Assembly (NCBI GenBank): GCA_025150425.1
Contig: CP102281.1
Coordinates: forward strand, 372,001 to 436,000
Reading direction: 5' to 3'
Source: [Eubacterium] siraeum
GTDB taxonomy: Bacteria > Bacillota > Clostridia > Oscillospirales > Ruminococcaceae
DNA length: 64,000 bases
The stretch's first letter is position 1. Each line of letters starts with the position of its first letter. Both the position numbers and the translations under genes were made by a program. A model generated the notes under the pieces. It did not search any database. It was not told the origin of the DNA and worked only from the letters and a program-made list of their open reading frames with translations. Positions 1-64,000 of the stretch are shown piece by piece.

Positions 1-1653
1 CCCTATTTCGGCACAAAAATGCTGTACGATGACGTTCTGAGTGAAGGCGGAAGTCTGCACGGGCAGATACTGTTCGTGATACTCGTTATGGCGGCATTCT
101 CACTGCTGTCTACGGGATTTTCAATGATTTACGGCGTTATTATAAGCAGGATAACACCGCAGGTAATACATAAGCTGAGGACAGATATTTTTGCTTCTAT
201 GCAGAAGCTGTCGCTGTCATTCTTCACGACTAAGCAGACAGGCTCGCTTATGGGCAGGGTAGACCGTGACAGCTTTGACGTGTACGGATTTTTCGTGGAT
301 ATAGTTCCGCAGTTTATTGCGAATATGATAAAGATAGCAGGACTTGTCGTGCTTATGCTTATGGTGAACCCGATAATATCGCTGTCGATGTTCCTTGCGG
401 TGTTCTTTGTATTGCTGTGCGAGGTGCTTTGGCTGAGAGGTCAGAGAAGGCACTGGAGAAACCGAGATATTGCAAGACGAGGTGTTACGTCTACCTTGTC
501 GGACGCACTGAACGGACACAGGGTAGTAAAGGCGTTTTCCCGTGAGGAACAGGAAATATCCCGTTTTGGCAGGAAGAACAATAATCTTTATTCGGCTGAA
601 TACGCAAGGGATAAGAGGAGCGCTCATTTCTTCCCTGTACAGCACGGAATATATGCTGTTTTCAGCGGTGTTATATACTGTCTTGGCGTTGCTCTTGTGC
701 TGATGGGTAACCTTCAGCTCGGCGGACTGACACTGCTCATAAACTATTTCGGTGTTATATGGGATCCGATATTCTTCTTTATGTATATGGGCAACGACTG
801 GGCAAGGTGTACCGATGCCGCAGGCAGAATGTTCGAAATACTCGACAGCGAGCCTACAGTGAAGCCGCCCGCCGAGCCTGCCGTTATACCGGACGGTGTT
901 CTGAAGGGCGATATTTGTTTCAGAGATGTAACGTTTGAATATGAAGCAGGCAGACCGGTACTTAAAAATATGTCCTTTGCTACCGAGGCAGGCAGATTTA
1001 CCGGCATTGTCGGCAAGACGGGTGCGGGAAAATCGACTATCATCAATCTCATATCAAGAATGTACGATGTAACATCGGGCGAGATAACGATAGACGGAAT
1101 ACCCGTGAAGAAGATACCGTTTGACGTTCTCAGAAAGAATATCGGTGTTGTGTCACAGGAAACATATCTGTTTATGGGAACTGTCGCAGACAATATCAGG
1201 TACGCAAGACCCGATGCGACAATGGAAGAAGTGATACAAGCGGCAAAAAGCGCAAACGCTCACGATTTTATAATGAAGCTCCCCGAAGGGTACGATACCG
1301 TAACGGGAAGCGGCGGTGTAAGCCTGTCGGGCGGCGAAAAACAGCGTATATCAATAGCCCGTGCGCTGATACAGAAGCCGAACATACTTATACTTGACGA
1401 GGCTACGGCGGCTATGGATACCGCAACAGAACGTAAGATACAGAGTGCGATAGATAATCTCAAGAGCGGCAGAACGATAATTGCGATAGCACACCGCCTC
1501 TCAACGCTCCGTGACGCAGACAAGCTGTATGTTATCGAACACGGCGAGGTAAAGGAGAGCGGAACTCACGATGAGTTGATACGCACAAACGGAAAATACT
1601 TTGAGCTGTATAAGCTGCAAAGCGAGTCGCTGAAATCTGTCGGACTTGACTGA
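1..1653 (+). CDS. ABC transporter, permease-ATPase fusion (5' end outside window)
   Basis: Half-transporter expected to pair with the similar protein at 2244-4436 to form a heterodimeric exporter. The reading frame is open to the first base; the first visible ATG is at 19, but family members run to about 580-620 residues, so the true start lies upstream. The N-terminal part is membrane-spanning (ABC transmembrane domain type 1). Numbering from base 19, the ATPase has Walker A (GKTGAGKST) near residue 331, signature LSGGEKQR near 437, Walker B (ILILDEATAAMD) near 456 and the H-loop (IAHRLS) near 490. All catalytic motifs look intact, although the D-loop reads AAMD where ASLD or SSVD is usual. 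The substrate cannot be told. The stop at 1651-1653 is followed directly by the ribosome site of the next gene, so the three genes form one operon. Confidence 0.93.
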   Translation, partial: PYFGTKMLYDDVLSEGGSLHGQILFVILVMAAFSLLSTGFSMIYGVIISRITPQVIHKLRTDIFASMQKLSLSFFTTKQTGSLMGRVDRDSFDVYGFFVDIVPQFIANMIKIAGLVVLMLMVNPIISLSMFLAVFFVLLCEVLWLRGQRRHWRNRDIARRGVTSTLSDALNGHRVVKAFSREEQEISRFGRKNNNLYSAEYARDKRSAHFFPVQHGIYAVFSGVIYCLGVALVLMGNLQLGGLTLLINYFGVIWDPIFFFMYMGNDWARCTDAAGRMFEILDSEPTVKPPAEPAVIPDGVLKGDICFRDVTFEYEAGRPVLKNMSFATEAGRFTGIVGKTGAGKSTIINLISRMYDVTSGEITIDGIPVKKIPFDVLRKNIGVVSQETYLFMGTVADNIRYARPDATMEEVIQAAKSANAHDFIMKLPEGYDTVTGSGGVSLSGGEKQRISIARALIQKPNILILDEATAAMDTATERKIQSAIDNLKSGRTIIAIAHRLSTLRDADKLYVIEHGEVKESGTHDELIRTNGKYFELYKLQSESLKSVGLD

Positions 1654-1670
1654 TGCAGAAAGGAGCGCTT

Positions 1671-2204
1671 ATGAAACAGAATACAACTGCAATTTATGAT
1701 GTGGATACGCTTAACATTCTTTCACCCGATAAAATCGGGCTTACCGAAACCGAAAGCGGTTATCTTGAGTTTTCGTATGACGGCAGGGATTATGAAAAGG
1801 TTGACCTTACAAGGCTCGTACCGTTCAACGATGAAAACAGGTATATAAGCGTAAGCTATAAGAATGAGGAAGACGAGTGGAAAGAGATAGGCGTTATAAA
1901 GGATCTTGATGACCTGTCGGCTGATACTAAAAAGACAGCCGATGATTATCTCAAGCTCAAATACTACATTCCCGAGATAAAGAAGATCCACAGGATAACG
2001 GATAATCAGATGGGGTATCTTTTCCTTGAAGCCGATACTACGGCAGGCGAAAAGAAAATAGCCGTGTATGACTGGTGGCATAATTTTAGGGTGATACACG
2101 GAAAGATGCTTGCCGTGACGGACGCAGACGGAAACCGCTACAGCGTACCTGATGTTGACAGGCTGGACAAGGCGAGCATCAAAAAGCTCCAGCTGTTCAT
2201 CTGA
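1671..2204 (+). CDS. DUF1854-family protein linked to ABC transporter
   Basis: A soluble protein of 177 residues lying between two ABC half-transporters. An AAGGAG site at 1660-1665 sits five bases before ATG 1671, so this start is preferred to the ATG at 1653 that overlaps the previous stop. The C-terminal pattern DRLDKASIKKLQLFI and the central region on pH- or ligand-type beta structure resemble DUF1854, a family known to be encoded beside ABC exporters (for example in cyanophycin-associated loci of proteobacteria). It has no transmembrane segment and no recognisable catalytic motif. It is likely an accessory or regulatory subunit; the molecular role is unknown. The family call is from memory of the pattern and is moderately sure. 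Confidence 0.65.
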   Translation: MKQNTTAIYDVDTLNILSPDKIGLTETESGYLEFSYDGRDYEKVDLTRLVPFNDENRYISVSYKNEEDEWKEIGVIKDLDDLSADTKKTADDYLKLKYYIPEIKKIHRITDNQMGYLFLEADTTAGEKKIAVYDWWHNFRVIHGKMLAVTDADGNRYSVPDVDRLDKASIKKLQLFI

Positions 2205-2243
2205 TACCGCATTTACTGATTTTACAGAAAGGAGCGGGTATAA

Positions 2244-4436
2244 ATGAATTTGAAACTGTCAGTACCGAAAGGCGTGGATATTGACAGCGTGAGCTTTTCC
2301 CTGCCGTTTGACATAGACAAAAAGGCTAAAAACGCAAACGGGCATCTTACCGCCACAAAGGACAAGCTCACGGTATATTATGACGATAAAGCGGTACGGG
2401 AGTTTGCCGTATCGGATATAAGCAAGATAACGGTAGAACAGCTTATCGGCTGTTCGATGCTGTGCGTAAGGGATATGCACGGCAGGGATATATGCGTCTG
2501 TCAGTTTTCGCAGAAGTATTATATGCGCTATGCGGAGCTTGCAAAGATATATGAGCATTACATTGCTACGGGCGAATTTACCGAGCATACGGATGCAGAC
2601 GAGCCGAGCTGTCAGAAGTGCGGAGCGGCACTCAGAGGCAGCAGTAAATGTATGTTCTGCGATGCGAAAAAGGGCGTGTTTTTAAAACTCGTAAAAAGGC
2701 TTGCACCGTACAAGGTGCAGTTCGGTCTGTCGCTTTTCGCAACATTCGTGCTGTATGCTTTTGACGTTATCAATCCGCTGTTCCAGCGTATACTGGTAGA
2801 TGACCTTATAGTGCCGAATAACAGTGACTGGGGGCTTTTCTGGAAGATAACGCTGTGCATTCTTGTGCTTAACCTGTCCTCTATGGGATTCCGGCTGTTG
2901 CAGGAGGTGTGCAACTATAAAATATCAACGGCATACGGCAGGGATCTGCGCCGTGATATTTTCAACAAGACCCAGCAGCTATCTATGAGCAATGTTGCAA
3001 AACGCACTCCCGGCGAGCTTATCAATCGTGTGTCGGGCGATGCGGCAACATTGCAGGATTTTATGACAAGGCAGGGCAAGGACATGATTTTTCAGACGAC
3101 CGCACTTGTTGCGCTTCTGATAATTATGTTCATCACAAACTGGAAGCTGGCGATAGTAATTACCGTTCCCTTACCGCTTGCGGCTTTCCTTTCGGTAAAG
3201 TCGTTCAATGCGATAAGCGTAAGATACGGCAGAGTGTGGCGCTTCCAGTGCCGTGCAAGCGAGCTTCTGCACGATGTTCTGCACGGAATAAGGGTAGTAA
3301 AGAATTACGGCAACGAGGACAGAGAGATAGAAGCGTACAGAAATGCCTCTGCAAAATGGGCCGATTCTGTAAAGAAAGCCGATATACTCTGGTATATGGT
3401 ACAGCCGCCTATCCGTTACATATTCAGCATAGGCGAGTTCTGTGCGCTGTTCTTCGGCGGCAGTATGATACTCGGCAGAGAGATGCAGCTAGGTGAGCTG
3501 ATACAGTTCACAACCTATGTCGCTATGCTCTACGGTCCTATCCAGTGGCTTACAAGCCTGCCCAGAGTGCTTGCACAGGCAAGAGTAAGCGCAGGAAAGG
3601 TATTCGAGATACTTGAAGAGAATAATGATATAAGCGACAACGAGAACGCCGTCAGCCTTGATATAAAGGGCGATATTGAGTTTAAAAACGTATATTTCGG
3701 CTACAAGGCGTATAACCCTGTGCTGAAAGACGTTTCGTTCAGCATAAAGCAAGGCGAGATGATAGGCATAGTCGGACATTCCGGTGTCGGCAAATCCACG
3801 CTTATAAACCTTGTTATGCGCCTTTATGACGCAACATCGGGTCAGGTGCTGATAGACGGCACGGACGTGCGTGACATATCGCAGAATTCATTGCGTTCGC
3901 AGGTGGGAGTTGTATTGCAGGAAACGTATCTTTTCAGCGGTACGGTGCTTGACAATATCCGCTATGCGAAGCCCGATGCAAGCTTTGAGGAAATAATCAA
4001 TGCCGCAAAGACGGCAAACTGTCACGATTTCATCACCCGTATGCCTGACGGCTATAATACCGTTGTCGGCGAAAGGGGTTACAATCTGTCGGGCGGCGAA
4101 CGTCAGCGAATAGCTATTGCAAGAGCGATTCTGCACGACCCGAAGATACTTATACTTGACGAAGCTACCGCATCGCTTGACACGCAGACCGAAAAGCAGA
4201 TACAGGACGCTCTCGACAGGCTGATAAAGGGCAGAACAACAATAGCGATAGCTCACAGGCTGTCAACGCTTGCAAATGCCGACAGGCTTATAGTGCTGAA
4301 AAAGGGCAGAGTTGCCGAAATCGGAACACACACCGAACTTTTACAAAGCAAGGGCGTATATTACGAGCTTGTTATGGCACAAAAGCAGACTGCAAGGCTG
4401 AGAAAGAGTGAAACTCCGGCACTTGCTATGGGATGA
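2244..4436 (+). CDS. ABC transporter with N-terminal extension and zinc ribbon
   Basis: A permease-ATPase fusion of 730 residues, about 140 longer than a normal half-transporter. Residues 1-115 form a soluble domain that looks like a PH/DUF1854-like beta domain. A four-cysteine zinc ribbon follows (C123, C126, C136, C139), then the transmembrane domain from about residue 150. The ATPase has Walker A (GHSGVGKST) near 510, signature LSGGERQR near 616, Walker B (ILILDEATASLD) near 635 and an H-loop. An AAAGGAG site at 2228-2234 supports ATG 2244. It follows the DUF1854 gene by 39 bases and is the last gene of the operon. Partner of the ABC protein at 1-1653. The substrate is unknown; the ribbon suggests cytoplasmic metal binding or protein contact, which is inference. 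Confidence 0.92.
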   Translation: MNLKLSVPKGVDIDSVSFSLPFDIDKKAKNANGHLTATKDKLTVYYDDKAVREFAVSDISKITVEQLIGCSMLCVRDMHGRDICVCQFSQKYYMRYAELAKIYEHYIATGEFTEHTDADEPSCQKCGAALRGSSKCMFCDAKKGVFLKLVKRLAPYKVQFGLSLFATFVLYAFDVINPLFQRILVDDLIVPNNSDWGLFWKITLCILVLNLSSMGFRLLQEVCNYKISTAYGRDLRRDIFNKTQQLSMSNVAKRTPGELINRVSGDAATLQDFMTRQGKDMIFQTTALVALLIIMFITNWKLAIVITVPLPLAAFLSVKSFNAISVRYGRVWRFQCRASELLHDVLHGIRVVKNYGNEDREIEAYRNASAKWADSVKKADILWYMVQPPIRYIFSIGEFCALFFGGSMILGREMQLGELIQFTTYVAMLYGPIQWLTSLPRVLAQARVSAGKVFEILEENNDISDNENAVSLDIKGDIEFKNVYFGYKAYNPVLKDVSFSIKQGEMIGIVGHSGVGKSTLINLVMRLYDATSGQVLIDGTDVRDISQNSLRSQVGVVLQETYLFSGTVLDNIRYAKPDASFEEIINAAKTANCHDFITRMPDGYNTVVGERGYNLSGGERQRIAIARAILHDPKILILDEATASLDTQTEKQIQDALDRLIKGRTTIAIAHRLSTLANADRLIVLKKGRVAEIGTHTELLQSKGVYYELVMAQKQTARLRKSETPALAMG

Positions 4437-4590
4437 GGGTAAATCCTCAGCCGGTAAAAACCCGATTTATCATTAAATCGTACATTGAAACGCATCACTA
4501 ATACCACCAAAAACAGCTTCCATACTGATAAGTAGTTAATATTTTCGTGAGTGTATCTGTGCAACTGCACTGACATTGACCTTTCAAAAA

Positions 4591-4639
4591 AACGCTACTA
4601 ACCTGAGATATATGTACTAACCTGCGGACGTGTAGCGTT
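4591..4639. repeat. Inverted repeat in intergenic region
   Basis: Perfect 8-bp arms AACGCTAC (4591-4598) and GTAGCGTT (4632-4639) enclose 33 bases. Between the arms the word TACTAACCTG occurs nearly twice. There is no T-run, so it is not a simple terminator. It belongs to the structured non-coding stretch 4437-5028 after the ABC operon. Confidence 0.5.
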
Positions 4640-4696
4640 AAGCGTCCCTGTATTAACAGGTCGTACAATGTTCAGGTGGTTATTCGAGTTTAGCCA

Positions 4697-4713
4697 ACAC
4701 CCCGACGGGGTGT
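4697..4713. repeat. Short GC-rich hairpin
   Basis: ACACCCC and GGGGTGT pair perfectly around a GAC loop. It lies just before the long hairpin at 4740-4816. No T-run follows. Confidence 0.55.
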
Positions 4714-4739
4714 GGGTATGGGTAAGGAAAGAGGGAGCC

Positions 4740-4816
4740 AAGAGGGAGAAAACCTAAGGGACAGGGAGAGGGGCTGTCAAGTCCCTTGTCCTGATCCCTT
4801 TGGTTGTCTCCCTCTT
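4740..4816. repeat. Long imperfect hairpin, about 28 bp stem
   Basis: The left arm beginning AAGAGGGAGA (4740) pairs with the right arm ending TCTCCCTCTT (4816), and the middle parts AAGGGACAGGGA and TCCCTTGTCC also pair with one bulge. Part of the left arm is duplicated just upstream (4728-4736). No coding frame of interest is present. It could be a structured RNA or a remnant of a non-coding mobile element. Confidence 0.6.
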
Positions 4817-4938
4817 TCATATTGACAGGTGCATCGATTTGAATAGCGAACCCGAGAAGTGCTGTCCGACAAATAGCACTATCGGTAGCTTGCTATCACA
4901 GCCTGAGCTGAATGATATAGCAGAAGCACATCAAGCAA

Positions 4939-4956
4939 AGACTTTTTCTACAAACT
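4939..4956. repeat. Match to right end of the hairpin-bounded element family
   Basis: The 18 bases here are identical to the right terminus of the element copy at 43295-43607 (AGACTTTTTCTACAAACT). As in the full copies, a hairpin (the terminator at 4959-4996) starts just beyond it. No matching left end or left copy of the hairpin was found, so this is a remnant or a more distant relative. Confidence 0.5.
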
Positions 4957-4958
4957 AC

Positions 4959-4996
4959 GGCACATTCCGCTCATTTTGCAGAACGTGCCTTTTTTT
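4959..4996 (+). terminator. Rho-independent terminator
   Basis: GGCAC-TTC pairs with GAA-GTGCC (one mismatch inside the stem) and is followed by seven T's. It lies between the ABC operon and the aspartokinase promoter. Confidence 0.75.
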
Positions 4997-5028
4997 ACCT
5001 CAAACCCTTTAAAATTCACCTTCACATA

Positions 5029-5057
5029 TTGATTTTTCCTTTTCGCTGTGGTAAAAT
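5029..5057 (+). promoter_or_regulatory. Sigma-A promoter of aspartokinase
   Basis: TTGATT, 17 bases, TAAAAT, with an extended -10 TGG. The leader to ATG 5145 is about 80 bases. I saw no lysine-riboswitch core in it. Confidence 0.7.
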
Positions 5058-5144
5058 ATTATAGAATATAGTCCCATACTATAAAATCCGTAAAAATCAA
5101 CATAAAAAGGGACGTAAACGGTATACAAGAAAGGAAATTAAAAA

Positions 5145-6464
5145 ATGAGTAAGGTAGTCAAGTTCGGCGGCAGCTCACTCGCCGACGCAAATCAGTTCCG
5201 CAAGGTAGCTGATATAATCAGAAGCGACAAGGAACGCAGATATGTAGTTCCCAGTGCGCCCGGAAAGCGTTTCAAGGACGATATAAAAGTAACGGATATG
5301 CTCTATGCGTGCTATGACGCAGTCGCAAACGAGGGCAAGAACGCATACAATCAGTTTGCGCCTATTGCAGAGCGTTTCAACGGAATTATAAGCGATTTAG
5401 GACTTACTCTTTCACTTGATGACGAGTATGAGGTAATTATAGACAATTTCCGCAAGAAAGCCGGTAAGGATTATGCCGCAAGCCGTGGCGAATACCTGAA
5501 CGGTATCATTCTTGCAAATTATCTGGGATATGAATTCGTAGATGCCGCAAAGGTGGTATTCTTCCGTCCCGACGGAAAGTTTGACGATACGCTTACAGAT
5601 ACCTGCCTTGCGTCTGTACTGCACGGTCTTTCACACGCTGTTATCCCCGGATTCTACGGTGCTAACCCCGACGGCACGGTACGCACATTCTCAAGAGGCG
5701 GTTCTGATGTTACCGGCTCTATCGTTGCAAAGGCTATCAACGCTGAGCTTTATGAGAACTGGACAGACGTAAACGGCTTCCTTATCGCAGACCCCAGAAT
5801 AGTTGACGAGCCTAAGGTCATCGAGTCTATCACATATAAAGAACTGCGTGAGCTGTCTTATATGGGTGCGTCGGTACTTCACGAGGCCGCAATCTTCCCT
5901 GTAAGAAGCGCAAAGATTCCGATAAATATCCGCAACACCAACGACCCCTCGGCAAAGGGTACAATGATAGTTGCAGAGGACAACGAGCCTCCTCAGCACA
6001 TAATCACGGGTATTGCAGGTAAAAAGCACTTCAGCGTTATCTCAATCGAAAAGGATGAGATGAACAGCGAGATAGGCTTCTTACGCAGAATACTTACAGT
6101 GCTTGAGGCTAACGGTATGTGCTTTGAGCATATCCCCACAGGCATCGACACAATGAGCATTATCGTTGACGGCAAGGACGTTGACAAGACCCCCGACATT
6201 GTTGAAAAGATATGCGAGGTAACAGACCCCAACCATATTGAGATAGAGAACGATCTTGCGCTTATCGCTATAGTAGGACGTGGCATGAAGTCCAAGAAGG
6301 GTACTGCTACAAGAATATTTGCGGCTTTATCACACGCAGACATCAATATAAAGATGATCGACCAGGGTTCAAGCGAGCTTAATATCATAGTAGGTATCCA
6401 CGAGGCTGACTTCGAGAAGGCTATCAAGGTTATTTATGATATGTTCATACTCAGCGAGGATTGA
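5145..6464 (+). CDS. lysC: Aspartate kinase
   Basis: Phosphorylates L-aspartate to aspartyl-4-phosphate, the entry step to lysine, threonine and methionine. The N-terminal KFGGSSLAD (residues 6-14) is the amino-acid-kinase nucleotide motif. The catalytic domain covers about 1-280 and includes the FSRGGSDVTGS phosphate-binding region near residue 183. Two ACT regulatory domains fill the C-terminus; the last contains a clear ACT core near residue 370 (IVGRGMKSKKGTATRI). Its length of 439 matches the monofunctional clostridial form. A ribosome site AAGGAAA lies about 10 bases before ATG 5145. The gene stands alone behind its own promoter. The ACT domains predict feedback control, but the effector cannot be read from sequence. 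The last codons form the first unit of a 25-bp tandem repeat that continues past the stop. Confidence 0.95.
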   Translation: MSKVVKFGGSSLADANQFRKVADIIRSDKERRYVVPSAPGKRFKDDIKVTDMLYACYDAVANEGKNAYNQFAPIAERFNGIISDLGLTLSLDDEYEVIIDNFRKKAGKDYAASRGEYLNGIILANYLGYEFVDAAKVVFFRPDGKFDDTLTDTCLASVLHGLSHAVIPGFYGANPDGTVRTFSRGGSDVTGSIVAKAINAELYENWTDVNGFLIADPRIVDEPKVIESITYKELRELSYMGASVLHEAAIFPVRSAKIPINIRNTNDPSAKGTMIVAEDNEPPQHIITGIAGKKHFSVISIEKDEMNSEIGFLRRILTVLEANGMCFEHIPTGIDTMSIIVDGKDVDKTPDIVEKICEVTDPNHIEIENDLALIAIVGRGMKSKKGTATRIFAALSHADINIKMIDQGSSELNIIVGIHEADFEKAIKVIYDMFILSED

Positions 6465-6522
6465 TAGATCTATATTCAGCGAAGATTGATATATCTATAC
6501 TCAGCGAGGATTAATCGCTGAG
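6447..6522. repeat. Three tandem 25-bp repeats overlapping the lysC 3' end
   Basis: Units at 6447-6471, 6472-6496 and 6497-6521 share the core TACTCAGCGAGGATTGAT with few changes. The first unit encodes the last residues and stop of aspartokinase. The third unit forms a perfect 8-bp hairpin (CTCAGCGA 6500-6507 with TCGCTGAG 6515-6522). A fourth, diverged unit is at 6610-6635. The spacer 6465-6693 otherwise shows no gene. Confidence 0.85.
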
Positions 6523-6609
6523 TTGCGAATTGTGTTTTCGGGTTTAACTTAAAGCACAGCAATCGGGAGAGTTTGAGGTTTATAAAATTGAAAATCAGAC
6601 TTTCCATTC

Positions 6610-6635
6610 ATACTCAGCTAAGATTAATCGCTGAG
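6610..6635. repeat. Isolated fourth unit of the 25-bp repeat
   Basis: CATACTCAGCTAAGATTAATCGCTGAG is split from the tandem array by about 90 bases and matches unit three with two changes; the outer stem CTCAGC/GCTGAG is kept. Confidence 0.75.
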
Positions 6636-6693
6636 CGGTTTAACGGGCGGAAATTCAGAGAAATATATATTTGAAAAGGAGAAGTGAACAATT

Positions 6694-7908
6694 ATGATGA
6701 CGTACGATTCTCTTACCAATGCAAAGCTGACAAAGTTTTTCAAGGCGGGAAACTACAAAAAGCAGATAATCAAGAATATTGAGATTATCGGTCAGCGCAA
6801 GCTGGTAATACTGGGTGACGGACGGGGCGTTAACGGCGAGATACTGAAAAAGGTTCTCGGTCAGCTCAGAAAAAAAGGCGTCCGTGTTCCCGAGCTTGCG
6901 TTTGAGGCTACAAATGATGAGCGCACGCTTGTAAAGGGCGATAATTCTATAAGAAGTATCACCGAGCTTAAGGGTATGTCAAAGGCATATTACGTTCTTG
7001 TTTCATCGTCATACGATGAGCTTGAGGTATATCTCAAGGGTATGACAGGACGTGTCGGAAGCGCACAGTCTATCGAAAAGCGTTTACAGCAGTACGGCTT
7101 TACAGAGCGTGACTACTGCCTTGTAAATCAGCCTGTTAGCTTTCTCGGCACATATATGAAGATGAAACGTTCACAGTTCAACATCTCCGACAAATCAACA
7201 CAGAACAAGCTTGAAAAGGATGTCCGCCGTACCGAGCCGCAGCTTGCCGAATGCAAGGAGAAATTCCACGGTCAGCGTTGCTTTATTATCGGCTATAAGG
7301 AAGGCGTAAAGCTTGATGAGCTGAACCTGCTGTTCAATGAAAAGTGCATAAGCTACAACGGTATATGCAAGTTCTTCAGCAAGACACCCCTCCGCCCCAC
7401 ACAGTACATACTGTCAAATGCCGAGCATTATCTCGGAAACGGCAAGTATATCGAAGCTATGGACTGCTTTGTCGCAAGCAATGTGACCGTATTTGAGGAT
7501 AAGTTCGAAAAGAAGCCTACCTACTTCAATATAATGGGCAACGGCTTTATCCCTCAGCTGCCCTCATTCGGCTCTACACAGCACAGCGAGGCTTTAAGAC
7601 GTGTCGACGATCTGTATATTGCTTTACAGCTTGCCTTGTATGAGGGCTTCTCGGAAATATACATTTACGGCTTTGACGGAATTTACAATGCTCAGATAAC
7701 AAGCTATGACGAGGCTCTTGTAAATGACGAGAAGAAGTACGATTATCCCGAGGAAGCGCAGACGCTGCTTAAAAACGTAAAGACATACGCTTCAAGCGCA
7801 GGTGTTTCTATCTACAATATGAGCGGTATCGACAGCCTCAATATGTTCGAGAGCCGCACGATTGACCAGATAGATTTCTCGACAACAAAGCTGTTATCGA
7901 AAATATAA
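6694..7908 (+). CDS. MptE/DUF115-like protein, possible glycosyltransferase-fold
   Basis: A soluble protein of 404 residues that I do not recognise with certainty. Residues 1-150 contain a Rossmann-like start (KLVILGDGRGVNGEIL, near 35-50). The second half begins RCFIIGYKEGVKLDEL near residue 200 and continues with a pattern like that of DUF115 / 6-hydroxymethylpterin-diphosphokinase-like and bacterial sialyltransferase-type proteins, where the usual text is FIIGNGPSL followed by an acidic-leucine stretch and a later GFDG. Here the glycine-rich GNGPSL is replaced by GYKEGV, while GFDGIY near 330 remains. An AAAAGGAG site (6674-6681) precedes two adjacent ATGs (6694, 6697). The gene is followed by thyA after 58 bases. 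The substrate is unknown and a glycan-related role is inference. Confidence 0.5.
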   Translation: MMTYDSLTNAKLTKFFKAGNYKKQIIKNIEIIGQRKLVILGDGRGVNGEILKKVLGQLRKKGVRVPELAFEATNDERTLVKGDNSIRSITELKGMSKAYYVLVSSSYDELEVYLKGMTGRVGSAQSIEKRLQQYGFTERDYCLVNQPVSFLGTYMKMKRSQFNISDKSTQNKLEKDVRRTEPQLAECKEKFHGQRCFIIGYKEGVKLDELNLLFNEKCISYNGICKFFSKTPLRPTQYILSNAEHYLGNGKYIEAMDCFVASNVTVFEDKFEKKPTYFNIMGNGFIPQLPSFGSTQHSEALRRVDDLYIALQLALYEGFSEIYIYGFDGIYNAQITSYDEALVNDEKKYDYPEEAQTLLKNVKTYASSAGVSIYNMSGIDSLNMFESRTIDQIDFSTTKLLSKI

Positions 7909-7966
7909 CAGTTTCGATTTTCAGCGGTTCTAAAGCTGATTTAAATAATTAATTTAAGGGATTATA

Positions 7967-8794
7967 ATGAGTTTAGCCGATAAATATTTTATAGAAAACT
8001 GCCGTGACATAATCGAACACGGCTCATGGGATACAAACAGCGAGGTCAGACCCCGTTGGGAAGACGGCACACCCGCACATACCGTAAAAAAGTTCTGCGT
8101 GGTAAACCGTTATAATCTGCAGGAGGAATTTCCTGTAATGACGCTCCGCCGTATCTACTACCGTTCCGCAATAGAAGAAATATTGTGGATATATCAGAAA
8201 AAAAGTAATAGAGTTGCGGATCTTTCCACTCATATATGGGATTCGTGGGCTGATGAAAACGGCACGATAGGCAAGGCTTACGGCTGGCAGCTCGGACAGA
8301 AGAGCATCTACCCCGAGGGCGAGTTCGACCAGGTGGACAAAGTGCTGTACGACCTTTCGCACAATCCTGCGAGCCGCCGTATAATGACCAATATGTACAA
8401 TCATAAGGATCTGCACGAGATGGGACTTGCGCCGTGTGCCTACAGTATGACCTTCAACGTGACCGGAGATACGCTGAATGCTATTCTTAATCAGCGTTCA
8501 CAGGATATGCTCACTGCGAACAACTGGAACGTGTGCCAGTATGCCGCACTTCTGATAATGTTCGCAAAAGCGTCGGGACTTAAGGCAGGCGAGCTTGTAC
8601 ACGTCATAGCGGATGCACATATCTACGACAGACATATCGACGCAGTAAAACGCATTATAGAAAAAGAGCCTTATCCCGCACCCGAAATGGTTGTAGAGGA
8701 TATAACCGATTTCTATAAATTCACTAAAAACAGCTTTACGCTGAAAGACTATAAATATCACGATTTCGACGAAAAAATCGAAGTAGCGATATAA
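7967..8794 (+). CDS. thyA: Thymidylate synthase
   Basis: Converts dUMP and methylene-tetrahydrofolate to dTMP and dihydrofolate. The 275-residue length and the motifs fit ThyA: the catalytic cysteine is C157 in LAPCAYSMTF, the QRSQDM phosphate-binding arginine is near 177, and the NNWNVCQYA and IADAHIYDRH regions follow. The catalytic loop is unusual: the common PCH reads PCA. No dihydrofolate reductase gene is next to it in this window. The ATG has only a weak ribosome site (AAGGGA at 7955-7960). A GC-rich hairpin follows the stop. Confidence 0.93.
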   Translation: MSLADKYFIENCRDIIEHGSWDTNSEVRPRWEDGTPAHTVKKFCVVNRYNLQEEFPVMTLRRIYYRSAIEEILWIYQKKSNRVADLSTHIWDSWADENGTIGKAYGWQLGQKSIYPEGEFDQVDKVLYDLSHNPASRRIMTNMYNHKDLHEMGLAPCAYSMTFNVTGDTLNAILNQRSQDMLTANNWNVCQYAALLIMFAKASGLKAGELVHVIADAHIYDRHIDAVKRIIEKEPYPAPEMVVEDITDFYKFTKNSFTLKDYKYHDFDEKIEVAI

Positions 8795-8801
8795 CCATAA
8801 T

Positions 8802-8824
8802 GCCCCGCATTGCTTTTGCGGGGC
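8802..8824 (+). terminator. Hairpin between thyA and exonuclease gene
   Basis: GCCCCGCA pairs with TGCGGGGC around a seven-base loop. The following bases (TATGAGTGTTTA) are not a strong T-run, so termination may be partial. Confidence 0.5.
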
Positions 8825-8857
8825 TATGAGTGTTTATACAGGAGGTGAGGCACACAG

Positions 8858-9871
8858 GTGACATATATCGTACTTGACCTGGAATGGAGCCAGCCGGTAT
8901 GCAGAGAAAAAATGCGTATAGCAGGCACAAGAGTTCTACAGGTGGAAATCATACAGATAGGCGCAGTTGCCGTGACGGACGGTATCGTAAGCGAGGATTT
9001 CTTTTCGGAATATGTAAGACCGAGATATTATACCGAGCTTAAAGGCAGGATAAAGAAGCTGACGGGTATTACGAAAAATGACCTTAAGAACGCCCACGAT
9101 CTTACAGTGGTGCTGAAGAGCTTCAGAAAATGGCTCGAAAAATTCGGGAAAGACGTTATTATAGTAACGTGGGGACCCGATGACATACCTACGCTTGTAA
9201 AGCAGTGCGAGTTCTACGAAAGAGATACCGGCTGGCTTCCCGAATGGTTCAACCTTCAGCCTTTGATGACAAGGCAGTACGGGATAGACAGAGCGCAGAT
9301 AACACTTCAATCTGCCGTAGAGATAACCGGCGTACAGCAGGAGCTTGACTACCACAGCGCAATAAACGATGCATACTATACCGCACTGGTTCTTACTAAG
9401 ATAAACGACATACCGAGCGAAATAGAGCTGCAGAAAAAGATAGATTATGTTCACAGCAATCCTTTTCTGAGTCTAAGACAGACCTCGGAGGGTACGGTAA
9501 AGACCGCCCGTATGAACGCAGTGCCGAGATTATCCGAGCTTAACCGCTATATCTGTCCTGTCTGCGGTAAACCCGCAACGCTGAAAAGCAGGCTGATATG
9601 GCTAAGCCCGATGAACTATATGGCTGTAGTGCATTGCAACAAGCACTCCGTAAAGGTCACGGTAAGGTTTGAGAAGAAAGCAGACGGCGAATACAGATGG
9701 ATAAAGAAATACACGCTGTCCGAAGAAAAGGACGAGGAGCTTTATTCCTCGCTTATCAAGGAAAAATATCCTGCGTTGCAGGAAAAAAGCAATAAAAAAA
9801 TCCCTGCCGTCAAAACCGGCAGAAAGCGTATAAAAGTCAAAACGGAAAGGAAAAACATAAACAATGGCTAA
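8858..9871 (+). CDS. DnaQ-like 3'-5' exonuclease with C-terminal zinc finger
   Basis: A DEDDh-type exonuclease of 337 residues. The signature residues are D7 and E9 in VLDLEWS, the ITWGPDD-type motif near 105-110 with aspartate, and HSAINDAY near 170 with His and the last Asp. A C-terminal domain from about 215 has CPVCG near 229 and later CNKH, likely a zinc site. It starts at GTG 8858 behind a very strong AGGAGGTGAG (8840-8849). The 3' end overlaps the next gene by eight bases, so translation may be coupled. It is not the polymerase III epsilon subunit proper, and its substrate (DNA or RNA) is not evident. Confidence 0.82.
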   Translation: MTYIVLDLEWSQPVCREKMRIAGTRVLQVEIIQIGAVAVTDGIVSEDFFSEYVRPRYYTELKGRIKKLTGITKNDLKNAHDLTVVLKSFRKWLEKFGKDVIIVTWGPDDIPTLVKQCEFYERDTGWLPEWFNLQPLMTRQYGIDRAQITLQSAVEITGVQQELDYHSAINDAYYTALVLTKINDIPSEIELQKKIDYVHSNPFLSLRQTSEGTVKTARMNAVPRLSELNRYICPVCGKPATLKSRLIWLSPMNYMAVVHCNKHSVKVTVRFEKKADGEYRWIKKYTLSEEKDEELYSSLIKEKYPALQEKSNKKIPAVKTGRKRIKVKTERKNINNG

Positions 9872-11390
9872 GTTCAGAGCGGCTGCGGTATTCAGCAGCA
9901 ATATGGTGCTTCAGAGAGAGAAGAACGTAAGAGTATTCGGCACAGGCAAAAACGGCGAAAGCGTAATAGTTTCGATATGCGGAAACAAAGCGGTAACAGA
10001 GGTAGCCGACGAAAAGTGGTGTGTTACACTTCCTGCGATGAAAGCAGGCGGCCCTTATGAGATGAAGATAAGCAACGGCGAAGAAACTATCGTATTCGGT
10101 AACGTTATGATAGGCGAGGTATGGCTCGCAGGCGGTCAGAGCAATATGGAGCTTGAGCTTCAGAACTGCATGGGCGGCAAGGATTTTCTTGCGAACGATA
10201 AGACCGAAAACGTCCGCTATTACTACACGCAGAAAAACTGCAACATGGATGAAAAGTTCTTCCGTGACGAAGAAAACACAGGCTGGAGCTGTTTTGACAG
10301 CGAAAGCGCAAGAGCGTGGAGCGCAGTTGCGTATTTCTACGCAAAGGAGCTTGCCGCAAGGCTTGGCGTTACTGTCGGAATAATCGGCTGTAACTGGGGC
10401 GGTACAAGCGCAAGCTACTGGATGAGCCGTGAATCTCTCGAAAAGGATACAGACCTCAAGGCATACCTTGACGATTTCGACAATGCGGTAGCAGGCAGGT
10501 CAAGAGAGGAAATGGACAAGGAATATCTTGACTATGTGAAATATGAGGAAGAGTGGCAGAAGAAGTCGGTAGAGTTCTACAGCGCACATCCCAACGGAAC
10601 GTGGGACGAGTGTCAGGCTTACTGCGGTGTAAGCAAGTATCCCGGTCCTATGACGCCTTTAAATCCCTTCCACGCAACAGCGCTTTATGACAGTATGGTA
10701 AAGCGTGTATGCCCGTATACTATCAAGGGCGTTATCTATTATCAGGGCGAAACGGACGACAACAGACCGAAAACTTATTTCAAGCTGTTCAAGGCGCTTA
10801 TTCAGCTCTGGAGAGATGACTGGGGCGATGATGAGCTTCCGTTCATGTTTGTACAGCTCCCGATGCACCGCTATAAAGCCGACCCCGACTGGAAGCACTG
10901 GTGCCTTATAAGAGAGGCGCAGATGCGTACTTTCAAGACGGTAAAGAATACGGGTATTGCGGTTATTCTCGATTGCGGAGAATTCAATGAGATACACCCC
11001 AAGAACAAGGTACCCGTAGGTCACAGACTGTACCTGCAGGCTATGCACCACGTTTACGGCGATAATGAAACGGAGGCATTCGGCCCTATTTACAAGAATA
11101 TGATCGTAACAGGCGACAGAGCTGTTATCAGCTTTGACCACGCAGAGAGCGGCTTTGATATAAAGGGCGACAACGGTATAACAGGCTTTGAGATTGCAGG
11201 CACAGATAAAGAATACAAGCCTGCCTGCGCCGTTATAGATGAGGACGGAACGATAAGCGTCTACGCAGACGAAGTAAAGAAGCCTGCGTATGTACGTTAC
11301 CTCTGGACAAATTACGGCGATGTAACGCTGTACGGCAAGAACGGTATCCCCGTTGCCCCGTTCAGAACAAGTATGAATGACGAAAAGTAA
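9864..11390 (+). CDS. Sialate O-acetylesterase-type SGNH esterase
   Basis: Removes O-acetyl groups from a sugar (sialic acid or an acetylated glycan). The serine of the SGNH family is S93 in GGQSNME; a second block, YYQGETDD near 293, is the typical oxyanion/glycine block. The closing catalytic Asp/His probably lies in the EIHPKNK region near 373. The N-terminal 80 residues form a beta domain and the C-terminal 90 another, as in the SASA family. There is no signal peptide, so the enzyme acts in the cytoplasm, probably on imported sugars. It lies between an exonuclease gene (8-base overlap) and malQ (24 bases). Confidence 0.87.
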   Translation: MAKFRAAAVFSSNMVLQREKNVRVFGTGKNGESVIVSICGNKAVTEVADEKWCVTLPAMKAGGPYEMKISNGEETIVFGNVMIGEVWLAGGQSNMELELQNCMGGKDFLANDKTENVRYYYTQKNCNMDEKFFRDEENTGWSCFDSESARAWSAVAYFYAKELAARLGVTVGIIGCNWGGTSASYWMSRESLEKDTDLKAYLDDFDNAVAGRSREEMDKEYLDYVKYEEEWQKKSVEFYSAHPNGTWDECQAYCGVSKYPGPMTPLNPFHATALYDSMVKRVCPYTIKGVIYYQGETDDNRPKTYFKLFKALIQLWRDDWGDDELPFMFVQLPMHRYKADPDWKHWCLIREAQMRTFKTVKNTGIAVILDCGEFNEIHPKNKVPVGHRLYLQAMHHVYGDNETEAFGPIYKNMIVTGDRAVISFDHAESGFDIKGDNGITGFEIAGTDKEYKPACAVIDEDGTISVYADEVKKPAYVRYLWTNYGDVTLYGKNGIPVAPFRTSMNDEK

Positions 11391-11414
11391 GAACAAGAAC
11401 CGAAAGGCGATATT

Positions 11415-12923
11415 ATGGAACTTAAACGCAGCAGCGGAGTATTACTTCATATAACAAGCCTCCCTGCAAACGAGGGCATAGGAACACTCGGAAAACCTGC
11501 CTTTGAGTTTGTGAACTGGCTGAAAGCGGCAGGGCAGAAATACTGGCAGGTACTCCCGATACACCCGACAGGCTATGCCGATTCACCCTATCAGTCACCG
11601 TCGGCATTCGCAGGAAACCCACTGCTTATAGACCTGTGGGAGCTTGTAGAACTGGGACTTCTTGCACCCGATGACATAAAGGGCAGAGAATACGGCGAGG
11701 ACCCGTCCACAGTAGATTATGAAAAGGTGATCGCACAGAAAAAAGAGCTTCTCCACAAGGCGTTTTTCTCGTTCAAGGAGGATGTTTCCTATCTTGCCTT
11801 TATTCAGGAGCAGAGCTGGTGGCTTGAGGACTATGCGCTTTTTATGGCGATAAAACAGCATAACGAACTGCGTTCGTGGATGACATGGGACAAGGAGTTA
11901 CGCTTCAGAAAGCCCGAAGTGCTTGCCGCTTTCAAGGAAGAGCATATAGAGGACATCAAATTTCACCGTTTCGTACAGTATATGTTCTTTACTCAGTGGA
12001 ACAAGCTGAAAGCATACGCCAACAAGAACGGCATATCCATAATAGGCGACATTCCGATATATGCCGCAATGGACAGTGCGGACGTGTGGGTAAACCCGAA
12101 ATTGTTCACGATAGATATTTCGCTAAGACCTACTCTTGTTGCAGGAGTACCGCCCGATTATTTCTCACCTACAGGACAGCTGTGGGGAAATCCGCTGTAT
12201 GACTGGGACGCTATGGAGCGTGACGGCTATAACTGGTGGCTGTCAAGAATAGACCACGCAATGAAGCTGTATGATATGGTGAGAATAGACCACTTCCGTG
12301 CGTTTGACACTTATTATGCTATTCCTGCCGATGCAACAACAGCCGAATACGGCGAGTGGAAAAAAGGCCCCGGTATGAAGCTGTTCGACACGGTCAGGGA
12401 AAAGCTGGGCGATGTCAATATCATAGCGGAGGATCTGGGCGATATATTCGACAGCGTAAAAAAGCTTCTCAGCGATACGGGCTTCCCCGGTATGAGAGTT
12501 TTACAGTTCGGCTTCAACAGCGAAGGCAAGGACAGCATTCACCTGTGCCATAACTATGTAAATAACTGCGTAGCGTATACAGGCACACACGATAACGATA
12601 CTATAATGGGCTGGCTTAAATCAGCAGATGCGAAAGCCGCAAAGATGGCAAAGAGCTACATAAACGCAAACTTTCTGGAGCATAAGAACGTCAGCTTCAT
12701 AAGAAGCGTTTATGCAAGCCCTGCCGCACTTGCGATAATTCCGATGCAGGACATTCTCGGCATAGACAGCAGGGGACGTATGAATGTTCCCTCGACTGTC
12801 GGAGGAAACTGGACGTGGAGAATGAAAAAGCCCGCAAATAAAAAATCCGCACGTCTTATGAATAAGCTTACAACAGCTTATCTCAGAAAGCCGTCGGTAA
12901 CAGCAAATGCAAAGGACAAATAA
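11415..12923 (+). CDS. malQ: 4-alpha-glucanotransferase (amylomaltase, GH77)
   Basis: Transfers alpha-1,4-glucan segments between maltodextrins and releases glucose, feeding glycogen phosphorylase. Family landmarks are SSGVLLHITSLP at the N-terminus, the GH77 nucleophile Asp in VRIDHFRAF near 293, the acid Glu in IIAEDLGDI near 340 and the third carboxylate in THDNDT near 393. The C-terminal VPSTVGGNWTWR is also typical. A length of 502 residues is normal. An AAAGG site precedes the ATG. pth starts two bases after its stop. Together with glgP (31145) and the GH13 enzyme (33861) it makes up a maltodextrin pathway. Confidence 0.96.
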   Translation: MELKRSSGVLLHITSLPANEGIGTLGKPAFEFVNWLKAAGQKYWQVLPIHPTGYADSPYQSPSAFAGNPLLIDLWELVELGLLAPDDIKGREYGEDPSTVDYEKVIAQKKELLHKAFFSFKEDVSYLAFIQEQSWWLEDYALFMAIKQHNELRSWMTWDKELRFRKPEVLAAFKEEHIEDIKFHRFVQYMFFTQWNKLKAYANKNGISIIGDIPIYAAMDSADVWVNPKLFTIDISLRPTLVAGVPPDYFSPTGQLWGNPLYDWDAMERDGYNWWLSRIDHAMKLYDMVRIDHFRAFDTYYAIPADATTAEYGEWKKGPGMKLFDTVREKLGDVNIIAEDLGDIFDSVKKLLSDTGFPGMRVLQFGFNSEGKDSIHLCHNYVNNCVAYTGTHDNDTIMGWLKSADAKAAKMAKSYINANFLEHKNVSFIRSVYASPAALAIIPMQDILGIDSRGRMNVPSTVGGNWTWRMKKPANKKSARLMNKLTTAYLRKPSVTANAKDK

Positions 12924-12925
12924 AA

Positions 12926-13555
12926 ATGTCATTATCCGATATATTTGATAAGATAGCCGCAGGCAGAGAGCCTGCACCGCAGGGCGCTGTCGAATATCTC
13001 ATAGTGGGGCTTGGTAATCCCGGCACTCAGTATGAGAACACAAGGCACAACGCAGGCTTTATGGCGGCGGATACCCTTGCGGAAAAACTCGGCGTACAGA
13101 TAAAAAAGCTGAAGTTCAAATCCCTTATAGCCGATTGTGCGATAGAGGGCAGGCACTGCATTATAATGAAACCGTCAACCTTTATGAACAACAGCGGCGA
13201 GGCGGTAGGCGAGGCTATGAACTTCTATAAGATACCCCCTCAGAATATACTTGTGATGTACGATGATATTTCGCTTGATGTCGGCAGAACAAGGATACGC
13301 AGAAAAGGCAGTGACGGCGGTCATAACGGTATAAAGAGCATAATTCTGCACACAAACAGCGACGCTTTCCCCCGTATAAAGATAGGTGTAGGTGCAAAGC
13401 CGCACCCTGATTTTCCGCTTGCCGACTGGGTATTATCAGGCTTCAAGAAGGAAGACGGCGAAAACCTTGAGAAAGCGCTCGACAATGCCGCCGAAGCCGC
13501 AAGGCTCATAGTTGCGGGCAAAATAGACATGGCAATGAATAAATACAGTTCGTAA
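12926..13555 (+). CDS. pth: Peptidyl-tRNA hydrolase
   Basis: Frees tRNA from prematurely released peptidyl-tRNA. The core starts at residue 24 (YLIVGLGNPGTQYENTRHN), with the catalytic His in NTRHNAGF near 43, and YDDISLDVGRTRIR and GSDGGHNGIKSI follow. An N-terminal tail of about 22 residues is longer than in E. coli; an AAAGGA site at 12911-12916, nine bases before ATG 12926, supports the long form. Two bases separate it from malQ and 14 from mfd; the pth-mfd order is common in Bacillota. Confidence 0.96.
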   Translation: MSLSDIFDKIAAGREPAPQGAVEYLIVGLGNPGTQYENTRHNAGFMAADTLAEKLGVQIKKLKFKSLIADCAIEGRHCIIMKPSTFMNNSGEAVGEAMNFYKIPPQNILVMYDDISLDVGRTRIRRKGSDGGHNGIKSIILHTNSDAFPRIKIGVGAKPHPDFPLADWVLSGFKKEDGENLEKALDNAAEAARLIVAGKIDMAMNKYSS

Positions 13556-13569
13556 GAAAGACAGACAAT

Positions 13570-16500
13570 ATGGAACTTCTTAAAAATATGGCTGACACGC
13601 TGACCGAGTACAAAAAGTCAGTCGCACATATTTTAAGCGATGAACCCGTGCCCTTACTGGTCACGGGACTTTCGCATATACACAAGGCACACTTCTTAGC
13701 GTCCTTATGCTATGAAAAGCTTCCCTCGCCGGTACTTGTCATAACCGAGAGCGAGGCATCTGCGGCAAAGCTCACAGAGGATATAAACACAATGTGCGGT
13801 GATACAGCCGCATATCAGTTTCCTGCATCGGATTTGACCCTTGCCGATACTGAGGCACAGTCGCAGGAGTACGAGTACAAGCGTATCGAAACGCTGTCTG
13901 CGGCGCTTTCGGGCAAGGCAAGGCTGATAATATCCTCGTCTGAAGCGGCGGTACAGCTTACCGTTCCGAAAGACGTACTGGAAAAGCACACCGTTACGCT
14001 TAAAGCAGGCGATGAGATAAAGCTTGACGAGCTTGCAACGATGCTTGTCAGCGCAGGCTATACACGCTGTGATATGATAGAGGGTAAGGGACAGTTCTCG
14101 TTCAGAGGCTCGCTTGCCGATATTTACCCCGTCAGCAGTGATTATCCTGTCAGGATAGAGCTGTGGGGCGATGAAATCGACACGGTGGCATCATTCGACA
14201 TTGACACGCAAAGAAGAATAGATACGGTAAAGAGTGTCAGCATAACACCCTGCGGAGAAACAATTTTCGAGGAGGGTGTTCTTTCGGGGACGTTGCAGAC
14301 GCTTCTTGAAAAGACCGAAAAGAACAAAAAGAAGAACGATGAAGCGGCAAAGCGTATAAGACGTGATATAGCAAGACTGCGTGACGGTATTTCCGTATGC
14401 TGTCTTAACCGTTATTTTCCGCTTTGCTATAAAGAGCCGGGCAGTATTTTTGATTATGCGTCCACTCTTATAGTCAGCGAATCCTTTACTGCGGCAGAAG
14501 CGGCAAAGGGAGCTATCTCGGCTCACCTTGAGGATCTGAAGCTGCTTACCGAGGACGGAGTTCTGTGCAAGGGACTTGACAGGTATCTGATGAGCAAAGC
14601 GGAATATCAGGACACGGTAAAGAATAAAGTGCGGCTTTATATGGATACGTTCATAAGAGGCGGAGGAATCGACCTCAGCGATATTCTGAAGGTAGATTCG
14701 ATACAGCTTTCCGCATGGAGCGGAGAGTATAAAATGCTTTTCGAGGAGCTTGACAATTACAGCAGGAACGGCTATTCCTGCGTGATTTTCGGCGGTACGG
14801 ACAAAGCGGCAAAGATACTTGCGGAGGATCTGCACGATAAAGGCTACAAGGCTGATTATGCCAAAAACCCGAAGAAATTCTATCTCGGCAGAATTACGGT
14901 AGTCGAGGGAATATTATCGGCAGGCTTTGAATATCCGGAAGAAAAAATAGCCGTACTCACCCGTACAAGCGCTTCATCGTCAAAAACCTCCGCACCTAAG
15001 AAGAAATTCAAAAAGGGCGCACAGATACGTTCGCTCAGCGATATTTCTCAGGGAGATCTTGTAGTACACGGCTCATACGGCATAGGTGTATTCGAGGGCG
15101 TTCAGAAGCTCACAGCAGACAAGGTTTCGAAGGATTATATAAAGATAAAATACGCAGGTACGGATGTGCTTTATGTTCCAGTTACCCAGCTTGACCTCAT
15201 TTCACGTTATATCGGAAGCGGGGATGCGGATACTGTAAGGCTGAACAAGCTTGGCACAGATACATGGAAAAAGGCAAAGACAAAGGCAAAAGCGGCAACG
15301 CAGGAGATGGCGAAGGAGCTTATCGAGCTGTATTCTCGCCGTATGAAAGCGAAGGGCTTTGCATTCTCCCCCGATACCGAGCAGCAGCATATATTCGAGG
15401 ATCATTTCAGCTATGTTGAAACGGACGATCAGCTCCGCTGTATAGAGGAAATAAAGCACGATATGATGCGTACTGCCCCTATGGAGAGGCTTCTCTGCGG
15501 AGATGTAGGATTCGGAAAGACGGAGGTCGCACTCCGTGCCGCATTCAAGTGTATAGGTGACGGTAAGCAGTGCGCTATACTTGTGCCGACTACCGTTCTT
15601 GCGTGGCAGCACTACCAGACGGTTTTAAAACGTATGGAAGGCTTTGATATAAGAGTTGAGCTGTTGTCACGTTTCCGCACAGCAAAGGAACAGAAGATAA
15701 TTCTGAAGAAGCTGGAAGAAGGCGAGCTTGACCTTGTAGTAGGCACGCACAGGCTTGTGCAGGACGATGTTAAGTTCAAGGATTTAGGACTTGTAATAAT
15801 AGACGAAGAACAGCGTTTCGGCGTAAACGATAAGGAAAAGCTGAAAGAAGCGTTCACAAACGTAGATGTTCTTACGTTATCTGCGACCCCCATTCCCAGA
15901 ACGCTGAATATGGCGATGTCGGGAATAAGGGATATGAGCGTCATTGAAACTCCGCCCGGCGACCGTCACCCTATAACCACATACGTTGTCGAGCATGACA
16001 GAGGAGTTATAGCGCAGGCGATAAATAAGGAGCTTCGCCGCAACGGACAGGTTTACTATGTCCACAACCGAATTGAAAGCATATATTCCTGCGCCGCAGA
16101 TATTCATTCTATGGTACCCGAAGCGAATATCGGAATAGCACACGGAAGAATGAGCGAGGAAGAGCTTCTCAATGTATGGAGAAGGCTTATCGAGGGCGAG
16201 ATAGATGTGCTTGTCTGCACAACGCTTATCGAAACCGGTGTAGATGTACCCAACTGCAACACGCTTATCATTGAGAATGCGGATTGTATGGGACTTGCCC
16301 AGCTCCACCAGCTCAGAGGCCGTGTCGGACGTACAAACCGCCGTGCATACGCATATTTCACATTCAGACGAGGCAAGGTGCTAAGCGAGATTGCCACCAA
16401 GCGACTTGACGCAATAAGAGAGTTTACACGCTTCGGTTCGGGATTCAGGATAGCTATGAAAGACCTTGAAATAAGAGGTGCAGGCTCGGTTCTCGGTCAG

Positions 16501-17097
16501 AGCCAGTCGGGACATCTTGCGTCTGTAGGCTATGATATGTATATAAAACTGCTCAATGAGGCGATTTTAGAACAGCAGGGCAAAGCCCCCGAAATTACTC
16601 CGGAGTGCCTTATTGATATAAGAATTGATGCGTTTATCCCCGAAAAGTATATCTCTAATCAGGCACAGCGTGTTGATTGCTACAGAAAGATAGCGATGAT
16701 AGAAAATGACGAGGACGCTTATGATGTGACCGATGAGCTTATTGACCGTTACGGCGATGTGCCGAGAGCGGTCGAGGGACTTATCGAGGTTGCAAAGCTG
16801 AGAAGGATTGCTCAGAAGATGCACCTGACCGAAATAATCCAGAGCGGCGACGTTATGATATTCTATCCCGAAAAGACCGATAAGAAAACGATGGAACGTG
16901 TTTCGGCGGTCGGAGGAAAATTCGGCAAGGATATGATGCTGAACATTGCCACCGACAAGCCTAACTTCCGTGTAAACGGCACGGATAAACACGGCGGACC
17001 GCTTGCACTGCTTGCGGATACACTTGCGGCAATGCAGTCGGTTGATAAAGACAGCGATAAAGAGAACGTGAGCGAAGAAGGTGAGAATAATGGCTGA
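13570..17097 (+). CDS. mfd: Transcription-repair coupling factor
   Basis: An ATP-driven translocase that removes stalled RNA polymerase and recruits UvrA. The UvrB-like region is at 1-330. The RNA-polymerase-binding Tudor-like domain (GDLVVHGSYGIGVFEG) lies near 495. The RecG-like translocase has Walker A (GDVGFGKTE) near 645, DEEQ near 745 and the SATPIPRTLNMA motif near 772. The motif VI region GRVGRTNRRAYAYF is near 917, and a C-terminal TRCF domain ends the protein. The length of 1175 is typical. The last eight bases overlap the next gene. Confidence 0.97.
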   Translation: MELLKNMADTLTEYKKSVAHILSDEPVPLLVTGLSHIHKAHFLASLCYEKLPSPVLVITESEASAAKLTEDINTMCGDTAAYQFPASDLTLADTEAQSQEYEYKRIETLSAALSGKARLIISSSEAAVQLTVPKDVLEKHTVTLKAGDEIKLDELATMLVSAGYTRCDMIEGKGQFSFRGSLADIYPVSSDYPVRIELWGDEIDTVASFDIDTQRRIDTVKSVSITPCGETIFEEGVLSGTLQTLLEKTEKNKKKNDEAAKRIRRDIARLRDGISVCCLNRYFPLCYKEPGSIFDYASTLIVSESFTAAEAAKGAISAHLEDLKLLTEDGVLCKGLDRYLMSKAEYQDTVKNKVRLYMDTFIRGGGIDLSDILKVDSIQLSAWSGEYKMLFEELDNYSRNGYSCVIFGGTDKAAKILAEDLHDKGYKADYAKNPKKFYLGRITVVEGILSAGFEYPEEKIAVLTRTSASSSKTSAPKKKFKKGAQIRSLSDISQGDLVVHGSYGIGVFEGVQKLTADKVSKDYIKIKYAGTDVLYVPVTQLDLISRYIGSGDADTVRLNKLGTDTWKKAKTKAKAATQEMAKELIELYSRRMKAKGFAFSPDTEQQHIFEDHFSYVETDDQLRCIEEIKHDMMRTAPMERLLCGDVGFGKTEVALRAAFKCIGDGKQCAILVPTTVLAWQHYQTVLKRMEGFDIRVELLSRFRTAKEQKIILKKLEEGELDLVVGTHRLVQDDVKFKDLGLVIIDEEQRFGVNDKEKLKEAFTNVDVLTLSATPIPRTLNMAMSGIRDMSVIETPPGDRHPITTYVVEHDRGVIAQAINKELRRNGQVYYVHNRIESIYSCAADIHSMVPEANIGIAHGRMSEEELLNVWRRLIEGEIDVLVCTTLIETGVDVPNCNTLIIENADCMGLAQLHQLRGRVGRTNRRAYAYFTFRRGKVLSEIATKRLDAIREFTRFGSGFRIAMKDLEIRGAGSVLGQSQSGHLASVGYDMYIKLLNEAILEQQGKAPEITPECLIDIRIDAFIPEKYISNQAQRVDCYRKIAMIENDEDAYDVTDELIDRYGDVPRAVEGLIEVAKLRRIAQKMHLTEIIQSGDVMIFYPEKTDKKTMERVSAVGGKFGKDMMLNIATDKPNFRVNGTDKHGGPLALLADTLAAMQSVDKDSDKENVSEEGENNG

Positions 17098-17584
17098 AAG
17101 AAAAAGTGTAAAGCGTAAAGTTATAACAGCCGTTGTAATTGTCGGAGTATTTGTACTGCTGATAGGCTCGTTCTTTTTGAGGGATATTTGTCTGAGAGCA
17201 GGTATCACCGAGTGCGAAAAGCGTGAGATACTTCAGGTAAAGTCGAAATATTCAGCGATACTTGACAGCGTTGTAAGCGCAGGCAACGATATTGCCGACT
17301 ACAAGATTACAGCCGCTCACGGCGGACTTTTTGAAAAGTCGGTCATATCGGCTGATGAAAACGGCGAGCCGCTTTATGATAAGCTGACGGAGGAGCTTGA
17401 TGTATTGTGCCATACTTACTGTTACGGCGTAGAAAAGCAGGATAATGCAGTGCATTTCAGCTTCAACACCGGCAACACAAAACAGCTTATCTATTCTGCA
17501 AAGGATATTTCCGACAATGAAACTTCATCGCTCGGCGATAACTGGTACTATTACGAGAAAGTAATGACAGCCGATAACGGCTGA
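17090..17584 (+). CDS. Small membrane-anchored protein, unknown
   Basis: A 164-residue protein with a basic start (MAERKSVKRK), one transmembrane helix at about 11-33, and an extracytoplasmic domain rich in charged residues. I chose ATG 17090 because AAGGTG (17077-17082) sits seven bases upstream; a GTG three codons earlier is possible. It overlaps the end of mfd. No known family is recognised, and it is not the PrsA-type isomerase sometimes found after mfd. Confidence 0.75.
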   Translation: MAERKSVKRKVITAVVIVGVFVLLIGSFFLRDICLRAGITECEKREILQVKSKYSAILDSVVSAGNDIADYKITAAHGGLFEKSVISADENGEPLYDKLTEELDVLCHTYCYGVEKQDNAVHFSFNTGNTKQLIYSAKDISDNETSSLGDNWYYYEKVMTADNG

Positions 17585-17613
17585 TACAAAGAACAAAAGA
17601 GAAGGACACAAAA

Positions 17614-18108
17614 ATGAAAAACATAATTCTTATCGGAATGCCCGGCGCAGGCAAAAGCACTGTCGGCGTACTGCTTGCAAAGTCTATGGGATATGATTTT
17701 GTGGATGCTGACCTTGTTATTCAAAAACAACAGGGAACAAAGCTCCAGAACATAATCGACGAGCGTGGACTTGACGGCTTCAAGCAGGCGGAAGAACAGG
17801 CACTGCTGTCAATAAACGATAAAAAAGCGATAATCGCAACAGGCGGCTCTGCGGTATTTTCGACCGCAGGTATGGCACATCTCAAAGAAAACGGCATCTG
17901 CGTATATCTCAGAGTTGACGAGCAGGAGCTTATCCGCCGTCTTACGAATATAAAGACGAGAGGTATAGCCTGCCGTCCGGGTGAAACGGTAGCGGAAATA
18001 ATTGCCGAGCGTGAGGTGTACTACAACCGCTACGCAGATATAACAATAGATTGCCTTAACACCACGGCAGAGCAGGTGGTAGGGATGATTATGGACAGGA
18101 TAAAGTAA
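17614..18108 (+). CDS. aroK: Shikimate kinase
   Basis: Phosphorylates shikimate in aromatic amino acid synthesis. The P-loop is GMPGAGKST (8-16), the shikimate-binding DADLVI is near 32 and ATGGSAVF near 77. The lid arginine region (TRGIACRPG) follows. At 164 residues it is the usual single-domain enzyme. An AAGGA site precedes the ATG. No other aro gene is present in the window. Confidence 0.93.
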   Translation: MKNIILIGMPGAGKSTVGVLLAKSMGYDFVDADLVIQKQQGTKLQNIIDERGLDGFKQAEEQALLSINDKKAIIATGGSAVFSTAGMAHLKENGICVYLRVDEQELIRRLTNIKTRGIACRPGETVAEIIAEREVYYNRYADITIDCLNTTAEQVVGMIMDRIK

Positions 18109-18139
18109 TTCTGATTTTACGCTACAAAAAGGAGGAGCT

Positions 18140-19246
18140 ATGTCAAAGTTTGATTACCTGATAGTCGGAGCAGGGCTTTTCGGCTCGGTTTTTGCCTATG
18201 AAGCAACACAGCGCGGCAAGAAGTGCCTTGTTATCGACAAGCAAAATCACATTGCAGGCAACATTTACACCGAGAATATCGAGGGGATAAACGTCCACAA
18301 ATACGGCGCACATATATTCCACACGTCAGACAAAGCAATATGGGAATATGTGAACCGCTTTGCCGATTTCAACAACTTCATCAATTCCCCAATAGCGTCC
18401 TACAAGGACGAGCTTTACAATCTGCCGTTCAATATGAACACCTTCAGCAAAATGTGGGGAATAAAGACGCCCGCCGAAGCAAAGGCGATAATTGCCGGTC
18501 AGATAGCAAATCTTAACATAGGCGAGCCGCAGAACCTCGAGGAACAGGCGCTGAAGCTGGTCGGAACGGACGTTTACGAAAAGCTGATAAAGGGCTACAC
18601 GCAAAAGCAGTGGGGCAGACCCTGCACCGAGCTTCCTGCGTTCATAATAAAGCGTCTGCCGCTCAGATTCACCTATGACAACAACTATTTCAATGACCGC
18701 TATCAGGGCATAGCGATAGGCGGATATACTCAGATAATCGAAAAGATGCTCGCAGGCTCAGACGTTAAGACAGATACCGACTATTTCGAATTTATCAAGG
18801 AAAACCCCGACATAGCCGAAAAGACCGTTTTCACAGGACAGATAGACGAATTTTTCGGTTACAGATACGGTGCACTCGGTTACCGCTCGGTACGGTTTGA
18901 AAACGAGATACTCGACACCGATAACTATCAGGGCAATGCGGTAGTTAACTTCACCGACAAGGAAGTGCCGTACACGAGAATAATCGAGCATAAGCACTTT
19001 GAATTCGGCAAGCAGGAAAAGACGGTCATCAGCCGTGAATATTCAGCCGAATGGCAGCCGGGAATTGAACCTTACTATCCGATAAACGACGAAGCAAACA
19101 ATGCTCTTTACGAGAAGTACAAGACCCTCGCCGCCACCCGCCCCGATGTAATCTTCGGCGGCAGGCTCGGACAGTATAAGTACTACGATATGGATAAGGT
19201 AATTGCCACAGCGCTTTCTGCAGTAGATGATGAGTTTGGCAAGTGA
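18140..19246 (+). CDS. glf: UDP-galactopyranose mutase
   Basis: Interconverts UDP-galactopyranose and UDP-galactofuranose for cell-surface glycans, using FAD. The FAD-binding start is YLIVGAGLFGSVFAYEA (residues 5-21). HKYGAHIFHT, the YTQKQWG substrate loop and the C-terminal GRLGQYKYYDMD are all family hallmarks. The length of 368 is normal. It has a strong AAAAAGGAGGAG ribosome site. It is the last gene of the run and a terminator follows. Confidence 0.97.
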   Translation: MSKFDYLIVGAGLFGSVFAYEATQRGKKCLVIDKQNHIAGNIYTENIEGINVHKYGAHIFHTSDKAIWEYVNRFADFNNFINSPIASYKDELYNLPFNMNTFSKMWGIKTPAEAKAIIAGQIANLNIGEPQNLEEQALKLVGTDVYEKLIKGYTQKQWGRPCTELPAFIIKRLPLRFTYDNNYFNDRYQGIAIGGYTQIIEKMLAGSDVKTDTDYFEFIKENPDIAEKTVFTGQIDEFFGYRYGALGYRSVRFENEILDTDNYQGNAVVNFTDKEVPYTRIIEHKHFEFGKQEKTVISREYSAEWQPGIEPYYPINDEANNALYEKYKTLAATRPDVIFGGRLGQYKYYDMDKVIATALSAVDDEFGK

Positions 19247-19262
19247 TAAGCCGACAGAATAA

Positions 19263-19306
19263 AAGCCGATAGACCGTGAACTTTTTTCACAGCCTATCGG
19301 CTTTTT
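19263..19306 (+). terminator. Terminator of the glf operon
   Basis: AAGCCGATAG (19263-19272) pairs with CTATCGGCTT (19294-19303), with an inner GTGAA/TTCAC stem, and TTTTTT follows. Confidence 0.9.
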
Positions 19307-19323
19307 TCAACAAACAATAAAAA

Positions 19324-19359
19324 TAACGGTCACATTCTCTTTTGGGAACGTGACCGTTA
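19324..19359 (-). terminator. Terminator of ppdK
   Basis: TAACGGTCAC and GTGACCGTTA form a 10-bp stem. Read on the minus strand it is followed by TTTTTATTG, placing it downstream of ppdK and facing the glf terminator. Confidence 0.85.
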
Positions 19360-19394
19360 CATTATTTATAGGTTAATTTAAGGGGAATCCTTAA

Positions 19395-22025
19395 TTACTT
19401 CTTGTCAGCGATAGCTGCCTGAGCTGCTGCAAGTCTTGCGATCGGTACACGGAAGGGTGAGCATGAAACATATGTCAGACCGATCTTGTGGCAGAACTCA
19501 ACAGATGAGGGATCACCGCCGTGTTCGCCGCAGATACCGATGTGCATATCGGGACGTGTAGCCTTACCGAGCTTGATAGCCATTTCCATCAGCTTGCCAA
19601 CGCCTGTCTGGTCGAGCTTAGCGAAGGGATCGTTCTCGAAGATCTTAGCGTCATAGTAAGCGTTAAGGAACTTGCCTGCGTCATCACGAGAGAAGCCGTA
19701 TGTCATCTGTGTAAGGTCGTTTGTACCGAAGCAGAAGAACTCAGCTTCCTTAGCGATTTCGTCAGCTGTAAGTGCTGCTCTGGGGATCTCGATCATTGTA
19801 CCAACTTCATACTTGAGGTCAGCGCCGGCTTCCTTGATAACAGCGTCAGCTGTTTCAACAACGAAGTTCTTAACGTACTTGAGTTCCTTAACATCGCCAA
19901 CCAGAGGAATCATGATCTCAGGAACGATTGTCCAGTCGGGGTGATTCTTCTTAACGTTCAATGCAGCCTTGATAACAGCCTTAGTCTGCATCTTAGCGAT
20001 TTCAGGATATGTTACTGCAAGACGGCATCCTCTGTGACCCATCATGGGGTTGAACTCGTGGAGAGATGCGATGATGTTCTTGATCGTTTCAACAGACTTG
20101 CCCTGAGCCTTAGCGAGAGCCTCGATGTCAGCTTCTTCTGTAGGAACGAATTCGTGCAGAGGAGGATCAAGGAATCTGATTGTTACAGGGCAACCTTCAA
20201 GTGCTTCGTAAAGAGCCTCGAAGTCAGCCTGCTGCATAGGCTCGATCTTAGCAAGTGCAGCTTCTCTTTCTTCAACTGTATCTGAGCAGATCATCTCACG
20301 GAAAGCGGCGATTCTGTCAGCTTCGAAGAACATATGCTCAGTACGGCAAAGACCGATACCTTCAGCGCCGAGTTCTCTTGCCTTCTTAGCGTCAGCGGGA
20401 GTATCAGCGTTTGTTCTTACCTTAAGAACTCTGTACTTGTCAGCCCAAGCCATGATTCTGCCGAATTCGCCTGCGATCTGAGCGTCAACAGTAGCGATAG
20501 CACCGTCATAGATGTTACCTGTTGTACCGTCGATAGAGATTACGTCGCCTTCAACGAATGTCTTGCCGCCAAGCTCAAACTTCTTGTTAGCTTCATCCAT
20601 GTTGATTGCAGAGCAACCGGAAACGCAGCACTCACCCATACCACGAGCAACAACGGCTGCGTGTGATGTCATACCGCCACGAACTGTCAGGATACCCTGA
20701 GCAGCCTTCATACCTGTAATATCCTCAGGTGATGTTTCAAGACGAACCAGAACTACCTTTTCGCCCTTATCAGCCCACTCTACAGCGTCTTCAGCTGTGA
20801 ATACGATCTTACCGCAAGCAGCTCCGGGAGAAGCGCCGAGACCCTTACCGATAGGTGTAGCGGCCTTGAGTGCCTTTGCGTCGAACTGGGGGTGAAGAAG
20901 TGTATCAAGGTTACGGGGATCGATCATAGCAACAGCTTCTTCTTCTGTTCTCATGCCTTCGTCAACGAGGTCACAAGCGATCTTCAGAGCAGCCTGAGCT
21001 GTTCTCTTACCGTTTCTTGTCTGGAGCATATAAAGCTTACCGTGTTCAACTGTGAACTCCATATCCTGCATATCTCTGTAGTGGTCTTCAAGAGTCTTGC
21101 AAACTTCTGTGAACTCCTTGAAAGCCTCAGGGAACTTCTGTTCCATTTCCTGAATGTGCATAGGTGTACGAACACCTGCAACAACGTCTTCGCCCTGTGC
21201 GTTTGTTAAGAACTCACCGAACAGACCCTTAGCACCTGTAGCAGGGTCACGAGTGAATGCAACACCTGTACCGCAGTCGTCACCCATGTTACCGAATGCC
21301 ATAGACTGTACGTTTACGGCTGTACCCCATGAGTAAGGAATATCGTTGTCACGTCTGTATACGTTAGCTCTGGGGTTGTCCCATGAACGGAATACTGCCT
21401 TGATAGCGCCCATCAGCTGTTCCTTAGGATCAGAGGGGAAGTCTTCACCGATCTTAGCCTTGTATTCAGCCTTGAACTGACCTGCAAGCTCCTTTAAGTC
21501 GTTAGCATCAAGCTCAACGTCCTGTGTAACGCCCTTTTCAGCCTTCATCTTGTCGATAAGCTCTTCGAAGTACTTCTTGCCGACTTCCATAACTACGTCG
21601 GAGTACATCTGGATAAATCTTCTGTAGCAGTCCCAAGCCCATCTTTCGTTGTTTGACTTTTCAGCCATTACTGCAACAACGTCCTCGTTAAGACCGAGGT
21701 TAAGGATAGTATCCATCATACCGGGCATAGAAGCTCTTGCACCTGAACGTACAGATACGAGCAGGGGATTTTCCTTATCACCGAACTTCTTGCCTGTGAT
21801 ACCTTCCATCTTTACGATGTATTCGTTGATTTCAGCCATGATCTCATCGTTGATCTTACGGCCGTCATCGTAGTACTTTGTACAAGCCTCTGTTGAAATT
21901 GTGAAGCCCTGGGGTACGGGAAGACCGATGTTGGTCATTTCTGCAAGGTTTGCGCCCTTACCGCCGAGAAGCTCTCTCATTGTAGCATTACCCTCTGAGA
22001 AGAGGTAGCAATACTTATGTGCCAT
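19395..22025 (-). CDS. ppdK: Pyruvate phosphate dikinase
   Basis: Interconverts PEP, AMP and PPi with pyruvate, ATP and phosphate; in fermenting Clostridia it serves as a PPi-linked glycolytic step. The protein is 876 residues. The nucleotide-binding domain begins with GGKGANLAEM. The phosphocarrier histidine is H455 in GMTSHAAVVARG, the same number as in the well-studied Clostridium symbiosum enzyme. The PEP/pyruvate barrel carries CRTEHMFF and the C-terminal catalytic cysteine in SCSPFRVP. A perfect AGGAGG site precedes the ATG. It is a single-gene unit with its own promoter and terminator. Its codon choice is strongly biased, as expected of a highly expressed gene. Confidence 0.98.
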   Translation of the reverse strand: MAHKYCYLFSEGNATMRELLGGKGANLAEMTNIGLPVPQGFTISTEACTKYYDDGRKINDEIMAEINEYIVKMEGITGKKFGDKENPLLVSVRSGARASMPGMMDTILNLGLNEDVVAVMAEKSNNERWAWDCYRRFIQMYSDVVMEVGKKYFEELIDKMKAEKGVTQDVELDANDLKELAGQFKAEYKAKIGEDFPSDPKEQLMGAIKAVFRSWDNPRANVYRRDNDIPYSWGTAVNVQSMAFGNMGDDCGTGVAFTRDPATGAKGLFGEFLTNAQGEDVVAGVRTPMHIQEMEQKFPEAFKEFTEVCKTLEDHYRDMQDMEFTVEHGKLYMLQTRNGKRTAQAALKIACDLVDEGMRTEEEAVAMIDPRNLDTLLHPQFDAKALKAATPIGKGLGASPGAACGKIVFTAEDAVEWADKGEKVVLVRLETSPEDITGMKAAQGILTVRGGMTSHAAVVARGMGECCVSGCSAINMDEANKKFELGGKTFVEGDVISIDGTTGNIYDGAIATVDAQIAGEFGRIMAWADKYRVLKVRTNADTPADAKKARELGAEGIGLCRTEHMFFEADRIAAFREMICSDTVEEREAALAKIEPMQQADFEALYEALEGCPVTIRFLDPPLHEFVPTEEADIEALAKAQGKSVETIKNIIASLHEFNPMMGHRGCRLAVTYPEIAKMQTKAVIKAALNVKKNHPDWTIVPEIMIPLVGDVKELKYVKNFVVETADAVIKEAGADLKYEVGTMIEIPRAALTADEIAKEAEFFCFGTNDLTQMTYGFSRDDAGKFLNAYYDAKIFENDPFAKLDQTGVGKLMEMAIKLGKATRPDMHIGICGEHGGDPSSVEFCHKIGLTYVSCSPFRVPIARLAAAQAAIADKK

Positions 22026-22124
22026 TGGGGGGTTCCTCCTAAATTATTATTCCGGCCGTTTGTCTGAATTTTCCTTTTCTGCGGAAACCTGCAGAATTAC
22101 AGACTTCTCAGCCATACAATAAGT

Positions 22125-22153
22125 ATTATAACAGATTTGATTCTACTTTTCCA
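22125..22153 (-). promoter_or_regulatory. Promoter of ppdK
   Basis: On the minus strand: TGGAAA, 17 bases, TATAAT, with an extended -10 TGT. It lies 100 bases before the ppdK start. The rest of the gap 22026-22347 holds a leader and the terminator at 22295-22332; no gene was seen. Confidence 0.7.
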
Positions 22154-22294
22154 GTGTTTTTTAAAATTTTTTTGTTTTTATGTACCGAAAATGAAGAAAA
22201 ATTTTTGTAAAATGTGACTAAAGCGTGTTCGGCTGTCGGCAACGGTGGTATATCGGCATCGAATCGTGCTATACGATAACAAAAAAGCAACAGA

Positions 22295-22332
22295 AAAAGC
22301 TGCGGCGAAACATACATTTCGTCACAGCTTTA
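22295..22332 (-). terminator. Terminator of the P-type-ATPase-like gene
   Basis: On the minus strand AAAGCTG-G-CGAAA pairs with TTTCG-G-CAGCTTT with two internal mismatches, and T's follow. Confidence 0.8.
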
Positions 22333-22347
22333 AATTCAAATCCGATC

Positions 22348-25284
22348 TCAATATTTCCGTACATTCTGTACAGCCATCATTGCGAGCACCGCAACAGTAT
22401 TATAAAGTGTGATAACACTGGGCGTAAGCAGGGTCATTTCTCTCAGCAGTACCATTACAAGCACAAGAAGAAGTCCGAGTGCGGACGAACCGAGCATAAT
22501 CGCCTTTGACAGCGAGAAATCACGGACAAGATTCTTTGCCGCCATAATTGCTCTTGCAAACGAGGTGAATGTACCCGAGCAGGAAAGTCCGCCGTTTCCT
22601 CTTGAGGTGTACTTAGTGCTTTCGCTGTATTCCTCGTGTGCCTCGTGCGGAAGCACCTTTACGAGTGACGGGTCAAGCTCGAATATATCCGCAAGGCTTT
22701 CTGCCGTTACAAGAGAATCGGTAGTATGAACAAGCACAGTTATGCCTCTTGACTGAAGTGTCTTCAGCGTTGACTGTATTTCGGGATTTGCCGTCATGCC
22801 CACAACGAACATTGCGACTATATCACCGCTTACCGCAAGATATACAGGCTCAAGACCTTCCGGACAGTATTTGCGTTCATTCTTCTTATTCGGCAGATCT
22901 ATGTTGTGCATTTCCATAAGCGCCCTGCCGCCGAGCATAACACGCTTTGTTCCTATCCAGCCCGTAACACCGCAGTTATCCTCGTAAATGCAGTTATCGA
23001 CCTTCTTGAGAAGCTCCTTGTTGCCAAGAGTCATATCATAGAACGGGTATGACAGTATACCGTCTGTGTGTATCGCAAGGCTTGCCGCCATAAGTATAGC
23101 CTCGTCAACGCTGGTCTTGATGATTGAGTTCTTCTTCTGCCAGCGCTTCAGCTTTTTTATCTGTACGCTTCCTGCGGGGAAGAGCGTCTTTGCGTCTGTC
23201 ATTACCGTGTTTACATCGGAAAATTCGATTGCCGCATCATATCCCAGCAGTGCCGCATTGCATTCACTGAGCTTTTTTGAGGCACGGGAAAGGGGTCTGT
23301 TCACAACGAACAAAAGCGAGAACGGAGTTACTGTCAATATGGTGGCAATAGCCGCAGAGATTGCCCAGTAAAGCGGATTTTCGGCTCCCGATGTGGCAAA
23401 TTCACTGCCAAACGGATTTATGAACGCCAGTATTCCTGCCACAAGTCCCGCAACAAGCGAGGCTATTATCAGCTTTATCGACATTCTGTCCGCTTCGTCG
23501 TCGCAGTAGCTGGATTTCAGAAAGTCCGTCAGAAATTCGGTTTTACGCATTGCCGCAATCACAGGAATCTTTTCGCCTGCCGCTCTTGTGAGTGCAGAGG
23601 CACGTTCCTCACCGTCGATTACCTGCGCATAATATTTCTGGCTGTCGCCCGATATGAATTTGAAATTACGCTTTGCACGGGAAATCATATATATCTTTCC
23701 GATTGTGTTGAACATAAGACCGACCAGTGCGGTTGAAAGATATATGAACGAGTGACCGAGCTTGAACGTCTGTACGTCAACAAGCGAGATAACTCCGCCG
23801 ATCAGCGACAGTACCGATGTAAAAGCGCATACCGAGTCGCAGTCGGCTTTTCCGGTCACCAGTTTTACAGCGCCGTTGCTTATTGCTGTCGAGCATATCG
23901 CAATGCCGAGTACGCCAAGCACAAGATAAATGTATATCAGCGAGTTTACATCGCCGGTCGTTCCGTTTATGAAATTGAACGCAGAGCCGAGTCCCAGCTT
24001 TGCGAACAGGCTGAAATCGTTCATTACGGCAATAATGACGCTTATCATCGTTATTACCGTAAGCATACCGAGCCTTACCTTAAGTCCCTTGTGGCTTGCA
24101 CAGAGATCCGCCCATATCTGACCTGTGCTGTCATAGTCCTCGAATTCTTCCTCAGGCTCTGCCTGTTCTTCGGCTTCGGGTACCTCGTCCTCAAGCACAA
24201 AGTCCTTCAGCTTGTGCTTTTTTGCCGCCGCAAGCTCAGCCTGCTTTTCCTCCTCCACAGCGGGATTTTCTGTCGGAATAGCGCCTGTCGCCTCGATTAT
24301 CTGCTTCTGATAGTCTATGTTCAGCGGATGCGGAAGCGTGGTCCTGTCGCCGTTTATTGTGTTGAGCGTTATCGTGCGGTATGCCTTGACATTTTCCTTG
24401 CGTTGCTGTGCAAGATTCCTGTTCAGCTTCTCTATCAGATTATCGGTCGATTTCTTTCCGTGATATTCCTTTACGGGAGCGTCGTCGCTTTTCGTATCCG
24501 AAACCGCTTTTTCCGAAACGTCTGCGGTATCGCTTATTTTTTCGGCAAGAGAGGTCTTCTGCGGTGCTATGGCTTTCAGATCGTCGCCTGCGATGCCCTG
24601 CGTGTTGCCTGCGTACATACCGCTCAGTTCCGCAACGGAAACAAGCTCCTTTTCCTTTACCTGCTCGTTTACCTTTTCCTTGACCTCAAGAGGATTAACA
24701 AGCGCCAGCATATCGTCGGGGTCGGAGTTCTCACGCTCTTTTTCAAGCATCATTCTGCGTTTTTCCTCGTCGCTGACGATCTCCTTGCGGATTTCGTGAA
24801 CAGGCTCGGGAGCTTTTTCGTTTTCAGCCGGCTTTCCCTGCACGGCTTTTTCGTTTTCCGCCAAAACCTTTGCTTTATGTTCGTCAATATCTATCTCACT
24901 GCTTGCGTCCGCTATCATAAAATTATCGGTTTCACCAAGCACTTTATCGACATCGCTCTGTTCGCCGGTTATTTTGTCTATATCGGAGTTATCCGTACTG
25001 CCGTTATCTTTCCTGCTCTCATAAGACGTTGCTTTTGATGCTTCCTTAGAGCCGTCCTGCGCTTCGTTTATATATTCTGCGTCAACATTTTCCGTGTCGC
25101 CGTCCTTTTCACGCAGATATACGCCGTCCTCGCTTCCGTCAAGTCCTTCTATTATTGCGGTTGCGCTTATGTCGTGATGACGTGGGGGCGTATCATCTCC
25201 GTATGATCTGCCGGTATTGTCAGAGTCGCCGCTTTTCTTTGCGTCAAGCTCTGCCAGAATATCGTCTATTGAATAATCAGCCAT
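22348..25284 (-). CDS. Degenerate P-type-ATPase-like membrane protein with long acidic N-terminus
   Basis: A 978-residue protein that I do not recognise as a named family. Residues 1-400 are acidic, low in hydrophobics and probably disordered, starting MADYSIDDILAELD. Eight transmembrane helices are arranged 4 + 2 + 2, with a cytoplasmic segment after helix 4 and a large domain of about 250 residues after helix 6, which is the layout of P1B ATPases. Helix 6 carries TVTPFSLL where a CPC/SPC-type motif would be. The catalytic DKTGT reads TDAKTLFPAG (D697), TGD reads HTTDS (D856), no TGE is seen in the actuator position, and the GDGxND hinge is absent. A nucleotide-domain-like GVTGWIGTKRVMLGG is present. 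It is therefore probably not a pump. rlmB lies 41 bases upstream, so the two may be co-transcribed. Confidence 0.75.
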   Translation of the reverse strand: MADYSIDDILAELDAKKSGDSDNTGRSYGDDTPPRHHDISATAIIEGLDGSEDGVYLREKDGDTENVDAEYINEAQDGSKEASKATSYESRKDNGSTDNSDIDKITGEQSDVDKVLGETDNFMIADASSEIDIDEHKAKVLAENEKAVQGKPAENEKAPEPVHEIRKEIVSDEEKRRMMLEKERENSDPDDMLALVNPLEVKEKVNEQVKEKELVSVAELSGMYAGNTQGIAGDDLKAIAPQKTSLAEKISDTADVSEKAVSDTKSDDAPVKEYHGKKSTDNLIEKLNRNLAQQRKENVKAYRTITLNTINGDRTTLPHPLNIDYQKQIIEATGAIPTENPAVEEEKQAELAAAKKHKLKDFVLEDEVPEAEEQAEPEEEFEDYDSTGQIWADLCASHKGLKVRLGMLTVITMISVIIAVMNDFSLFAKLGLGSAFNFINGTTGDVNSLIYIYLVLGVLGIAICSTAISNGAVKLVTGKADCDSVCAFTSVLSLIGGVISLVDVQTFKLGHSFIYLSTALVGLMFNTIGKIYMISRAKRNFKFISGDSQKYYAQVIDGEERASALTRAAGEKIPVIAAMRKTEFLTDFLKSSYCDDEADRMSIKLIIASLVAGLVAGILAFINPFGSEFATSGAENPLYWAISAAIATILTVTPFSLLFVVNRPLSRASKKLSECNAALLGYDAAIEFSDVNTVMTDAKTLFPAGSVQIKKLKRWQKKNSIIKTSVDEAILMAASLAIHTDGILSYPFYDMTLGNKELLKKVDNCIYEDNCGVTGWIGTKRVMLGGRALMEMHNIDLPNKKNERKYCPEGLEPVYLAVSGDIVAMFVVGMTANPEIQSTLKTLQSRGITVLVHTTDSLVTAESLADIFELDPSLVKVLPHEAHEEYSESTKYTSRGNGGLSCSGTFTSFARAIMAAKNLVRDFSLSKAIMLGSSALGLLLVLVMVLLREMTLLTPSVITLYNTVAVLAMMAVQNVRKY

Positions 25285-25325
25285 ATCATGAGCGTCCTTT
25301 CGTTTCTTATTTTCCGGTCGTGCCT

Positions 25326-26057
25326 TTATCTGTATTTGACCGCCTCGTACATCAGTATGCCAGCGCAGACCGAAGCGTTGAGCGAATTGACCTTGCCAAA
25401 CATTGGGAGCGACAGCACAACGTCACAGTTTTCCTTTACGAGTTTTCCGAGTCCGAAGCCTTCGCTTCCGATAACGAGTGCTAACGCTCCGGACAAATCT
25501 GCCTTGTCTATGGGAGTTCCGTCCGCCTCCGCACCGTATACCCAGACTCCGTGCTTTTTGAGCGTTTTTATTGTATCAACAAGATTTGATACCCTTGCTA
25601 TCTTTATCCATGCCGCCGCACCTGCCGATGTTTTGAAAACGGTAGGATTGACGGTAGCACTGCGTCTTTTCGGAATAATCACTCCGTCTGCACCCGCCGC
25701 CTCGGCTGTACGGATTATCGCACCCAGATTATGCGGATCCTGTATCTCGTCACATATAATTATAAAAGGCGGTTTGCCCTTGCTTTCGGCATTTGCCAGA
25801 ATATCCTCTACCGTGCAGTATGAAACTGCCGATAATGCCGCCGCAACGCCGCCGTGCTTGTCGCCGCACAAGGCTTTCAGCTTATCCTCGCCTGCGTCCT
25901 TTACGACTATGCCCTGCTTTTTGGCAAGTGCGATGATCTGATTCATCCCCTGCGCACCTTTAAGCACAAAGACGGTGTCTATCGGCTTTTCGGCTTTGAG
26001 AGCCTCTGTGACCGCATTTTTACCGTATATAATTTCTTCGTTTGAAGCTGTTCCCAT
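25326..26057 (-). CDS. rlmB: 23S rRNA (guanosine-2'-O-)-methyltransferase, SpoU/TrmH family
   Basis: Methylates ribose of a 23S rRNA guanosine. A short substrate-binding domain (IYGKNAVTEAL) leads to the SPOUT core: motif 1 IICDEIQDPHNLGAIIRT, motif 2 LVIGSEGFGLG and motif 3 LPMFGKVNSLNASVCAGI. ATG 26057 with AGAGGT seven bases upstream is chosen over ATG 26165, because a promoter at 26107-26135 would start transcription after the longer start. That gives 243 residues, the usual size. The RlmB-versus-TrmH assignment rests on the N-terminal domain and is fairly sure. Confidence 0.88.
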   Translation of the reverse strand: MGTASNEEIIYGKNAVTEALKAEKPIDTVFVLKGAQGMNQIIALAKKQGIVVKDAGEDKLKALCGDKHGGVAAALSAVSYCTVEDILANAESKGKPPFIIICDEIQDPHNLGAIIRTAEAAGADGVIIPKRRSATVNPTVFKTSAGAAAWIKIARVSNLVDTIKTLKKHGVWVYGAEADGTPIDKADLSGALALVIGSEGFGLGKLVKENCDVVLSLPMFGKVNSLNASVCAGILMYEAVKYR

Positions 26058-26106
26058 TATGATACCTCTGTAATTTTCTTGTATCTGCATACAGATATGC
26101 AGATTA

Positions 26107-26135
26107 AGTATAACATAAACCGACTTCTTTTGCAA
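26107..26135 (-). promoter_or_regulatory. Promoter of rlmB
   Basis: On the minus strand: TTGCAA, 17 bases, TATACT, with an extended -10 TGT. It fixes the rlmB start at 26057. Confidence 0.75.
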
Positions 26136-26233
26136 GCAAAATAAAGGCTTGGAGCAACCTTTCACGAATTTTTCACAACGTTTATTGAAAAAATTGCTTA
26201 ATTATTTTTTATCGTGATGAAGATAATATTATT

Positions 26234-26250
26234 GTCGGATATTTTCCGAC
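26234..26250 (+). promoter_or_regulatory. Leader hairpin before the 62-aa gene
   Basis: GTCGGA and TCCGAC form a perfect 6-bp stem with a TATTT loop, five bases before the AAAGGAG ribosome site of the gene at 26270. A clear promoter was not found in this short gap. Confidence 0.45.
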
Positions 26251-26269
26251 AGCCGAAAGGAGAAGAATA

Positions 26270-26458
26270 ATGGATTTTAAACGTGATGAATCGTTGCAGA
26301 AAAGGAAAAACACGGGTTACAGCGATACCGCAAGGATAATGAGAAGGGCGCTCGGTGTTATGGCGCTGAGAAGCTCGGATTTCGATCCCGACGGAAGCTA
26401 TACCGGCGTATGCGACAATATTTACGAAAAACCCGTGCAGGATGCCGACGATTTATAA
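26270..26458 (+). CDS. Small conserved-looking protein, 62 aa
   Basis: A soluble 62-residue protein with a basic first half (TARIMRRALGVMALRS, about 21-36) and an acidic second half (SDFDPDGSYTGV, ending PVQDADDL). A strong AAAGGAGAAG ribosome site stands before the ATG, the frame uses the codons of its neighbours, and a hairpin with a T-run follows, so I think it is real. No function is recognised. Confidence 0.65.
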   Translation: MDFKRDESLQKRKNTGYSDTARIMRRALGVMALRSSDFDPDGSYTGVCDNIYEKPVQDADDL

Positions 26459-26465
26459 TTAACGC

Positions 26466-26494
26466 TTGAAATAAGCCTTCCGTTGTGGTATGAT
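26466..26494 (+). promoter_or_regulatory. Promoter inside the loop region of a 12-bp hairpin
   Basis: TTGAAA, 17 bases, TATGAT. The start of transcription would be near 26501, inside the loop of the inverted repeat 26476-26533. Transcripts from here lack the left arm of that hairpin. Confidence 0.65.
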
Positions 26495-26541
26495 ATTTCT
26501 GTCCATCACTAAATTTATTATCACAACGGAAGGTGTTTTTT
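26476..26541 (+). terminator. Terminator whose 3' arm is the next gene's ribosome site
   Basis: CCTTCCGTTGTG (26476-26487) and CACAACGGAAGG (26522-26533) are perfect 12-bp inverted arms around 34 bases, followed by TGTTTTTTT. GGAAGGTG of the right arm is the ribosome site of the kinase starting at 26541. Confidence 0.7.
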
Positions 26542-27479
26542 TGTTACATACTGAGCAGGACAAAAAGCAGATAAAGATAATTACGCTCGGTGAGCTTAAT
26601 CGCCGTGCGGAAGATATTGATACGTTTATCGGAACCTCCGAAAAGCAGTACTCGGATAAAATAGCGGCGGCGGCAGAGAGCATAGCGCAGTGCCACAAAC
26701 AAAAGCCGCTGGTGCTTTTGTCGGGACCGTCCGGTTCGGGCAAAACCACAACGGCATATCGCATAGCGGATGCGCTTGTGAAAAAGGGTATTAAGGCGAT
26801 AGTCATATCTATGGATGATTATTTCGTGCCGGGAGTTATACCGCCCGATGAAAACGGCAGGGTAGACTTTGAAGCGCCTGCAAGGGTCGATTGCGAGCTT
26901 CTGAAAAAAGATCTGCGTACTCTGGCGGCAGGCGGCGAGGTAAGACTGCCTAAATTCAATTTTGCCGATAATTCAAGACAGCACGGCAACGCAATACGAT
27001 GCGACGGCAACACGGTAGTTATAATAGAGGGCATCCATGCGCTCAATCCCGATGTTACGGGCAAGATGCACGACAGCGCAACGTTTATCTATGTCAGCGT
27101 CCGTACAAGAATAGCCGATGAAAAGGGCGGACTTCTCCACCCGTCAAAGATACGCCTTATCCGCAGGCTCTCCCGTGACAAGCTGTTCAGAGGAAGGGAT
27201 TATCACAGGACGATAGAACAGTTCCCCAGCGTACAGCGTGGCGAAAGCCTTTATATAATGCCGTATAAGCACCTTGCGGATTTCGATATAGATACATTCT
27301 TCCCGTATGAGCTTTCGGTATACCGAAGCGTGCTTGCGAAGCTCTGCGACAATGATTTTGACGAATGTATAAGACAGGTCAACCGCTACAGCGAGTTGCC
27401 CAGATTCCTGTCGCTGATAAAAGAGGTTCCGCCGGAGGCAGTCCCCGAAAATTCGCTTATAAAGGAATTTATAGGCTGA
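26541..27479 (+). CDS. Uridine kinase-like nucleoside kinase
   Basis: A P-loop kinase of 312 residues in the uridine kinase/phosphoribulokinase family. Walker A is GPSGSGKTT near 62-70, the Walker-B-like SMDDYFVPG is near 93-101, and the lid and base-binding DYHRTIEQF is near 233. An N-terminal domain of about 55 residues precedes the kinase. I place the start at TTG 26541 with GGAAGGTG five bases before it. The in-frame ATG at 26490 overlaps the -10 box (26489-26494), so it would not be in the mRNA. Likely makes UMP or CMP from nucleosides; the exact substrate is uncertain. Confidence 0.82.
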   Translation: MLHTEQDKKQIKIITLGELNRRAEDIDTFIGTSEKQYSDKIAAAAESIAQCHKQKPLVLLSGPSGSGKTTTAYRIADALVKKGIKAIVISMDDYFVPGVIPPDENGRVDFEAPARVDCELLKKDLRTLAAGGEVRLPKFNFADNSRQHGNAIRCDGNTVVIIEGIHALNPDVTGKMHDSATFIYVSVRTRIADEKGGLLHPSKIRLIRRLSRDKLFRGRDYHRTIEQFPSVQRGESLYIMPYKHLADFDIDTFFPYELSVYRSVLAKLCDNDFDECIRQVNRYSELPRFLSLIKEVPPEAVPENSLIKEFIG

Positions 27480-27515
27480 AAAGCGGCAGTGTGTACTTGT
27501 GCAAAATCACAAATC

Positions 27516-27539
27516 CAACCTCAAAACTTGGTTGTTTTT
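27516..27539 (+). terminator. Weak terminator after the kinase gene
   Basis: CAACC and GGTTG pair around nine bases, followed by TTTTT. Confidence 0.45.
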
Positions 27540-27561
27540 AACTAAAAATCAAACTCATCTA

Positions 27562-27590
27562 TTTACTTTTTTGTGGATATGGTGTATAAT
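27562..27590 (+). promoter_or_regulatory. Promoter of the CheV-like gene
   Basis: TTTACT, 17 bases, TATAAT. The leader is about 35 bases, which rules out the in-frame ATG at 27499. Confidence 0.7.
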
Positions 27591-27633
27591 AAAAATCAGT
27601 TCAAGATTAGAATGGCAACGGAAGGTGTATATT

Positions 27634-28554
27634 ATGGCAGCTTACAGTGCAAATGATACCGGCATACTGCTTGAAAGCGGTACTAACGAGCTGGAGCTTT
27701 TAGAATTTAATGTATGCGGAAATTCCTACGGCATAAACATTGCCAAGGTCCGTGAAATAATGATGGAACAGGAACTTGTCCCGATGCCTCAGGCACCCGA
27801 TGAGATAGAGGGCGTATTTATGCCCCGTGACAAGCTGATTACCGTTATCGACTTACATAAGGTGTTAGGCACCGAAAAGCCGGAGAACGCAAGGGGATTA
27901 TTCATAATCTGCGAGTTCAACGGAATGGATATAGGCTTTCACGTTACGGCAGTGCAGGGCATACAGCGTATAGGCTGGACAGCTATCGAAAAGCCCCCTC
28001 AGGTTTCGGGCGATTCGACTACCGGCATAGCTACCGGTATAGCAAAGGTTAACGGAAAGATTCTTGTTATCCTTGACTTTGAGAAGATAGTAAGCGATAT
28101 AAACAAGGCGGCAGGACTTGATCTCAAGGGTGCCGAAAATGCAAAGGCTACGGCAGTGACAGCTGAAAAGCATATCGTAATAGTCGAGGATTCGCAGTTC
28201 CTCAACAAGATGATAGTAAACAGCCTTTCGGATATAGGATTTAAGGAGATCCGCTCTTTCCCCAACGGAAAAGAGGCGTGGGACTACATATCTCAGTTTT
28301 CTGGCTACAACGGCGATGTTACAAATTGCGTAGCCGCAGTTATAACCGATATTGAGATGCCACAGATGGACGGACACCACCTTACAAAGCTCATAAAATC
28401 CGACCCCACACTTAAAAAGATACCCGTTTTCCTGTTCTCATCGCTCATAAACGAGCAGATGTATCAGAAGGGACTTTCCGTAGGTGCGGACGAACAGTTC
28501 TCAAAGCCTCAGATAGGTATGCTTATCGAGCGGCTTATGCAGATACTGAGCTGA
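27634..28554 (+). CDS. cheV: CheV-like chemotaxis protein (CheW + receiver)
   Basis: A 306-residue coupling protein. Residues about 17-160 are a CheW domain (LEFNVCGNSYGINIAKVREI). Residues 180-305 are a receiver with acidic pocket E185/D186, phospho-acceptor D239 in ITDIEMPQMDG and the conserved K291. ATG 27634 has GGAAGGTG upstream. CheV links receptors to CheA and adapts by phosphorylation; no other chemotaxis or flagellar gene is in this window. It has its own promoter and a strong terminator. Confidence 0.93.
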   Translation: MAAYSANDTGILLESGTNELELLEFNVCGNSYGINIAKVREIMMEQELVPMPQAPDEIEGVFMPRDKLITVIDLHKVLGTEKPENARGLFIICEFNGMDIGFHVTAVQGIQRIGWTAIEKPPQVSGDSTTGIATGIAKVNGKILVILDFEKIVSDINKAAGLDLKGAENAKATAVTAEKHIVIVEDSQFLNKMIVNSLSDIGFKEIRSFPNGKEAWDYISQFSGYNGDVTNCVAAVITDIEMPQMDGHHLTKLIKSDPTLKKIPVFLFSSLINEQMYQKGLSVGADEQFSKPQIGMLIERLMQILS

Positions 28555-28664
28555 TAATTTTTTGCTTATTCGCTGTTTGCCTTTTTTGCTACCGGCAACA
28601 GTTGAATATCTGATTTTCATTTTTATTCCTTACTTAAGTTTGTTTCGTTTCATTTGAATTTTAC

Positions 28665-28696
28665 CGGCAGAAGTAACATTCTGCCGTCATTTTTTT
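28665..28696 (+). terminator. Terminator of cheV
   Basis: CGGCAGAA pairs with TTCTGCCG around six bases; seven T's follow after TCA. Confidence 0.88.
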
Positions 28697-28715
28697 GTTC
28701 TGCGGCTTTATATGC

Positions 28716-28744
28716 TTGAAGTTAAGACGGATATGTGATAATAT
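28716..28744 (+). promoter_or_regulatory. Candidate promoter of the MBL-fold/trkA operon
   Basis: TTGAAG, 17 bases, TAATAT. An alternative -10, GATAAT (28737-28742), overlaps it. Confidence 0.45.
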
Positions 28745-28785
28745 ATATTAATAAGATTACGATTGCAGAGAAAGGAATGACGCTT

Positions 28786-29622
28786 TTGAGGATAGTATCT
28801 CTGTCCGACGATGAAACAGCCGATTCAAAGCTGTTTTCCGAGTATGGAATATGCCTTTATATTGAACACGGCAGGAACATAATTCTTTTCGGCACGGGAG
28901 CGTCTGCTCTGTATCTCAGCAACGCAGAGCGTCTTGGCATACCTGCGGATAAGGCGGATACGCTTATAATCCCCGTAAATGCCGATGATTGCACGGGCGG
29001 CGTTGAAACAGCGGTGCGAAAGAACAGAAATATACGCATTTTTATAAGAGAGGACGAAGCTGCCGATTGTGCCGTGAAGGAAAAACTGCTCAGAGTACGA
29101 AGCGGACTTCCTCAATCGTTCTACAGAAGCGACAGATACAACACGTTCCGTTTTGAACGCTTCACAGAGGTATGCAAGGACTTCTATCTTGTCGCCGCAG
29201 AAAAGAAGGATAAGGCCGCCGAAGCCGACAGGCATTTTTATATAAGGAAAAAGGGCTTTTATGTGCCGGACGATTTTTTGGGAGAATGCTTTGCCGTATG
29301 CTTCCCAGGCAGAAGACGTGACGGCTTCGTGCTGATAACAGGCGGTGCGTATACGGGCATCGCAGGTATGATAAATACGGCGAAAAGGCTGTGGGACGCT
29401 CCGGTTCTGTCTGTAGTCGGCTGCTTTGCCTACACAAACAGGCTCGGAAAACAGACCGTACAGCAAAGCCATATAGCAAAGTCGGCGGAGGAGCTGTCAG
29501 GGCTTCGCACAGGCAGTATATACACCTGCCATAACACAGGAAGAAAAGGCTATGAAACAATGAAAGATATACTCGGCGACAGGTTGCAGTACCTGCGTGC
29601 CGGAGAGGAGTTGAATTTTTAA
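28786..29622 (+). CDS. Metallo-beta-lactamase-fold protein lacking metal ligands
   Basis: A 278-residue protein resembling the MBL-superfamily group annotated as metal-dependent hydrolase or dihydropterin-ribofuranosyl-aminobenzene phosphate synthase. The overall pattern is kept: an N-terminal IVSLSDD strand, ILFGTG, NAERLGI, TGG, LITGGAYTGI and the C-terminal YTCHNTGRKGY. The metal-binding residues are changed: the usual ILFDTG has G for D (residues 35-38), SHGHYDHTGG reads IPVNADDCTGG (62-72), and GGFH reads GCFA. The start is set at TTG 28786, with AAAGGA nine bases upstream; ATG 28777 is possible but too near the ribosome site. Its stop overlaps the trkA start (TAATG), implying coupled translation. 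It may sense a ligand for the K+ system, which is inference. Confidence 0.7.
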   Translation: MRIVSLSDDETADSKLFSEYGICLYIEHGRNIILFGTGASALYLSNAERLGIPADKADTLIIPVNADDCTGGVETAVRKNRNIRIFIREDEAADCAVKEKLLRVRSGLPQSFYRSDRYNTFRFERFTEVCKDFYLVAAEKKDKAAEADRHFYIRKKGFYVPDDFLGECFAVCFPGRRRDGFVLITGGAYTGIAGMINTAKRLWDAPVLSVVGCFAYTNRLGKQTVQQSHIAKSAEELSGLRTGSIYTCHNTGRKGYETMKDILGDRLQYLRAGEELNF

Positions 29623-30242
29623 TGAACGTACTGGTAGTCGGTTGCGGTAAGGTAGGCTCACGTCTTGCAAACACGCTGTGCGATGAGGGCATAGACGTTT
29701 CGGTAATAGCAAGGACGGCGGCGGAAGCGGATAAAATGCTTGAGCCTGATTTCAAGGGCAGTCTTTTATGCGGTGTGCCGATAGATCAGGATAATCTCAA
29801 AAAGGCGGGCATTGAAAGCTGTGATGTCGTATGCGCCGTTACGGACGATGACAACACCAACATAATGGTGTCACAGCTTGCAAAGGAGGTTTACGGAGTA
29901 AAGAAGGTCGTCAGCCGTATCCTTGACCCCGAAAGAGGAGATATATTCGCCCATTTCGGACTTGAAACGGTCTGCCCGACAAAGCTCACAGTTGAAGCAA
30001 TATGCTCTGCGATAAAGCCTATGCTGGAAGAAAAATACGTCAGCTTCGGCTCGCATATGGTGCGTTTCACCACAATGGAGATACCTAAGGAGTTCATCGG
30101 TATGACCCCCGTTGACATAGAATATGAGGAGAACGAAACGCTGTATGCGATAATCAGGGCAGACAGCACGATGGAGATAGTGAATAATTATAACGTTGTT
30201 ATGAGAGAGGGCGACAAGCTGATATTCTCAAAAGCCATCTGA
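29622..30242 (+). CDS. trkA: TrkA/KtrA-type K+ channel regulatory subunit, first copy
   Basis: A cytoplasmic gating subunit of a Trk/Ktr potassium uptake system. Residues 1-130 form the NAD-binding RCK N domain (VLVVGCGKVGSRLA, DDDNTNIMVSQLA). The rest is the RCK C domain, ending GDKLIFS. At 206 residues it is a single RCK unit, unlike the double TrkA of E. coli. The ATG overlaps the preceding stop. A second TrkA gene follows after 26 bases. The membrane subunit (TrkH/KtrB) is not in the window. Confidence 0.92.
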   Translation: MNVLVVGCGKVGSRLANTLCDEGIDVSVIARTAAEADKMLEPDFKGSLLCGVPIDQDNLKKAGIESCDVVCAVTDDDNTNIMVSQLAKEVYGVKKVVSRILDPERGDIFAHFGLETVCPTKLTVEAICSAIKPMLEEKYVSFGSHMVRFTTMEIPKEFIGMTPVDIEYEENETLYAIIRADSTMEIVNNYNVVMREGDKLIFSKAI

Positions 30243-30268
30243 CATAAACGACAGAAAGGATCTGCAAA

Positions 30269-30934
30269 ATGCACTCGCTTATAATAGGCGGCGGAAAGAT
30301 AGGCTACTATCTGACCAAAGTCCTTATTGAAAAGGGATACGATGTATCCGTTGTTGAAAAGGAAAAGGAAGCCTGCCAGAAGTTTGCAAACGACCTTAAC
30401 ATAACCGTAATAAAGGGTGACGGCACAAGCGTTTCCGTGCTTGAACAGGCGGGAGTTGCCGATGCCGACAGCGTTATTGCCGTGACTGGACGTGACGAGG
30501 ATAACCTTGTTGCCTGCCAGCTTGCAAAAAGGCTCTATCAGGTGAAAAAGACCATAGCAAAGGTAAACAACCCCAAAAACGTTGAGGCGCTCAAGAAACT
30601 TGGCGTAGATATAGTTGTAAGCTCTACCGATAACATTACAGGTCAGCTTGAGCGTGAGATAGACAGCGGCAAGATAAAGGAGCTTCTTCCTCTCGGCGCA
30701 GGAAATGCAGGCGTTTTCGAGATAGTGCTTGACAACAGCTTTACGCTTCAGAACGTTCCGCTTATGGAAATGGAAATACCGCTGACGCTCAACATTATTT
30801 CTATTATCCGCAATGAAACCGAGCTGATAATCCCAAGAGGTCACACCACTCTTGAGATAGGCGACAAGCTGATGATATTATCCAAAATCAAGGACAAGAA
30901 TGACATTTTCAAGGCGTTTAAGATAAAGGCGTGA
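30269..30934 (+). CDS. trkA: TrkA-type K+ channel regulatory subunit, second copy
   Basis: A 221-residue RCK protein: SLIIGGGKIGYYLTK at the N-terminus, TGRDEDNLVACQLA at about 72-85, and an RCK C domain ending GDKLMILSKI. It differs clearly from the upstream copy, so the pair may form a mixed ring. AAAGGA lies before the ATG. Last gene of the operon; a long hairpin follows. Confidence 0.92.
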   Translation: MHSLIIGGGKIGYYLTKVLIEKGYDVSVVEKEKEACQKFANDLNITVIKGDGTSVSVLEQAGVADADSVIAVTGRDEDNLVACQLAKRLYQVKKTIAKVNNPKNVEALKKLGVDIVVSSTDNITGQLEREIDSGKIKELLPLGAGNAGVFEIVLDNSFTLQNVPLMEMEIPLTLNIISIIRNETELIIPRGHTTLEIGDKLMILSKIKDKNDIFKAFKIKA

Positions 30935-30998
30935 CGTGTATGTAACACGCATTTTGTCAATTATCAGTAAATAAATCCTCGATAGGAAAATTTTTATT

Positions 30999-31049
30999 GT
31001 GAAATTGCATAAAATCGGCGATCGGTTTTAGTGCAATTTCACTTTATTA
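30999..31049 (+). terminator. Long hairpin after the trkA pair
   Basis: GTGAAATTGCA (30999-31009) and TGCAATTTCAC (31032-31042) are perfect 11-bp arms. The inner bases TAAAATCG/CGGTTTTA extend the stem with one bulged G and wobble pairs, giving about 20 bp. TTTATTAT follows. It lies in the 210-base gap before glgP. Confidence 0.65.
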
Positions 31050-31072
31050 TCTACAAAATATTTTATTCAGCC

Positions 31073-31101
31073 TTGAATAAGGATAACGTATGTTGTATAA
31101 T
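31073..31101 (+). promoter_or_regulatory. Promoter of glgP
   Basis: TTGAAT, 17 bases, TATAAT. The start codon is 44 bases further on. Confidence 0.8.
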
Positions 31102-31144
31102 TAGTAAGTAAGAAAATCGGACCGGAAGAAAGGGAAAAATTTAT

Positions 31145-33544
31145 ATGACTTCACCATTTACAGAAAATGAAATAACCCGTAAGCTGACGGAGGTGCTGGA
31201 GTACGACTTCAGAGTATCCCCCGCAGAAGCAACTCACACCCAGATTTACAAGGCTTTATCAAAGATAGTGGTAAACTACCTTAAGGAAAAGCGCTCGATG
31301 TTCATGACCGACTGCAACTCAAAGGGCAGAAAGCAGGTCTACTATCTTTCAATGGAATTCCTTATGGGACGTTCGTTAAAGACAAACCTCTACAACCTCG
31401 GTATGCAGGACGAAGTGGCAAAGGCACTCAAGAAGCTTGATGTAAAGATTGAACATATCTATGAGGAAGAACCCGATGCAGGACTCGGTAACGGCGGTCT
31501 TGGCAGACTTGCCGCCTGCTACCTTGACGGACTTGCAACCTGCGCATTCCCCGCAACAGGCTACTCTATCCTTTACGAATACGGTATCTTCAAGCAGAGG
31601 ATCATAGACGGCTGGCAGACAGAGCTTCCTGATGACTGGCTGCCCGGCGGCAGAGCGTGGCTCGTACCCGTACCCGATCAGGCTATAGAGGTTCATTTTG
31701 ACGGCGAGATCTACGAGAAGTGGGAGCAGAACTACCACAGCGTAAGTCACGTTAACTATAAGACAGTAAACGCAGTACCCTATGATATGTATGTATCGGG
31801 CTATGACAGCAAGGGCGTTTCAAAGCTCCGTCTTTGGAGCGCAGAGAGTATGTCGTTTGATATGAATATGTTCAATCAGGGCGACTATGCAAAGGCTATC
31901 GGTGCAAATAATATCGCACACTCACTGACAAAGGTACTTTACCCCAACGATAATCACCTTGAGGGTAAGGCTCTGCGTCTGCGTCAGCAGTATTTTATGA
32001 GCGCCGCTTCTGTAGGCGATATTGTAATGCGTCACATGAACGTTTACGGTACTCTTGAAAATCTTCACGAAAAGGTAGCTATCCATATAAACGATACCCA
32101 TCCCACCCTCGCTATCCCCGAGCTTATGAGAATACTGCTCGATGACTGCGGTTATGACTGGGATAAGGCGTGGAACATCATCACAAATACATTCGATTAT
32201 ACAAACCATACGGTTATGGCAGAAGCACTTGAAACGTGGGATGTCGATCTTATGCAGAGAATACTCCCCAGAATCTACGCTATCATAGTTGAAATAAACA
32301 ACCGTTATTGCGCTCATCTTATGGAAGTAACAGGCGGCGACAGCGAGAAGGTAACAAGAATGTCCATCATTCTTGACAACCGTGTAAAGATGGCTAACCT
32401 CTGCTGTGCGGCAAGCAGCTCTGTAAACGGCGTTTCTAAGCTTCACTCCGAAATCATCAAGGACAGCGTATTCCACGATCAGTACACTGTTACTCCCGAT
32501 GCCTTCAAGAACGTTACAAACGGTATCGCATACCGCCGTTGGTTACTCTCAAGCAATCAGGGACTTACAAACCTCCTTACCGAGTGCATAGGCGACGGCT
32601 TCAAGAAGGATGCGTCAAAGCTTGCAGATTTCAAGAAGTTTGCAACGGATAAGTCGGTTCTTGATAAATTAGCCGCTGTAAAGTTAGCTAACAAGCAGGC
32701 TTTTGCGAAGTATGTATACAACACCACAGGCACTAAGCTCAACTGCAACGGTATTTTCGATGTACAGGTAAAGCGTCTGCACGAATACAAGCGTCAGCAG
32801 TTAAATGCAATGAACATTATCGCAGACTACATTTATCTGCTCAATAATCCCGATGCGGACTTTGTACCCAAGACCTATATCTTCGCTTCAAAGGCGGCAC
32901 CCGGCTATTATATGGCAAAGCAGATAATCAAGATGATATGGTGCATAGGCGAAGAGCTTAAGAAGAATCCCAAGCTGAACGAAAAGCTTGCTGTTGTATT
33001 CCTTGAAGATTACAAGGTAACACTGTCAGAGATTCTTATGCCCGCAAGTGAAATTTCAGAGCAGATCTCTCTTGCAGGAACAGAGGCTTCCGGTACAGGT
33101 AATATGAAGCTGATGCTCAACGGCGCTCTTACAATGGGTACCTATGACGGTGCGAATGTTGAGATACACGAAGCGGTAGGCGATGACAACATCTTCATCT
33201 TCGGTATGTCAACTCCCGAGGTAAATCAGCTTAAGGCTGAGGGATATAACCCCGAAAAGATATACAACTCACACGCAGTTATCAAGAGCGTCCTCGAAAA
33301 GATGTACAAGGGTATAAACGGTGCAACATTCGAGGAAGTAGCAAATTCACTGCGTCACGCAGACAGATATATGTGCTTTGCCGATTTCGACAGCTACAGA
33401 GGAACACAGGCAAAGGCAAGCGAAACTTATAAGGATAAGTACCTCTGGAATAAGATGTCGCTTATAAATATCGCATCTGCAGGCATATTCTCGGCTGACC
33501 GTGCCGTTACAGACTATGCCCGTGACATCTGGAAGTTAATTTAA
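31145..33544 (+). CDS. glgP: Glycogen/maltodextrin phosphorylase
   Basis: Releases glucose-1-phosphate from alpha-1,4-glucan ends with pyridoxal phosphate. The PLP lysine is K655 in the family signature ASGTGNMKLMLNGA. DAGLGNGGLGRLAACYLDG near 117 and HLKRLHEYKRQ-like VKRLHEYKRQ near 540 are also typical. Length 799. It carries none of the N-terminal phosphorylation extension of animal enzymes. GAAAGGG precedes the ATG. Works with malQ and the GH13 enzyme; a non-coding element lies between it and that enzyme. Confidence 0.97.
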   Translation: MTSPFTENEITRKLTEVLEYDFRVSPAEATHTQIYKALSKIVVNYLKEKRSMFMTDCNSKGRKQVYYLSMEFLMGRSLKTNLYNLGMQDEVAKALKKLDVKIEHIYEEEPDAGLGNGGLGRLAACYLDGLATCAFPATGYSILYEYGIFKQRIIDGWQTELPDDWLPGGRAWLVPVPDQAIEVHFDGEIYEKWEQNYHSVSHVNYKTVNAVPYDMYVSGYDSKGVSKLRLWSAESMSFDMNMFNQGDYAKAIGANNIAHSLTKVLYPNDNHLEGKALRLRQQYFMSAASVGDIVMRHMNVYGTLENLHEKVAIHINDTHPTLAIPELMRILLDDCGYDWDKAWNIITNTFDYTNHTVMAEALETWDVDLMQRILPRIYAIIVEINNRYCAHLMEVTGGDSEKVTRMSIILDNRVKMANLCCAASSSVNGVSKLHSEIIKDSVFHDQYTVTPDAFKNVTNGIAYRRWLLSSNQGLTNLLTECIGDGFKKDASKLADFKKFATDKSVLDKLAAVKLANKQAFAKYVYNTTGTKLNCNGIFDVQVKRLHEYKRQQLNAMNIIADYIYLLNNPDADFVPKTYIFASKAAPGYYMAKQIIKMIWCIGEELKKNPKLNEKLAVVFLEDYKVTLSEILMPASEISEQISLAGTEASGTGNMKLMLNGALTMGTYDGANVEIHEAVGDDNIFIFGMSTPEVNQLKAEGYNPEKIYNSHAVIKSVLEKMYKGINGATFEEVANSLRHADRYMCFADFDSYRGTQAKASETYKDKYLWNKMSLINIASAGIFSADRAVTDYARDIWKLI

Positions 33545-33569
33545 CAGACAGTAGCCCGAGATAATAAAA

Positions 33570-33595
33570 AAAGTCCGTTGCAACCAACGGACTTT
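33570..33595 (+). terminator. glgP terminator hairpin, left copy of a 26-bp target duplication
   Basis: AAAGTCCGTTG pairs perfectly with CAACGGACTTT around CAAC. This copy has lost its T-run because the element at 33596 begins at the next base. The same 26 bases recur at 33772-33797. Confidence 0.9.
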
Positions 33596-33771
33596 CAAAC
33601 TGTCGATAAACCTCTATCGTTGATAAAAATGGGGTCGCAGGGGCGTAGCCCCCGACAGGGTCTAGGGGCGGTAGCCCCAGTAATATAGCCCCTTCCCACG
33701 GGGAAGGGGTTTGGGGTTAGGGATAGAGAATTTGCTCTATTTTTATAAAAATAGACTTTTTCGACAAACTG
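33596..33771 (+). mobile_element. Small non-coding hairpin-bounded element, copy 1 (176 bp)
   Basis: Its termini are inverted: CAAACTGTCGATAAAC at the left and the complement of the right end, CAGTTTGTCGAAAAAG. Inside are at least four hairpins: GTCG/CGAC around a GGGGC/GCCCC core (33634-33656), GGGGC/GCCCC (33665-33678), CCCCTTCCC/GGGAAGGGG (33689-33709) and ATAGAG/CTCTAT (33723-33740). There is no plausible protein. Direct repeats of 26 bp abut both ends exactly. Confidence 0.85.
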
Positions 33772-33799
33772 AAAGTCCGTTGCAACCAACGGACTTTTT
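33772..33799 (+). terminator. glgP terminator hairpin, right copy of the duplication
   Basis: Same 26 bases as 33570-33595, here still followed by T's (ACTTTTTC), so it is probably the functional end of the original terminator. Confidence 0.88.
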
Positions 33800-33860
33800 C
33801 GGGTATATATAACCACCCTCCGACTTTAATCCGACTTTAATCCGAAAGGAATGTTTTTTA

Positions 33861-35741
33861 ATGGATACTCCGATATTCGACTGCTTCGACTTAAACTATA
33901 AAAGCCCGTTCGGAGCAATACGACAGTATCAGCCCAGCACATTCTCCCTGCGTTTTCCGAAGGAATGGAACGTCACCGACCCTACTCTTGTAATGTTTCG
34001 TCCGGGCGAAAAGGAACGCTTCATACCGCTTGACATTGCCGATACGACCACAGAATGCAACGTGTTTACCTGTAATTTCAACCCCTTGCATAAAGGTCTG
34101 CACCACTATTATTTCTCTTTGATGATAGACGGCAACAGGCGATATGTAAAGCGTGGCGGAGCAAGGCTCGGCGTTCTTGATAACGGAGAGCTGTTCCAGC
34201 TTACCGTTTTTGACAAGGATATGGCGGCTCCCGACTGGATAAAGGGCGGAATTATGTATCAGATATTCCCCGACAGATTCTGCCGAAGCGGAGAAAAGCA
34301 CGAAAACGTTCCTACAGACAGAATAATCCACGAAAACTGGGAGGATACCCCGTTCTTCCGTCCGGATGACAGAGGAATTATCCGCAACAACGATTATTTC
34401 GCAGGAGATTTCAAAGGCATAGAAAGCAAGCTCCCTTATCTTCAGAGTTTAGGCGTTACCTGCATTTATCTCAACCCTGTTTTCGAGTCACACGAAAATC
34501 ACCGTTATTCGACCGCCTGCTATGAGCATATCGACCCTATGCTCGGCACGGACGAGGATTTTGAGCATCTGTGCAAACAGGCTAAAACATACGGTATAGA
34601 CATTATCCTTGACGGCGTGTTCTCGCATACGGGTGCTGACAGCATCTATTTCAACAAGTTCGGCAGATACGGAGATCACGAGGGCGCATACAGAGATCCC
34701 GACAGCAAATATAAAAACTGGTACTGCTTCTCACGCTATCCTTTCGATTATGAATCGTGGTGGGGCATTACCACACTTCCCAATGTAAATGAGAACAACC
34801 CCGACTACACAGAATATATCTGCGGTGAAAACGGTATATTACAGCGTTGGATAGACAAGGGCGCAAGAGGCTGGCGACTTGACGTTGCCGATGAGCTTCC
34901 CGATGAATTCCTTGACAATCTCAATAAGGCTGTAAAAGCCAAGGGCGACGATAAGGTCATCTACGGCGAGGTATGGGAGGATGCGTCCAACAAGGAGAGC
35001 TACGGTGTCCGCAGACGTTATCTCATAGGCGGTCAGCTTGACAGCGTTATGAACTATCCTTTCAAGGAAGCTATCATAAACTACTGCAAGTACGGCGATG
35101 CAAGAGGCTTTGAAGACGGAGTTATGACGATACTTGAGCATTACCCCAAGCCCAGTGCCGATATGCTGATGAACTTCCTGTCAACTCACGATACCGAGCG
35201 TATCTTGACAAGACTTGCCGGCGAGGATGTAGGCTGGCATGACAGAGAATGGCAGGCTGAACGCTACCTTTCGCCCGAACAGTACGTTTACGGTCTTTCA
35301 CTGCTTAAATGCGCTATGGTACTGCAATTCTTCCTGCCCGGTGTGCCGTGCATATATTACGGCGATGAAGCAGGTCTTGAGGGCTATAAGGACCCGTTCA
35401 ACAGACGCTGTTACCCGTGGGGCAAAGAGAATATAGATATGATAGACTTCACAAAACAGCTTGCCGGGATAAGAAAGGCAAGCAAGGCGTTCGCTCAGGG
35501 CGAAATGAAGTTTTTAAGCTGTACACCTGAGGAATGCGTATTTGCAAGAATCGACAAGCTAAACCGTGAGGCAGCCGTTATATTCCTGAACAAGTCGAAA
35601 TATCCTAAGACGTTTAAGCTTGACGACTATATGAAGGGCGAATATACCGACCCGAAATTCCTCAGAAAGCCTCACGAGAGCGAAGAAAAGACGATAAAGC
35701 TCTCTCCGTTTGATTACGGTGTGCTTGTATGCAGTATATAA
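33861..35741 (+). CDS. GH13 alpha-glycosidase (neopullulanase/cyclomaltodextrinase type)
   Basis: Hydrolyses maltodextrins or cyclodextrins. An N-terminal beta domain of about 125 residues (CBM34-like) leads into the barrel at KGGIMYQIFPDRF near 132. The nucleophile is D341 in RLDVADE, the acid/base E370 in GEVWEDAS and the stabiliser D444 in STHDTER. Length 626. No signal peptide is present, so it acts inside the cell on imported oligosaccharides, upstream of malQ and glgP. AAAGGA lies before ATG 33861. Confidence 0.94.
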   Translation: MDTPIFDCFDLNYKSPFGAIRQYQPSTFSLRFPKEWNVTDPTLVMFRPGEKERFIPLDIADTTTECNVFTCNFNPLHKGLHHYYFSLMIDGNRRYVKRGGARLGVLDNGELFQLTVFDKDMAAPDWIKGGIMYQIFPDRFCRSGEKHENVPTDRIIHENWEDTPFFRPDDRGIIRNNDYFAGDFKGIESKLPYLQSLGVTCIYLNPVFESHENHRYSTACYEHIDPMLGTDEDFEHLCKQAKTYGIDIILDGVFSHTGADSIYFNKFGRYGDHEGAYRDPDSKYKNWYCFSRYPFDYESWWGITTLPNVNENNPDYTEYICGENGILQRWIDKGARGWRLDVADELPDEFLDNLNKAVKAKGDDKVIYGEVWEDASNKESYGVRRRYLIGGQLDSVMNYPFKEAIINYCKYGDARGFEDGVMTILEHYPKPSADMLMNFLSTHDTERILTRLAGEDVGWHDREWQAERYLSPEQYVYGLSLLKCAMVLQFFLPGVPCIYYGDEAGLEGYKDPFNRRCYPWGKENIDMIDFTKQLAGIRKASKAFAQGEMKFLSCTPEECVFARIDKLNREAAVIFLNKSKYPKTFKLDDYMKGEYTDPKFLRKPHESEEKTIKLSPFDYGVLVCSI

Positions 35742-35749
35742 ATATTTGC

Positions 35750-35778
35750 TTGTTTTTTTACACACGATAGTGTATAAT
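35750..35778 (+). promoter_or_regulatory. Promoter of the saccharopine-dehydrogenase-like gene
   Basis: TTGTTT, 17 bases, TATAAT. The leader contains a small hairpin, CTGCC/GGCAG (35803-35816), just before the ribosome site. Confidence 0.65.
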
Positions 35779-35834
35779 CTATTTGTAACCACTATGTGAC
35801 GTCTGCCCTCAGGCAGAGCGGAAAGGAAAGAAAA

Positions 35835-37040
35835 ATGGGAAAAGCATTGATAATCGGTGCCGGCGGTGTTGCCGGAGTAGTAGTCCATAAGTGCTGTCAG
35901 AACAGCGAGGTTTTCACTGAGATCTGTATTGCCAGCCGTACAAAGTCAAAGTGCGATGCGCTGAAAAAGCAGGTAGAGGAAAAGGGTACAAAGACTAAGG
36001 TAACGACTGCACAGGTAGACGCAGACAGCGTTCCTCAGCTTGTTGAGCTTATAAATAAGGAAAAGCCCGACATTGTCATAAACGTTGCGCTTCCTTATCA
36101 GGACCTTACAATAATGGACGCCTGCCTTGAAACAAAGACAGACTATGTTGATACTGCAAACTACGAGCATCCCGACACAGCAAAGTTTGAGTACAAGTAT
36201 CAGTGGGCATACAGAGAAAAGTTTGAAAAGGCGGGCATCACCGCACTTCTCGGAAGCGGATTCGACCCCGGTGTAACCGGTGTATTCTGCGCCTATGCCC
36301 AGAAGCATTACTTTGACGAGATCAATTATATTGATATTCTCGACTGCAACGGCGGCGACCACGGTTACCCGTTTGCGACAAACTTCAACCCCGAGATAAA
36401 TATCCGTGAGGTATCCGCAAAGGGCAGTTATATCGAGGACGGCAAGTGGGTAGAAACCGAGCCTATGGAGATAAAGAGAGAGTACGACTTTGAGCAGGTC
36501 GGCAAGAAGGATATGTACCTTCTGCACCACGAGGAGCTTGAATCGCTCGCACTCAATATCAAGGGTATCAAGCGTATCCGTTTCTTTATGACGTTCGGAC
36601 AGAGCTATCTCACACATCTGAAGTGCCTCGAAAATGTCGGTATGACATCTATCAAGCCCATTATGTACGAGGGCAGAGAGATAGTACCGCTCCAGTTCCT
36701 TAAGGCAGTTTTGCCCGATCCTGCATCGCTCGGTCCCAGAACAGTCGGCAAGACCAATATCGGCTGTATCTGCATAGGCAAGAAGGACGGCAAGGAAGTA
36801 CACTACAAGGTTTACAACTGCTGCGATCATCAGGAATGCTACAAGGAGGTCGGCTCGCAGGCTATCAGCTACACGACCGGCGTTCCTGCTATGATAGGAG
36901 CAATGATGGTAATGACAGGCAAGTGGAAGAAGCCCGGCGTCTACAACATCGAGGAATTCGATCCCGATCCGTTTATGGACGCACTGAACAAGTGGGGACT
37001 TCCGTGGCACGAAACATTCGACCCTGAGCTTGTAGACTGA
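35835..37040 (+). CDS. Saccharopine dehydrogenase family, likely carboxynorspermidine synthase
   Basis: A 401-residue NADP-type enzyme. The Rossmann motif is ALIIGAGGVAGVV at 4-16, and DIVINVALPYQD, TDYVDTANYE and GSGFDPGVTGVF follow, the pattern of carboxynorspermidine/carboxyspermidine dehydrogenases of polyamine synthesis. ATG 35835 with GGAAAGGAAAG upstream is preferred to the start at 35796. The decarboxylase NspC, often next door, is not in this window: the next gene is convergent dinB. A lysine-pathway role is less likely but not excluded. Confidence 0.82.
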   Translation: MGKALIIGAGGVAGVVVHKCCQNSEVFTEICIASRTKSKCDALKKQVEEKGTKTKVTTAQVDADSVPQLVELINKEKPDIVINVALPYQDLTIMDACLETKTDYVDTANYEHPDTAKFEYKYQWAYREKFEKAGITALLGSGFDPGVTGVFCAYAQKHYFDEINYIDILDCNGGDHGYPFATNFNPEINIREVSAKGSYIEDGKWVETEPMEIKREYDFEQVGKKDMYLLHHEELESLALNIKGIKRIRFFMTFGQSYLTHLKCLENVGMTSIKPIMYEGREIVPLQFLKAVLPDPASLGPRTVGKTNIGCICIGKKDGKEVHYKVYNCCDHQECYKEVGSQAISYTTGVPAMIGAMMVMTGKWKKPGVYNIEEFDPDPFMDALNKWGLPWHETFDPELVD

Positions 37041-37059
37041 TCCCGTAACCGAATACTAT

Positions 37060-37084
37060 GCCCGTCACGCTTTGCGTGACGGGC
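37060..37084. terminator. Bidirectional terminator between convergent genes
   Basis: GCCCGTCACGC pairs perfectly with GCGTGACGGGC around TTT, with T-rich sequence on both sides. Confidence 0.85.
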
Positions 37085-37087
37085 TTT

Positions 37088-38326
37088 CTATTTATTCAGC
37101 ATATTGCCCGGAAGCGAAACCACCGCCTTCGATTTCGGCACGGCAAGCCCTGTCAGCAGCACAGCATTCTTGATCATTCCCTCCCCGAATCTTTTGCGTA
37201 TATCCCTGATACAGCCGTCTGCCTTTTCCATTTTTTCAAGCCTTACCGTATCGTTGAAAAAGCTGTTCTGTATCACCGCACCGCCGTCCACAAGAGAAAA
37301 TGCGGTTACCGTAAGCGACCGCACAGGATTTACCCAATCGTAATTGTCGCAGAACAGCCTGTATGCCGTATCCGCAATTATCATCGGCGAGCGTGTCGCT
37401 GTCGGAAGCTCCGTCTGCCACTCCCTGTTTCTGAGAATGCTCGACCTTGCGTTCACACAAACCTTAGTCGCATACTTGTTTTGAATCGTCAGCCTTTTCC
37501 CTATATCCTGAGCCAACTCAAGAAGCAACGGCTTTGCGTCCTCGCACCGTGTTATATCCGCTGTGGTCGTCACACCGTGCCCCACGCTTTTTGCAGGCAT
37601 CGAAAAATCAGCAGGCATAACCTGCGAGTTATCCGTTCCGTTTGCGTAGCATCTTAGCATATATCCGTTCTTGCCAAGCACCTTTGTTATCCACTGTGCG
37701 TCGCACTGTGCAAGTTCACCCAGTGTATATATCCCGTAATCGTTCAGCTTTGCGGTAGTCGCTCTGCCTGCCCCTATCATATCGCTGAGCGGAAGATTCC
37801 ATATCTTCTCACGGAACGTTTCTCTCGGTATCACCGTCACCGCATCCGGCTTTTTCATATCGCTTCCGAGTTTTGCAAACACCTTGTTGAACGATACCCC
37901 GACCGATATGGTAAGCCCAAGTTCCTCCTTTACGGTACGCCTTATCTCGTCTGCCACCTTTTCAGGTGCGCCGAACAGCCTTCTCGTACCGCTTATATCA
38001 AGCCAGCATTCGTCCATTCCGAACGGCTCGATAAGATCCGTATACCGCTCGTATATCTTCCTTGCAAGTCTGCTGTACCTGAGATATTCCTCAAAGTGCG
38101 GCGGTACGATAACAAGCCCCCTGCACTTTGATTTTGCCGATGCCACCGTTTCCGCCGTCTTTACTCCCTGCGCCTTTGCAAGCTCGTTTTTCGCAAGCAC
38201 TATTCCGTGCCGCTCCTCGACCGAACCGCACACAGCCACAGGATATTTCTTAAGTTCCGGATTCAGCCTGCATTCAACCGACGCAAAGAAATTGTTCATA
38301 TCGCAGTGAAGTATATCACGTTCCAT
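37088..38326 (-). CDS. dinB: DNA polymerase IV (Y family)
   Basis: An error-prone lesion-bypass polymerase. Palm residues are in ILHCDMNNFFASVE (D9) and GMDECWLDISG near 105, where the usual SIDE reads GMDE. KNELAKAQGVKTAE is the fingers. HhH and little-finger domains follow. The length of 412 is normal, and no clear beta-clamp peptide was identified at the C-terminus. It is transcribed divergently from ridA, with overlapping promoter sequence in the 160-base gap. No LexA box was recognised. Confidence 0.93.
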   Translation of the reverse strand: MERDILHCDMNNFFASVECRLNPELKKYPVAVCGSVEERHGIVLAKNELAKAQGVKTAETVASAKSKCRGLVIVPPHFEEYLRYSRLARKIYERYTDLIEPFGMDECWLDISGTRRLFGAPEKVADEIRRTVKEELGLTISVGVSFNKVFAKLGSDMKKPDAVTVIPRETFREKIWNLPLSDMIGAGRATTAKLNDYGIYTLGELAQCDAQWITKVLGKNGYMLRCYANGTDNSQVMPADFSMPAKSVGHGVTTTADITRCEDAKPLLLELAQDIGKRLTIQNKYATKVCVNARSSILRNREWQTELPTATRSPMIIADTAYRLFCDNYDWVNPVRSLTVTAFSLVDGGAVIQNSFFNDTVRLEKMEKADGCIRDIRKRFGEGMIKNAVLLTGLAVPKSKAVVSLPGNMLNK

Positions 38327-38350
38327 TTTATCGCCTCTTATTTGTTTTGC

Positions 38351-38379
38351 TTGACACGATACGCAATTTATGGTATCAT
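38351..38379 (+). promoter_or_regulatory. Promoter of the ridA operon
   Basis: Consensus TTGACA, 17 bases, TATCAT, with an extended -10 TGG. A weaker minus-strand promoter for dinB (TTGATT, 19 bases, TATGAT at 38375-38405) overlaps it. The leader has a small hairpin, ATGCAA/TTGCAT plus T's (38443-38463), that could attenuate. Confidence 0.78.
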
Positions 38380-38487
38380 AAATACGAAATTAAGTTTCTA
38401 ATCAAGATTATACGCAATTATTTTGCGTTTGTCAAGAGAAAAATGCAATGTATTTGCATGTTTTTGAATTTTACGGAGGATACGATT

Positions 38488-38847
38488 ATGATTGAACGTT
38501 ATGATGTCAACGAAGAATGGGCGCATTGCGGAATTATCAAAGCAGGCGATTTCTGTTTTCTCAATTACTGTGTAGGAAATGTCGGCGGAAGTATCGAACA
38601 GCAGGTAAACGGCGCATTTGACGAGATGGAAAAGCGTCTTGCACTTGTCGGACTTACACTTGAAAACGTAGTGCAGATGGATTGCCTGTTCAGGGATATA
38701 TGGGATATTCCCGTCATGGAAAAGGTGATAAAGGAGCGTTTCGGCGGCAAATATCCTGTCCGTAAATCAATACAGACCGAGTTTGCCCATTTCGGCGGAG
38801 AAAACGGGCTTAAATTTCAGGCAGACGCCGTAGCATACTGCAAGTAA
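38488..38847 (+). CDS. RidA/YjgF-family enamine deaminase
   Basis: A 119-residue RidA-fold protein: FCFLNYCVGNVGGSIEQQ, a long helix with FDEMEKRLALVGLTLENVVQMDC, and the FGGKYPVRKSIQTEF segment. The key arginine of RidA (usually in PxRxx) may be R94 in YPVRKS. GGAGG precedes ATG 38488; a longer frame from 38347 overlaps the promoter and is rejected. It is the first gene of a five-gene run with gaps of 9-27 bases. Confidence 0.85.
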   Translation: MIERYDVNEEWAHCGIIKAGDFCFLNYCVGNVGGSIEQQVNGAFDEMEKRLALVGLTLENVVQMDCLFRDIWDIPVMEKVIKERFGGKYPVRKSIQTEFAHFGGENGLKFQADAVAYCK

Positions 38848-38857
38848 AGGAGTAATT

Positions 38858-39253
38858 ATGAAATTCTGTGATAAAGTAAAGAAAGAGCGCCGTGCAAAAG
38901 GGCTTACACAACAGCAGTTTGCGGATATACTCGGTGTATCGCTGAGAACCATAACAAACTATGAAAAGGGCGAAAGCTACCCCAAACAGCGTGAAATATA
39001 CGGAAAAATGGCTGAGATACTCGGTGTTGACATTAATTATCTGCTTACCGAGAACGAAGAATTCTACATAAACGCAAACGAAAAGTACGGCGCTACAGGC
39101 GCACAGCAGGCGAAAGCGCTTATGCAGGAGGTAACAGGACTTTTCGCAGGCGGAGAGCTTGACCAGGATGACATGGACGAGATGATGAAAGCCATACAGG
39201 ATGCCTACTGGATAGCAAAAGAGAAGAACAAGAAATACGCTTCAAAGGGATAA
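38858..39253 (+). CDS. XRE-type transcriptional regulator
   Basis: A 131-residue protein with an N-terminal helix-turn-helix (GLTQQQFADILGVSLRTITNYE, about 17-38). The C-terminal half is helical and acidic. It is followed nine bases later by an ImmA/IrrE-type protease gene; such a protease usually cleaves the neighbouring repressor. Confidence 0.92.
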   Translation: MKFCDKVKKERRAKGLTQQQFADILGVSLRTITNYEKGESYPKQREIYGKMAEILGVDINYLLTENEEFYINANEKYGATGAQQAKALMQEVTGLFAGGELDQDDMDEMMKAIQDAYWIAKEKNKKYASKG

Positions 39254-39262
39254 GGAGCAAAA

Positions 39263-39784
39263 ATGCTTAGTTGTTTTAACGAAGCGGTCGCCAAAGCAGA
39301 CGAGCTTATATCGCTCTACGGCAGATGCTCTCCTAAAAGGCTCGCACGGGAGCTTGATATAGAGGTTCTCGAAAGGGATTTTTCAAAGCAGAAAGGCGCA
39401 TACAAGCTGATACTGAAAAACCCGTTTATCTTTATAAAGCGTGATCTTTGCGACAGTATGAAAAAAATCGTCCTGATGCACGAGATCGGTCACGACAGGC
39501 TCCACAGGGATAAGGCAGACGACAGCGGCGGCTTTGCCGAATATGACATATTCGATATGTGCGATCGTTCTATGGAGTATGAAGCAAATCTCTTTGCGGC
39601 ACAGTTTCTTATATCAGATGAAGAGCTTTACGATTGCATAAATTGCGGCTACGATATTGACAAAACTGCGGCGGCGCTCTGTACCGACCGTAATCTTGTT
39701 GCGCTCAAGGTCGATATTCTGAAAAAGCATGGTGTGAAACTGCGCTCTCAGCTTCACAATAATAAATTTCTTGCAGGCGACTGA
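39263..39784 (+). CDS. ImmA/IrrE-family metallopeptidase
   Basis: A 173-residue zinc protease with the HEIGH motif (HExxH) near 73-77 in VLMHEIGHDRLH, and a glutamate in MEYEANLFAAQFL near 111 as third ligand. Likely inactivates the XRE regulator encoded just upstream. Such pairs are typical of mobile elements and prophages, but here the pair sits in a ridA operon. Confidence 0.9.
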   Translation: MLSCFNEAVAKADELISLYGRCSPKRLARELDIEVLERDFSKQKGAYKLILKNPFIFIKRDLCDSMKKIVLMHEIGHDRLHRDKADDSGGFAEYDIFDMCDRSMEYEANLFAAQFLISDEELYDCINCGYDIDKTAAALCTDRNLVALKVDILKKHGVKLRSQLHNNKFLAGD

Positions 39785-39799
39785 GAAAGAGGTTTTTTT

Positions 39800-41617
39800 A
39801 TGAACAAATTACTTACACGCTTCAAGGCAAGCGAACACGGCGGCGAATACCTTATGCGGTTTATTTCTGCGTGGCTGTGTTCGCTCATATTGATATTGCC
39901 TTTCAGACCGATAAGCAAGGTATTTGACAAAGAATACGCAGGCGAAGCTCCGTATCTGTTGCTTATCATATTTTTCGCAGTATTCTACGGCTTACTTACC
40001 GTATTGCGTTTCATCCCAAAGCTCAGAGATATGAAAACCGACTGCGCCGCATTGCTTATATCGACCGCACAGTTTACAGTTGCTTATGCTGCGGTTATGT
40101 TCCGTGAAAAAGGTACGAATATTGATTTTTTTCTCGGAGTTGTCCTGTTTATAGCCCTCGCTGTATGGTATACTGTAGGAAAGCAAAGGATAAGGCTTCC
40201 GAAATTCTCAAAGAAATGCTGGATAGCGGTTCTTGCGCTGTCCGCCGTATTTATGCTTGTGTTCACAGCACTTGCAATGTCACTGCGGTATTACAAGCTG
40301 TCTACCCCTGCGTTTGATTTTGGGATATTCGCGCAGATGTTTGAGAATATGAAGGACGGGCTTGGACCTGTCACAACAGTCGAACGTAATTATGAGCTGT
40401 CGCACTTTGCAGTGCATTTTTCTCCTGCGTATTACCTGATGCTGCCGTTCTATATGCTTTTTCCGCACCCGGTAACATTACAGATACTGCAGGGAATATT
40501 CGTTACAAGCGGAATTATCCCGGTGTTCCTTATCGCAAGAAAATACGGCTTTTCGCTTATACATTCCTCGCTTTTTTCAGCGATATATGCCTTATATCCG
40601 GCATTCACAGGCGGCTGCAGCTACGATATTCACGAAAACTGTATGCTTCCGGCGTTCCTGCTGTGGCTGATATGGGCTGTTGAACGCGAAAAGACTTTAC
40701 CGATGCTCGTCTTTGCATTGCTGACGCTTCTTGTAAAAGAAGATGCCGCCGTATATGTTGCGGTGATCGGGCTTTATCTTATACTGTCAGACCGCAGTGA
40801 AAAGACAAGAGCGCTCGGTGCTGTGATTTTCGGAGCGGCCTGCGTTTATTTCTTTGCAGTATGCGCTTATCTCAATAACAGCGGGCTTGGGATCATGGAA
40901 TGGCGGTACAAGGACTATATGTACAGAGGCGGTGCGCTTATCACCTCAATAGTCGTTACGGCGTTTACAAATCCCGGCTACATTCTGTCAAATCTGTTTA
41001 CGGGCGAAAAGCTGACCTTTACAGTGCAGACGCTCGGCGTACTCGGCGGTATACCGCTTGTAAGCAGGAAGATAGCACGTTATATATTACTGATACCGTT
41101 TGTACTGGTAAATCTTATGCCGACCTATCCGTATCAGCACTCGATTTATTTCCAGTACGTTTTCGGCTCGTGCGTTCTTGTTATCTGGCTTTTCATAATG
41201 AATATGTCGGAGCTGTCATATAACAGGGCAAGATGCTTTACTGTATTTTCGCTTATTGCCTGTGCGGTTATGTTCCTGTCAACAATGACAGGCTACCTGA
41301 ACAATTTCTATGATAACGACTATGAGGCACACGGTGCAGTCATATCCTATCTAGAACAGCTTCCCGACAACGAAAACGAGAGCATCACAGCGAACACGTT
41401 CTTTGTCCCTTCGCTGTATAAGCAAAAAGAGCTTTATACGATAAATGACCGTGATGTGCCGACAGACGAATCCGCACCGCTTGCCGATATTGTTCTGCTC
41501 GACAGAAGAAATGCAAAATTTGAAACCAATTATAACTATTTCACCTCACTCGGAATGAAAGAGGTAACGATAGAGGACGAAAGAGTCGCATGCCTTGTAT
41601 GCAGACTTGAATTATAA
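39800..41617 (+). CDS. DUF2079 multi-pass membrane protein
   Basis: A 605-residue integral membrane protein with about 11-13 helices. The segment TPAFDFGIFAQMFENM near 171 with SHFAVHFSPAYY near 200 is the DUF2079 hallmark, and the fold resembles GT-C glycosyltransferases. The C-terminal 80 residues are outside the membrane. The donor and acceptor are unknown. Fourth gene of the ridA operon. Confidence 0.85.
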   Translation: MNKLLTRFKASEHGGEYLMRFISAWLCSLILILPFRPISKVFDKEYAGEAPYLLLIIFFAVFYGLLTVLRFIPKLRDMKTDCAALLISTAQFTVAYAAVMFREKGTNIDFFLGVVLFIALAVWYTVGKQRIRLPKFSKKCWIAVLALSAVFMLVFTALAMSLRYYKLSTPAFDFGIFAQMFENMKDGLGPVTTVERNYELSHFAVHFSPAYYLMLPFYMLFPHPVTLQILQGIFVTSGIIPVFLIARKYGFSLIHSSLFSAIYALYPAFTGGCSYDIHENCMLPAFLLWLIWAVEREKTLPMLVFALLTLLVKEDAAVYVAVIGLYLILSDRSEKTRALGAVIFGAACVYFFAVCAYLNNSGLGIMEWRYKDYMYRGGALITSIVVTAFTNPGYILSNLFTGEKLTFTVQTLGVLGGIPLVSRKIARYILLIPFVLVNLMPTYPYQHSIYFQYVFGSCVLVIWLFIMNMSELSYNRARCFTVFSLIACAVMFLSTMTGYLNNFYDNDYEAHGAVISYLEQLPDNENESITANTFFVPSLYKQKELYTINDRDVPTDESAPLADIVLLDRRNAKFETNYNYFTSLGMKEVTIEDERVACLVCRLEL

Positions 41618-41644
41618 ATCTTTTAACGAAAGGACTAAGGAAAT

Positions 41645-43153
41645 ATGCAGGAAATAAGATGCCCGAAATGTAATGAGGTCTTTCAGGTTGATGACAGCGG
41701 TTATTCACAGATTGTTCAGCAGGTAAGAGATAAGGAATTCGAAAAAGAAGCGGCACGCAGAGCAGAGGAGCTTGAAAAAGCGAAGAACAGCGAGCTTAAA
41801 ATACTCGAGATGGAGTATGAAAAGAAGCTGGAATCGGCTCTTTCGGAAAAGTCGGACGATATTACGGATAAGGAAAAAAGAATAACCGAGCTTGAAGCAA
41901 GGCTTGAAAGCATAGAAAGCGAAAAACAGCTTGCCGTTGCAAATGCAGTCAGAGAGCGTGAAAACAGCTTCAGCGAGGAAAGCCGCAAGGCACAGAAGGC
42001 TATCAGCGATAAGGATATAGAAATTGCCGAGCTTATAGCAAAGCTGAAGCAGGCAGATAACGAAAGGGCTTTCGCCGTTGACAAGGCAAACAGTGAAAAG
42101 AATGCTGAGCTGAGCGAAAAAGATAGCCATATAAAACAGCTTGAATTACAGCTTCAGCAGGCACAGAGGTTACAGCAGGCGGCTCTTGACAAGGTAAGCA
42201 GTGAAAACGCACTTGCCATCGCAAAAAAGGATAACGAAATAAACGAGCTTAACAGCAAACTTCGCAGCAAGGATAACGAGGCAGAGCTCAGATGCAGGGC
42301 GATAGAAGAAAAGTACGCTATTGAGCTTAAAAACAAGGACGAGCTGATAGAGCAGTACAAGGACTTCAAGGCAAGACTGTCAACGAAAATGGTGGGCGAA
42401 ACCCTTGAACAGCATTGCCTGACACAGTTCAATTCTCTCAGAATGTCGGCATTTCCCAATGCCTATTTTGAAAAGGATAACGATGCAAGGAGCGGTAGCA
42501 AGGGCGATTTCATTTTCAGAGAATCTTCAGATGACGGTATAGAATTCATCTCAATTATGTTCGAGATGAAGAATGAGATGGACACCACCGCCACAAAGCA
42601 TAAGAATGAGGACTTCTTCAAGGAGCTTGACAAGGACAGAAATGAAAAGGGTTGCGAATATGCCGTTCTCGTTTCAATGCTCGAAGCCGACAACGAGTTC
42701 TATAATGCAGGCATAGTCGATGTTTCGTATAAGTACCCCAAGATGTACGTTATTCGTCCGCAATTCTTTATTCCGCTTATCTCTCTGCTGAGAAACGCCG
42801 CAAGAAACAGCCTTGAATATAAGCGTGAGCTTGCTATGGCAAAGGCTCAGCAGGTTGACCTTACAAACTTTGAGAATAATATCAACGAGTTCAAGAATGC
42901 TTTCTCAAAAAACTATCAGCTTGCAAGCAAAAAGTTCAATATTGCAATTGAAGAGATTGATAAAACTATAGATCATCTTCAGAAGACAAAGGACGCACTT
43001 CTGTCTTCCGAAAACAATCTCCGTCTTGCAAATAACAAGGCGGAAGAACAGCTTACTATCAAAAAGCTGACAAAGGACGCTCCGAGCATCAAGGAGGAGT
43101 TTGCAAGACTTGCAAGCGAACAGACAGCATTGCCCGGCGGTGCAGACGAATAA
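41645..43153 (+). CDS. DUF2130 coiled-coil protein
   Basis: A 502-residue protein starting with a zinc-ribbon-like CPKC, followed by coiled coil at about 25-245. Then comes the DUF2130 domain: KMVGETLEQHCLTQFN, GSKGDFIFRE, FEMKNEMD, HKNEDFFKELDKDR and YVIRPQFFIPLI. The domain resembles PD-(D/E)XK nucleases in layout (D and ExK in GDFIF...FEMK). Function unproven; a role in DNA or RNA processing is inference. Last gene of the operon. Confidence 0.88.
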   Translation: MQEIRCPKCNEVFQVDDSGYSQIVQQVRDKEFEKEAARRAEELEKAKNSELKILEMEYEKKLESALSEKSDDITDKEKRITELEARLESIESEKQLAVANAVRERENSFSEESRKAQKAISDKDIEIAELIAKLKQADNERAFAVDKANSEKNAELSEKDSHIKQLELQLQQAQRLQQAALDKVSSENALAIAKKDNEINELNSKLRSKDNEAELRCRAIEEKYAIELKNKDELIEQYKDFKARLSTKMVGETLEQHCLTQFNSLRMSAFPNAYFEKDNDARSGSKGDFIFRESSDDGIEFISIMFEMKNEMDTTATKHKNEDFFKELDKDRNEKGCEYAVLVSMLEADNEFYNAGIVDVSYKYPKMYVIRPQFFIPLISLLRNAARNSLEYKRELAMAKAQQVDLTNFENNINEFKNAFSKNYQLASKKFNIAIEEIDKTIDHLQKTKDALLSSENNLRLANNKAEEQLTIKKLTKDAPSIKEEFARLASEQTALPGGADE

Positions 43154-43231
43154 TTCAGAATACGGCGGAGCAGACCTTGTATTTGCTCCGCTTTGTTGTA
43201 TTATATACGGATAGCATCGTACCCTTAACTC

Positions 43232-43259
43232 TTGCATTTTACTGTAATTATGGTATACT
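43232..43259 (+). promoter_or_regulatory. Promoter of polA, upstream of the inserted element
   Basis: TTGCAT, 16 bases, TATACT, with an extended -10 TGG. Transcription would begin near 43266, at the left hairpin, so the element 43295-43607 is part of the polA leader. Confidence 0.65.
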
Positions 43260-43263
43260 ATAA

Positions 43264-43294
43264 AGGCAATACCGCATAATTAGCGGTATCGCCT
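43264..43294. repeat. Left copy of a 31-bp palindromic target duplication
   Basis: AGGC-A-ATACCGC pairs with GCGGTAT-C-GCCT around ATAATTA. It is repeated without change at 43608-43638, directly abutting both ends of element copy 2. Confidence 0.92.
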
Positions 43295-43607
43295 CAGACT
43301 GTCGAAAAACCTTTTAATTATTAAAAATTGGGGTCGCAGGGGCGAAGCCCCCGACAGGGTCTAGGGGCGGTAGCCCCACACTCAGCCCCGGCACGGATGC
43401 CGGGCGTGTATGCCCAAAGGCTCTGCACGATGCAGAGCCAACAAAGCATACACAGCCCTTCACCACGGAGAAGGGGTTTGGGGTTTCGGCAAGGACGCCG
43501 AGATAGAACGCTCAAAGGCTTTGCAGGACGCAAAGCCCACAAAGCGTTCTTATAGGGATAGAGAATTTGCTCTATTTTTTATAAAAACAGACTTTTTCTA
43601 CAAACTG
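43295..43607 (+). mobile_element. Hairpin-bounded element, copy 2 with two extra modules (313 bp)
   Basis: Its termini are CAGACTGTCGAAAAAC and the complement CAGTTTGTAGAAAAAG. The core hairpins match copy 1. Two further nested hairpin modules lie at 43388-43453 and 43486-43550. It sits between the polA promoter and its ribosome site, with 31-bp direct repeats on both sides. No protein is encoded. Confidence 0.85.
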
Positions 43608-43638
43608 AGGCAATACCGCATAATTAGCGGTATCGCCT
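43608..43638. repeat. Right copy of the 31-bp palindromic target duplication
   Basis: Identical to 43264-43294. Only about 50 bases separate it from the polA start. Confidence 0.92.
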
Positions 43639-43689
43639 AAAAATAACTCACCGAAAAAATCAATCTGACCTCTGCTCGAAAGGATAAAT

Positions 43690-46179
43690 ATGGGATTTCT
43701 TATTATTGACGGCAACAGCATATTAAACCGTGCATTCTACGGTATCCGTGTGCTGACAAATTCAAGAGGTGTTGCCACAAATGCCGTAACAGGCTTTATG
43801 AACACTCTGCTTATGCTTGAAAAGGATGTAAATCCGGATATGATAGCGGTAGCTTTCGACCTTAAAGCGCTGACATTCCGCCATAAGATGTATGACGGCT
43901 ATAAGGCAAACCGCAAGGGTATGCCCGAAGACCTCGCTCAACAGCTCCCCTATATGAAAAAGATAATCACCGCAATGGGAATAACCATTATCGAAAAAGA
44001 GGGCTTTGAAGCCGATGATATAATCGGAACTGTTTCAGCCGCCTGTGCGGATAAGAAGATACCCTGTACAGTGTCAACGGGCGACCGTGACTCGTTCCAG
44101 CTTGTAAATGATTACGTTACCGTAAGACTTGCCAAGACAAAAGGCGACATTTACTATACGCCCGATGTTATTATGGAAGAGTACGGCGTGACTCCGAAAC
44201 AGATGATAGAAGTAAAGGCGCTTATGGGCGATTCGAGCGACAACATTCCGGGTGTTCCCGGCATAGGTGAAAAGACCGCTCTTTCACTTATAAAGGAATT
44301 TGCAAGCGTGGACGGAGTTTATGAAAACATCGGCTCAACGCTTATCACAAAGGGTGTACGCACAAAGCTTGAAAACGGCAAGGAAAGCTGTTATATGAGC
44401 AGACAGCTTGCCGAAATATGTCTTACCGCACCTATTGATACCGAGCTTTCGCATTATGTTCCGAAAGAACGTGACGATGCCGAGCTTGCAAGATTGCTGT
44501 CGGAGCTTGAAATGTACAAGATGCTCCAGAAGCTGAAGCTGCACCCGACTTCCGCTCCGACAGGCTCAAAAGAGGCTTTGGAAGAATCCGCCGCAAAGCA
44601 GATACCCGCAATGCCTGCAGGCGATATAGTTCTGACGCAGGAGGGGGGCGTATACGCAGGCACAGTAGGCGCTCCTGTAAAATTGTCCGACGTGGAGCTT
44701 AAAGCCTATGCCGACAGCGACAGCACGAAGTACACCTTTGATATAAAGGAAACGCTGACTGTTACCGGCTGTGAAAGGCTTAAGAACAACCGTTTTGATA
44801 CAACGCTTGCGGCTTACCTTGCCGACCCCGATTCAAACGATTACAGCCTGTCAAGGCTCTGCGCTCAGTACGGAGTTCCGGAGGGAAACAGCATACAGGA
44901 AAAGTCGATAACCGTTGCCGCCCTCAACGATATACTTAATTGCAAAATCAGTGAAACAGGCTCTGCGGCAGTCCTTACCGATATAGAGATACCTCTTGCC
45001 ACTGTGCTTGTAGCTATGGAGCGTGAGGGTGTAAGCATTGACGCAGACGGTATAAAGGCTTTCGGTAAAGAGGTTTGCGAAAAGGCTGAAAAAATCAGCC
45101 GTGAGATCTATGAATACGCAGGTTATGAATTCAATATAGGCTCGCCAAAACAGCTCGGAAGCGTGCTTTTTGAAAAACTTGCATTGCCCAGTGCCAAAAA
45201 GACAAAAACAGGCTATTCCACAAACGCCGATGTGCTTGAAAGCCTTATGGACAAGCACCCTATAGTTCCGCTGATAACCGAATACCGTGCGCTTACAAAG
45301 CTGCAGAACACTTATGTTACAGGACTTCTGAAGGTAGTAGGCGAGGACGGCAGGATTCATTCGACCTTCAAGCAGACGGAAACAAGGACAGGAAGAATTT
45401 CAAGCGCCGAGCCGAACATTCAGAATATCCCCGTAAGAACCCCGCTTGGCAGGGAGATGAGAAGATTCTTCACCGCAAAGGACGGCTGCCTGCTTGTCGA
45501 TGCCGACTATTCACAGATCGAACTGCGTGTGCTGGCTCATATTTCTGGCGACGAGATAATGAAGAAAGCGTTCCTTGACGGAGTGGATATTCATACCGTT
45601 ACTGCATCTCAGGTGTTCAATCAGCCGATAGAGTGGGTAACGCCCGACCTCAGAAGCAAGGCGAAAGCGGTCAACTTCGGCATCGTCTACGGAATAGGCG
45701 CATTCTCGCTGTCAAAGGACATCGGTGTTTCAGTGCCGAAAGCAAGCGAATATATCCGCTCCTATCTTTCCAAATATTCCGGCATAGCTCACTATATGGA
45801 GCAGACCGTTGCAAAGGCTAAGCGTGACGGCTATGTTGAAACTATGTTCGGCAGAAGAAGATATATCAAAGAGCTTGCCGCAAAGAATAAGAATCTGCAG
45901 GCTTTCGGTGAGCGTGTCGCAAAGAACACCCCCATACAGGGTACAGCCGCCGATATAATTAAAATTGCGATGATAAAAGTTTACAACAGACTGAAAGAAA
46001 GCGGTCTTGATGCAAGGCTGATACTTCAGGTTCACGATGAACTTATCGTAGAGGCAAAAGAAGATTGCGCAGAAAAGGTAGCCTTACTTTTAAAGGAAGA
46101 AATGGAGAATGCCGTAAAGCTCACCGTTCCTATGACGGTAGATGTAAATATTGGCAAAACGTGGTATGATACTCATTGA
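43690..46179 (+). CDS. polA: DNA polymerase I, probably without proofreading
   Basis: Fills gaps and removes RNA primers. The 5'-3' exonuclease domain is at 1-290 (FLIIDGNSILNRAFYG, GFEADDIIGT, STGDRDSFQLV, GDSSDNIPGVPGIGEKTA). A shortened middle domain (about 300-420) lacks the DxE of 3'-5' exonucleases: the place of DTET reads TFDIKETL. The polymerase has motif A DADYSQIELR near 604, motif B RSKAKAVNFGIVYG near 655 and motif C VHDEL near 781. Length 829. CGAAAGGA precedes the ATG. rimI overlaps its 3' end. Confidence 0.97.
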   Translation: MGFLIIDGNSILNRAFYGIRVLTNSRGVATNAVTGFMNTLLMLEKDVNPDMIAVAFDLKALTFRHKMYDGYKANRKGMPEDLAQQLPYMKKIITAMGITIIEKEGFEADDIIGTVSAACADKKIPCTVSTGDRDSFQLVNDYVTVRLAKTKGDIYYTPDVIMEEYGVTPKQMIEVKALMGDSSDNIPGVPGIGEKTALSLIKEFASVDGVYENIGSTLITKGVRTKLENGKESCYMSRQLAEICLTAPIDTELSHYVPKERDDAELARLLSELEMYKMLQKLKLHPTSAPTGSKEALEESAAKQIPAMPAGDIVLTQEGGVYAGTVGAPVKLSDVELKAYADSDSTKYTFDIKETLTVTGCERLKNNRFDTTLAAYLADPDSNDYSLSRLCAQYGVPEGNSIQEKSITVAALNDILNCKISETGSAAVLTDIEIPLATVLVAMEREGVSIDADGIKAFGKEVCEKAEKISREIYEYAGYEFNIGSPKQLGSVLFEKLALPSAKKTKTGYSTNADVLESLMDKHPIVPLITEYRALTKLQNTYVTGLLKVVGEDGRIHSTFKQTETRTGRISSAEPNIQNIPVRTPLGREMRRFFTAKDGCLLVDADYSQIELRVLAHISGDEIMKKAFLDGVDIHTVTASQVFNQPIEWVTPDLRSKAKAVNFGIVYGIGAFSLSKDIGVSVPKASEYIRSYLSKYSGIAHYMEQTVAKAKRDGYVETMFGRRRYIKELAAKNKNLQAFGERVAKNTPIQGTAADIIKIAMIKVYNRLKESGLDARLILQVHDELIVEAKEDCAEKVALLLKEEMENAVKLTVPMTVDVNIGKTWYDTH

Positions 46180-46654
46180 AAATGACTGTTTGACAGATAA
46201 AGGCAAAATCACGGCTTTAAATCATCATAATTCATCAATCTGTAGCGACATTGCAGTGATTGAAAAAAAGTGTTTTTCGGTGCCGTGGACAGAGCGAAGT
46301 ATTGAGTCGCAGGTGTTCACTGAAGGTTCGATCAATGCCGTTATTCGTGATGATAAAGCCGAAAACAAGCCGGTAGGCTTTATCTGCGGTCAGAGCGTAT
46401 CCGATGAATGTGAGCTGTATCGCATTGCAGTGCTTCCCGAATACAGACATCAGTGCATCGCCACACAATTAATGGAATATTTTATAAATAAATGCAAAAA
46501 TAACGGCATAAAAAGCATTTTTCTTGAAGTCCGCTGTGATAACGAGCCCGCAAAAAAGCTGTATGAAAAGCACGGCTTTTCTGAGGTCGGCAGACGCAGA
46601 AACTATTATACAGAGCCAATCTGCGACGCTTTGATATATAAAGCGGAATTGTAA
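46166..46654 (+). CDS. rimI: Ribosomal protein S18 alanine N-acetyltransferase-like (GNAT)
   Basis: A GNAT acetyltransferase of 162 residues. The domain runs IAVIEKKCFSVPWTERSIESQ, ELYRIAVLPEYR and LEVRCDNEPAKKLYEKHGF, the RimI pattern. The acetyl-CoA loop is unusual: R-x-x-G-x-G/A reads RHQCIA, with Cys for the first glycine. The start is ATG 46166, inside the polA 3' end; TTG 46151 is an alternative, and no good ribosome site is seen for either, so translation may be coupled to polA. A terminator follows. Confidence 0.82.
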   Translation: MILIENDCLTDKGKITALNHHNSSICSDIAVIEKKCFSVPWTERSIESQVFTEGSINAVIRDDKAENKPVGFICGQSVSDECELYRIAVLPEYRHQCIATQLMEYFINKCKNNGIKSIFLEVRCDNEPAKKLYEKHGFSEVGRRRNYYTEPICDALIYKAEL

Positions 46655-46666
46655 AACGTCATATTT

Positions 46667-46703
46667 ACGGCAGGGCGGTATTTCTCCGCACCTGCCGTTT
46701 TTA
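46667..46703 (+). terminator. Terminator of polA-rimI
   Basis: ACGGCAGG (46667-46674) pairs with CCTGCCGT (46691-46698), followed by TTTTTAT. A related hairpin, ACGGCAG/CTGCCGT, recurs at 47077-47107. Confidence 0.82.
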
Positions 46704-46714
46704 TAAACCCTAAT

Positions 46715-46936
46715 AAACCGCATAACAAAGCCATTTATGACGCTTTGGCAACAGCAGGAATATCTCGTTTTCAACCGTAGATTTCCGTTCATGCCGTATT
46801 ACTGCGTACATTCTTTGATTGCCACAAACCGCATAACAAAGCCATTTATGACGCTTTGGCAACAGCAGGAATATCTCGTTTTCAACCGTAGATTTCCGTT
46901 CCTGCCGTATTACTGCTTACATTTCCCGATTGCCAC
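46715..46936. repeat. Two tandem 111-bp repeats
   Basis: Units start at 46715 and 46826 and are nearly identical; AAACCG begins each, and a third partial start is at 46937. Frames across them are open only because the repeat has no stop in one frame, so no gene is called. Confidence 0.85.
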
Positions 46937-47441
46937 AAACCGTATTGCTATGCGATTTGCAGTGCGTACAGCCCCACCGTTTTGCTATCGCACGAAACGC
47001 ACCGACTATTCCAAAGGCGGAACTTGAAGCGGCTCACAGCCGCAGGCGGAATTTGGAGCGGCACATTGCCGCAAAAACGGCAGACACATTTTATCCGTGC
47101 CTGCCGTCTTATTTTTATCAATATCACGCTGTCAAACCGCATTGTAAAGCCAAATAATCGCTATACACGGCAACCCGCTTCACACGATTTTCTGTTTTAC
47201 TCTGCACCTGACAAAGTATATGTCTTAACTGCCACAAACCGCATTGCTATGCGATTTGCAGTGCGTTCAGCCACGCCGCTAAGCTATCATGCGGATAGCT
47301 CAACAGTTCCAAAGGCGGAATTTGAAGTGGCGCATTGCCAAAGGCGGAATTTGAAGCGACACATTGCCACCCGCCGTTTCGCTATCGCACGAAACGCACC
47401 GACAATTCCAAAGGCGGAATTTGGAGCGGCACATTGCCGCC
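46932..47441. repeat. Repeat-rich spacer between rimI and gpmI
   Basis: Two related blocks start with GCCACAAACCG (46932 and 47229) followed by ATTGCTATGCGATTTGCAGT. The unit CCAAAGGCGGAATTTG plus a GCGGC/GCCGC hairpin appears about five times (near 47011, 47045, 47309, 47341, 47408). A third shared word, GCTATCGCACGAAACGCACC, occurs at 46983 and 47381. The spacer 47110-47228 shows nothing I can name. No convincing gene. Confidence 0.75.
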
Positions 47442-47447
47442 CGCCGC

Positions 47448-49049
47448 TTAGATCATGCTTTCCTGCCAGCAGTCAGGCGCTGTAAGACCGAGCATCTTAA
47501 CGATGGTGGGAGCAACGTTTGCCAGACCGTACTTGGTGGGAACGCCGGGAGCGTACTTTGTATCGTCCTTGATAGTGTACTTGACTTCCTTATCATAGAT
47601 GATGAAAGGAACGGGGTTGAGCGAGTGGGCTGTTCTTACCTGAACCTCACCCTTCTTGTTCTTTTCGAGCATCTCGTCTGCGTTGCCGTGATCGGCGGTT
47701 ACAACGAGCGTAACACCGTACTCATCGCAAACCTTGATAAGTCTTGAAAGGCCGAGGTCAACCGCTTCAACACCGATTATTGTTGAGTCGAGGCTGCCTG
47801 TGTGTCCGACCATATCGCCGTTGGGGTAGTTGCAACGGATAAAGTCATACTTCTTGCTCTTTATTACTTCGATAAGATCGTCTGTTATCTCAGCGGACTT
47901 CATCCACGGACGCTGATCGAATGAAACGTTGTCGGAGGGTATTTCCTTGTATGTTTCAAGCTCTTCGCTGAACTTATCGCTCTTATTGCCGTTCCAGAAG
48001 TAAGTTACATGGCCGTACTTCTGTGTTTCGGATACGGCATATTCGTTAAGACCTGCGGCAACGAGTACCTCTGTGAGAGTGTTTGTAATCTCGGGAGGAT
48101 TTACAAGGAAGCGTGCAGGAAGCTTTAAGTCGCCGTCATACTGCAGCATACCTGCGAAGCATACGTCGGGCTTTGCGCCTCTGTCAAATGCAGTGAAGTC
48201 GTCATCGTCGAATGCCATTGAAAGTTCGATAGCACGGTCGCCTCTGAAGTTGAAGAGGATAACGCTGTCCTTGTCAACTATCTTGCCTACAGGCTCGCCG
48301 TTCTCAGCGATTACGAATGCAGGGAGATCCTGGTCGATGATGCCGTCGTTTTCCTTACGGTAGGTTTCAACAGCTTCCATAGCTGATGCAAACTGTCTGC
48401 CCTCGCCCTTGACGTGAGTCTTCCAGCCAAGTTCAACCATAGGCCAGTCAGCCTGATAACGATCCATAGTAACCTTCATACGTCCGCCGCCGCTTGCTAT
48501 CTTACCGTCAAAAGCGCCGTCCGCATTAAGTTCCTTGAGGAAGCTCTCAAGCTGTTCAATATATATCGGAGCAGAAGTAGCGGGTACATCTCTTCCGTCG
48601 AGCAGAATGTGTACTCTTGCCTTCTTGATGCCCTCGTTCTTGGCTTCTGTCAGCATCTTGAACAGGTGCTTGATATTTGAGTGAACGTTACCGTCCGATA
48701 AAAGACCGATGAAGTGCAGGGTGCTGTTGTTAGCCTTGCAGTTGTCAACGAGTTCTTTCCAAGCCTCAGACTGATACATCTTTCCGCTTTCGATAGATTC
48801 GTTAACAAGCTTTGCGCCCTGTGAGTAAATCTGACCGCAGCCGAGTGCGTTGTGACCTACCTCTGAGTTGCCCATATCGTCATCTGTAGGCAGACCTACA
48901 GCGTCACCGTGAGCCTTTAAACGAGTGTTGGGGCATTCTCTTAAAAGTCTGTCAAGAGTAGGAGTGTTGGCGAGTGTAACTGCGTCGCCAAGACCTGTCT
49001 TTGAAAAGCCTACGCCGTCCATAACAACGAGTAAAACGGGTTTTGCCAT
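47448..49049 (-). CDS. gpmI: Phosphoglycerate mutase, 2,3-bisphosphoglycerate-independent
   Basis: Interconverts 3- and 2-phosphoglycerate with two Mn ions. The catalytic serine is S62 in MGNSEVGHNALGCG, and metal-binding DGVGFSK, LLDGRDVPA, YPNGDMVGHTG and VTADHGNADEM are intact. Length 533. CGAAAGGA precedes the ATG. Last gene of pgk-tpiA-gpmI. Confidence 0.97.
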   Translation of the reverse strand: MAKPVLLVVMDGVGFSKTGLGDAVTLANTPTLDRLLRECPNTRLKAHGDAVGLPTDDDMGNSEVGHNALGCGQIYSQGAKLVNESIESGKMYQSEAWKELVDNCKANNSTLHFIGLLSDGNVHSNIKHLFKMLTEAKNEGIKKARVHILLDGRDVPATSAPIYIEQLESFLKELNADGAFDGKIASGGGRMKVTMDRYQADWPMVELGWKTHVKGEGRQFASAMEAVETYRKENDGIIDQDLPAFVIAENGEPVGKIVDKDSVILFNFRGDRAIELSMAFDDDDFTAFDRGAKPDVCFAGMLQYDGDLKLPARFLVNPPEITNTLTEVLVAAGLNEYAVSETQKYGHVTYFWNGNKSDKFSEELETYKEIPSDNVSFDQRPWMKSAEITDDLIEVIKSKKYDFIRCNYPNGDMVGHTGSLDSTIIGVEAVDLGLSRLIKVCDEYGVTLVVTADHGNADEMLEKNKKGEVQVRTAHSLNPVPFIIYDKEVKYTIKDDTKYAPGVPTKYGLANVAPTIVKMLGLTAPDCWQESMI

Positions 49050-49086
49050 TTGTTTAGTCGTCCTTTCGTAAATATCCGATTTTTGA

Positions 49087-49860
49087 TTAGCCGCTTACGG
49101 CAGCCTTGATGATAGTTGTGAAATCTGCAGCCTTGAGTGAAGCACCGCCGATAAGACCGCCGTCAACGTTTGTCTTTGAAAGCAGTTCTTCAGCGTTCTT
49201 TGCGTTCATAGAGCCGCCGTACTGGATTGTGATTGTTTCTGCAACATCTGCGCCGTAGAGCTTAGCGAGTGTAGCACGGATGAAAGCGCAAACCTCTTCA
49301 GCCTGATCTGCTGTAGCTGTCTTGCCTGTACCGATAGCCCATACGGGTTCGTAAGCGATTATGCACTTCTTGAGGTCGTCTGCGGAGATGCCGAAGAAAT
49401 CAAGCTTAATCTGACGTGCGATAACTTCTTCCGTAATGTTGCATTCACGCTCCCAGAGAAGCTCGCCTACGCATACGATGGGCTTTAAGCCTGCTTCAAG
49501 AGCAGCCTTTGTTCTCTTGTTTACTGTTTCGTCTGTTTCAGCAAAGTACTGACGGCGCTCGGAGTGACCGAGTACAACATATTCAACACCCATTTCAGCG
49601 AGCATATCAGCTGAAATTTCGCCTGTGAAAGCGCCGCTCTTTTCAAAGTGGCAGTTCTCAGCGCCGATCTTTATGTTTGTGCCTGCTGTTACAGCGAGAG
49701 CTGTTTCAAGGTTTGTAAAGGGAACGCAGGCTACGACCTCAACGTCCTTTACATCAGCAACCATAGGCTTTAATTCTTCTAAAAGAGCCTTAGCCTCGGG
49801 TCTTGTCTTATTCATCTTCCAGTTACCTGCGATAACTGCTTTTCTTACTGTCTTTTTCAT
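49087..49860 (-). CDS. tpiA: Triosephosphate isomerase
   Basis: A glycolytic isomerase of 257 residues. The catalytic lysine is in GNWKMNK near 16, the histidine in LGHSERR near 100 and the glutamate in AYEPVWAIGTG near 170; GGSMNAKNAEELL is the phosphate loop. Middle gene of the operon; a hairpin at 49913-49933 lies between pgk and tpiA. Confidence 0.97.
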   Translation of the reverse strand: MKKTVRKAVIAGNWKMNKTRPEAKALLEELKPMVADVKDVEVVACVPFTNLETALAVTAGTNIKIGAENCHFEKSGAFTGEISADMLAEMGVEYVVLGHSERRQYFAETDETVNKRTKAALEAGLKPIVCVGELLWERECNITEEVIARQIKLDFFGISADDLKKCIIAYEPVWAIGTGKTATADQAEEVCAFIRATLAKLYGADVAETITIQYGGSMNAKNAEELLSKTNVDGGLIGGASLKAADFTTIIKAAVSG

Positions 49861-49912
49861 GATACAGTGTTCCTTTCGTTTTTTATTATAAATTGCTTAT
49901 TACACAACAATA

Positions 49913-49933
49913 AGGGCGGAGAATATCCGCCCT
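49913..49933 (-). terminator. Intergenic hairpin between pgk and tpiA
   Basis: AGGGCGGA pairs with TCCGCCCT around five bases. On the minus strand TTATTG follows, so it could lower tpiA-gpmI expression relative to pgk. Confidence 0.55.
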
Positions 49934-49941
49934 CGTTATTT

Positions 49942-51162
49942 TTACTTGTCCTGAATGCAAGCGATACCGGGAAGTACCTTACCTTCGAGGTATTCAAGAG
50001 AAGCGCCGCCGCCTGTTGAGATGTGGCTCATCTTGTCTGCATAACCGAGGTTGATAGCAGCTGTAGCCGAGTCGCCGCCGCCGATGATCGTTGTAGCGTC
50101 TGCCTCTGCAAGAGCTTCGCAGACAGCAACTGTACCCTTCTTTAATACGGGGTTTTCAAATACGCCCATAGGACCGTTCCATACAACTGTCTTAGCTGAC
50201 TTAGCTGCATCAGCGAACAGAGCCATTGTCTTAGGACCGATGTCAAGACCCATCATATCAGCAGGAATCTTGTCAGCGTCAACAACGCTTACTTCAATCT
50301 CAGCGTCGATAGGATCGGGGAATTCCTTTGCAATTGTTGTATCAATGGGAAGAAGGAGCTTCTTGCCGAGCTTTTCAGCCTTTTCAATCATTTCCTTGCA
50401 GTAGTCGATCTTCTCGTTGTCAACGAGTGATGTACCAACTTCATAGCCCTTAGCCTTTAAGAATGTGTAAGCCATACCGCCGCCGATGATAAGTGTGTCG
50501 CACTTTTCGAGGAGGTTTGATATAACGTTCAGCTTGTCTGCAACCTTAGCACCGCCGAGGATAGCAACGAAAGGTCTTACGGGGTTTTCAACAGCGTTGC
50601 CTAAGAACTCGATTTCCTTGTTCATAAGGTAGCCTACTGCTGTTTCCTTAACAAACTTTGTAACGCCTGCTGTAGAAGCGTGTGCTCTGTGTGCAGAACC
50701 GAAAGCGTCCATTACGAATACATCGTCGTCAACGAGATCTGCAAGCTCCTTAGCGAATGCTTCACCGTTCTTTGTTTCTTCAGCACCACGGAAACGTGTG
50801 TTTTCAAGAACAACTATCTCGCCGTCCTTCATTTCTGCAACTGCCTTCTTTGCGTTCTCGCCTACTACTGTATCGTCCTTAGCGAAAACTACCTTTGTAT
50901 TAACAAGCTCTGCAAGTCTTTCTGCAGCAGCCTTAAGAGAGAACTTGTCCTCGGGACCGTTCTTCGGCTTGCCGAGATGTGAACAAAGAACTATCTTTGC
51001 GCCGTTCTCAACTAACTTATTGATTGTAGGAAGTGCGGCCTGGATTCTGTTGTCGTTTGTGATCTTGCCGTCCTTCATAGGTACGTTGAAGTCTACACGA
51101 ACAAGGACTTTTCTGCCCTTTACCTGTAAATCTTCTACATTCTTCTTGTTTAATTTGCTCAT
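49942..51162 (-). CDS. pgk: Phosphoglycerate kinase
   Basis: Makes ATP from 1,3-bisphosphoglycerate. [17 protein letters not shown] near 22 is the family signature, with [18 protein letters not shown] and the C-terminal GGGDSATAA loop. Length 406, full and intact. AAAGGAT precedes the ATG. First gene of the operon, with its own promoter. Confidence 0.98.
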
Positions 51163-51257
51163 GGTAATGATCCTTTCGCTTTTACTTTATTTGTATGAGG
51201 CTGTCCTCAAGAAATACAAATTTCACGCATATTTTTATACTTCTGCGCTCATATTTT

Positions 51258-51286
51258 ATTTTACCAAAAAAGCGGATAAAATGCAA
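51258..51286 (-). promoter_or_regulatory. Promoter of pgk-tpiA-gpmI
   Basis: On the minus strand: TTGCAT, 17 bases, TAAAAT, with an extended -10 TGG, about 95 bases before the pgk start. Confidence 0.75.
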
Positions 51287-51340
51287 GTACTTTTTATAAA
51301 GAAATCGAATAAAACAGCACGGCATAAATCCGCAAATTTT

Positions 51341-51964
51341 TCAGTCCGTCAGCACATTTGAATATATCACTCTTTTTCGGGGCGTTACATTGCACTTTGC
51401 GAAAAGATCGCTTACCGTCACAAAAGTATATCCCTGCCTTTTAAGCTCCGGTATTATCGTATCGAGCGCCTGTACAGTGCGGAAATTGCCCTCCATATCG
51501 TGCAGAAGTATTATCATACCGTTTTGCGCCTGCTTAATTATTCGCTTACTGCGTTCTTCTGCGGATATTTCGTCAAGCCAGTCCTCCGCACCGTTTCCGC
51601 AGATAAATGTCAGCGGTATATCGTCATACATACTGTCGCAAAGCGCAATATACGGCGGACGGAAAAATTTCGGGGCGACACCGCCTGTTATCTGCTTTAT
51701 CTTGTTGTTCGTGTATTCAATTTCTGCCTTTATTTCTTCGCTTGTCTGCTGAGGCATCGCACTGTGCGTCCTGCTGTGGTTGCATATCTCACAGCCGTAT
51801 TCAAAGCATTCACGGGCTGTTCTTGCGCTTTCCTCGTTTATGTTATCGCCTACAAGGAAAAAGCTGCCCGTAACGTTATGCTTTTTCAGCATTTCAAGCA
51901 CCTGCGGGGTTGTGACCGTGTTCGGTCCGTCGTCAAATGTAAGCGCTATGTACTTATTCTCCAT
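51341..51964 (-). CDS. Polysaccharide deacetylase (NodB-like, CE4)
   Basis: A 207-residue CE4 enzyme: TFDDGPN at 8-14 (catalytic Asp and metal Asp), HSRTHS near 62-67 with the metal histidines, RPPY near 101 and the closing LLHD near 153. It has no signal peptide or membrane helix, which is unusual for a peptidoglycan deacetylase. ATG 51964 has AAGGAG nearby; the longer form from 52000 is less likely. It overlaps the end of the membrane-protein gene upstream by 11 bases. Confidence 0.88.
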   Translation of the reverse strand: MENKYIALTFDDGPNTVTTPQVLEMLKKHNVTGSFFLVGDNINEESARTARECFEYGCEICNHSRTHSAMPQQTSEEIKAEIEYTNNKIKQITGGVAPKFFRPPYIALCDSMYDDIPLTFICGNGAEDWLDEISAEERSKRIIKQAQNGMIILLHDMEGNFRTVQALDTIIPELKRQGYTFVTVSDLFAKCNVTPRKRVIYSNVLTD

Positions 51965-52607
51965 CTTCTGCTCCTTTTTTTCTTGCAGGATACAACACAT
52001 CTACAAAGCGAAACAGCGACAGCGAAAATACGATATTTGTCACGCTGTTGCAGAAATAATATCCCATGAAATTAGTACCCTCGACCGAGCCGTAAAAAAC
52101 GAAAACGCTCGAAAAGTATATAAGCCCCGTAATAAGATATATCGCAGGACATATCATAGCGGCTTTTCTGCTCATTGTACCTCGCACAAGCTGTATCATA
52201 ACTATCGAGTCCAGAAGAAGAAATATATCCATAACAAGATACAGCATTACATTATATTCTCCGCCGGAAACAAAGCCGTTTTCCGATATGAACGACAAGT
52301 CATACACAAGGCTCGGCGCTATGCCTATAATGCACATATAGGGGATAAGGGTGAACATTTTTCTGCTTTCCCTGTAATAAAAGACCGCTACAGAAACAGA
52401 AAACCACAGATACATTATAAGAGTAGACGGTATAGATGCCGCATACGCTCCGCAGTTTATACAGCCTGCCGATATAATGTGCGGCATATAGTCGATTATC
52501 TCAAATACGCCCTGCACCCCGACAAGCAGTGACAGCACAAACAATAACAATGCGTGCGCCAGCAGAAACGTTTCGCTTTTTTCGGTTTGCGTTTTATTGC
52601 TCAGCAT
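51954..52607 (-). CDS. Multi-pass membrane protein, unknown
   Basis: A 217-residue protein with about six hydrophobic helices joined by short loops. No known motif is recognised. A perfect GGAGGT lies five bases before the ATG, which overlaps the end of the MATE gene by 14 bases. Overlaps on both sides make it the middle gene of an operon, MATE - this - deacetylase. Confidence 0.8.
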   Translation of the reverse strand: MLSNKTQTEKSETFLLAHALLLFVLSLLVGVQGVFEIIDYMPHIISAGCINCGAYAASIPSTLIMYLWFSVSVAVFYYRESRKMFTLIPYMCIIGIAPSLVYDLSFISENGFVSGGEYNVMLYLVMDIFLLLDSIVMIQLVRGTMSRKAAMICPAIYLITGLIYFSSVFVFYGSVEGTNFMGYYFCNSVTNIVFSLSLFRFVDVLYPARKKGAEDGE

Positions 52608-53979
52608 GAATTACCTCCGTTTCTGCGGACTCAATATCAACAAGACATTTTTTCCGCCATTTGCCGCCCTTATATCTGATAAGACACATTACAGCTGTCA
52701 GCACCCAGGTAAGACAGGTCGTTGTCCATACCGCCCACATTCCCACTCCGGGTATATTAACAAGTAATGCCGCAAAGCCTATTCTGCCTACTACCTCGGC
52801 AAGTCCGTTCAGAAACGCAAATCCTACATCGCCCGCACCGTTTAAAAGTCCTCTTGTCGTGTGGATGAAGCCCAGCGGAACATAGAAGCAGGCAGACAGC
52901 AAAAGCGCCTTTGCGCCTATATCTATAACCTGTTCTTCGGTAACGAAGAAGCCGACTATATATCTGCTTGTAAAAGCGAACACACCGAGCATCAGCAAGC
53001 CGAAAGCGGTCGATATAAGCATTGAACGGTGATAGCCTTTCACCACCCTGTCGGGCTTTGCCGCTCCGACATTCTGACCTGCAAAGGTCGAAAGTGCCGT
53101 GCCGAGCGAATTGAAGGGCTGTTGTATAAGCTGTTCTACACGCATTGTCGCAGTGTATGCGGCAACTACTATATCTCCGAATGAGTTTGCGGTCTTCTGA
53201 AGTGAAATCATCGACACGGAAACAAGCGCATTCTGCAAAGCTATGGGAGTACCAGTTTTCATACAACGTACAAACTGCTCCCTGCGAAGCCTGAGATGCT
53301 CTCTTTTCAGCCGGAAATATTCGTTTTTCTTTACCGCAAACAAAATACTTCCGACAGCGGAAACTCCCTGTGCGATAACTGTAGCGAGCGCCGCACCGAC
53401 TACCCCCATACCGAATACCATTACAAAAAGCAGGTCAAGTCCTACATTCAGTATACTTGCGACAATAAGAAAATACAGCGGAGTTTTCGAATCCCCGAGC
53501 GCACGAAGCACCGAATTTATCCAGTTGTAGCCTGCTACCGCAATCGTTCCTGCACAGGCAGTACGCATATAGTCCGCAGCGTTTGTGAGTATGTTCTGCG
53601 GAGTGTCGAGCATCTGCAAAAGAAGATGCGCAAAGACTACCGAAATAATCGTCAGCCCCAGCCCGACAAAGCCGAGCGCATAAGCCGAGTTTGCGATAAA
53701 ACGCTTTACATCGTCGTGCCGCCCCGCACCGAAGCTCTGCGCTATCAGTATTCCCGCACCTGCCGAAAGGCCGTTACACAGCGTGTAAAACAGGAACGTT
53801 ATCGAGCCTGTCGCACCGACCGCCGCCAGTGCCTCGTGACCGAGATAACGTCCGACTATTACCGAATCGACTATATTATAAAACTGCTGGAACAGATTTC
53901 CCGCAAGCAAGGGCAGAGTGAACATAAGTATGTGCTTAAGCTCACTTCCCTGCGTCATATTTCTTACATATTTGTTCAT
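52594..53979 (-). CDS. MATE-family efflux transporter
   Basis: An Na+- or H+-driven exporter of 461 residues and 12 helices. FTLPLLAGNLFQQFYNIVDSVIVGRYLG near the N-terminus and the corresponding second-half repeat (about 235) are typical of the DinF/NorM group. The first helix set keeps the polar D38-type residue in NIVDS. The ribosome site is weak. It is the first gene of a three-gene unit behind a consensus promoter. Substrate unknown; the neighbour deacetylase hints at an envelope role. Confidence 0.93.
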   Translation of the reverse strand: MNKYVRNMTQGSELKHILMFTLPLLAGNLFQQFYNIVDSVIVGRYLGHEALAAVGATGSITFLFYTLCNGLSAGAGILIAQSFGAGRHDDVKRFIANSAYALGFVGLGLTIISVVFAHLLLQMLDTPQNILTNAADYMRTACAGTIAVAGYNWINSVLRALGDSKTPLYFLIVASILNVGLDLLFVMVFGMGVVGAALATVIAQGVSAVGSILFAVKKNEYFRLKREHLRLRREQFVRCMKTGTPIALQNALVSVSMISLQKTANSFGDIVVAAYTATMRVEQLIQQPFNSLGTALSTFAGQNVGAAKPDRVVKGYHRSMLISTAFGLLMLGVFAFTSRYIVGFFVTEEQVIDIGAKALLLSACFYVPLGFIHTTRGLLNGAGDVGFAFLNGLAEVVGRIGFAALLVNIPGVGMWAVWTTTCLTWVLTAVMCLIRYKGGKWRKKCLVDIESAETEVIHAEQ

Positions 53980-54036
53980 ATATTCTACCGTACAACATTG
54001 TTTTATTTTGTTCGGGCAAAGCCCATAGATATAGAG

Positions 54037-54065
54037 ATTATAATCCTTTTTTACGGTACTGTCAA
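54037..54065 (-). promoter_or_regulatory. Consensus promoter of the MATE operon
   Basis: On the minus strand: TTGACA, exactly 17 bases, TATAAT, a perfect sigma-A match. A small GGGC/GCCC hairpin (54014-54024) lies in the leader. Confidence 0.88.
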
Positions 54066-54171
54066 TAACGCCTCGTGCTTAATATATTGTAACTGTGTAC
54101 AAATAAGGACGGGGAATACTGTCGGAATGACGAAAAATGTAACGTCGGGAATTGTCGCACTGCCGTGAATA

Positions 54172-54200
54172 TTGACAAACGGTGCGGAATATGACATAAT
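54172..54200 (+). promoter_or_regulatory. Promoter of the lysozyme gene
   Basis: TTGACA, 17 bases, CATAAT, with an extended -10 TGA. It places the lysozyme start at ATG 54259 rather than at the TTG at 54172. Confidence 0.8.
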
Positions 54201-54258
54201 TATCTTGGATAAGTATCCGGTAAACAAAACAGCTAAGATAATCCGAAAGGAAAAGCAA

Positions 54259-55599
54259 ATGAAATTAAGAAAACGGATAATCGCCGGTTTTCTGTCGGCA
54301 CTGTTCATATTATGTTCCGTGTCGCTTCCGGTTGCGGCGGCGGCTGACCCGTACACATGGGACGGCACCTCCGTGCTTGCGGCGGACAGAACCTATTACA
54401 TAAAAAGCAATATAACACTCGGCAAAAGCCTTACTGTACCGGCAGGTACTGTGATGGTGCTGCTCAGAGGAACATCCGTTACCGTGCCATACGGTATTAC
54501 CCTTGATATAAAGGGCAGACTTGTTGCGGATAACGGCGCATCGCTTATAATAAACGGCACGCTCAATACCTACGGCGGTTCTGCTCTGGATATTGACGGT
54601 ACGATGTCTGCGAGCGGAAGATCTGCGGTTTCGCTGTCGGGTGTTACACTGCTTTCCAATACGGCACAGACGGCATTCGCAGGAACTCTTGATGCGAATT
54701 CGGACTTTACCTCCTACGGCGAGATAGGTGTGACAGGCACTGCACGCTTCAATGCAAAAAGCTATATCGGCGGAAAGCTGGAGATAAGAAACAATGCGCA
54801 GGTCATAAACACAGGCACTATGACGCTCGGAAACGATTGTTCATATACGCTGAAGGGTATGTTCACCAACAGCGGTAGCGGAAGCTGTACGGATAACCGC
54901 AGAGCGACAGACGCTTCCGCAATGTCTGTCGAAACTATATCGCTGTATACAACAGACGCACTGACGGGAATTGACGTTTCGTGGGCGCAGGGCGACACGA
55001 TAGACTGGGCAAAGGTTAAAAGTTCGGGCATCGACTTTGCTATGATACGTTCAAGCCGTGGCAGGATAAGCGACGATTACCCTATGACAAGCGATACATA
55101 TTTCCACGAAAACATGAAAGGCACTATGCAAAACGGCATTCCTGCCGGAGTGTATCACTACTGCTATGCCGAAACGGTAGAAGAAGCGAGAGATGAGGCT
55201 AAATTCGTACTCAGCCTTATTTCCGGCTATGAGATAAGCTACCCCGTAGTATTTGATATAGAGGATCAGTGGTATGTAAAGAACGGCTATTCAAAGCAGA
55301 CTCTCACCGCAATGACGGAAGCGTTCTGCGAGGAGATAGCAAACGCAGGCTATCTGCCTGTCGTATATTCCTACGCTTCGTTTTTCAACAGCTACCTTGA
55401 TATGACGGCGCTTTCAAAGTATCCCGTGTGGGTGGCTCACGTTGACACCGACAAGCCTGCATACAGCGGAACATATTTTATGTGGCAGTATTCGTGGAAG
55501 GGCAGTATCAGCGGAATCGACGGCGATGTTGATATGGATCACTGCTATGTTGACTTTGATGCGTATACAAGGAAGTTCGGGCTGAATGGGAGGAAGTAA
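54259..55599 (+). CDS. Secreted GH25 lysozyme with N-terminal beta-repeat domain
   Basis: Cleaves peptidoglycan glycan strands. A signal peptide covers about 1-29 (basic MKLRKR, hydrophobic core, cleavage after VAAAA). Residues 30-230 are rich in short glycine/asparagine-turn repeats such as GTLNTYGG and GTMSASG, which read like a beta-solenoid, probably a wall- or glycan-binding part. The GH25 domain starts at L235 with GIDVSWAQG (catalytic Asp) and contains YPVVFDIED with the Asp/Glu pair. Length 446. ATG 54259 has GAAAGGAAA upstream. Confidence 0.92.
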   Translation: MKLRKRIIAGFLSALFILCSVSLPVAAAADPYTWDGTSVLAADRTYYIKSNITLGKSLTVPAGTVMVLLRGTSVTVPYGITLDIKGRLVADNGASLIINGTLNTYGGSALDIDGTMSASGRSAVSLSGVTLLSNTAQTAFAGTLDANSDFTSYGEIGVTGTARFNAKSYIGGKLEIRNNAQVINTGTMTLGNDCSYTLKGMFTNSGSGSCTDNRRATDASAMSVETISLYTTDALTGIDVSWAQGDTIDWAKVKSSGIDFAMIRSSRGRISDDYPMTSDTYFHENMKGTMQNGIPAGVYHYCYAETVEEARDEAKFVLSLISGYEISYPVVFDIEDQWYVKNGYSKQTLTAMTEAFCEEIANAGYLPVVYSYASFFNSYLDMTALSKYPVWVAHVDTDKPAYSGTYFMWQYSWKGSISGIDGDVDMDHCYVDFDAYTRKFGLNGRK

Positions 55600-55671
55600 C
55601 TTTGCGGTTAGCCTAACAAATAGACGTAAATATCAAAGTATAAAATAGCTTCATTTGAAAAATCAACATGG

Positions 55672-55700
55672 TTGAATTTTTCTTTTAGATATGCTATACT
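55672..55700 (+). promoter_or_regulatory. Promoter of the restriction-modification island
   Basis: TTGAAT, 17 bases, TATACT, with an extended -10 TGC, about 38 bases before the methylase start. Confidence 0.75.
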
Positions 55701-55737
55701 ATATTTGATATTATTGATTTAATTTTAAAGGATTTTT

Positions 55738-56619
55738 ATGAACTATAAAACTGTGAAACCATTTATTAAATGGGCAGGCGGAAAGAGCCAGCTGCTTAAT
55801 GAAATCCGGGCAAAATACCCCGAAACAATAGATAAATACTGCGAGCCCTTTGTCGGCGGCGGTGCGGTACTCCTTGATGTGCTTGCAAACTGCCACCCCA
55901 AGGAAGTGTTAATTAACGATATAAACGCTGAACTTATAGTCACTTATAAGCAAATCAGAGATAACATTGATGATGTTGTTGCTTTGCTTGCTGAGCTTCA
56001 AGAACGGTTTTGGGAAAAAGACGACGCTGCCCGCAAAGAAATGTATATGGCAAAACGGGAGCGGTTTAACCAACTAATATCCGCTAATTCAACGGGTGTT
56101 GAAACAGCTGTCCTCTTTATTTTCCTAAATAAGACTTGTTTTAACGGGCTTTATAGAGTTAATGGAAAAGGTGCTTTCAATGTTCCGATAGGTTCATATA
56201 AAAAGCCTCCTATCTGCGATGAAGAAAATCTTCGCAAGATAAGCGACTTGTTAAAAAATGTAACCGTACAATTTGGAGACTATTCCAAATGTAAGTCTTT
56301 CATTGATAGTCAAACTTTTGTATATATTGACCCGCCCTACCGCCCTTTGAATGCAACTTCATCATTTACTTCATACACGGAGAATGGCTTTGGCGACAAG
56401 GAACAGATAGAACTTGGAAAGTTTGTTGACGAGATTTCAGCAAAGGGAGCAAAGGTCGTTGTAAGCAACTCCGATCCAAAGAACAGCGATGAAAGCGACA
56501 GCTTTTTTGATGACCTGTATTCAAGCTATACGATTATGCGTGTTTCTGCAAAGCGTATGATTAACAGCAAGGCTTCGGGCAGAGGTAGTATCAATGAGCT
56601 TTTGATTTGTAATTGTTGA
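55738..56619 (+). CDS. DNA adenine methylase, Dam/DpnM type (probable GATC)
   Basis: An alpha-class m6A methyltransferase of 293 residues. The AdoMet-binding motif I is CEPFVGGGAVLLD (35-47) after the typical FIKWAGGKSQLL (10-20), and the catalytic DPPY is at 198-201. Similarity to DpnM/MboI-type enzymes and the DpnII-like nuclease three genes on point to GATC. AT-rich codon use differs from genes on both sides. It protects host DNA and is first in the operon, as expected. Confidence 0.92.
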   Translation: MNYKTVKPFIKWAGGKSQLLNEIRAKYPETIDKYCEPFVGGGAVLLDVLANCHPKEVLINDINAELIVTYKQIRDNIDDVVALLAELQERFWEKDDAARKEMYMAKRERFNQLISANSTGVETAVLFIFLNKTCFNGLYRVNGKGAFNVPIGSYKKPPICDEENLRKISDLLKNVTVQFGDYSKCKSFIDSQTFVYIDPPYRPLNATSSFTSYTENGFGDKEQIELGKFVDEISAKGAKVVVSNSDPKNSDESDSFFDDLYSSYTIMRVSAKRMINSKASGRGSINELLICNC

Positions 56620-56628
56620 GGGGGCTTT

Positions 56629-57966
56629 ATGGACGAACTTAATCAATTTGCGGCAAATGTTGCAGATTTATATAATGCCGGCTCAGACAAATTGGATTTG
56701 CCGACAGCACGGAAAATTGTAAAGGAAATCAACACATTTTTATTCACTTGTCCTTCTAATATAGGTTCTGTATACGAATTAGGACAAAAATTCCCTTATT
56801 TTTCTGCATTCCACAAATACTGGCATTTGCATCACAGAGATATCCTCAACTTGCAAATATCAGATGAAGCCTGTGAAAAGGTAGCAGACGAATTACATGA
56901 GGTATATGTCAGAACAGAAGGAAAAGCATTTGCGGAAATATATGATACTAATGGTTTGAGCGCTGATGAAATTTGCAGGGTAAGACTCTTAACTGCAAAT
57001 CAGGATTTTCGTGGTTCAAGAAATTTTAAGGAACTATCAGAAATATACTTGTCAGATCCAACTATATTTGACGAAAAACAAATTATCAACTCTCCCGCAG
57101 ATTTTGTAAAATCCATCGGTATAACTGAGCTTTCTCAAAACGACAAAAGAGTACGCTACGCAAAGCAAATTTCCCAATTCTTGCTCGAACACAATTCCGC
57201 TCCGTATGATATTATAAAAGTTTTTGACAATGATGTAACACGTTTGCGAAATGCTTTGATTGAATTTGACGGTGCTGGATATGGCAATAAAAAGACAGAT
57301 ATGTTCATAAGAGATATGGTTGTTCTTGGCGTTTGGAACAGAGTGAAAGGCTTCGATGATATAGATGTTGCAAGCGATGTCAACACAATAAAAATTGCAC
57401 TTCGCACGGGTATATTGACAAGCGAAATCCCGTTAATATCAAGCTTTTTAGACATATTCTGTTATCAGTACGGATATGTTGATGAAACTAATGCTCTTGC
57501 GTGGCGAAGAGTATGGAAAATTTGGACAGATAAATATCCTAATGAAGCAATATCAAGCCCTTGTTTGCTCGATTATTTCATTTACAATGTTGTGGGCAAG
57601 CAGTTCTGCAAGCTTTCTTTATGTTATTTTGTTTGCGAAGACGGACACAGTTTTTACTGGCACAGTGCAAACAATAGGACTTGTCAGGTTTGTTATAAAG
57701 AAACTAAGAAACGCAAAAAAGCAAAAATGTTATATAAATTGTTGCCTTGTGATGTTGATGAGGGTTATATTGCAATTGATAAAACTCCATTTGTACAATC
57801 AAAAATCGCAAATCCAAATTATCATCAATGCCCATTTAAACGCATTTGCGAACAATATGGCGACAAGAATTTAATGCCGCCAAAATCAATTAGCATAATG
57901 GGTCAAACTGGTTGGAATTCTGCGTACACTACCGAAAACAGCGGTGGCGGAGGACTTATGGCATAA
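56629..57966 (+). CDS. Helix-hairpin-helix DNA-glycosylase-like protein with cysteine cluster
   Basis: A 445-residue protein I do not recognise fully. Residues about 175-265 look like an HhH-GPD base-excision domain: hairpin GAGYGNKKTDMFIRDM at 215-230 (K221/K222 near the usual catalytic lysine) and D250 in DVASDVNTIKIALRTG, matching the catalytic Asp of VDTHV motifs. A C-terminal part has cysteines 327, 332, 336, 352, 355, 374, 401 and 407, so an iron-sulphur or zinc site is likely. A strong GAGGGGG site and a 9-base gap tie it to the methylase. It may repair or attack bases in the island's recognition context; this is inference. Confidence 0.6.
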   Translation: MDELNQFAANVADLYNAGSDKLDLPTARKIVKEINTFLFTCPSNIGSVYELGQKFPYFSAFHKYWHLHHRDILNLQISDEACEKVADELHEVYVRTEGKAFAEIYDTNGLSADEICRVRLLTANQDFRGSRNFKELSEIYLSDPTIFDEKQIINSPADFVKSIGITELSQNDKRVRYAKQISQFLLEHNSAPYDIIKVFDNDVTRLRNALIEFDGAGYGNKKTDMFIRDMVVLGVWNRVKGFDDIDVASDVNTIKIALRTGILTSEIPLISSFLDIFCYQYGYVDETNALAWRRVWKIWTDKYPNEAISSPCLLDYFIYNVVGKQFCKLSLCYFVCEDGHSFYWHSANNRTCQVCYKETKKRKKAKMLYKLLPCDVDEGYIAIDKTPFVQSKIANPNYHQCPFKRICEQYGDKNLMPPKSISIMGQTGWNSAYTTENSGGGGLMA

Positions 57967-57983
57967 CAGGAAAGAGGAATATA

Positions 57984-58844
57984 ATGGCAATACGCAACTT
58001 CAATGAATGGCTCTCAAAATTCCGAAGTAGCATTGCAAACTATGGATATTACATAGATTTTGACAAGGTGTATCGTAATGTCAACGATATAAAGGTAGAG
58101 CTTAACATTCTTAATTCTCTTATTGGTTCAACAGATATAGAGAACGATTTTAAGAATATTATTACCAAGTACCCTGAGACATTGAAGTGTATTCCTATTC
58201 TTCTTGCAGTAAGGGCTAACGAGATCTACGCTATTGACGGCGATGGTGAGTTTTCGTATAATTTCAAGAAGGCTAAATACTCTCCGGAACAGTATGCAGT
58301 ATTTATGCGTAAAACCGGATTGTTTGAACTGCTTGAAAAACACATAATTCATACCCTCGTTGATTATGTTACCGGTGTTGAAACCGGACTGGACTCAAAC
58401 GGTCGCAAAAATCGTGGCGGTCATCTGATGGAAGATTTGGTCGAGAGCTACATTGTTAAAGCGGGCTTTGAGAAGAACAAGACCTATTTCAAGGAGATGT
58501 ACATTCACGAGATTACCGAGAAATGGGGTATTGACCTTTCTGCTATTTCAAACAGCGGTAAAATGGAAAAGCGTTTCGATTTTGTTATCAAGACCGATAA
58601 AGCTATCTACGGAATTGAAACGAATTTCTATGCGAGTGGCGGCTCAAAGCTGAACGAAACTGCTCGCAGCTATAAGCAGATAGCACAGGAGGTTGCTACC
58701 ATAAACGGCTTTGAATTTGTATGGTTTACCGATGGCTCTGGTTGGACAAGTGCAAGGCACAATCTTGAGGAAACATTTGATGTTATGGAGCATATCTACT
58801 CAATTGATGATTTGGAGAAAGGAATATTGAGTGAATTATTATGA
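57984..58844 (+). CDS. DpnII/MboI-family restriction endonuclease (GATC)
   Basis: A type II restriction enzyme of 286 residues. It follows the DpnII sequence closely throughout: NFNEWL at the start, LNSLIGS near 43, LVDYVTGVETGLDSNGRKNR at 125-144, RFDFVIK at 197-203 and SKLNETARSYK at 221-231. The PD-(D/E)XK-like centre is D199 and E212 in DFVIK...GIETNFY. ATG 57984 with AAGAGG upstream; the longer frame from 57912 overlaps the previous gene. The stop overlaps the next start (ATGA). Confidence 0.94.
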   Translation: MAIRNFNEWLSKFRSSIANYGYYIDFDKVYRNVNDIKVELNILNSLIGSTDIENDFKNIITKYPETLKCIPILLAVRANEIYAIDGDGEFSYNFKKAKYSPEQYAVFMRKTGLFELLEKHIIHTLVDYVTGVETGLDSNGRKNRGGHLMEDLVESYIVKAGFEKNKTYFKEMYIHEITEKWGIDLSAISNSGKMEKRFDFVIKTDKAIYGIETNFYASGGSKLNETARSYKQIAQEVATINGFEFVWFTDGSGWTSARHNLEETFDVMEHIYSIDDLEKGILSELL

Positions 58845-59785
58845 AAAAGCCAAAGATATATAGTTTTAAGATGTTAGCCAAAGACACACTTGAAAAAACA
58901 AATATGCCACTAACAGTTGAGGAGATGTGGGAACAAGCCAAGATATGCGGTTTTGATAAGAGAATAAATACATCAGGAAAAACGCCATGGCGAACACTTG
59001 GTGCACAGTTGTATGTCGAAATAAGGGATAACCCAGACAGCGAATTTATACAGGTTTCCAAAAGACCTGTTAAGTTCTCGTTAAAAAAACAAGGTGATCA
59101 AAAACCTGAACAAAAGGAAGAATTACCTGCATCAGAACATAACGATAACTTTTTAGAGCGAGATCTTCACCCTTTGCTGACTTCTTTTGTTTATGGTGAT
59201 TCTCATTTCAAATGTTATACCAAAACCATATATCATGAGAAATCAAACAAAGACAAAAAAGGCAAGAACAAATGGTTGCACCCTGATATTGTAGGGGTGT
59301 ATTTTCCGTTTGATGATTATTCAGAAAGCACTCTTAATATAATCAAATCATTCAACGAGAATTCAATTAAGCTGTTCTCTTTTGAAATGAAAATTACTAT
59401 TGATATGCCGCATTTAAGAGAGTATTTCTTCCAAGCGGTATCTAATTCCAGTTGGGCAAATGAAGGTTATCTTGTTGCATTAAGGTATTCTGAAGATTCG
59501 GATTTTATAGATGAAATGCGCCGATTAAATAATGCTTTTGGAATTGGGTTTATAAAACTTAATGCTGAAGATGTGGCACAAAGCGAGATTCTATTACCCG
59601 CAAGAGAAAATAAATCCAATGACTGGGAAATGATAAACCGATTGGTAGAAGAAAACCCAGATTTTAAAACATTTATAGATTGGATCACAGAGGACTATCA
59701 GGTGAAAAAGGTCAAGAGCCAATACGATGATATTATTTCACCTGAAAGAATGCAAGAATATGTTACTGAACATGGAATAACATAA
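58841..59785 (+). CDS. HrgA-like protein with HARE-HTH domain
   Basis: A 314-residue protein. Residues 5-80 are a HARE-HTH winged-helix domain (SFKMLAKDTLEKTNMPLTVEEMW, PWRTLGAQLYVEIRD). The C-terminal 200 residues resemble COG2958/HrgA proteins, with a nuclease-like SFEMK core near 185 and LHPDIVGVYFPF near 142. In Helicobacter pylori hrgA occupies the place of the GATC endonuclease gene beside a GATC methylase; here both genes are present. The ATG lies in the previous stop (4-base overlap). Function unknown. Confidence 0.8.
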   Translation: MKKPKIYSFKMLAKDTLEKTNMPLTVEEMWEQAKICGFDKRINTSGKTPWRTLGAQLYVEIRDNPDSEFIQVSKRPVKFSLKKQGDQKPEQKEELPASEHNDNFLERDLHPLLTSFVYGDSHFKCYTKTIYHEKSNKDKKGKNKWLHPDIVGVYFPFDDYSESTLNIIKSFNENSIKLFSFEMKITIDMPHLREYFFQAVSNSSWANEGYLVALRYSEDSDFIDEMRRLNNAFGIGFIKLNAEDVAQSEILLPARENKSNDWEMINRLVEENPDFKTFIDWITEDYQVKKVKSQYDDIISPERMQEYVTEHGIT

Positions 59786-59793
59786 GAGGACAT

Positions 59794-60543
59794 ATGGCAA
59801 ATAAGAAAATCACCAAATGGGAACCCGAAAATTTCGAACTTGAAATGACCACCCACTGGTCGTTTCCCAAGCGAGGAGACTGGGCTACTCACGATGCAAA
59901 ATGGCGAGGGAACTGGTCGCCGTACATACCGAGAAATATCATTCTTCGATATTCGCAAGAGGGTGATTTAGTCCTCGACCAGTTTGCCGGAGGCGGCACA
60001 ACGCTTGTTGAAGCAAAGCTACTTAACCGTGATATTATCGGAATTGATATAAACGATGTTGCGCTTGAACGCTGCAGTGAAAAGACAGCTTTCGACTATG
60101 AGCCTGCCAAAGGAAAGGTGTATATTAACAAAGGTGACGCTCGATGCCTTGATAGCATACCCGATGATAGTATAGACCTTATCTGCACTCACCCGCCCTA
60201 CGCTGATATAATCAAGTATAGTGACGGAATTGATGGTGACTTATCTCAACTCAAGGTCAAAGACTTCCTCGAACAGATGAAGCCTGTTGCTGAAGAAAGT
60301 TACCGAGTTTTGAAAAAGGGTAAGTTTTGTGCTATTCTCATGGGCGATACACGTCAAAAGGGTTGCATGATCCCCATGAGCTTTGATGTCATGAAGATTT
60401 TTCAAGACGCAGGTTTTACGCTCAAAGAGCTTATCATCAAGGAACAGCATAACTGTAGAGCAACAGGATATTGGAAAACCAACAGCGTAAAGTACAATTT
60501 TCTGCTTATTGCACATGAATATTTGTTTGTTTTCAGAAAATGA
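59794..60543 (+). CDS. Second DNA methyltransferase of the island
   Basis: A 249-residue AdoMet-dependent methyltransferase. Motif I LDQFAGGGTTLVEA is at 61-74, before motif IV THPPY at 132-136, and an N-terminal RGNWSPYIPRNII near 38-50 is typical of type II site-specific methylases with an HPPY motif (m6A or m4C). It does not look like DpnA. Target unknown. AAGAGGA lies before the ATG. Last gene of the island; a strong terminator follows. Confidence 0.88.
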   Translation: MANKKITKWEPENFELEMTTHWSFPKRGDWATHDAKWRGNWSPYIPRNIILRYSQEGDLVLDQFAGGGTTLVEAKLLNRDIIGIDINDVALERCSEKTAFDYEPAKGKVYINKGDARCLDSIPDDSIDLICTHPPYADIIKYSDGIDGDLSQLKVKDFLEQMKPVAEESYRVLKKGKFCAILMGDTRQKGCMIPMSFDVMKIFQDAGFTLKELIIKEQHNCRATGYWKTNSVKYNFLLIAHEYLFVFRK

Positions 60544-60555
60544 CCTTAATAACAT

Positions 60556-60585
60556 CGGCGGCCCGGTAACACTACCGAGCCGCCG
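60556..60585. terminator. Bidirectional terminator after the island
   Basis: CGGCGGC-CGGTA pairs with TACCG-GCCGCCG around ACAC with one mismatch. It separates the island from the convergent MATE gene. Confidence 0.75.
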
Positions 60586-60609
60586 CTCTATATTGCTTTA
60601 TATAACCGC

Positions 60610-62004
60610 TTAATCTGCGTTTTTGTTTGTCATTGCCGATTCAGGTTCAACCGGCAAAGCAACATTCTTCTGCCAATATCCGTACTTTTTCCTCTTTACG
60701 ATAAGGAACATCAGCGACAGCAGGAAAGCGAAAAATTCCGCCACAACATTCGCCATCCATATACCGTCAACATCGAAAATAAGGGGCAGTATAAGTATGC
60801 TTGAAACCTGGAATATAAGTGTTCTCATAAACGACACAGCCGCAGAGATAGCGCCGTTTCCGAGTGCGGTGAAGAACGATGACGTGAATATATTGAAGCC
60901 TGCAAGTAAAAAGCACAGCGAGAATATCCTGAAAGCGTGACGTGTCTGCTCGTAAAGCTCTGCGTCATAGCCGACAAATATCTTTGCGAGAGGGCTTGCA
61001 AGCACCGCCGACAATGCGACAAGGGTAACTCCCGCTATCGCCGCAAAGCAAAGGCTCTTTTTGAGCATATTGTTCAGCTCATAACGGTTCTGCGCTCCGT
61101 AGTTGAAGCCTATCACGGGTGCGCATCCGATAGAATAGCCGACAAATATCGCTATGAAAATGAACTGCACATACATCATTACGCCAAAGGTCGAAACGCC
61201 GTTTTCGCCTATATATTTCATCAGCTGGAAGTTGTAGATTATACTTACGACCGATGAGGAAATGCTCGACATAAGCTCCGATGAACCGTTCGCACAGGCA
61301 CGCAGGAGCGGTCTTATCTCAAGCCTTGTCTTAGTAAGACGCAGTATGCTTGAGTTCGGACGGAGAAAGTAGATAAGAGGGAATATTCCGCCGACACATT
61401 CGCTGATGCCCGTAGCAAATGCCGCACCTGCAACGCCAAAGCCCATAAGACCTACAAATACAGCGTCAAGTATGATATTCGTACAGCCTGCCATAATAGT
61501 TGAAATAAGTCCGAGTTTAGGCTTCTCGGCGGCAATGAAAAAGCTCTGGAATACGTTCTGGAGCATAAAAGCCGTTGTAAATGATATTACTATTCTGCCG
61601 TAAAGCACACAGTCGCCCAGCATTTCGGGAGTTGCACCGAAGAACACCGCAACGTTTTCGGTAAAAATAAGGCCGAATGTTGTGAGTACCGCACCGAGTA
61701 TCACCGTCAGCATTATCATCATTGTGAAATAGCGTTTTGCCGTCTTTTCGTCACCCTCGCCGAGCTTCTGAGAAACAAGCGCCGTTCCGCCCGTGCCGAC
61801 CATAAAGCCCACACCGCCGAGTATCATTACAAACGGCATTATAAGATTGATAGATGCGAAAGAGGTCTTGCCGGCAAAATTCGATACAAAAAAGCCGTCA
61901 ACAACGCCGTATATGGATATAAACACCATCATAGCCACCGACGGCAGTACAAACCTGAAAAGCCGTCCTGCTGTAAAGTGATCCGAAAGTTTTATCTTGC
62001 TCAT
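60610..62004 (-). CDS. MATE-family efflux transporter controlled by MarR
   Basis: A 464-residue, 12-helix exporter of a different branch from the one at 52594 (MepA-like: SVAMMVFISIYGVVDGFFVSNFAG). The second-half repeat is present. It follows the marR gene by 26 bases, so drug-type substrates that free MarR are probable. Ribosome site AAGGAGAACAAAGGG lies before the ATG. Confidence 0.93.
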   Translation of the reverse strand: MSKIKLSDHFTAGRLFRFVLPSVAMMVFISIYGVVDGFFVSNFAGKTSFASINLIMPFVMILGGVGFMVGTGGTALVSQKLGEGDEKTAKRYFTMMIMLTVILGAVLTTFGLIFTENVAVFFGATPEMLGDCVLYGRIVISFTTAFMLQNVFQSFFIAAEKPKLGLISTIMAGCTNIILDAVFVGLMGFGVAGAAFATGISECVGGIFPLIYFLRPNSSILRLTKTRLEIRPLLRACANGSSELMSSISSSVVSIIYNFQLMKYIGENGVSTFGVMMYVQFIFIAIFVGYSIGCAPVIGFNYGAQNRYELNNMLKKSLCFAAIAGVTLVALSAVLASPLAKIFVGYDAELYEQTRHAFRIFSLCFLLAGFNIFTSSFFTALGNGAISAAVSFMRTLIFQVSSILILPLIFDVDGIWMANVVAEFFAFLLSLMFLIVKRKKYGYWQKNVALPVEPESAMTNKNAD

Positions 62005-62030
62005 TTTCCCTTTGTTCTCCTTTTGTATCT

Positions 62031-62471
62031 TTATATTTTTGCCGTCTGATTTTTAAGAAGTACGCTGTACAGCTTCATAAGCGCAGTCATATTCTCGGTT
62101 TCTTCATCTGTCATATTGCCGAGTGCGGCGCATTCCGCCTCTATCACCTTATCTACCGTCTGTTCGCACAGCTTTGTTCCGCTTTTTGTAAGGCTGATAT
62201 TCTTTGTGTGCGCACCTGCCGGAGTAAGCATTATATAGCCCTCGCTTTCGAGCTTTTTCAGTGCGGAGTTTACCGTCTGCTTAGGCTGATACAGCACGGT
62301 GCAGACATCGCTCTGCGTTATGTTGCCCGGCTCCATACGCAGTGTGTACAGCGTCCAGAAAGCCGCTTCCGAAAATCCGTAGCGCTTTGCTATATTCCTG
62401 TAGCAATCATCTATTGATTTCAGTACATTGTTATATTCATACAGTTTTTTTCTGTTGTTTTTATTATCCAA
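62031..62471 (-). CDS. MarR-family regulator
   Basis: A 146-residue winged-helix repressor: SEAAFWTLYTLRMEPGNITQSDVCTVL, PKQTVNSALKKLESEGYI (recognition helix) and a wing with TPAGAHTKNISLTKSG. The start is TTG 62471, with AAGGAG seven bases upstream; the ATG at 62564 would lie upstream of the promoter. Two palindromes in the promoter are the probable operator, so it represses itself and the MATE pump. Confidence 0.9.
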   Translation of the reverse strand: MDNKNNRKKLYEYNNVLKSIDDCYRNIAKRYGFSEAAFWTLYTLRMEPGNITQSDVCTVLYQPKQTVNSALKKLESEGYIMLTPAGAHTKNISLTKSGTKLCEQTVDKVIEAECAALGNMTDEETENMTALMKLYSVLLKNQTAKI

Positions 62472-62499
62472 GCTGATTCTCCTTGTCGGCAAATGTTTA

Positions 62500-62515
62500 A
62501 GTCCGAAATCGGACT
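62500..62515. promoter_or_regulatory. MarR operator, proximal site
   Basis: AGTCCGAAATCGGACT, a palindrome apart from its AA/AT centre, lies between the promoter and the ribosome site. Its inverse copy is 28 bp away, centre to centre. Confidence 0.8.
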
Positions 62516-62522
62516 GAGAGAT

Positions 62523-62551
62523 ATTATAATCCGATTTCGGACTATTGTCAA
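62523..62551 (-). promoter_or_regulatory. Promoter of marR-MATE with embedded operator
   Basis: On the minus strand: TTGACA, 17 bases, TATAAT, a perfect sigma-A promoter. The operator copy 62528-62543 fills the spacer, so a bound regulator would exclude RNA polymerase. Confidence 0.9.
62528..62543. promoter_or_regulatory. MarR operator, spacer site
   Basis: AATCCGATTTCGGACT matches the reverse of the proximal site at 15 of 16 bases and lies between -35 and -10. Confidence 0.8.
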
Positions 62552-62571
62552 GAGCTTTTTGCAAAAAATAA

Positions 62572-62598
62572 AAACTGTGCCTGAAACAGACACAGTTT
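62572..62598 (-). terminator. Terminator of the 120-aa membrane protein gene
   Basis: AAACTGTG and CACAGTTT pair around 11 bases; on the minus strand TTTATTTTTT follows. Confidence 0.78.
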
Positions 62599-62621
62599 AG
62601 CTGTCAAATTTTATTATCGCC

Positions 62622-62984
62622 TTACACCTTTGTGAACAACCCGTAATAACCGTTTATACGGGATGCAAACTGAATTTTTTCACCGTTTTCGATAAAGCCG
62701 ATTCTGCCGCCCATATCATTTTCAGGGTCACGCTCAATACCTTTACCTTTCAGATAATCTGCCAGCTTTTCAACAGAATCCGCAGGCGGACACATTATAA
62801 TTTTTCCGCCGTCTATCTCTGTCGCATTCTCCGAGCCGCTTATAATTCCGAAAAATGCAGGGAACGAAGAAAAACAGTTGAAGGTGTTGAATTTTGCCGC
62901 AGAAAAGACAGATGATAACAGCAAAACGGCTGATACTGCCACGGGTATTGCGATGATAATGATACGTTTTCCGATCTTGGTCAT
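62622..62984 (-). CDS. Small membrane-anchored protein, unknown
   Basis: A 120-residue protein with MTKIGKRI, a hydrophobic segment at about 8-28, and a soluble domain of about 85 residues (DGGKIIMCPP, KLADYLKGKG) that faces outward if the segment is an anchor. ATG 62984 has AAAGGAG eight bases upstream. No family recognised. Its promoter region has been disturbed by element copy 3. Confidence 0.68.
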   Translation of the reverse strand: MTKIGKRIIIIAIPVAVSAVLLLSSVFSAAKFNTFNCFSSFPAFFGIISGSENATEIDGGKIIMCPPADSVEKLADYLKGKGIERDPENDMGGRIGFIENGEKIQFASRINGYYGLFTKV

Positions 62985-63029
62985 AAAGTGGACTCCTTTC
63001 AATTTGCAGGCATTGCTAAAGCATTGCAT

Positions 63030-63053
63030 TTGCTATTACCTTTATAATAGCAT
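63030..63053. repeat. Left copy of a 24-bp palindromic target duplication
   Basis: TTGCTATTACC...TAATAGCAT, with TGCTATTA pairing with TAATAGCA. It matches 63228-63251 at 23 of 24 bases. Confidence 0.9.
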
Positions 63054-63227
63054 CAGACTGTCGAAAAACCTCTATCGTTGTTAAAAATGGGGTTGAGGGG
63101 CGTAGCCCCCAACAGGGACTAGGGGCGGTAGCCCCAGTAATATAGCCCCTTTCCGGGGGAAAGGGGTTTGGGGATAGGGATAATAAATCAGAAGTTTATT
63201 TCAAAAACAGACTTTTTCTACACGCTG
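63054..63227 (+). mobile_element. Hairpin-bounded element, copy 3 (174 bp)
   Basis: Its termini are CAGACTGTCGAAAAAC and the complement CAGCGTGTAGAAAAAG. Hairpins match copy 1 with compensatory changes: GTTG/CAAC (63092-63113), CCCCTTTCC/GGAAAGGGG (63146-63166) and AATAAA/TTTATT (63182-63200). It lies inside the promoter region of the minus-strand gene 62622-62984. No protein is encoded. Confidence 0.85.
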
Positions 63228-63251
63228 TTGCTATTATCTTTATAATAGCAT
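63228..63251. repeat. Right copy of the 24-bp palindromic target duplication
   Basis: Differs from the left copy by one base (T for C). It carries the -10 box of the minus-strand promoter 63242-63269. Confidence 0.9.
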
Positions 63252-63269
63252 ATTATGTTTTTTTGTCAA
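63242..63269 (-). promoter_or_regulatory. Promoter of the 120-aa gene, now beyond the element
   Basis: On the minus strand: TTGACA, 16 bases, TATTAT, with an extended -10 TGC. Transcription would run through the whole element before reaching the gene at 62984. Confidence 0.65.
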
Positions 63270-63391
63270 GCCCATCTTGTATTATTTTACTGTATTGTGC
63301 TAAATTAGCTGTAAATTGTACTACATTCTTCGCTTTACCGGAAGCGATACAAAAATTATTCACAAAAGTTCATTTTTGTGTCGGTTTGATA

Positions 63392-63420
63392 TTGACTTTA
63401 GGCTCGAATTGTGTCAAAAT
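63392..63420 (+). promoter_or_regulatory. Candidate promoter of the FAD dehydrogenase gene
   Basis: TTGACT, 17 bases, CAAAAT, with an extended -10 TGT; about 87 bases before TTG 63507. Confidence 0.5.
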
Positions 63421-63506
63421 AATTATATTAATGTAAATTCGGCGTTTTTCTGCAAAGGAGCGGTAAAACGCCTTATTGTTGCAAAGCGGAAAGGCGAGAA
63501 AAGTAA

Positions 63507-64000
63507 TTGAAATACGATGTAGTAATTGTAGGAGCGGGACCTGCGGGCATCTTCACCGCAATTGAAATGGTCAGAAACGGCTCAGACAAAAAAATACTGA
63601 TAATCGAAAAGGGCGCTTCGGTAGAGAAAAGAAGCTGTCCTAAGGCAAAAACAAAGCACTGTATGAACTGTAAGCCCTACTGCCATATCACAACGGGCTT
63701 TTCGGGCGCAGGCGCATTCTCGGACGGCAAGCTGTCGCTGTCGTGCGAGGTCGGCGGAACGCTCCCCGAGCTTATCGGTGAGGAGCTTGCACAGGAAACC
63801 ATCGACTACACAGACAAGATATATCTTGAATTCGGTGCGGATAAGCACGTTGAGGGCGTAAGCGACCCCGACAAGATAAGAGATATAAGAAAGAAAGCCA
63901 TAAACGCAAACCTGAAGCTGGTTGACTGTCCTATCCGCCACTTAGGAACGGAAATGGCGCACGAACTTTATTTCAAGATAGAAAAATATCTTATCGAAAG
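63507..64000 (+). CDS. FAD-dependent dehydrogenase, COG2509 type (3' end outside window)
   Basis: The first 164 codons of a flavoprotein. KYDVVIVGAGPAGIFTAIE (2-20) is the FAD-binding Rossmann motif; a cysteine pattern CPKAK...CMNCKPYC near 48-64 and SGAGAFSDGKL near 72 are typical of the COG2509 dehydrogenases. The likely start is TTG 63507 with AAAGG at 63490-63494; no in-frame ATG precedes the Rossmann motif. The frame is open at the window end. Substrate unknown. Confidence 0.85.
   Translation, partial: MKYDVVIVGAGPAGIFTAIEMVRNGSDKKILIIEKGASVEKRSCPKAKTKHCMNCKPYCHITTGFSGAGAFSDGKLSLSCEVGGTLPELIGEELAQETIDYTDKIYLEFGADKHVEGVSDPDKIRDIRKKAINANLKLVDCPIRHLGTEMAHELYFKIEKYLIE

What the first reader, a model, noticed from the sequence alone, without database searches (positions are those of the whole stretch)
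33596..63227. Compensatory changes show the element family keeps hairpins by selection
Between copies 1 and 3 paired bases change together: GTCG/CGAC against GTTG/CAAC, CCCCTTCCC/GGGAAGGGG against CCCCTTTCC/GGAAAGGGG, ATAGAG/CTCTAT against AATAAA/TTTATT. Such covariation is the standard sign of a conserved RNA or single-stranded DNA fold. With inverted ends and 24-31 bp palindromic target duplications, this looks like a non-autonomous mobile element that targets hairpins and that I cannot match to a named family. Duplications of this length are rare; I recall IS1202-related insertion sequences making similar ones, so one could be the helper.
Basis: partly seen in the sequence, partly recalled or inferred. 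Interest (0 to 1): 0.88.

Follow-up and report, generated by a model that had tools for sequence, protein, structure and literature searches.

The report
Mobile DNA that duplicates whole hairpins
The window carries small non-coding jumping elements of a gut Clostridia bacterium that insert at DNA hairpins, often likely transcription stop signals, and leave a copy of the whole hairpin on each side; related full-size elements with IS1182-type transposases show the same habit, which the papers I could search describe only as a possibility.

Summary
The repeats are real, but the covariation is the lesser part. The three copies belong to a MITE-like group: 45 copies with direct repeats in the 2.69 Mb genome, ends 5'-CAGnCTGTCGA, in families of 166-381 and 508-601 bp. 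The flanking repeats, 8-35 bp, are mostly complete hairpins that differ from site to site. In 38 of 45, both repeat edges lie within 2 nt of a hairpin foot; sliding windows predict 1.25. A relative holds the empty site of copy 1 with one hairpin; another carries an element there in the opposite orientation. IS with the same or similar ends encode IS1182-family transposases; of 14 near-full-length loci held, 12 have whole-hairpin duplications of 20-35 bp. So the helper is most likely IS1182-type, not IS1202. IS1272 of that family deletes its stem-loop; Wan et al. 2017 drew whole duplication as a hypothetical pathway b. Against: no intact helper in this genome, and seven IS1182-type loci have unlike hairpins on their two sides. 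Selection on internal hairpins is not shown: 3 of 31 pairs change on both sides, reached by 174 of 500 shuffles.

The parts
33570..33595 (.). left copy of target hairpin (26 bp) of copy 1
   Evidence: exact direct repeat of 33772-33797; single copy in relative G031
33596..33771 (+). copy 1, family A element, 176 bp
33772..33797 (.). right copy of target hairpin of copy 1
43264..43294 (.). left copy of target hairpin (31 bp) of copy 2
   Evidence: exact direct repeat of 43608-43638
43295..43607 (+). copy 2, family A element with two extra hairpin modules, 313 bp
43378..43453 (+). first extra hairpin module of copy 2 (approximate limits, by eye against copy 1)
   Evidence: break points in the matches
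43486..43552 (+). second extra hairpin module of copy 2 (approximate limits, by eye)
   Evidence: break points in the matches
43608..43638 (.). right copy of target hairpin of copy 2
63030..63053 (.). left copy of target hairpin (24 bp) of copy 3
   Evidence: direct repeat of 63228-63251 with 1 mismatch
63054..63227 (+). copy 3, family A element, 174 bp
63228..63251 (.). right copy of target hairpin of copy 3
   Evidence: BLAST of the 45 elements against the window; right end also
4958..4989 (.). hairpin that follows the right end of the family B copy (by eye)

Best explanation
The elements are MITE-like, non-autonomous relatives of a subgroup of IS1182-family insertion sequences. A DDE transposase of that subgroup binds the CAGnCTGTCGA ends and cuts the element out. 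[quoted passage not shown] The two joints are staggered by the whole hairpin, so gap repair leaves one complete hairpin on each side. The duplication length is set by the hairpin (mostly 20-35 bp), not by a fixed transposase stagger. Insertion keeps a complete hairpin on each side and regenerates the target, so the site can be used again. Shown: ends, foot-to-foot duplication, a single-hairpin empty site, use of one hairpin in both orientations, and IS1182 transposases between the same or similar ends with the same duplications. Inferred: cruciform recognition, cleavage at the 5' foot, mobilisation in trans.
For:: 44 elements with both ends and direct repeats (45 rows, 1 composite removed); window copy 1 added later makes 45. 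(44 elements): 38 of 39 repeats of at least 19 bp form a hairpin of 5 or more pairs whose outermost pair lies 0-4 nt (left) or 0-2 nt (right) from the repeat edge; length tracks hairpin span (r 0.88); energy per nt -0.53 versus -0.06 in 2072 flank windows; 38 of 45 meet a two-edge test, 1.25 expected, maximum 8 in 100000 simulations; relative G031 holds the orthologous site of copy 1 with one hairpin; G025 has an element in the other orientation at the same hairpin; hairpin-element-hairpin-element-hairpin at 1336733-1337497; clear hairpin repeats around elements in 7 of 20 relatives' loci fetched, among them G055 and G048 outside the genus (several of the 20 end at contig ends). L123, a 1522-bp IS with CAGACTGTCGAAAAAC and CAGACTGTCGAAGAAC ends, IS1182 transposase (385.9 bits, cut-off 270) and a 35-bp hairpin on each side (2 mismatches between copies); of 14 near-full-length loci held, 12 have whole-hairpin direct repeats of 20-35 bp; L158 has a full hairpin left and part of it right; L157 has a hairpin left and its right flank is not held. 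In the 13 rows (these 12 plus fragment L163) 11 have the hairpin reaching both repeat edges exactly; 13 transposases of hairpin-flanked elements are split from two without hairpins at 100/100; the model resembles DDE transposases (piggyBat, Tn5), weakly.
Against: No intact IS1182 transposase in this complete genome: two sub-threshold pieces at 242979-243902, one with a stop; element-rich relatives G024, G025, G029 and G031 had no match either. Mobilisation in trans is inferred from shared ends and target habit. The 45 were chosen for having a direct repeat; 12 of the 40 loci L009-L048 contributed none to the 45. Seven of 45 fail the hairpin test: four have 8-10 bp repeats without a hairpin, two are AT-rich weak palindromes, one is a bulged hairpin. 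Seven IS1182-type loci (L117, L122, L131, L155, L159, L165, L169; by eye) have different hairpins on the two sides, as has family A copy L032; recombination between copies is the simplest account but was not tested. L168 shows no clear hairpin at its right end. Of four window copies, copies 2 and 3 gave no clean empty site and the junction of the fourth was not read. Cruciform extrusion was not tested.
Confidence: 0.78

Rival explanations
1. Same IS1182-type element, but the transposase does not read a DNA cruciform: it is led to terminators by paused RNA polymerase, a nascent RNA hairpin or a terminator-binding protein, and the inverted repeat is cut as ordinary duplex.
For: 25 of 40 repeats of 15 bp or more have a T-tract after or an A-tract before them (at least 7 of 11); one-sided control 128 of 1882 windows. 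So many are terminator-like.
Against: Repeat edges follow the hairpin feet over 20-35 bp, which a protein at a fixed distance would not give; 15 of 40 lack such a tract; one hairpin was used in both orientations.
Confidence: 0.12
2. The hairpins inside the element are kept by selection as a functional RNA or single-stranded DNA structure.
For: The named compensatory changes exist; 32 of 36 family A copies carry hairpin 3 in one of two fully matched arm types (this typing asks for both arms, so one-sided changes would fall in the 4 untyped); both strands fold better than shuffles.
Against: 3 of 31 pairs change on both sides, reached by 174 of 500 shuffles; helix 4 is 72% paired. Two of the 4 untyped copies have a mismatch in hairpin 3. 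Arm types occur with several tail types, so exchange of whole hairpins between copies can give the same picture. No Rfam match.
Confidence: 0.2
3. An IS1202-family transposase mobilises the elements.
For: Some IS1202-family IS make 16-28 bp duplications and their target is unknown (PMC10132070, sections 17-19).
Against: Outer ends TGT and ACA there, CAG and CTG here; the two rve genes of the genome are IS3-like and lack the ends; an ISNCY model chosen from memory gave 17.7 bits against a cut-off of 250; IS with the same ends are IS1182.
Confidence: 0.03
4. The flanking hairpins belong to the element and travel with it, so they are not target duplications.
For: Hairpins sit on both sides of most copies.
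Against: Hairpin sequences differ from site to site; the empty site of copy 1 in G031 has the hairpin without the element, and G024 and G448 have a related hairpin there.
Confidence: 0.01

Closest known systems
IS1272 and TnSha1 (IS1182 family, staphylococci)
   Same: Transposase family; target is an inverted repeat or stem-loop without sequence consensus, often a terminator (PMC5678879 abstract, passages and Discussion part 1; PMC4923244 passages).
   Different: IS1272 replaces or partly deletes the stem-loop and leaves no duplication; here the whole stem-loop is duplicated.
Pathway b of the structure-dependent transposition model of Wan et al. 2017 (PMC5678879)
   Same: Joining at the 5' feet of a cruciform duplicates the whole stem-loop: the product seen here.
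   Different: In the Discussion part that I read it is a drawn possibility without an example; here it is seen at tens of sites and in a subgroup of IS.
MITEPye1 of Paracoccus yeei (IS1182-type MITE, PMC11578231 passages)
   Same: Non-autonomous element with IS1182-like ends, no transposase, folds into stem-loops.
   Different: 4-bp direct repeats, 1-3 copies per chromosome, no hairpin target reported in the passages seen.
IS1202 family, long-duplication group (PMC10132070, sections 17-19)
   Same: Long target duplications (16-28 bp).
   Different: Other outer ends and another transposase family; its authors found no conserved target for this group.

Membership tests
IS1182 family (autonomous elements) | transposase of the IS1182 family | tested here: met
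   L123 385.9 bits, cut-off 270; L143-L150, L153 and L154 align to it at 38-53% identity, not each scanned against the model
IS1182 family (window elements) | encode a transposase | tested here: not met
   longest stop-free stretch in the 45 elements is 126 codons; the genome-wide IS1182 and rve searches hit none of them; hence MITE-like, not IS
IS1182-type MITE | ends shared with an autonomous IS1182 element, same kind of target duplication | tested here: met
   shared CAGACTGTCGAAAAAC left end and whole-hairpin repeats in L123 and window copies
IS1182-type MITE | autonomous partner in the same genome | tested here: not met
   only sub-threshold remnants in G000
IS1182-type MITE | mobilised in trans by that transposase | not testable with these tools
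   needs a transposition assay
IS1272-type stem-loop replacement | target stem-loop lost, no duplication | tested here: not met
   whole hairpin on both sides
IS1202 family | outer ends TGT and ACA | tested here: not met
   outer ends CAG and CTG, fixed by sites where the repeat does not end in T
IS1202 family | IS1202-type transposase near such ends | tested here: inconclusive
   PF00665 hits are IS3-like; the model NF033594 was chosen from memory and may not cover IS1202

The most novel reading that the evidence does not exclude
A subgroup of IS1182 transposases, with its MITEs, integrates by reading DNA secondary structure: the hairpin is the target and also sets the duplication length, foot to foot.
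Probability: 0.7. Interest if true: 0.72.

Novelty: new variant of a known kind. Interest (0 to 1): 0.62.

Why it matters
Most transposases make a target duplication of nearly fixed length (general knowledge). Here length follows the target's fold, so one transposase family would hold two outcomes for one kind of target: deletion (IS1272) and whole duplication (this subgroup). That makes a drawn model directly testable, offers matched transposases for asking which side of a hairpin foot is attacked, and suggests how a small element can crowd a genome at terminator-like sites without destroying them.

Tried and rejected
IS1202 helper: rejected. IS3-like transposase genes at 682100 and 2067014: no pair of matching element ends around them. 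Functional RNA family: no Rfam match in the window or in 8 loci. Covariation as proof of selection: not significant for the number of two-sided pairs. Flanking hairpins as part of the element: rejected by the empty site. Empty site of copy 2: the region upstream of the matching gene looks unlike in the 6 relatives read (L185-L190, of 11 loci). Copy 3: in G031 the two flanks lie 110 bp apart and no matching hairpin was found. Family B copy of the window: one or both flanks matched in the ten relatives; junction not read. Solved structures: no IS1182 relative by sequence. Ten paper searches, seen as listings that were often capped, with five papers opened in part: no description of whole-hairpin duplication by IS1182 elements or a MITE seen, other than the hypothetical pathway b. 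The review by Siguier 2015 was not seen; I recall that ISfinder gives a wide range of duplication lengths for IS1182, and PMC4923244 and PMC5678879 cite the review for palindromic targets of some members, so the fact may partly be in print.

Changed on checking: the near-full-length set is 14, not 13 (L157 had been overlooked), and seven IS1182-type loci, not three, have unlike hairpins on their two sides. For that I lowered the best explanation from 0.80 to 0.78 and the novel case from 0.72 to 0.70.
Full report
Observation. Copies 1, 2 and 3 are at 33596-33771, 43295-43607 and 63054-63227, with flanking direct repeats of 26, 31 and 24 bp that are palindromes. A BLAST of copy 1 with its right flank against the window's own genome (G000, one contig of 2,694,742 bases) gave 59 matches. 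Two end patterns gave 73 left-end and 74 right-end matches with up to 2 mismatches, against 0 and 1 for reversed control patterns.

The element group. With ends set as CAG and CTG, 45 rows had both ends and a direct repeat; one was a composite of two neighbours and was removed, leaving 44. Window copy 1, missed by the strict pattern because its end is CAA, was added later, making 45. They form family A (36 members, 166-381 bp) and family B (9 members, 508-601 bp). Longer A members carry extra hairpin modules at fixed places. The longest stop-free stretch in the 45 is 126 codons, and genome-wide IS1182 and rve searches hit none of them. A family B copy also lies in the window at 4456-4956. Not all copies entered the 45: of the 40 loci L009-L048 fetched for family A, 12 contributed none; at least one of these, L032, has different hairpins on its two sides.

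The target. The direct repeats differ from site to site, apart from a shared one at two neighbouring elements, and nearly all are complete hairpins. In 44 elements repeat length was 8-35 bp, median 26; 38 of 39 repeats of 19 bp or more form a hairpin of at least 5 pairs with its outermost pair 0-4 nt from the left edge and 0-2 nt from the right; repeat length follows hairpin span (r 0.88); fold energy per nt is -0.53 against -0.06 for 2072 flanking windows and -0.13 for shuffles. By a stricter two-edge test 38 of 45 qualify; same-length windows slid along the same sites predict 1.25, and 100000 simulations never exceeded 8. The seven failures are four repeats of 8-10 bp without hairpin, AT-rich repeats of 15 and 19 bp, and one bulged 27-bp hairpin. 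Of 40 repeats of 15 bp or more, 25 have a T-tract after or an A-tract before them; the control, for one side only, is 128 of 1882 windows. So many are probably intrinsic terminators.

Target duplication shown. In relative G031 the two flanks of copy 1 align to positions that overlap by exactly one 26-bp hairpin: an empty site with a single hairpin. G024 and G448 also have a related hairpin there. G025 has a family A element in the opposite orientation at the same hairpin, which speaks for an independent insertion. At 1336733-1337497 three copies of one hairpin (the third with 2 mismatches) alternate with an A and a B element, as expected if an insertion regenerates its target. Copies 2 and 3 gave no clean empty site.

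The helper. The end sequence TCAGnYTGTCGAWAAA occurs in 23 of 60 genomes searched, the own one included, and in five of them outside the genus. Of 20 loci fetched around such ends in relatives, 7 show clear hairpin repeats (L102, L104, L110, L114, L115, L116, L121); others end at contig ends or have altered repeats. In G048 one pair of ends bounds a 5'-truncated IS1182-family transposase (L117), and another bounds an intact one: L123, 1522 bp between CAG and CTG ends, 385.9 bits against the IS1182 model (cut-off 270), with a 35-bp hairpin on each side. A search of 391 Clostridia genomes with that protein (E up to 1e-30) matched 28. It showed 16 near-full-length places, of which 14 are held as loci. 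Of these 14, 12 have direct repeats of 20-35 bp that are whole hairpins (L123, L143-L150, L153, L154, L170); L158 has a full hairpin on the left and part of it on the right; L157 has a hairpin on the left and its right flank is not held. In one search, which adds the fragment L163 (17 bp), 11 of 13 hairpins reach both repeat edges exactly. L124 and L125, with other ends, have neither hairpin nor duplication. In the tree 13 transposases of hairpin-flanked elements (12 labelled so, plus L122) are split from L124 and L125 at 100/100; the tree is unrooted and has only two rows outside. The predicted structure (mean pLDDT 83.7) is weakly like DDE transposases such as piggyBat and Tn5.

What speaks against. 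No intact IS1182 gene was found in G000, only two sub-threshold pieces, and element-rich relatives G024, G025, G029 and G031 also had no match. So the elements here may be stranded, or served by a diverged transposase. Seven IS1182-type loci (L117, L122, L131, L155, L159, L165, L169), several of them broken copies, have hairpins on both sides that differ from each other (by eye). Recombination between copies would explain them; ends that attack two different hairpins, with loss of what lies between, is another possibility that I could not test. L168 shows no clear hairpin at its right end.

Mechanism. [quoted passage not shown] Wan et al. 2017 (PMC5678879; abstract, passages and Discussion part 1 read) drew this as pathway b while reporting that IS1272 itself replaces its stem-loop without duplication; Furi et al. 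2016 (PMC4923244; passages read) report partial hairpin deletion by TnSha1 and IS1272, with terminators among the targets. The present subgroup would be the natural case of pathway b.

Covariation. With 20 base-length copies 93.2% of cells pair, but only 3 of 31 pairs change on both sides, reached by 174 of 500 shuffles; the covariation score exceeded all shuffles, a control that does not remove relatedness. Hairpin 3 exists as TTCCC/GGGAA in 17 and TTTCC/GGAAA in 15 of 36 copies, 4 not typed, of which two have a mismatch; both types occur with tails a, b, d and e. Exchange of whole hairpins between copies, or repeated compensatory change, would both give this.

Novelty. Ten paper searches listed no report of whole-hairpin duplication by IS1182 elements or MITEs that I recognised. 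MITEPye1 (PMC11578231, passages) is an IS1182-type MITE with 4-bp repeats; ISPse1 of the same family is listed with a 4-bp repeat (PMC3281130, passages). The review by Siguier 2015 was not seen; two of the papers cite it for palindromic targets of some IS1182 members. Hence: new variant of a known kind.

Noticed in passing
window 4456-4989: A family B element with degenerate left end and a hairpin after its right end.
   Followed up: partly
window 46715-47467: Two tandem 111-bp units (95% alike) and several TTCCAAAGGCGGAA repeats downstream of the ORF at 43690-46179; similar AAGGCGGAATT text lies upstream of the matching gene in G031 (L185).
   Followed up: no
window 6437-6515: Three units spaced by 25 bp at and after the end of the ORF 5145-6464.
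   Followed up: no
G000 613290-616797 (L062), 1336733-1337497 (L053): Pairs of elements of this group close together; the second pair shares one hairpin in three copies.
   Followed up: partly
G000 209112, 828405, 548194, 1435: Four elements with 8-10 bp direct repeats and no target hairpin: perhaps the transposase's default stagger when no hairpin is used.
   Followed up: partly
L117, L122, L131, L155, L159, L165, L169: IS1182-type elements, several broken, with a different hairpin on each side: recombinants, or an event that used two targets.
   Followed up: partly
alignment A3: Four invariant cysteines (C338, C364, C367, C373 of the L123 transposase), a possible metal site.
   Followed up: no
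L124, L125: IS1182-type genes with GGGRCTGT-like ends, no hairpin and no duplication at the flanks: candidates for the replacing type.
   Followed up: no
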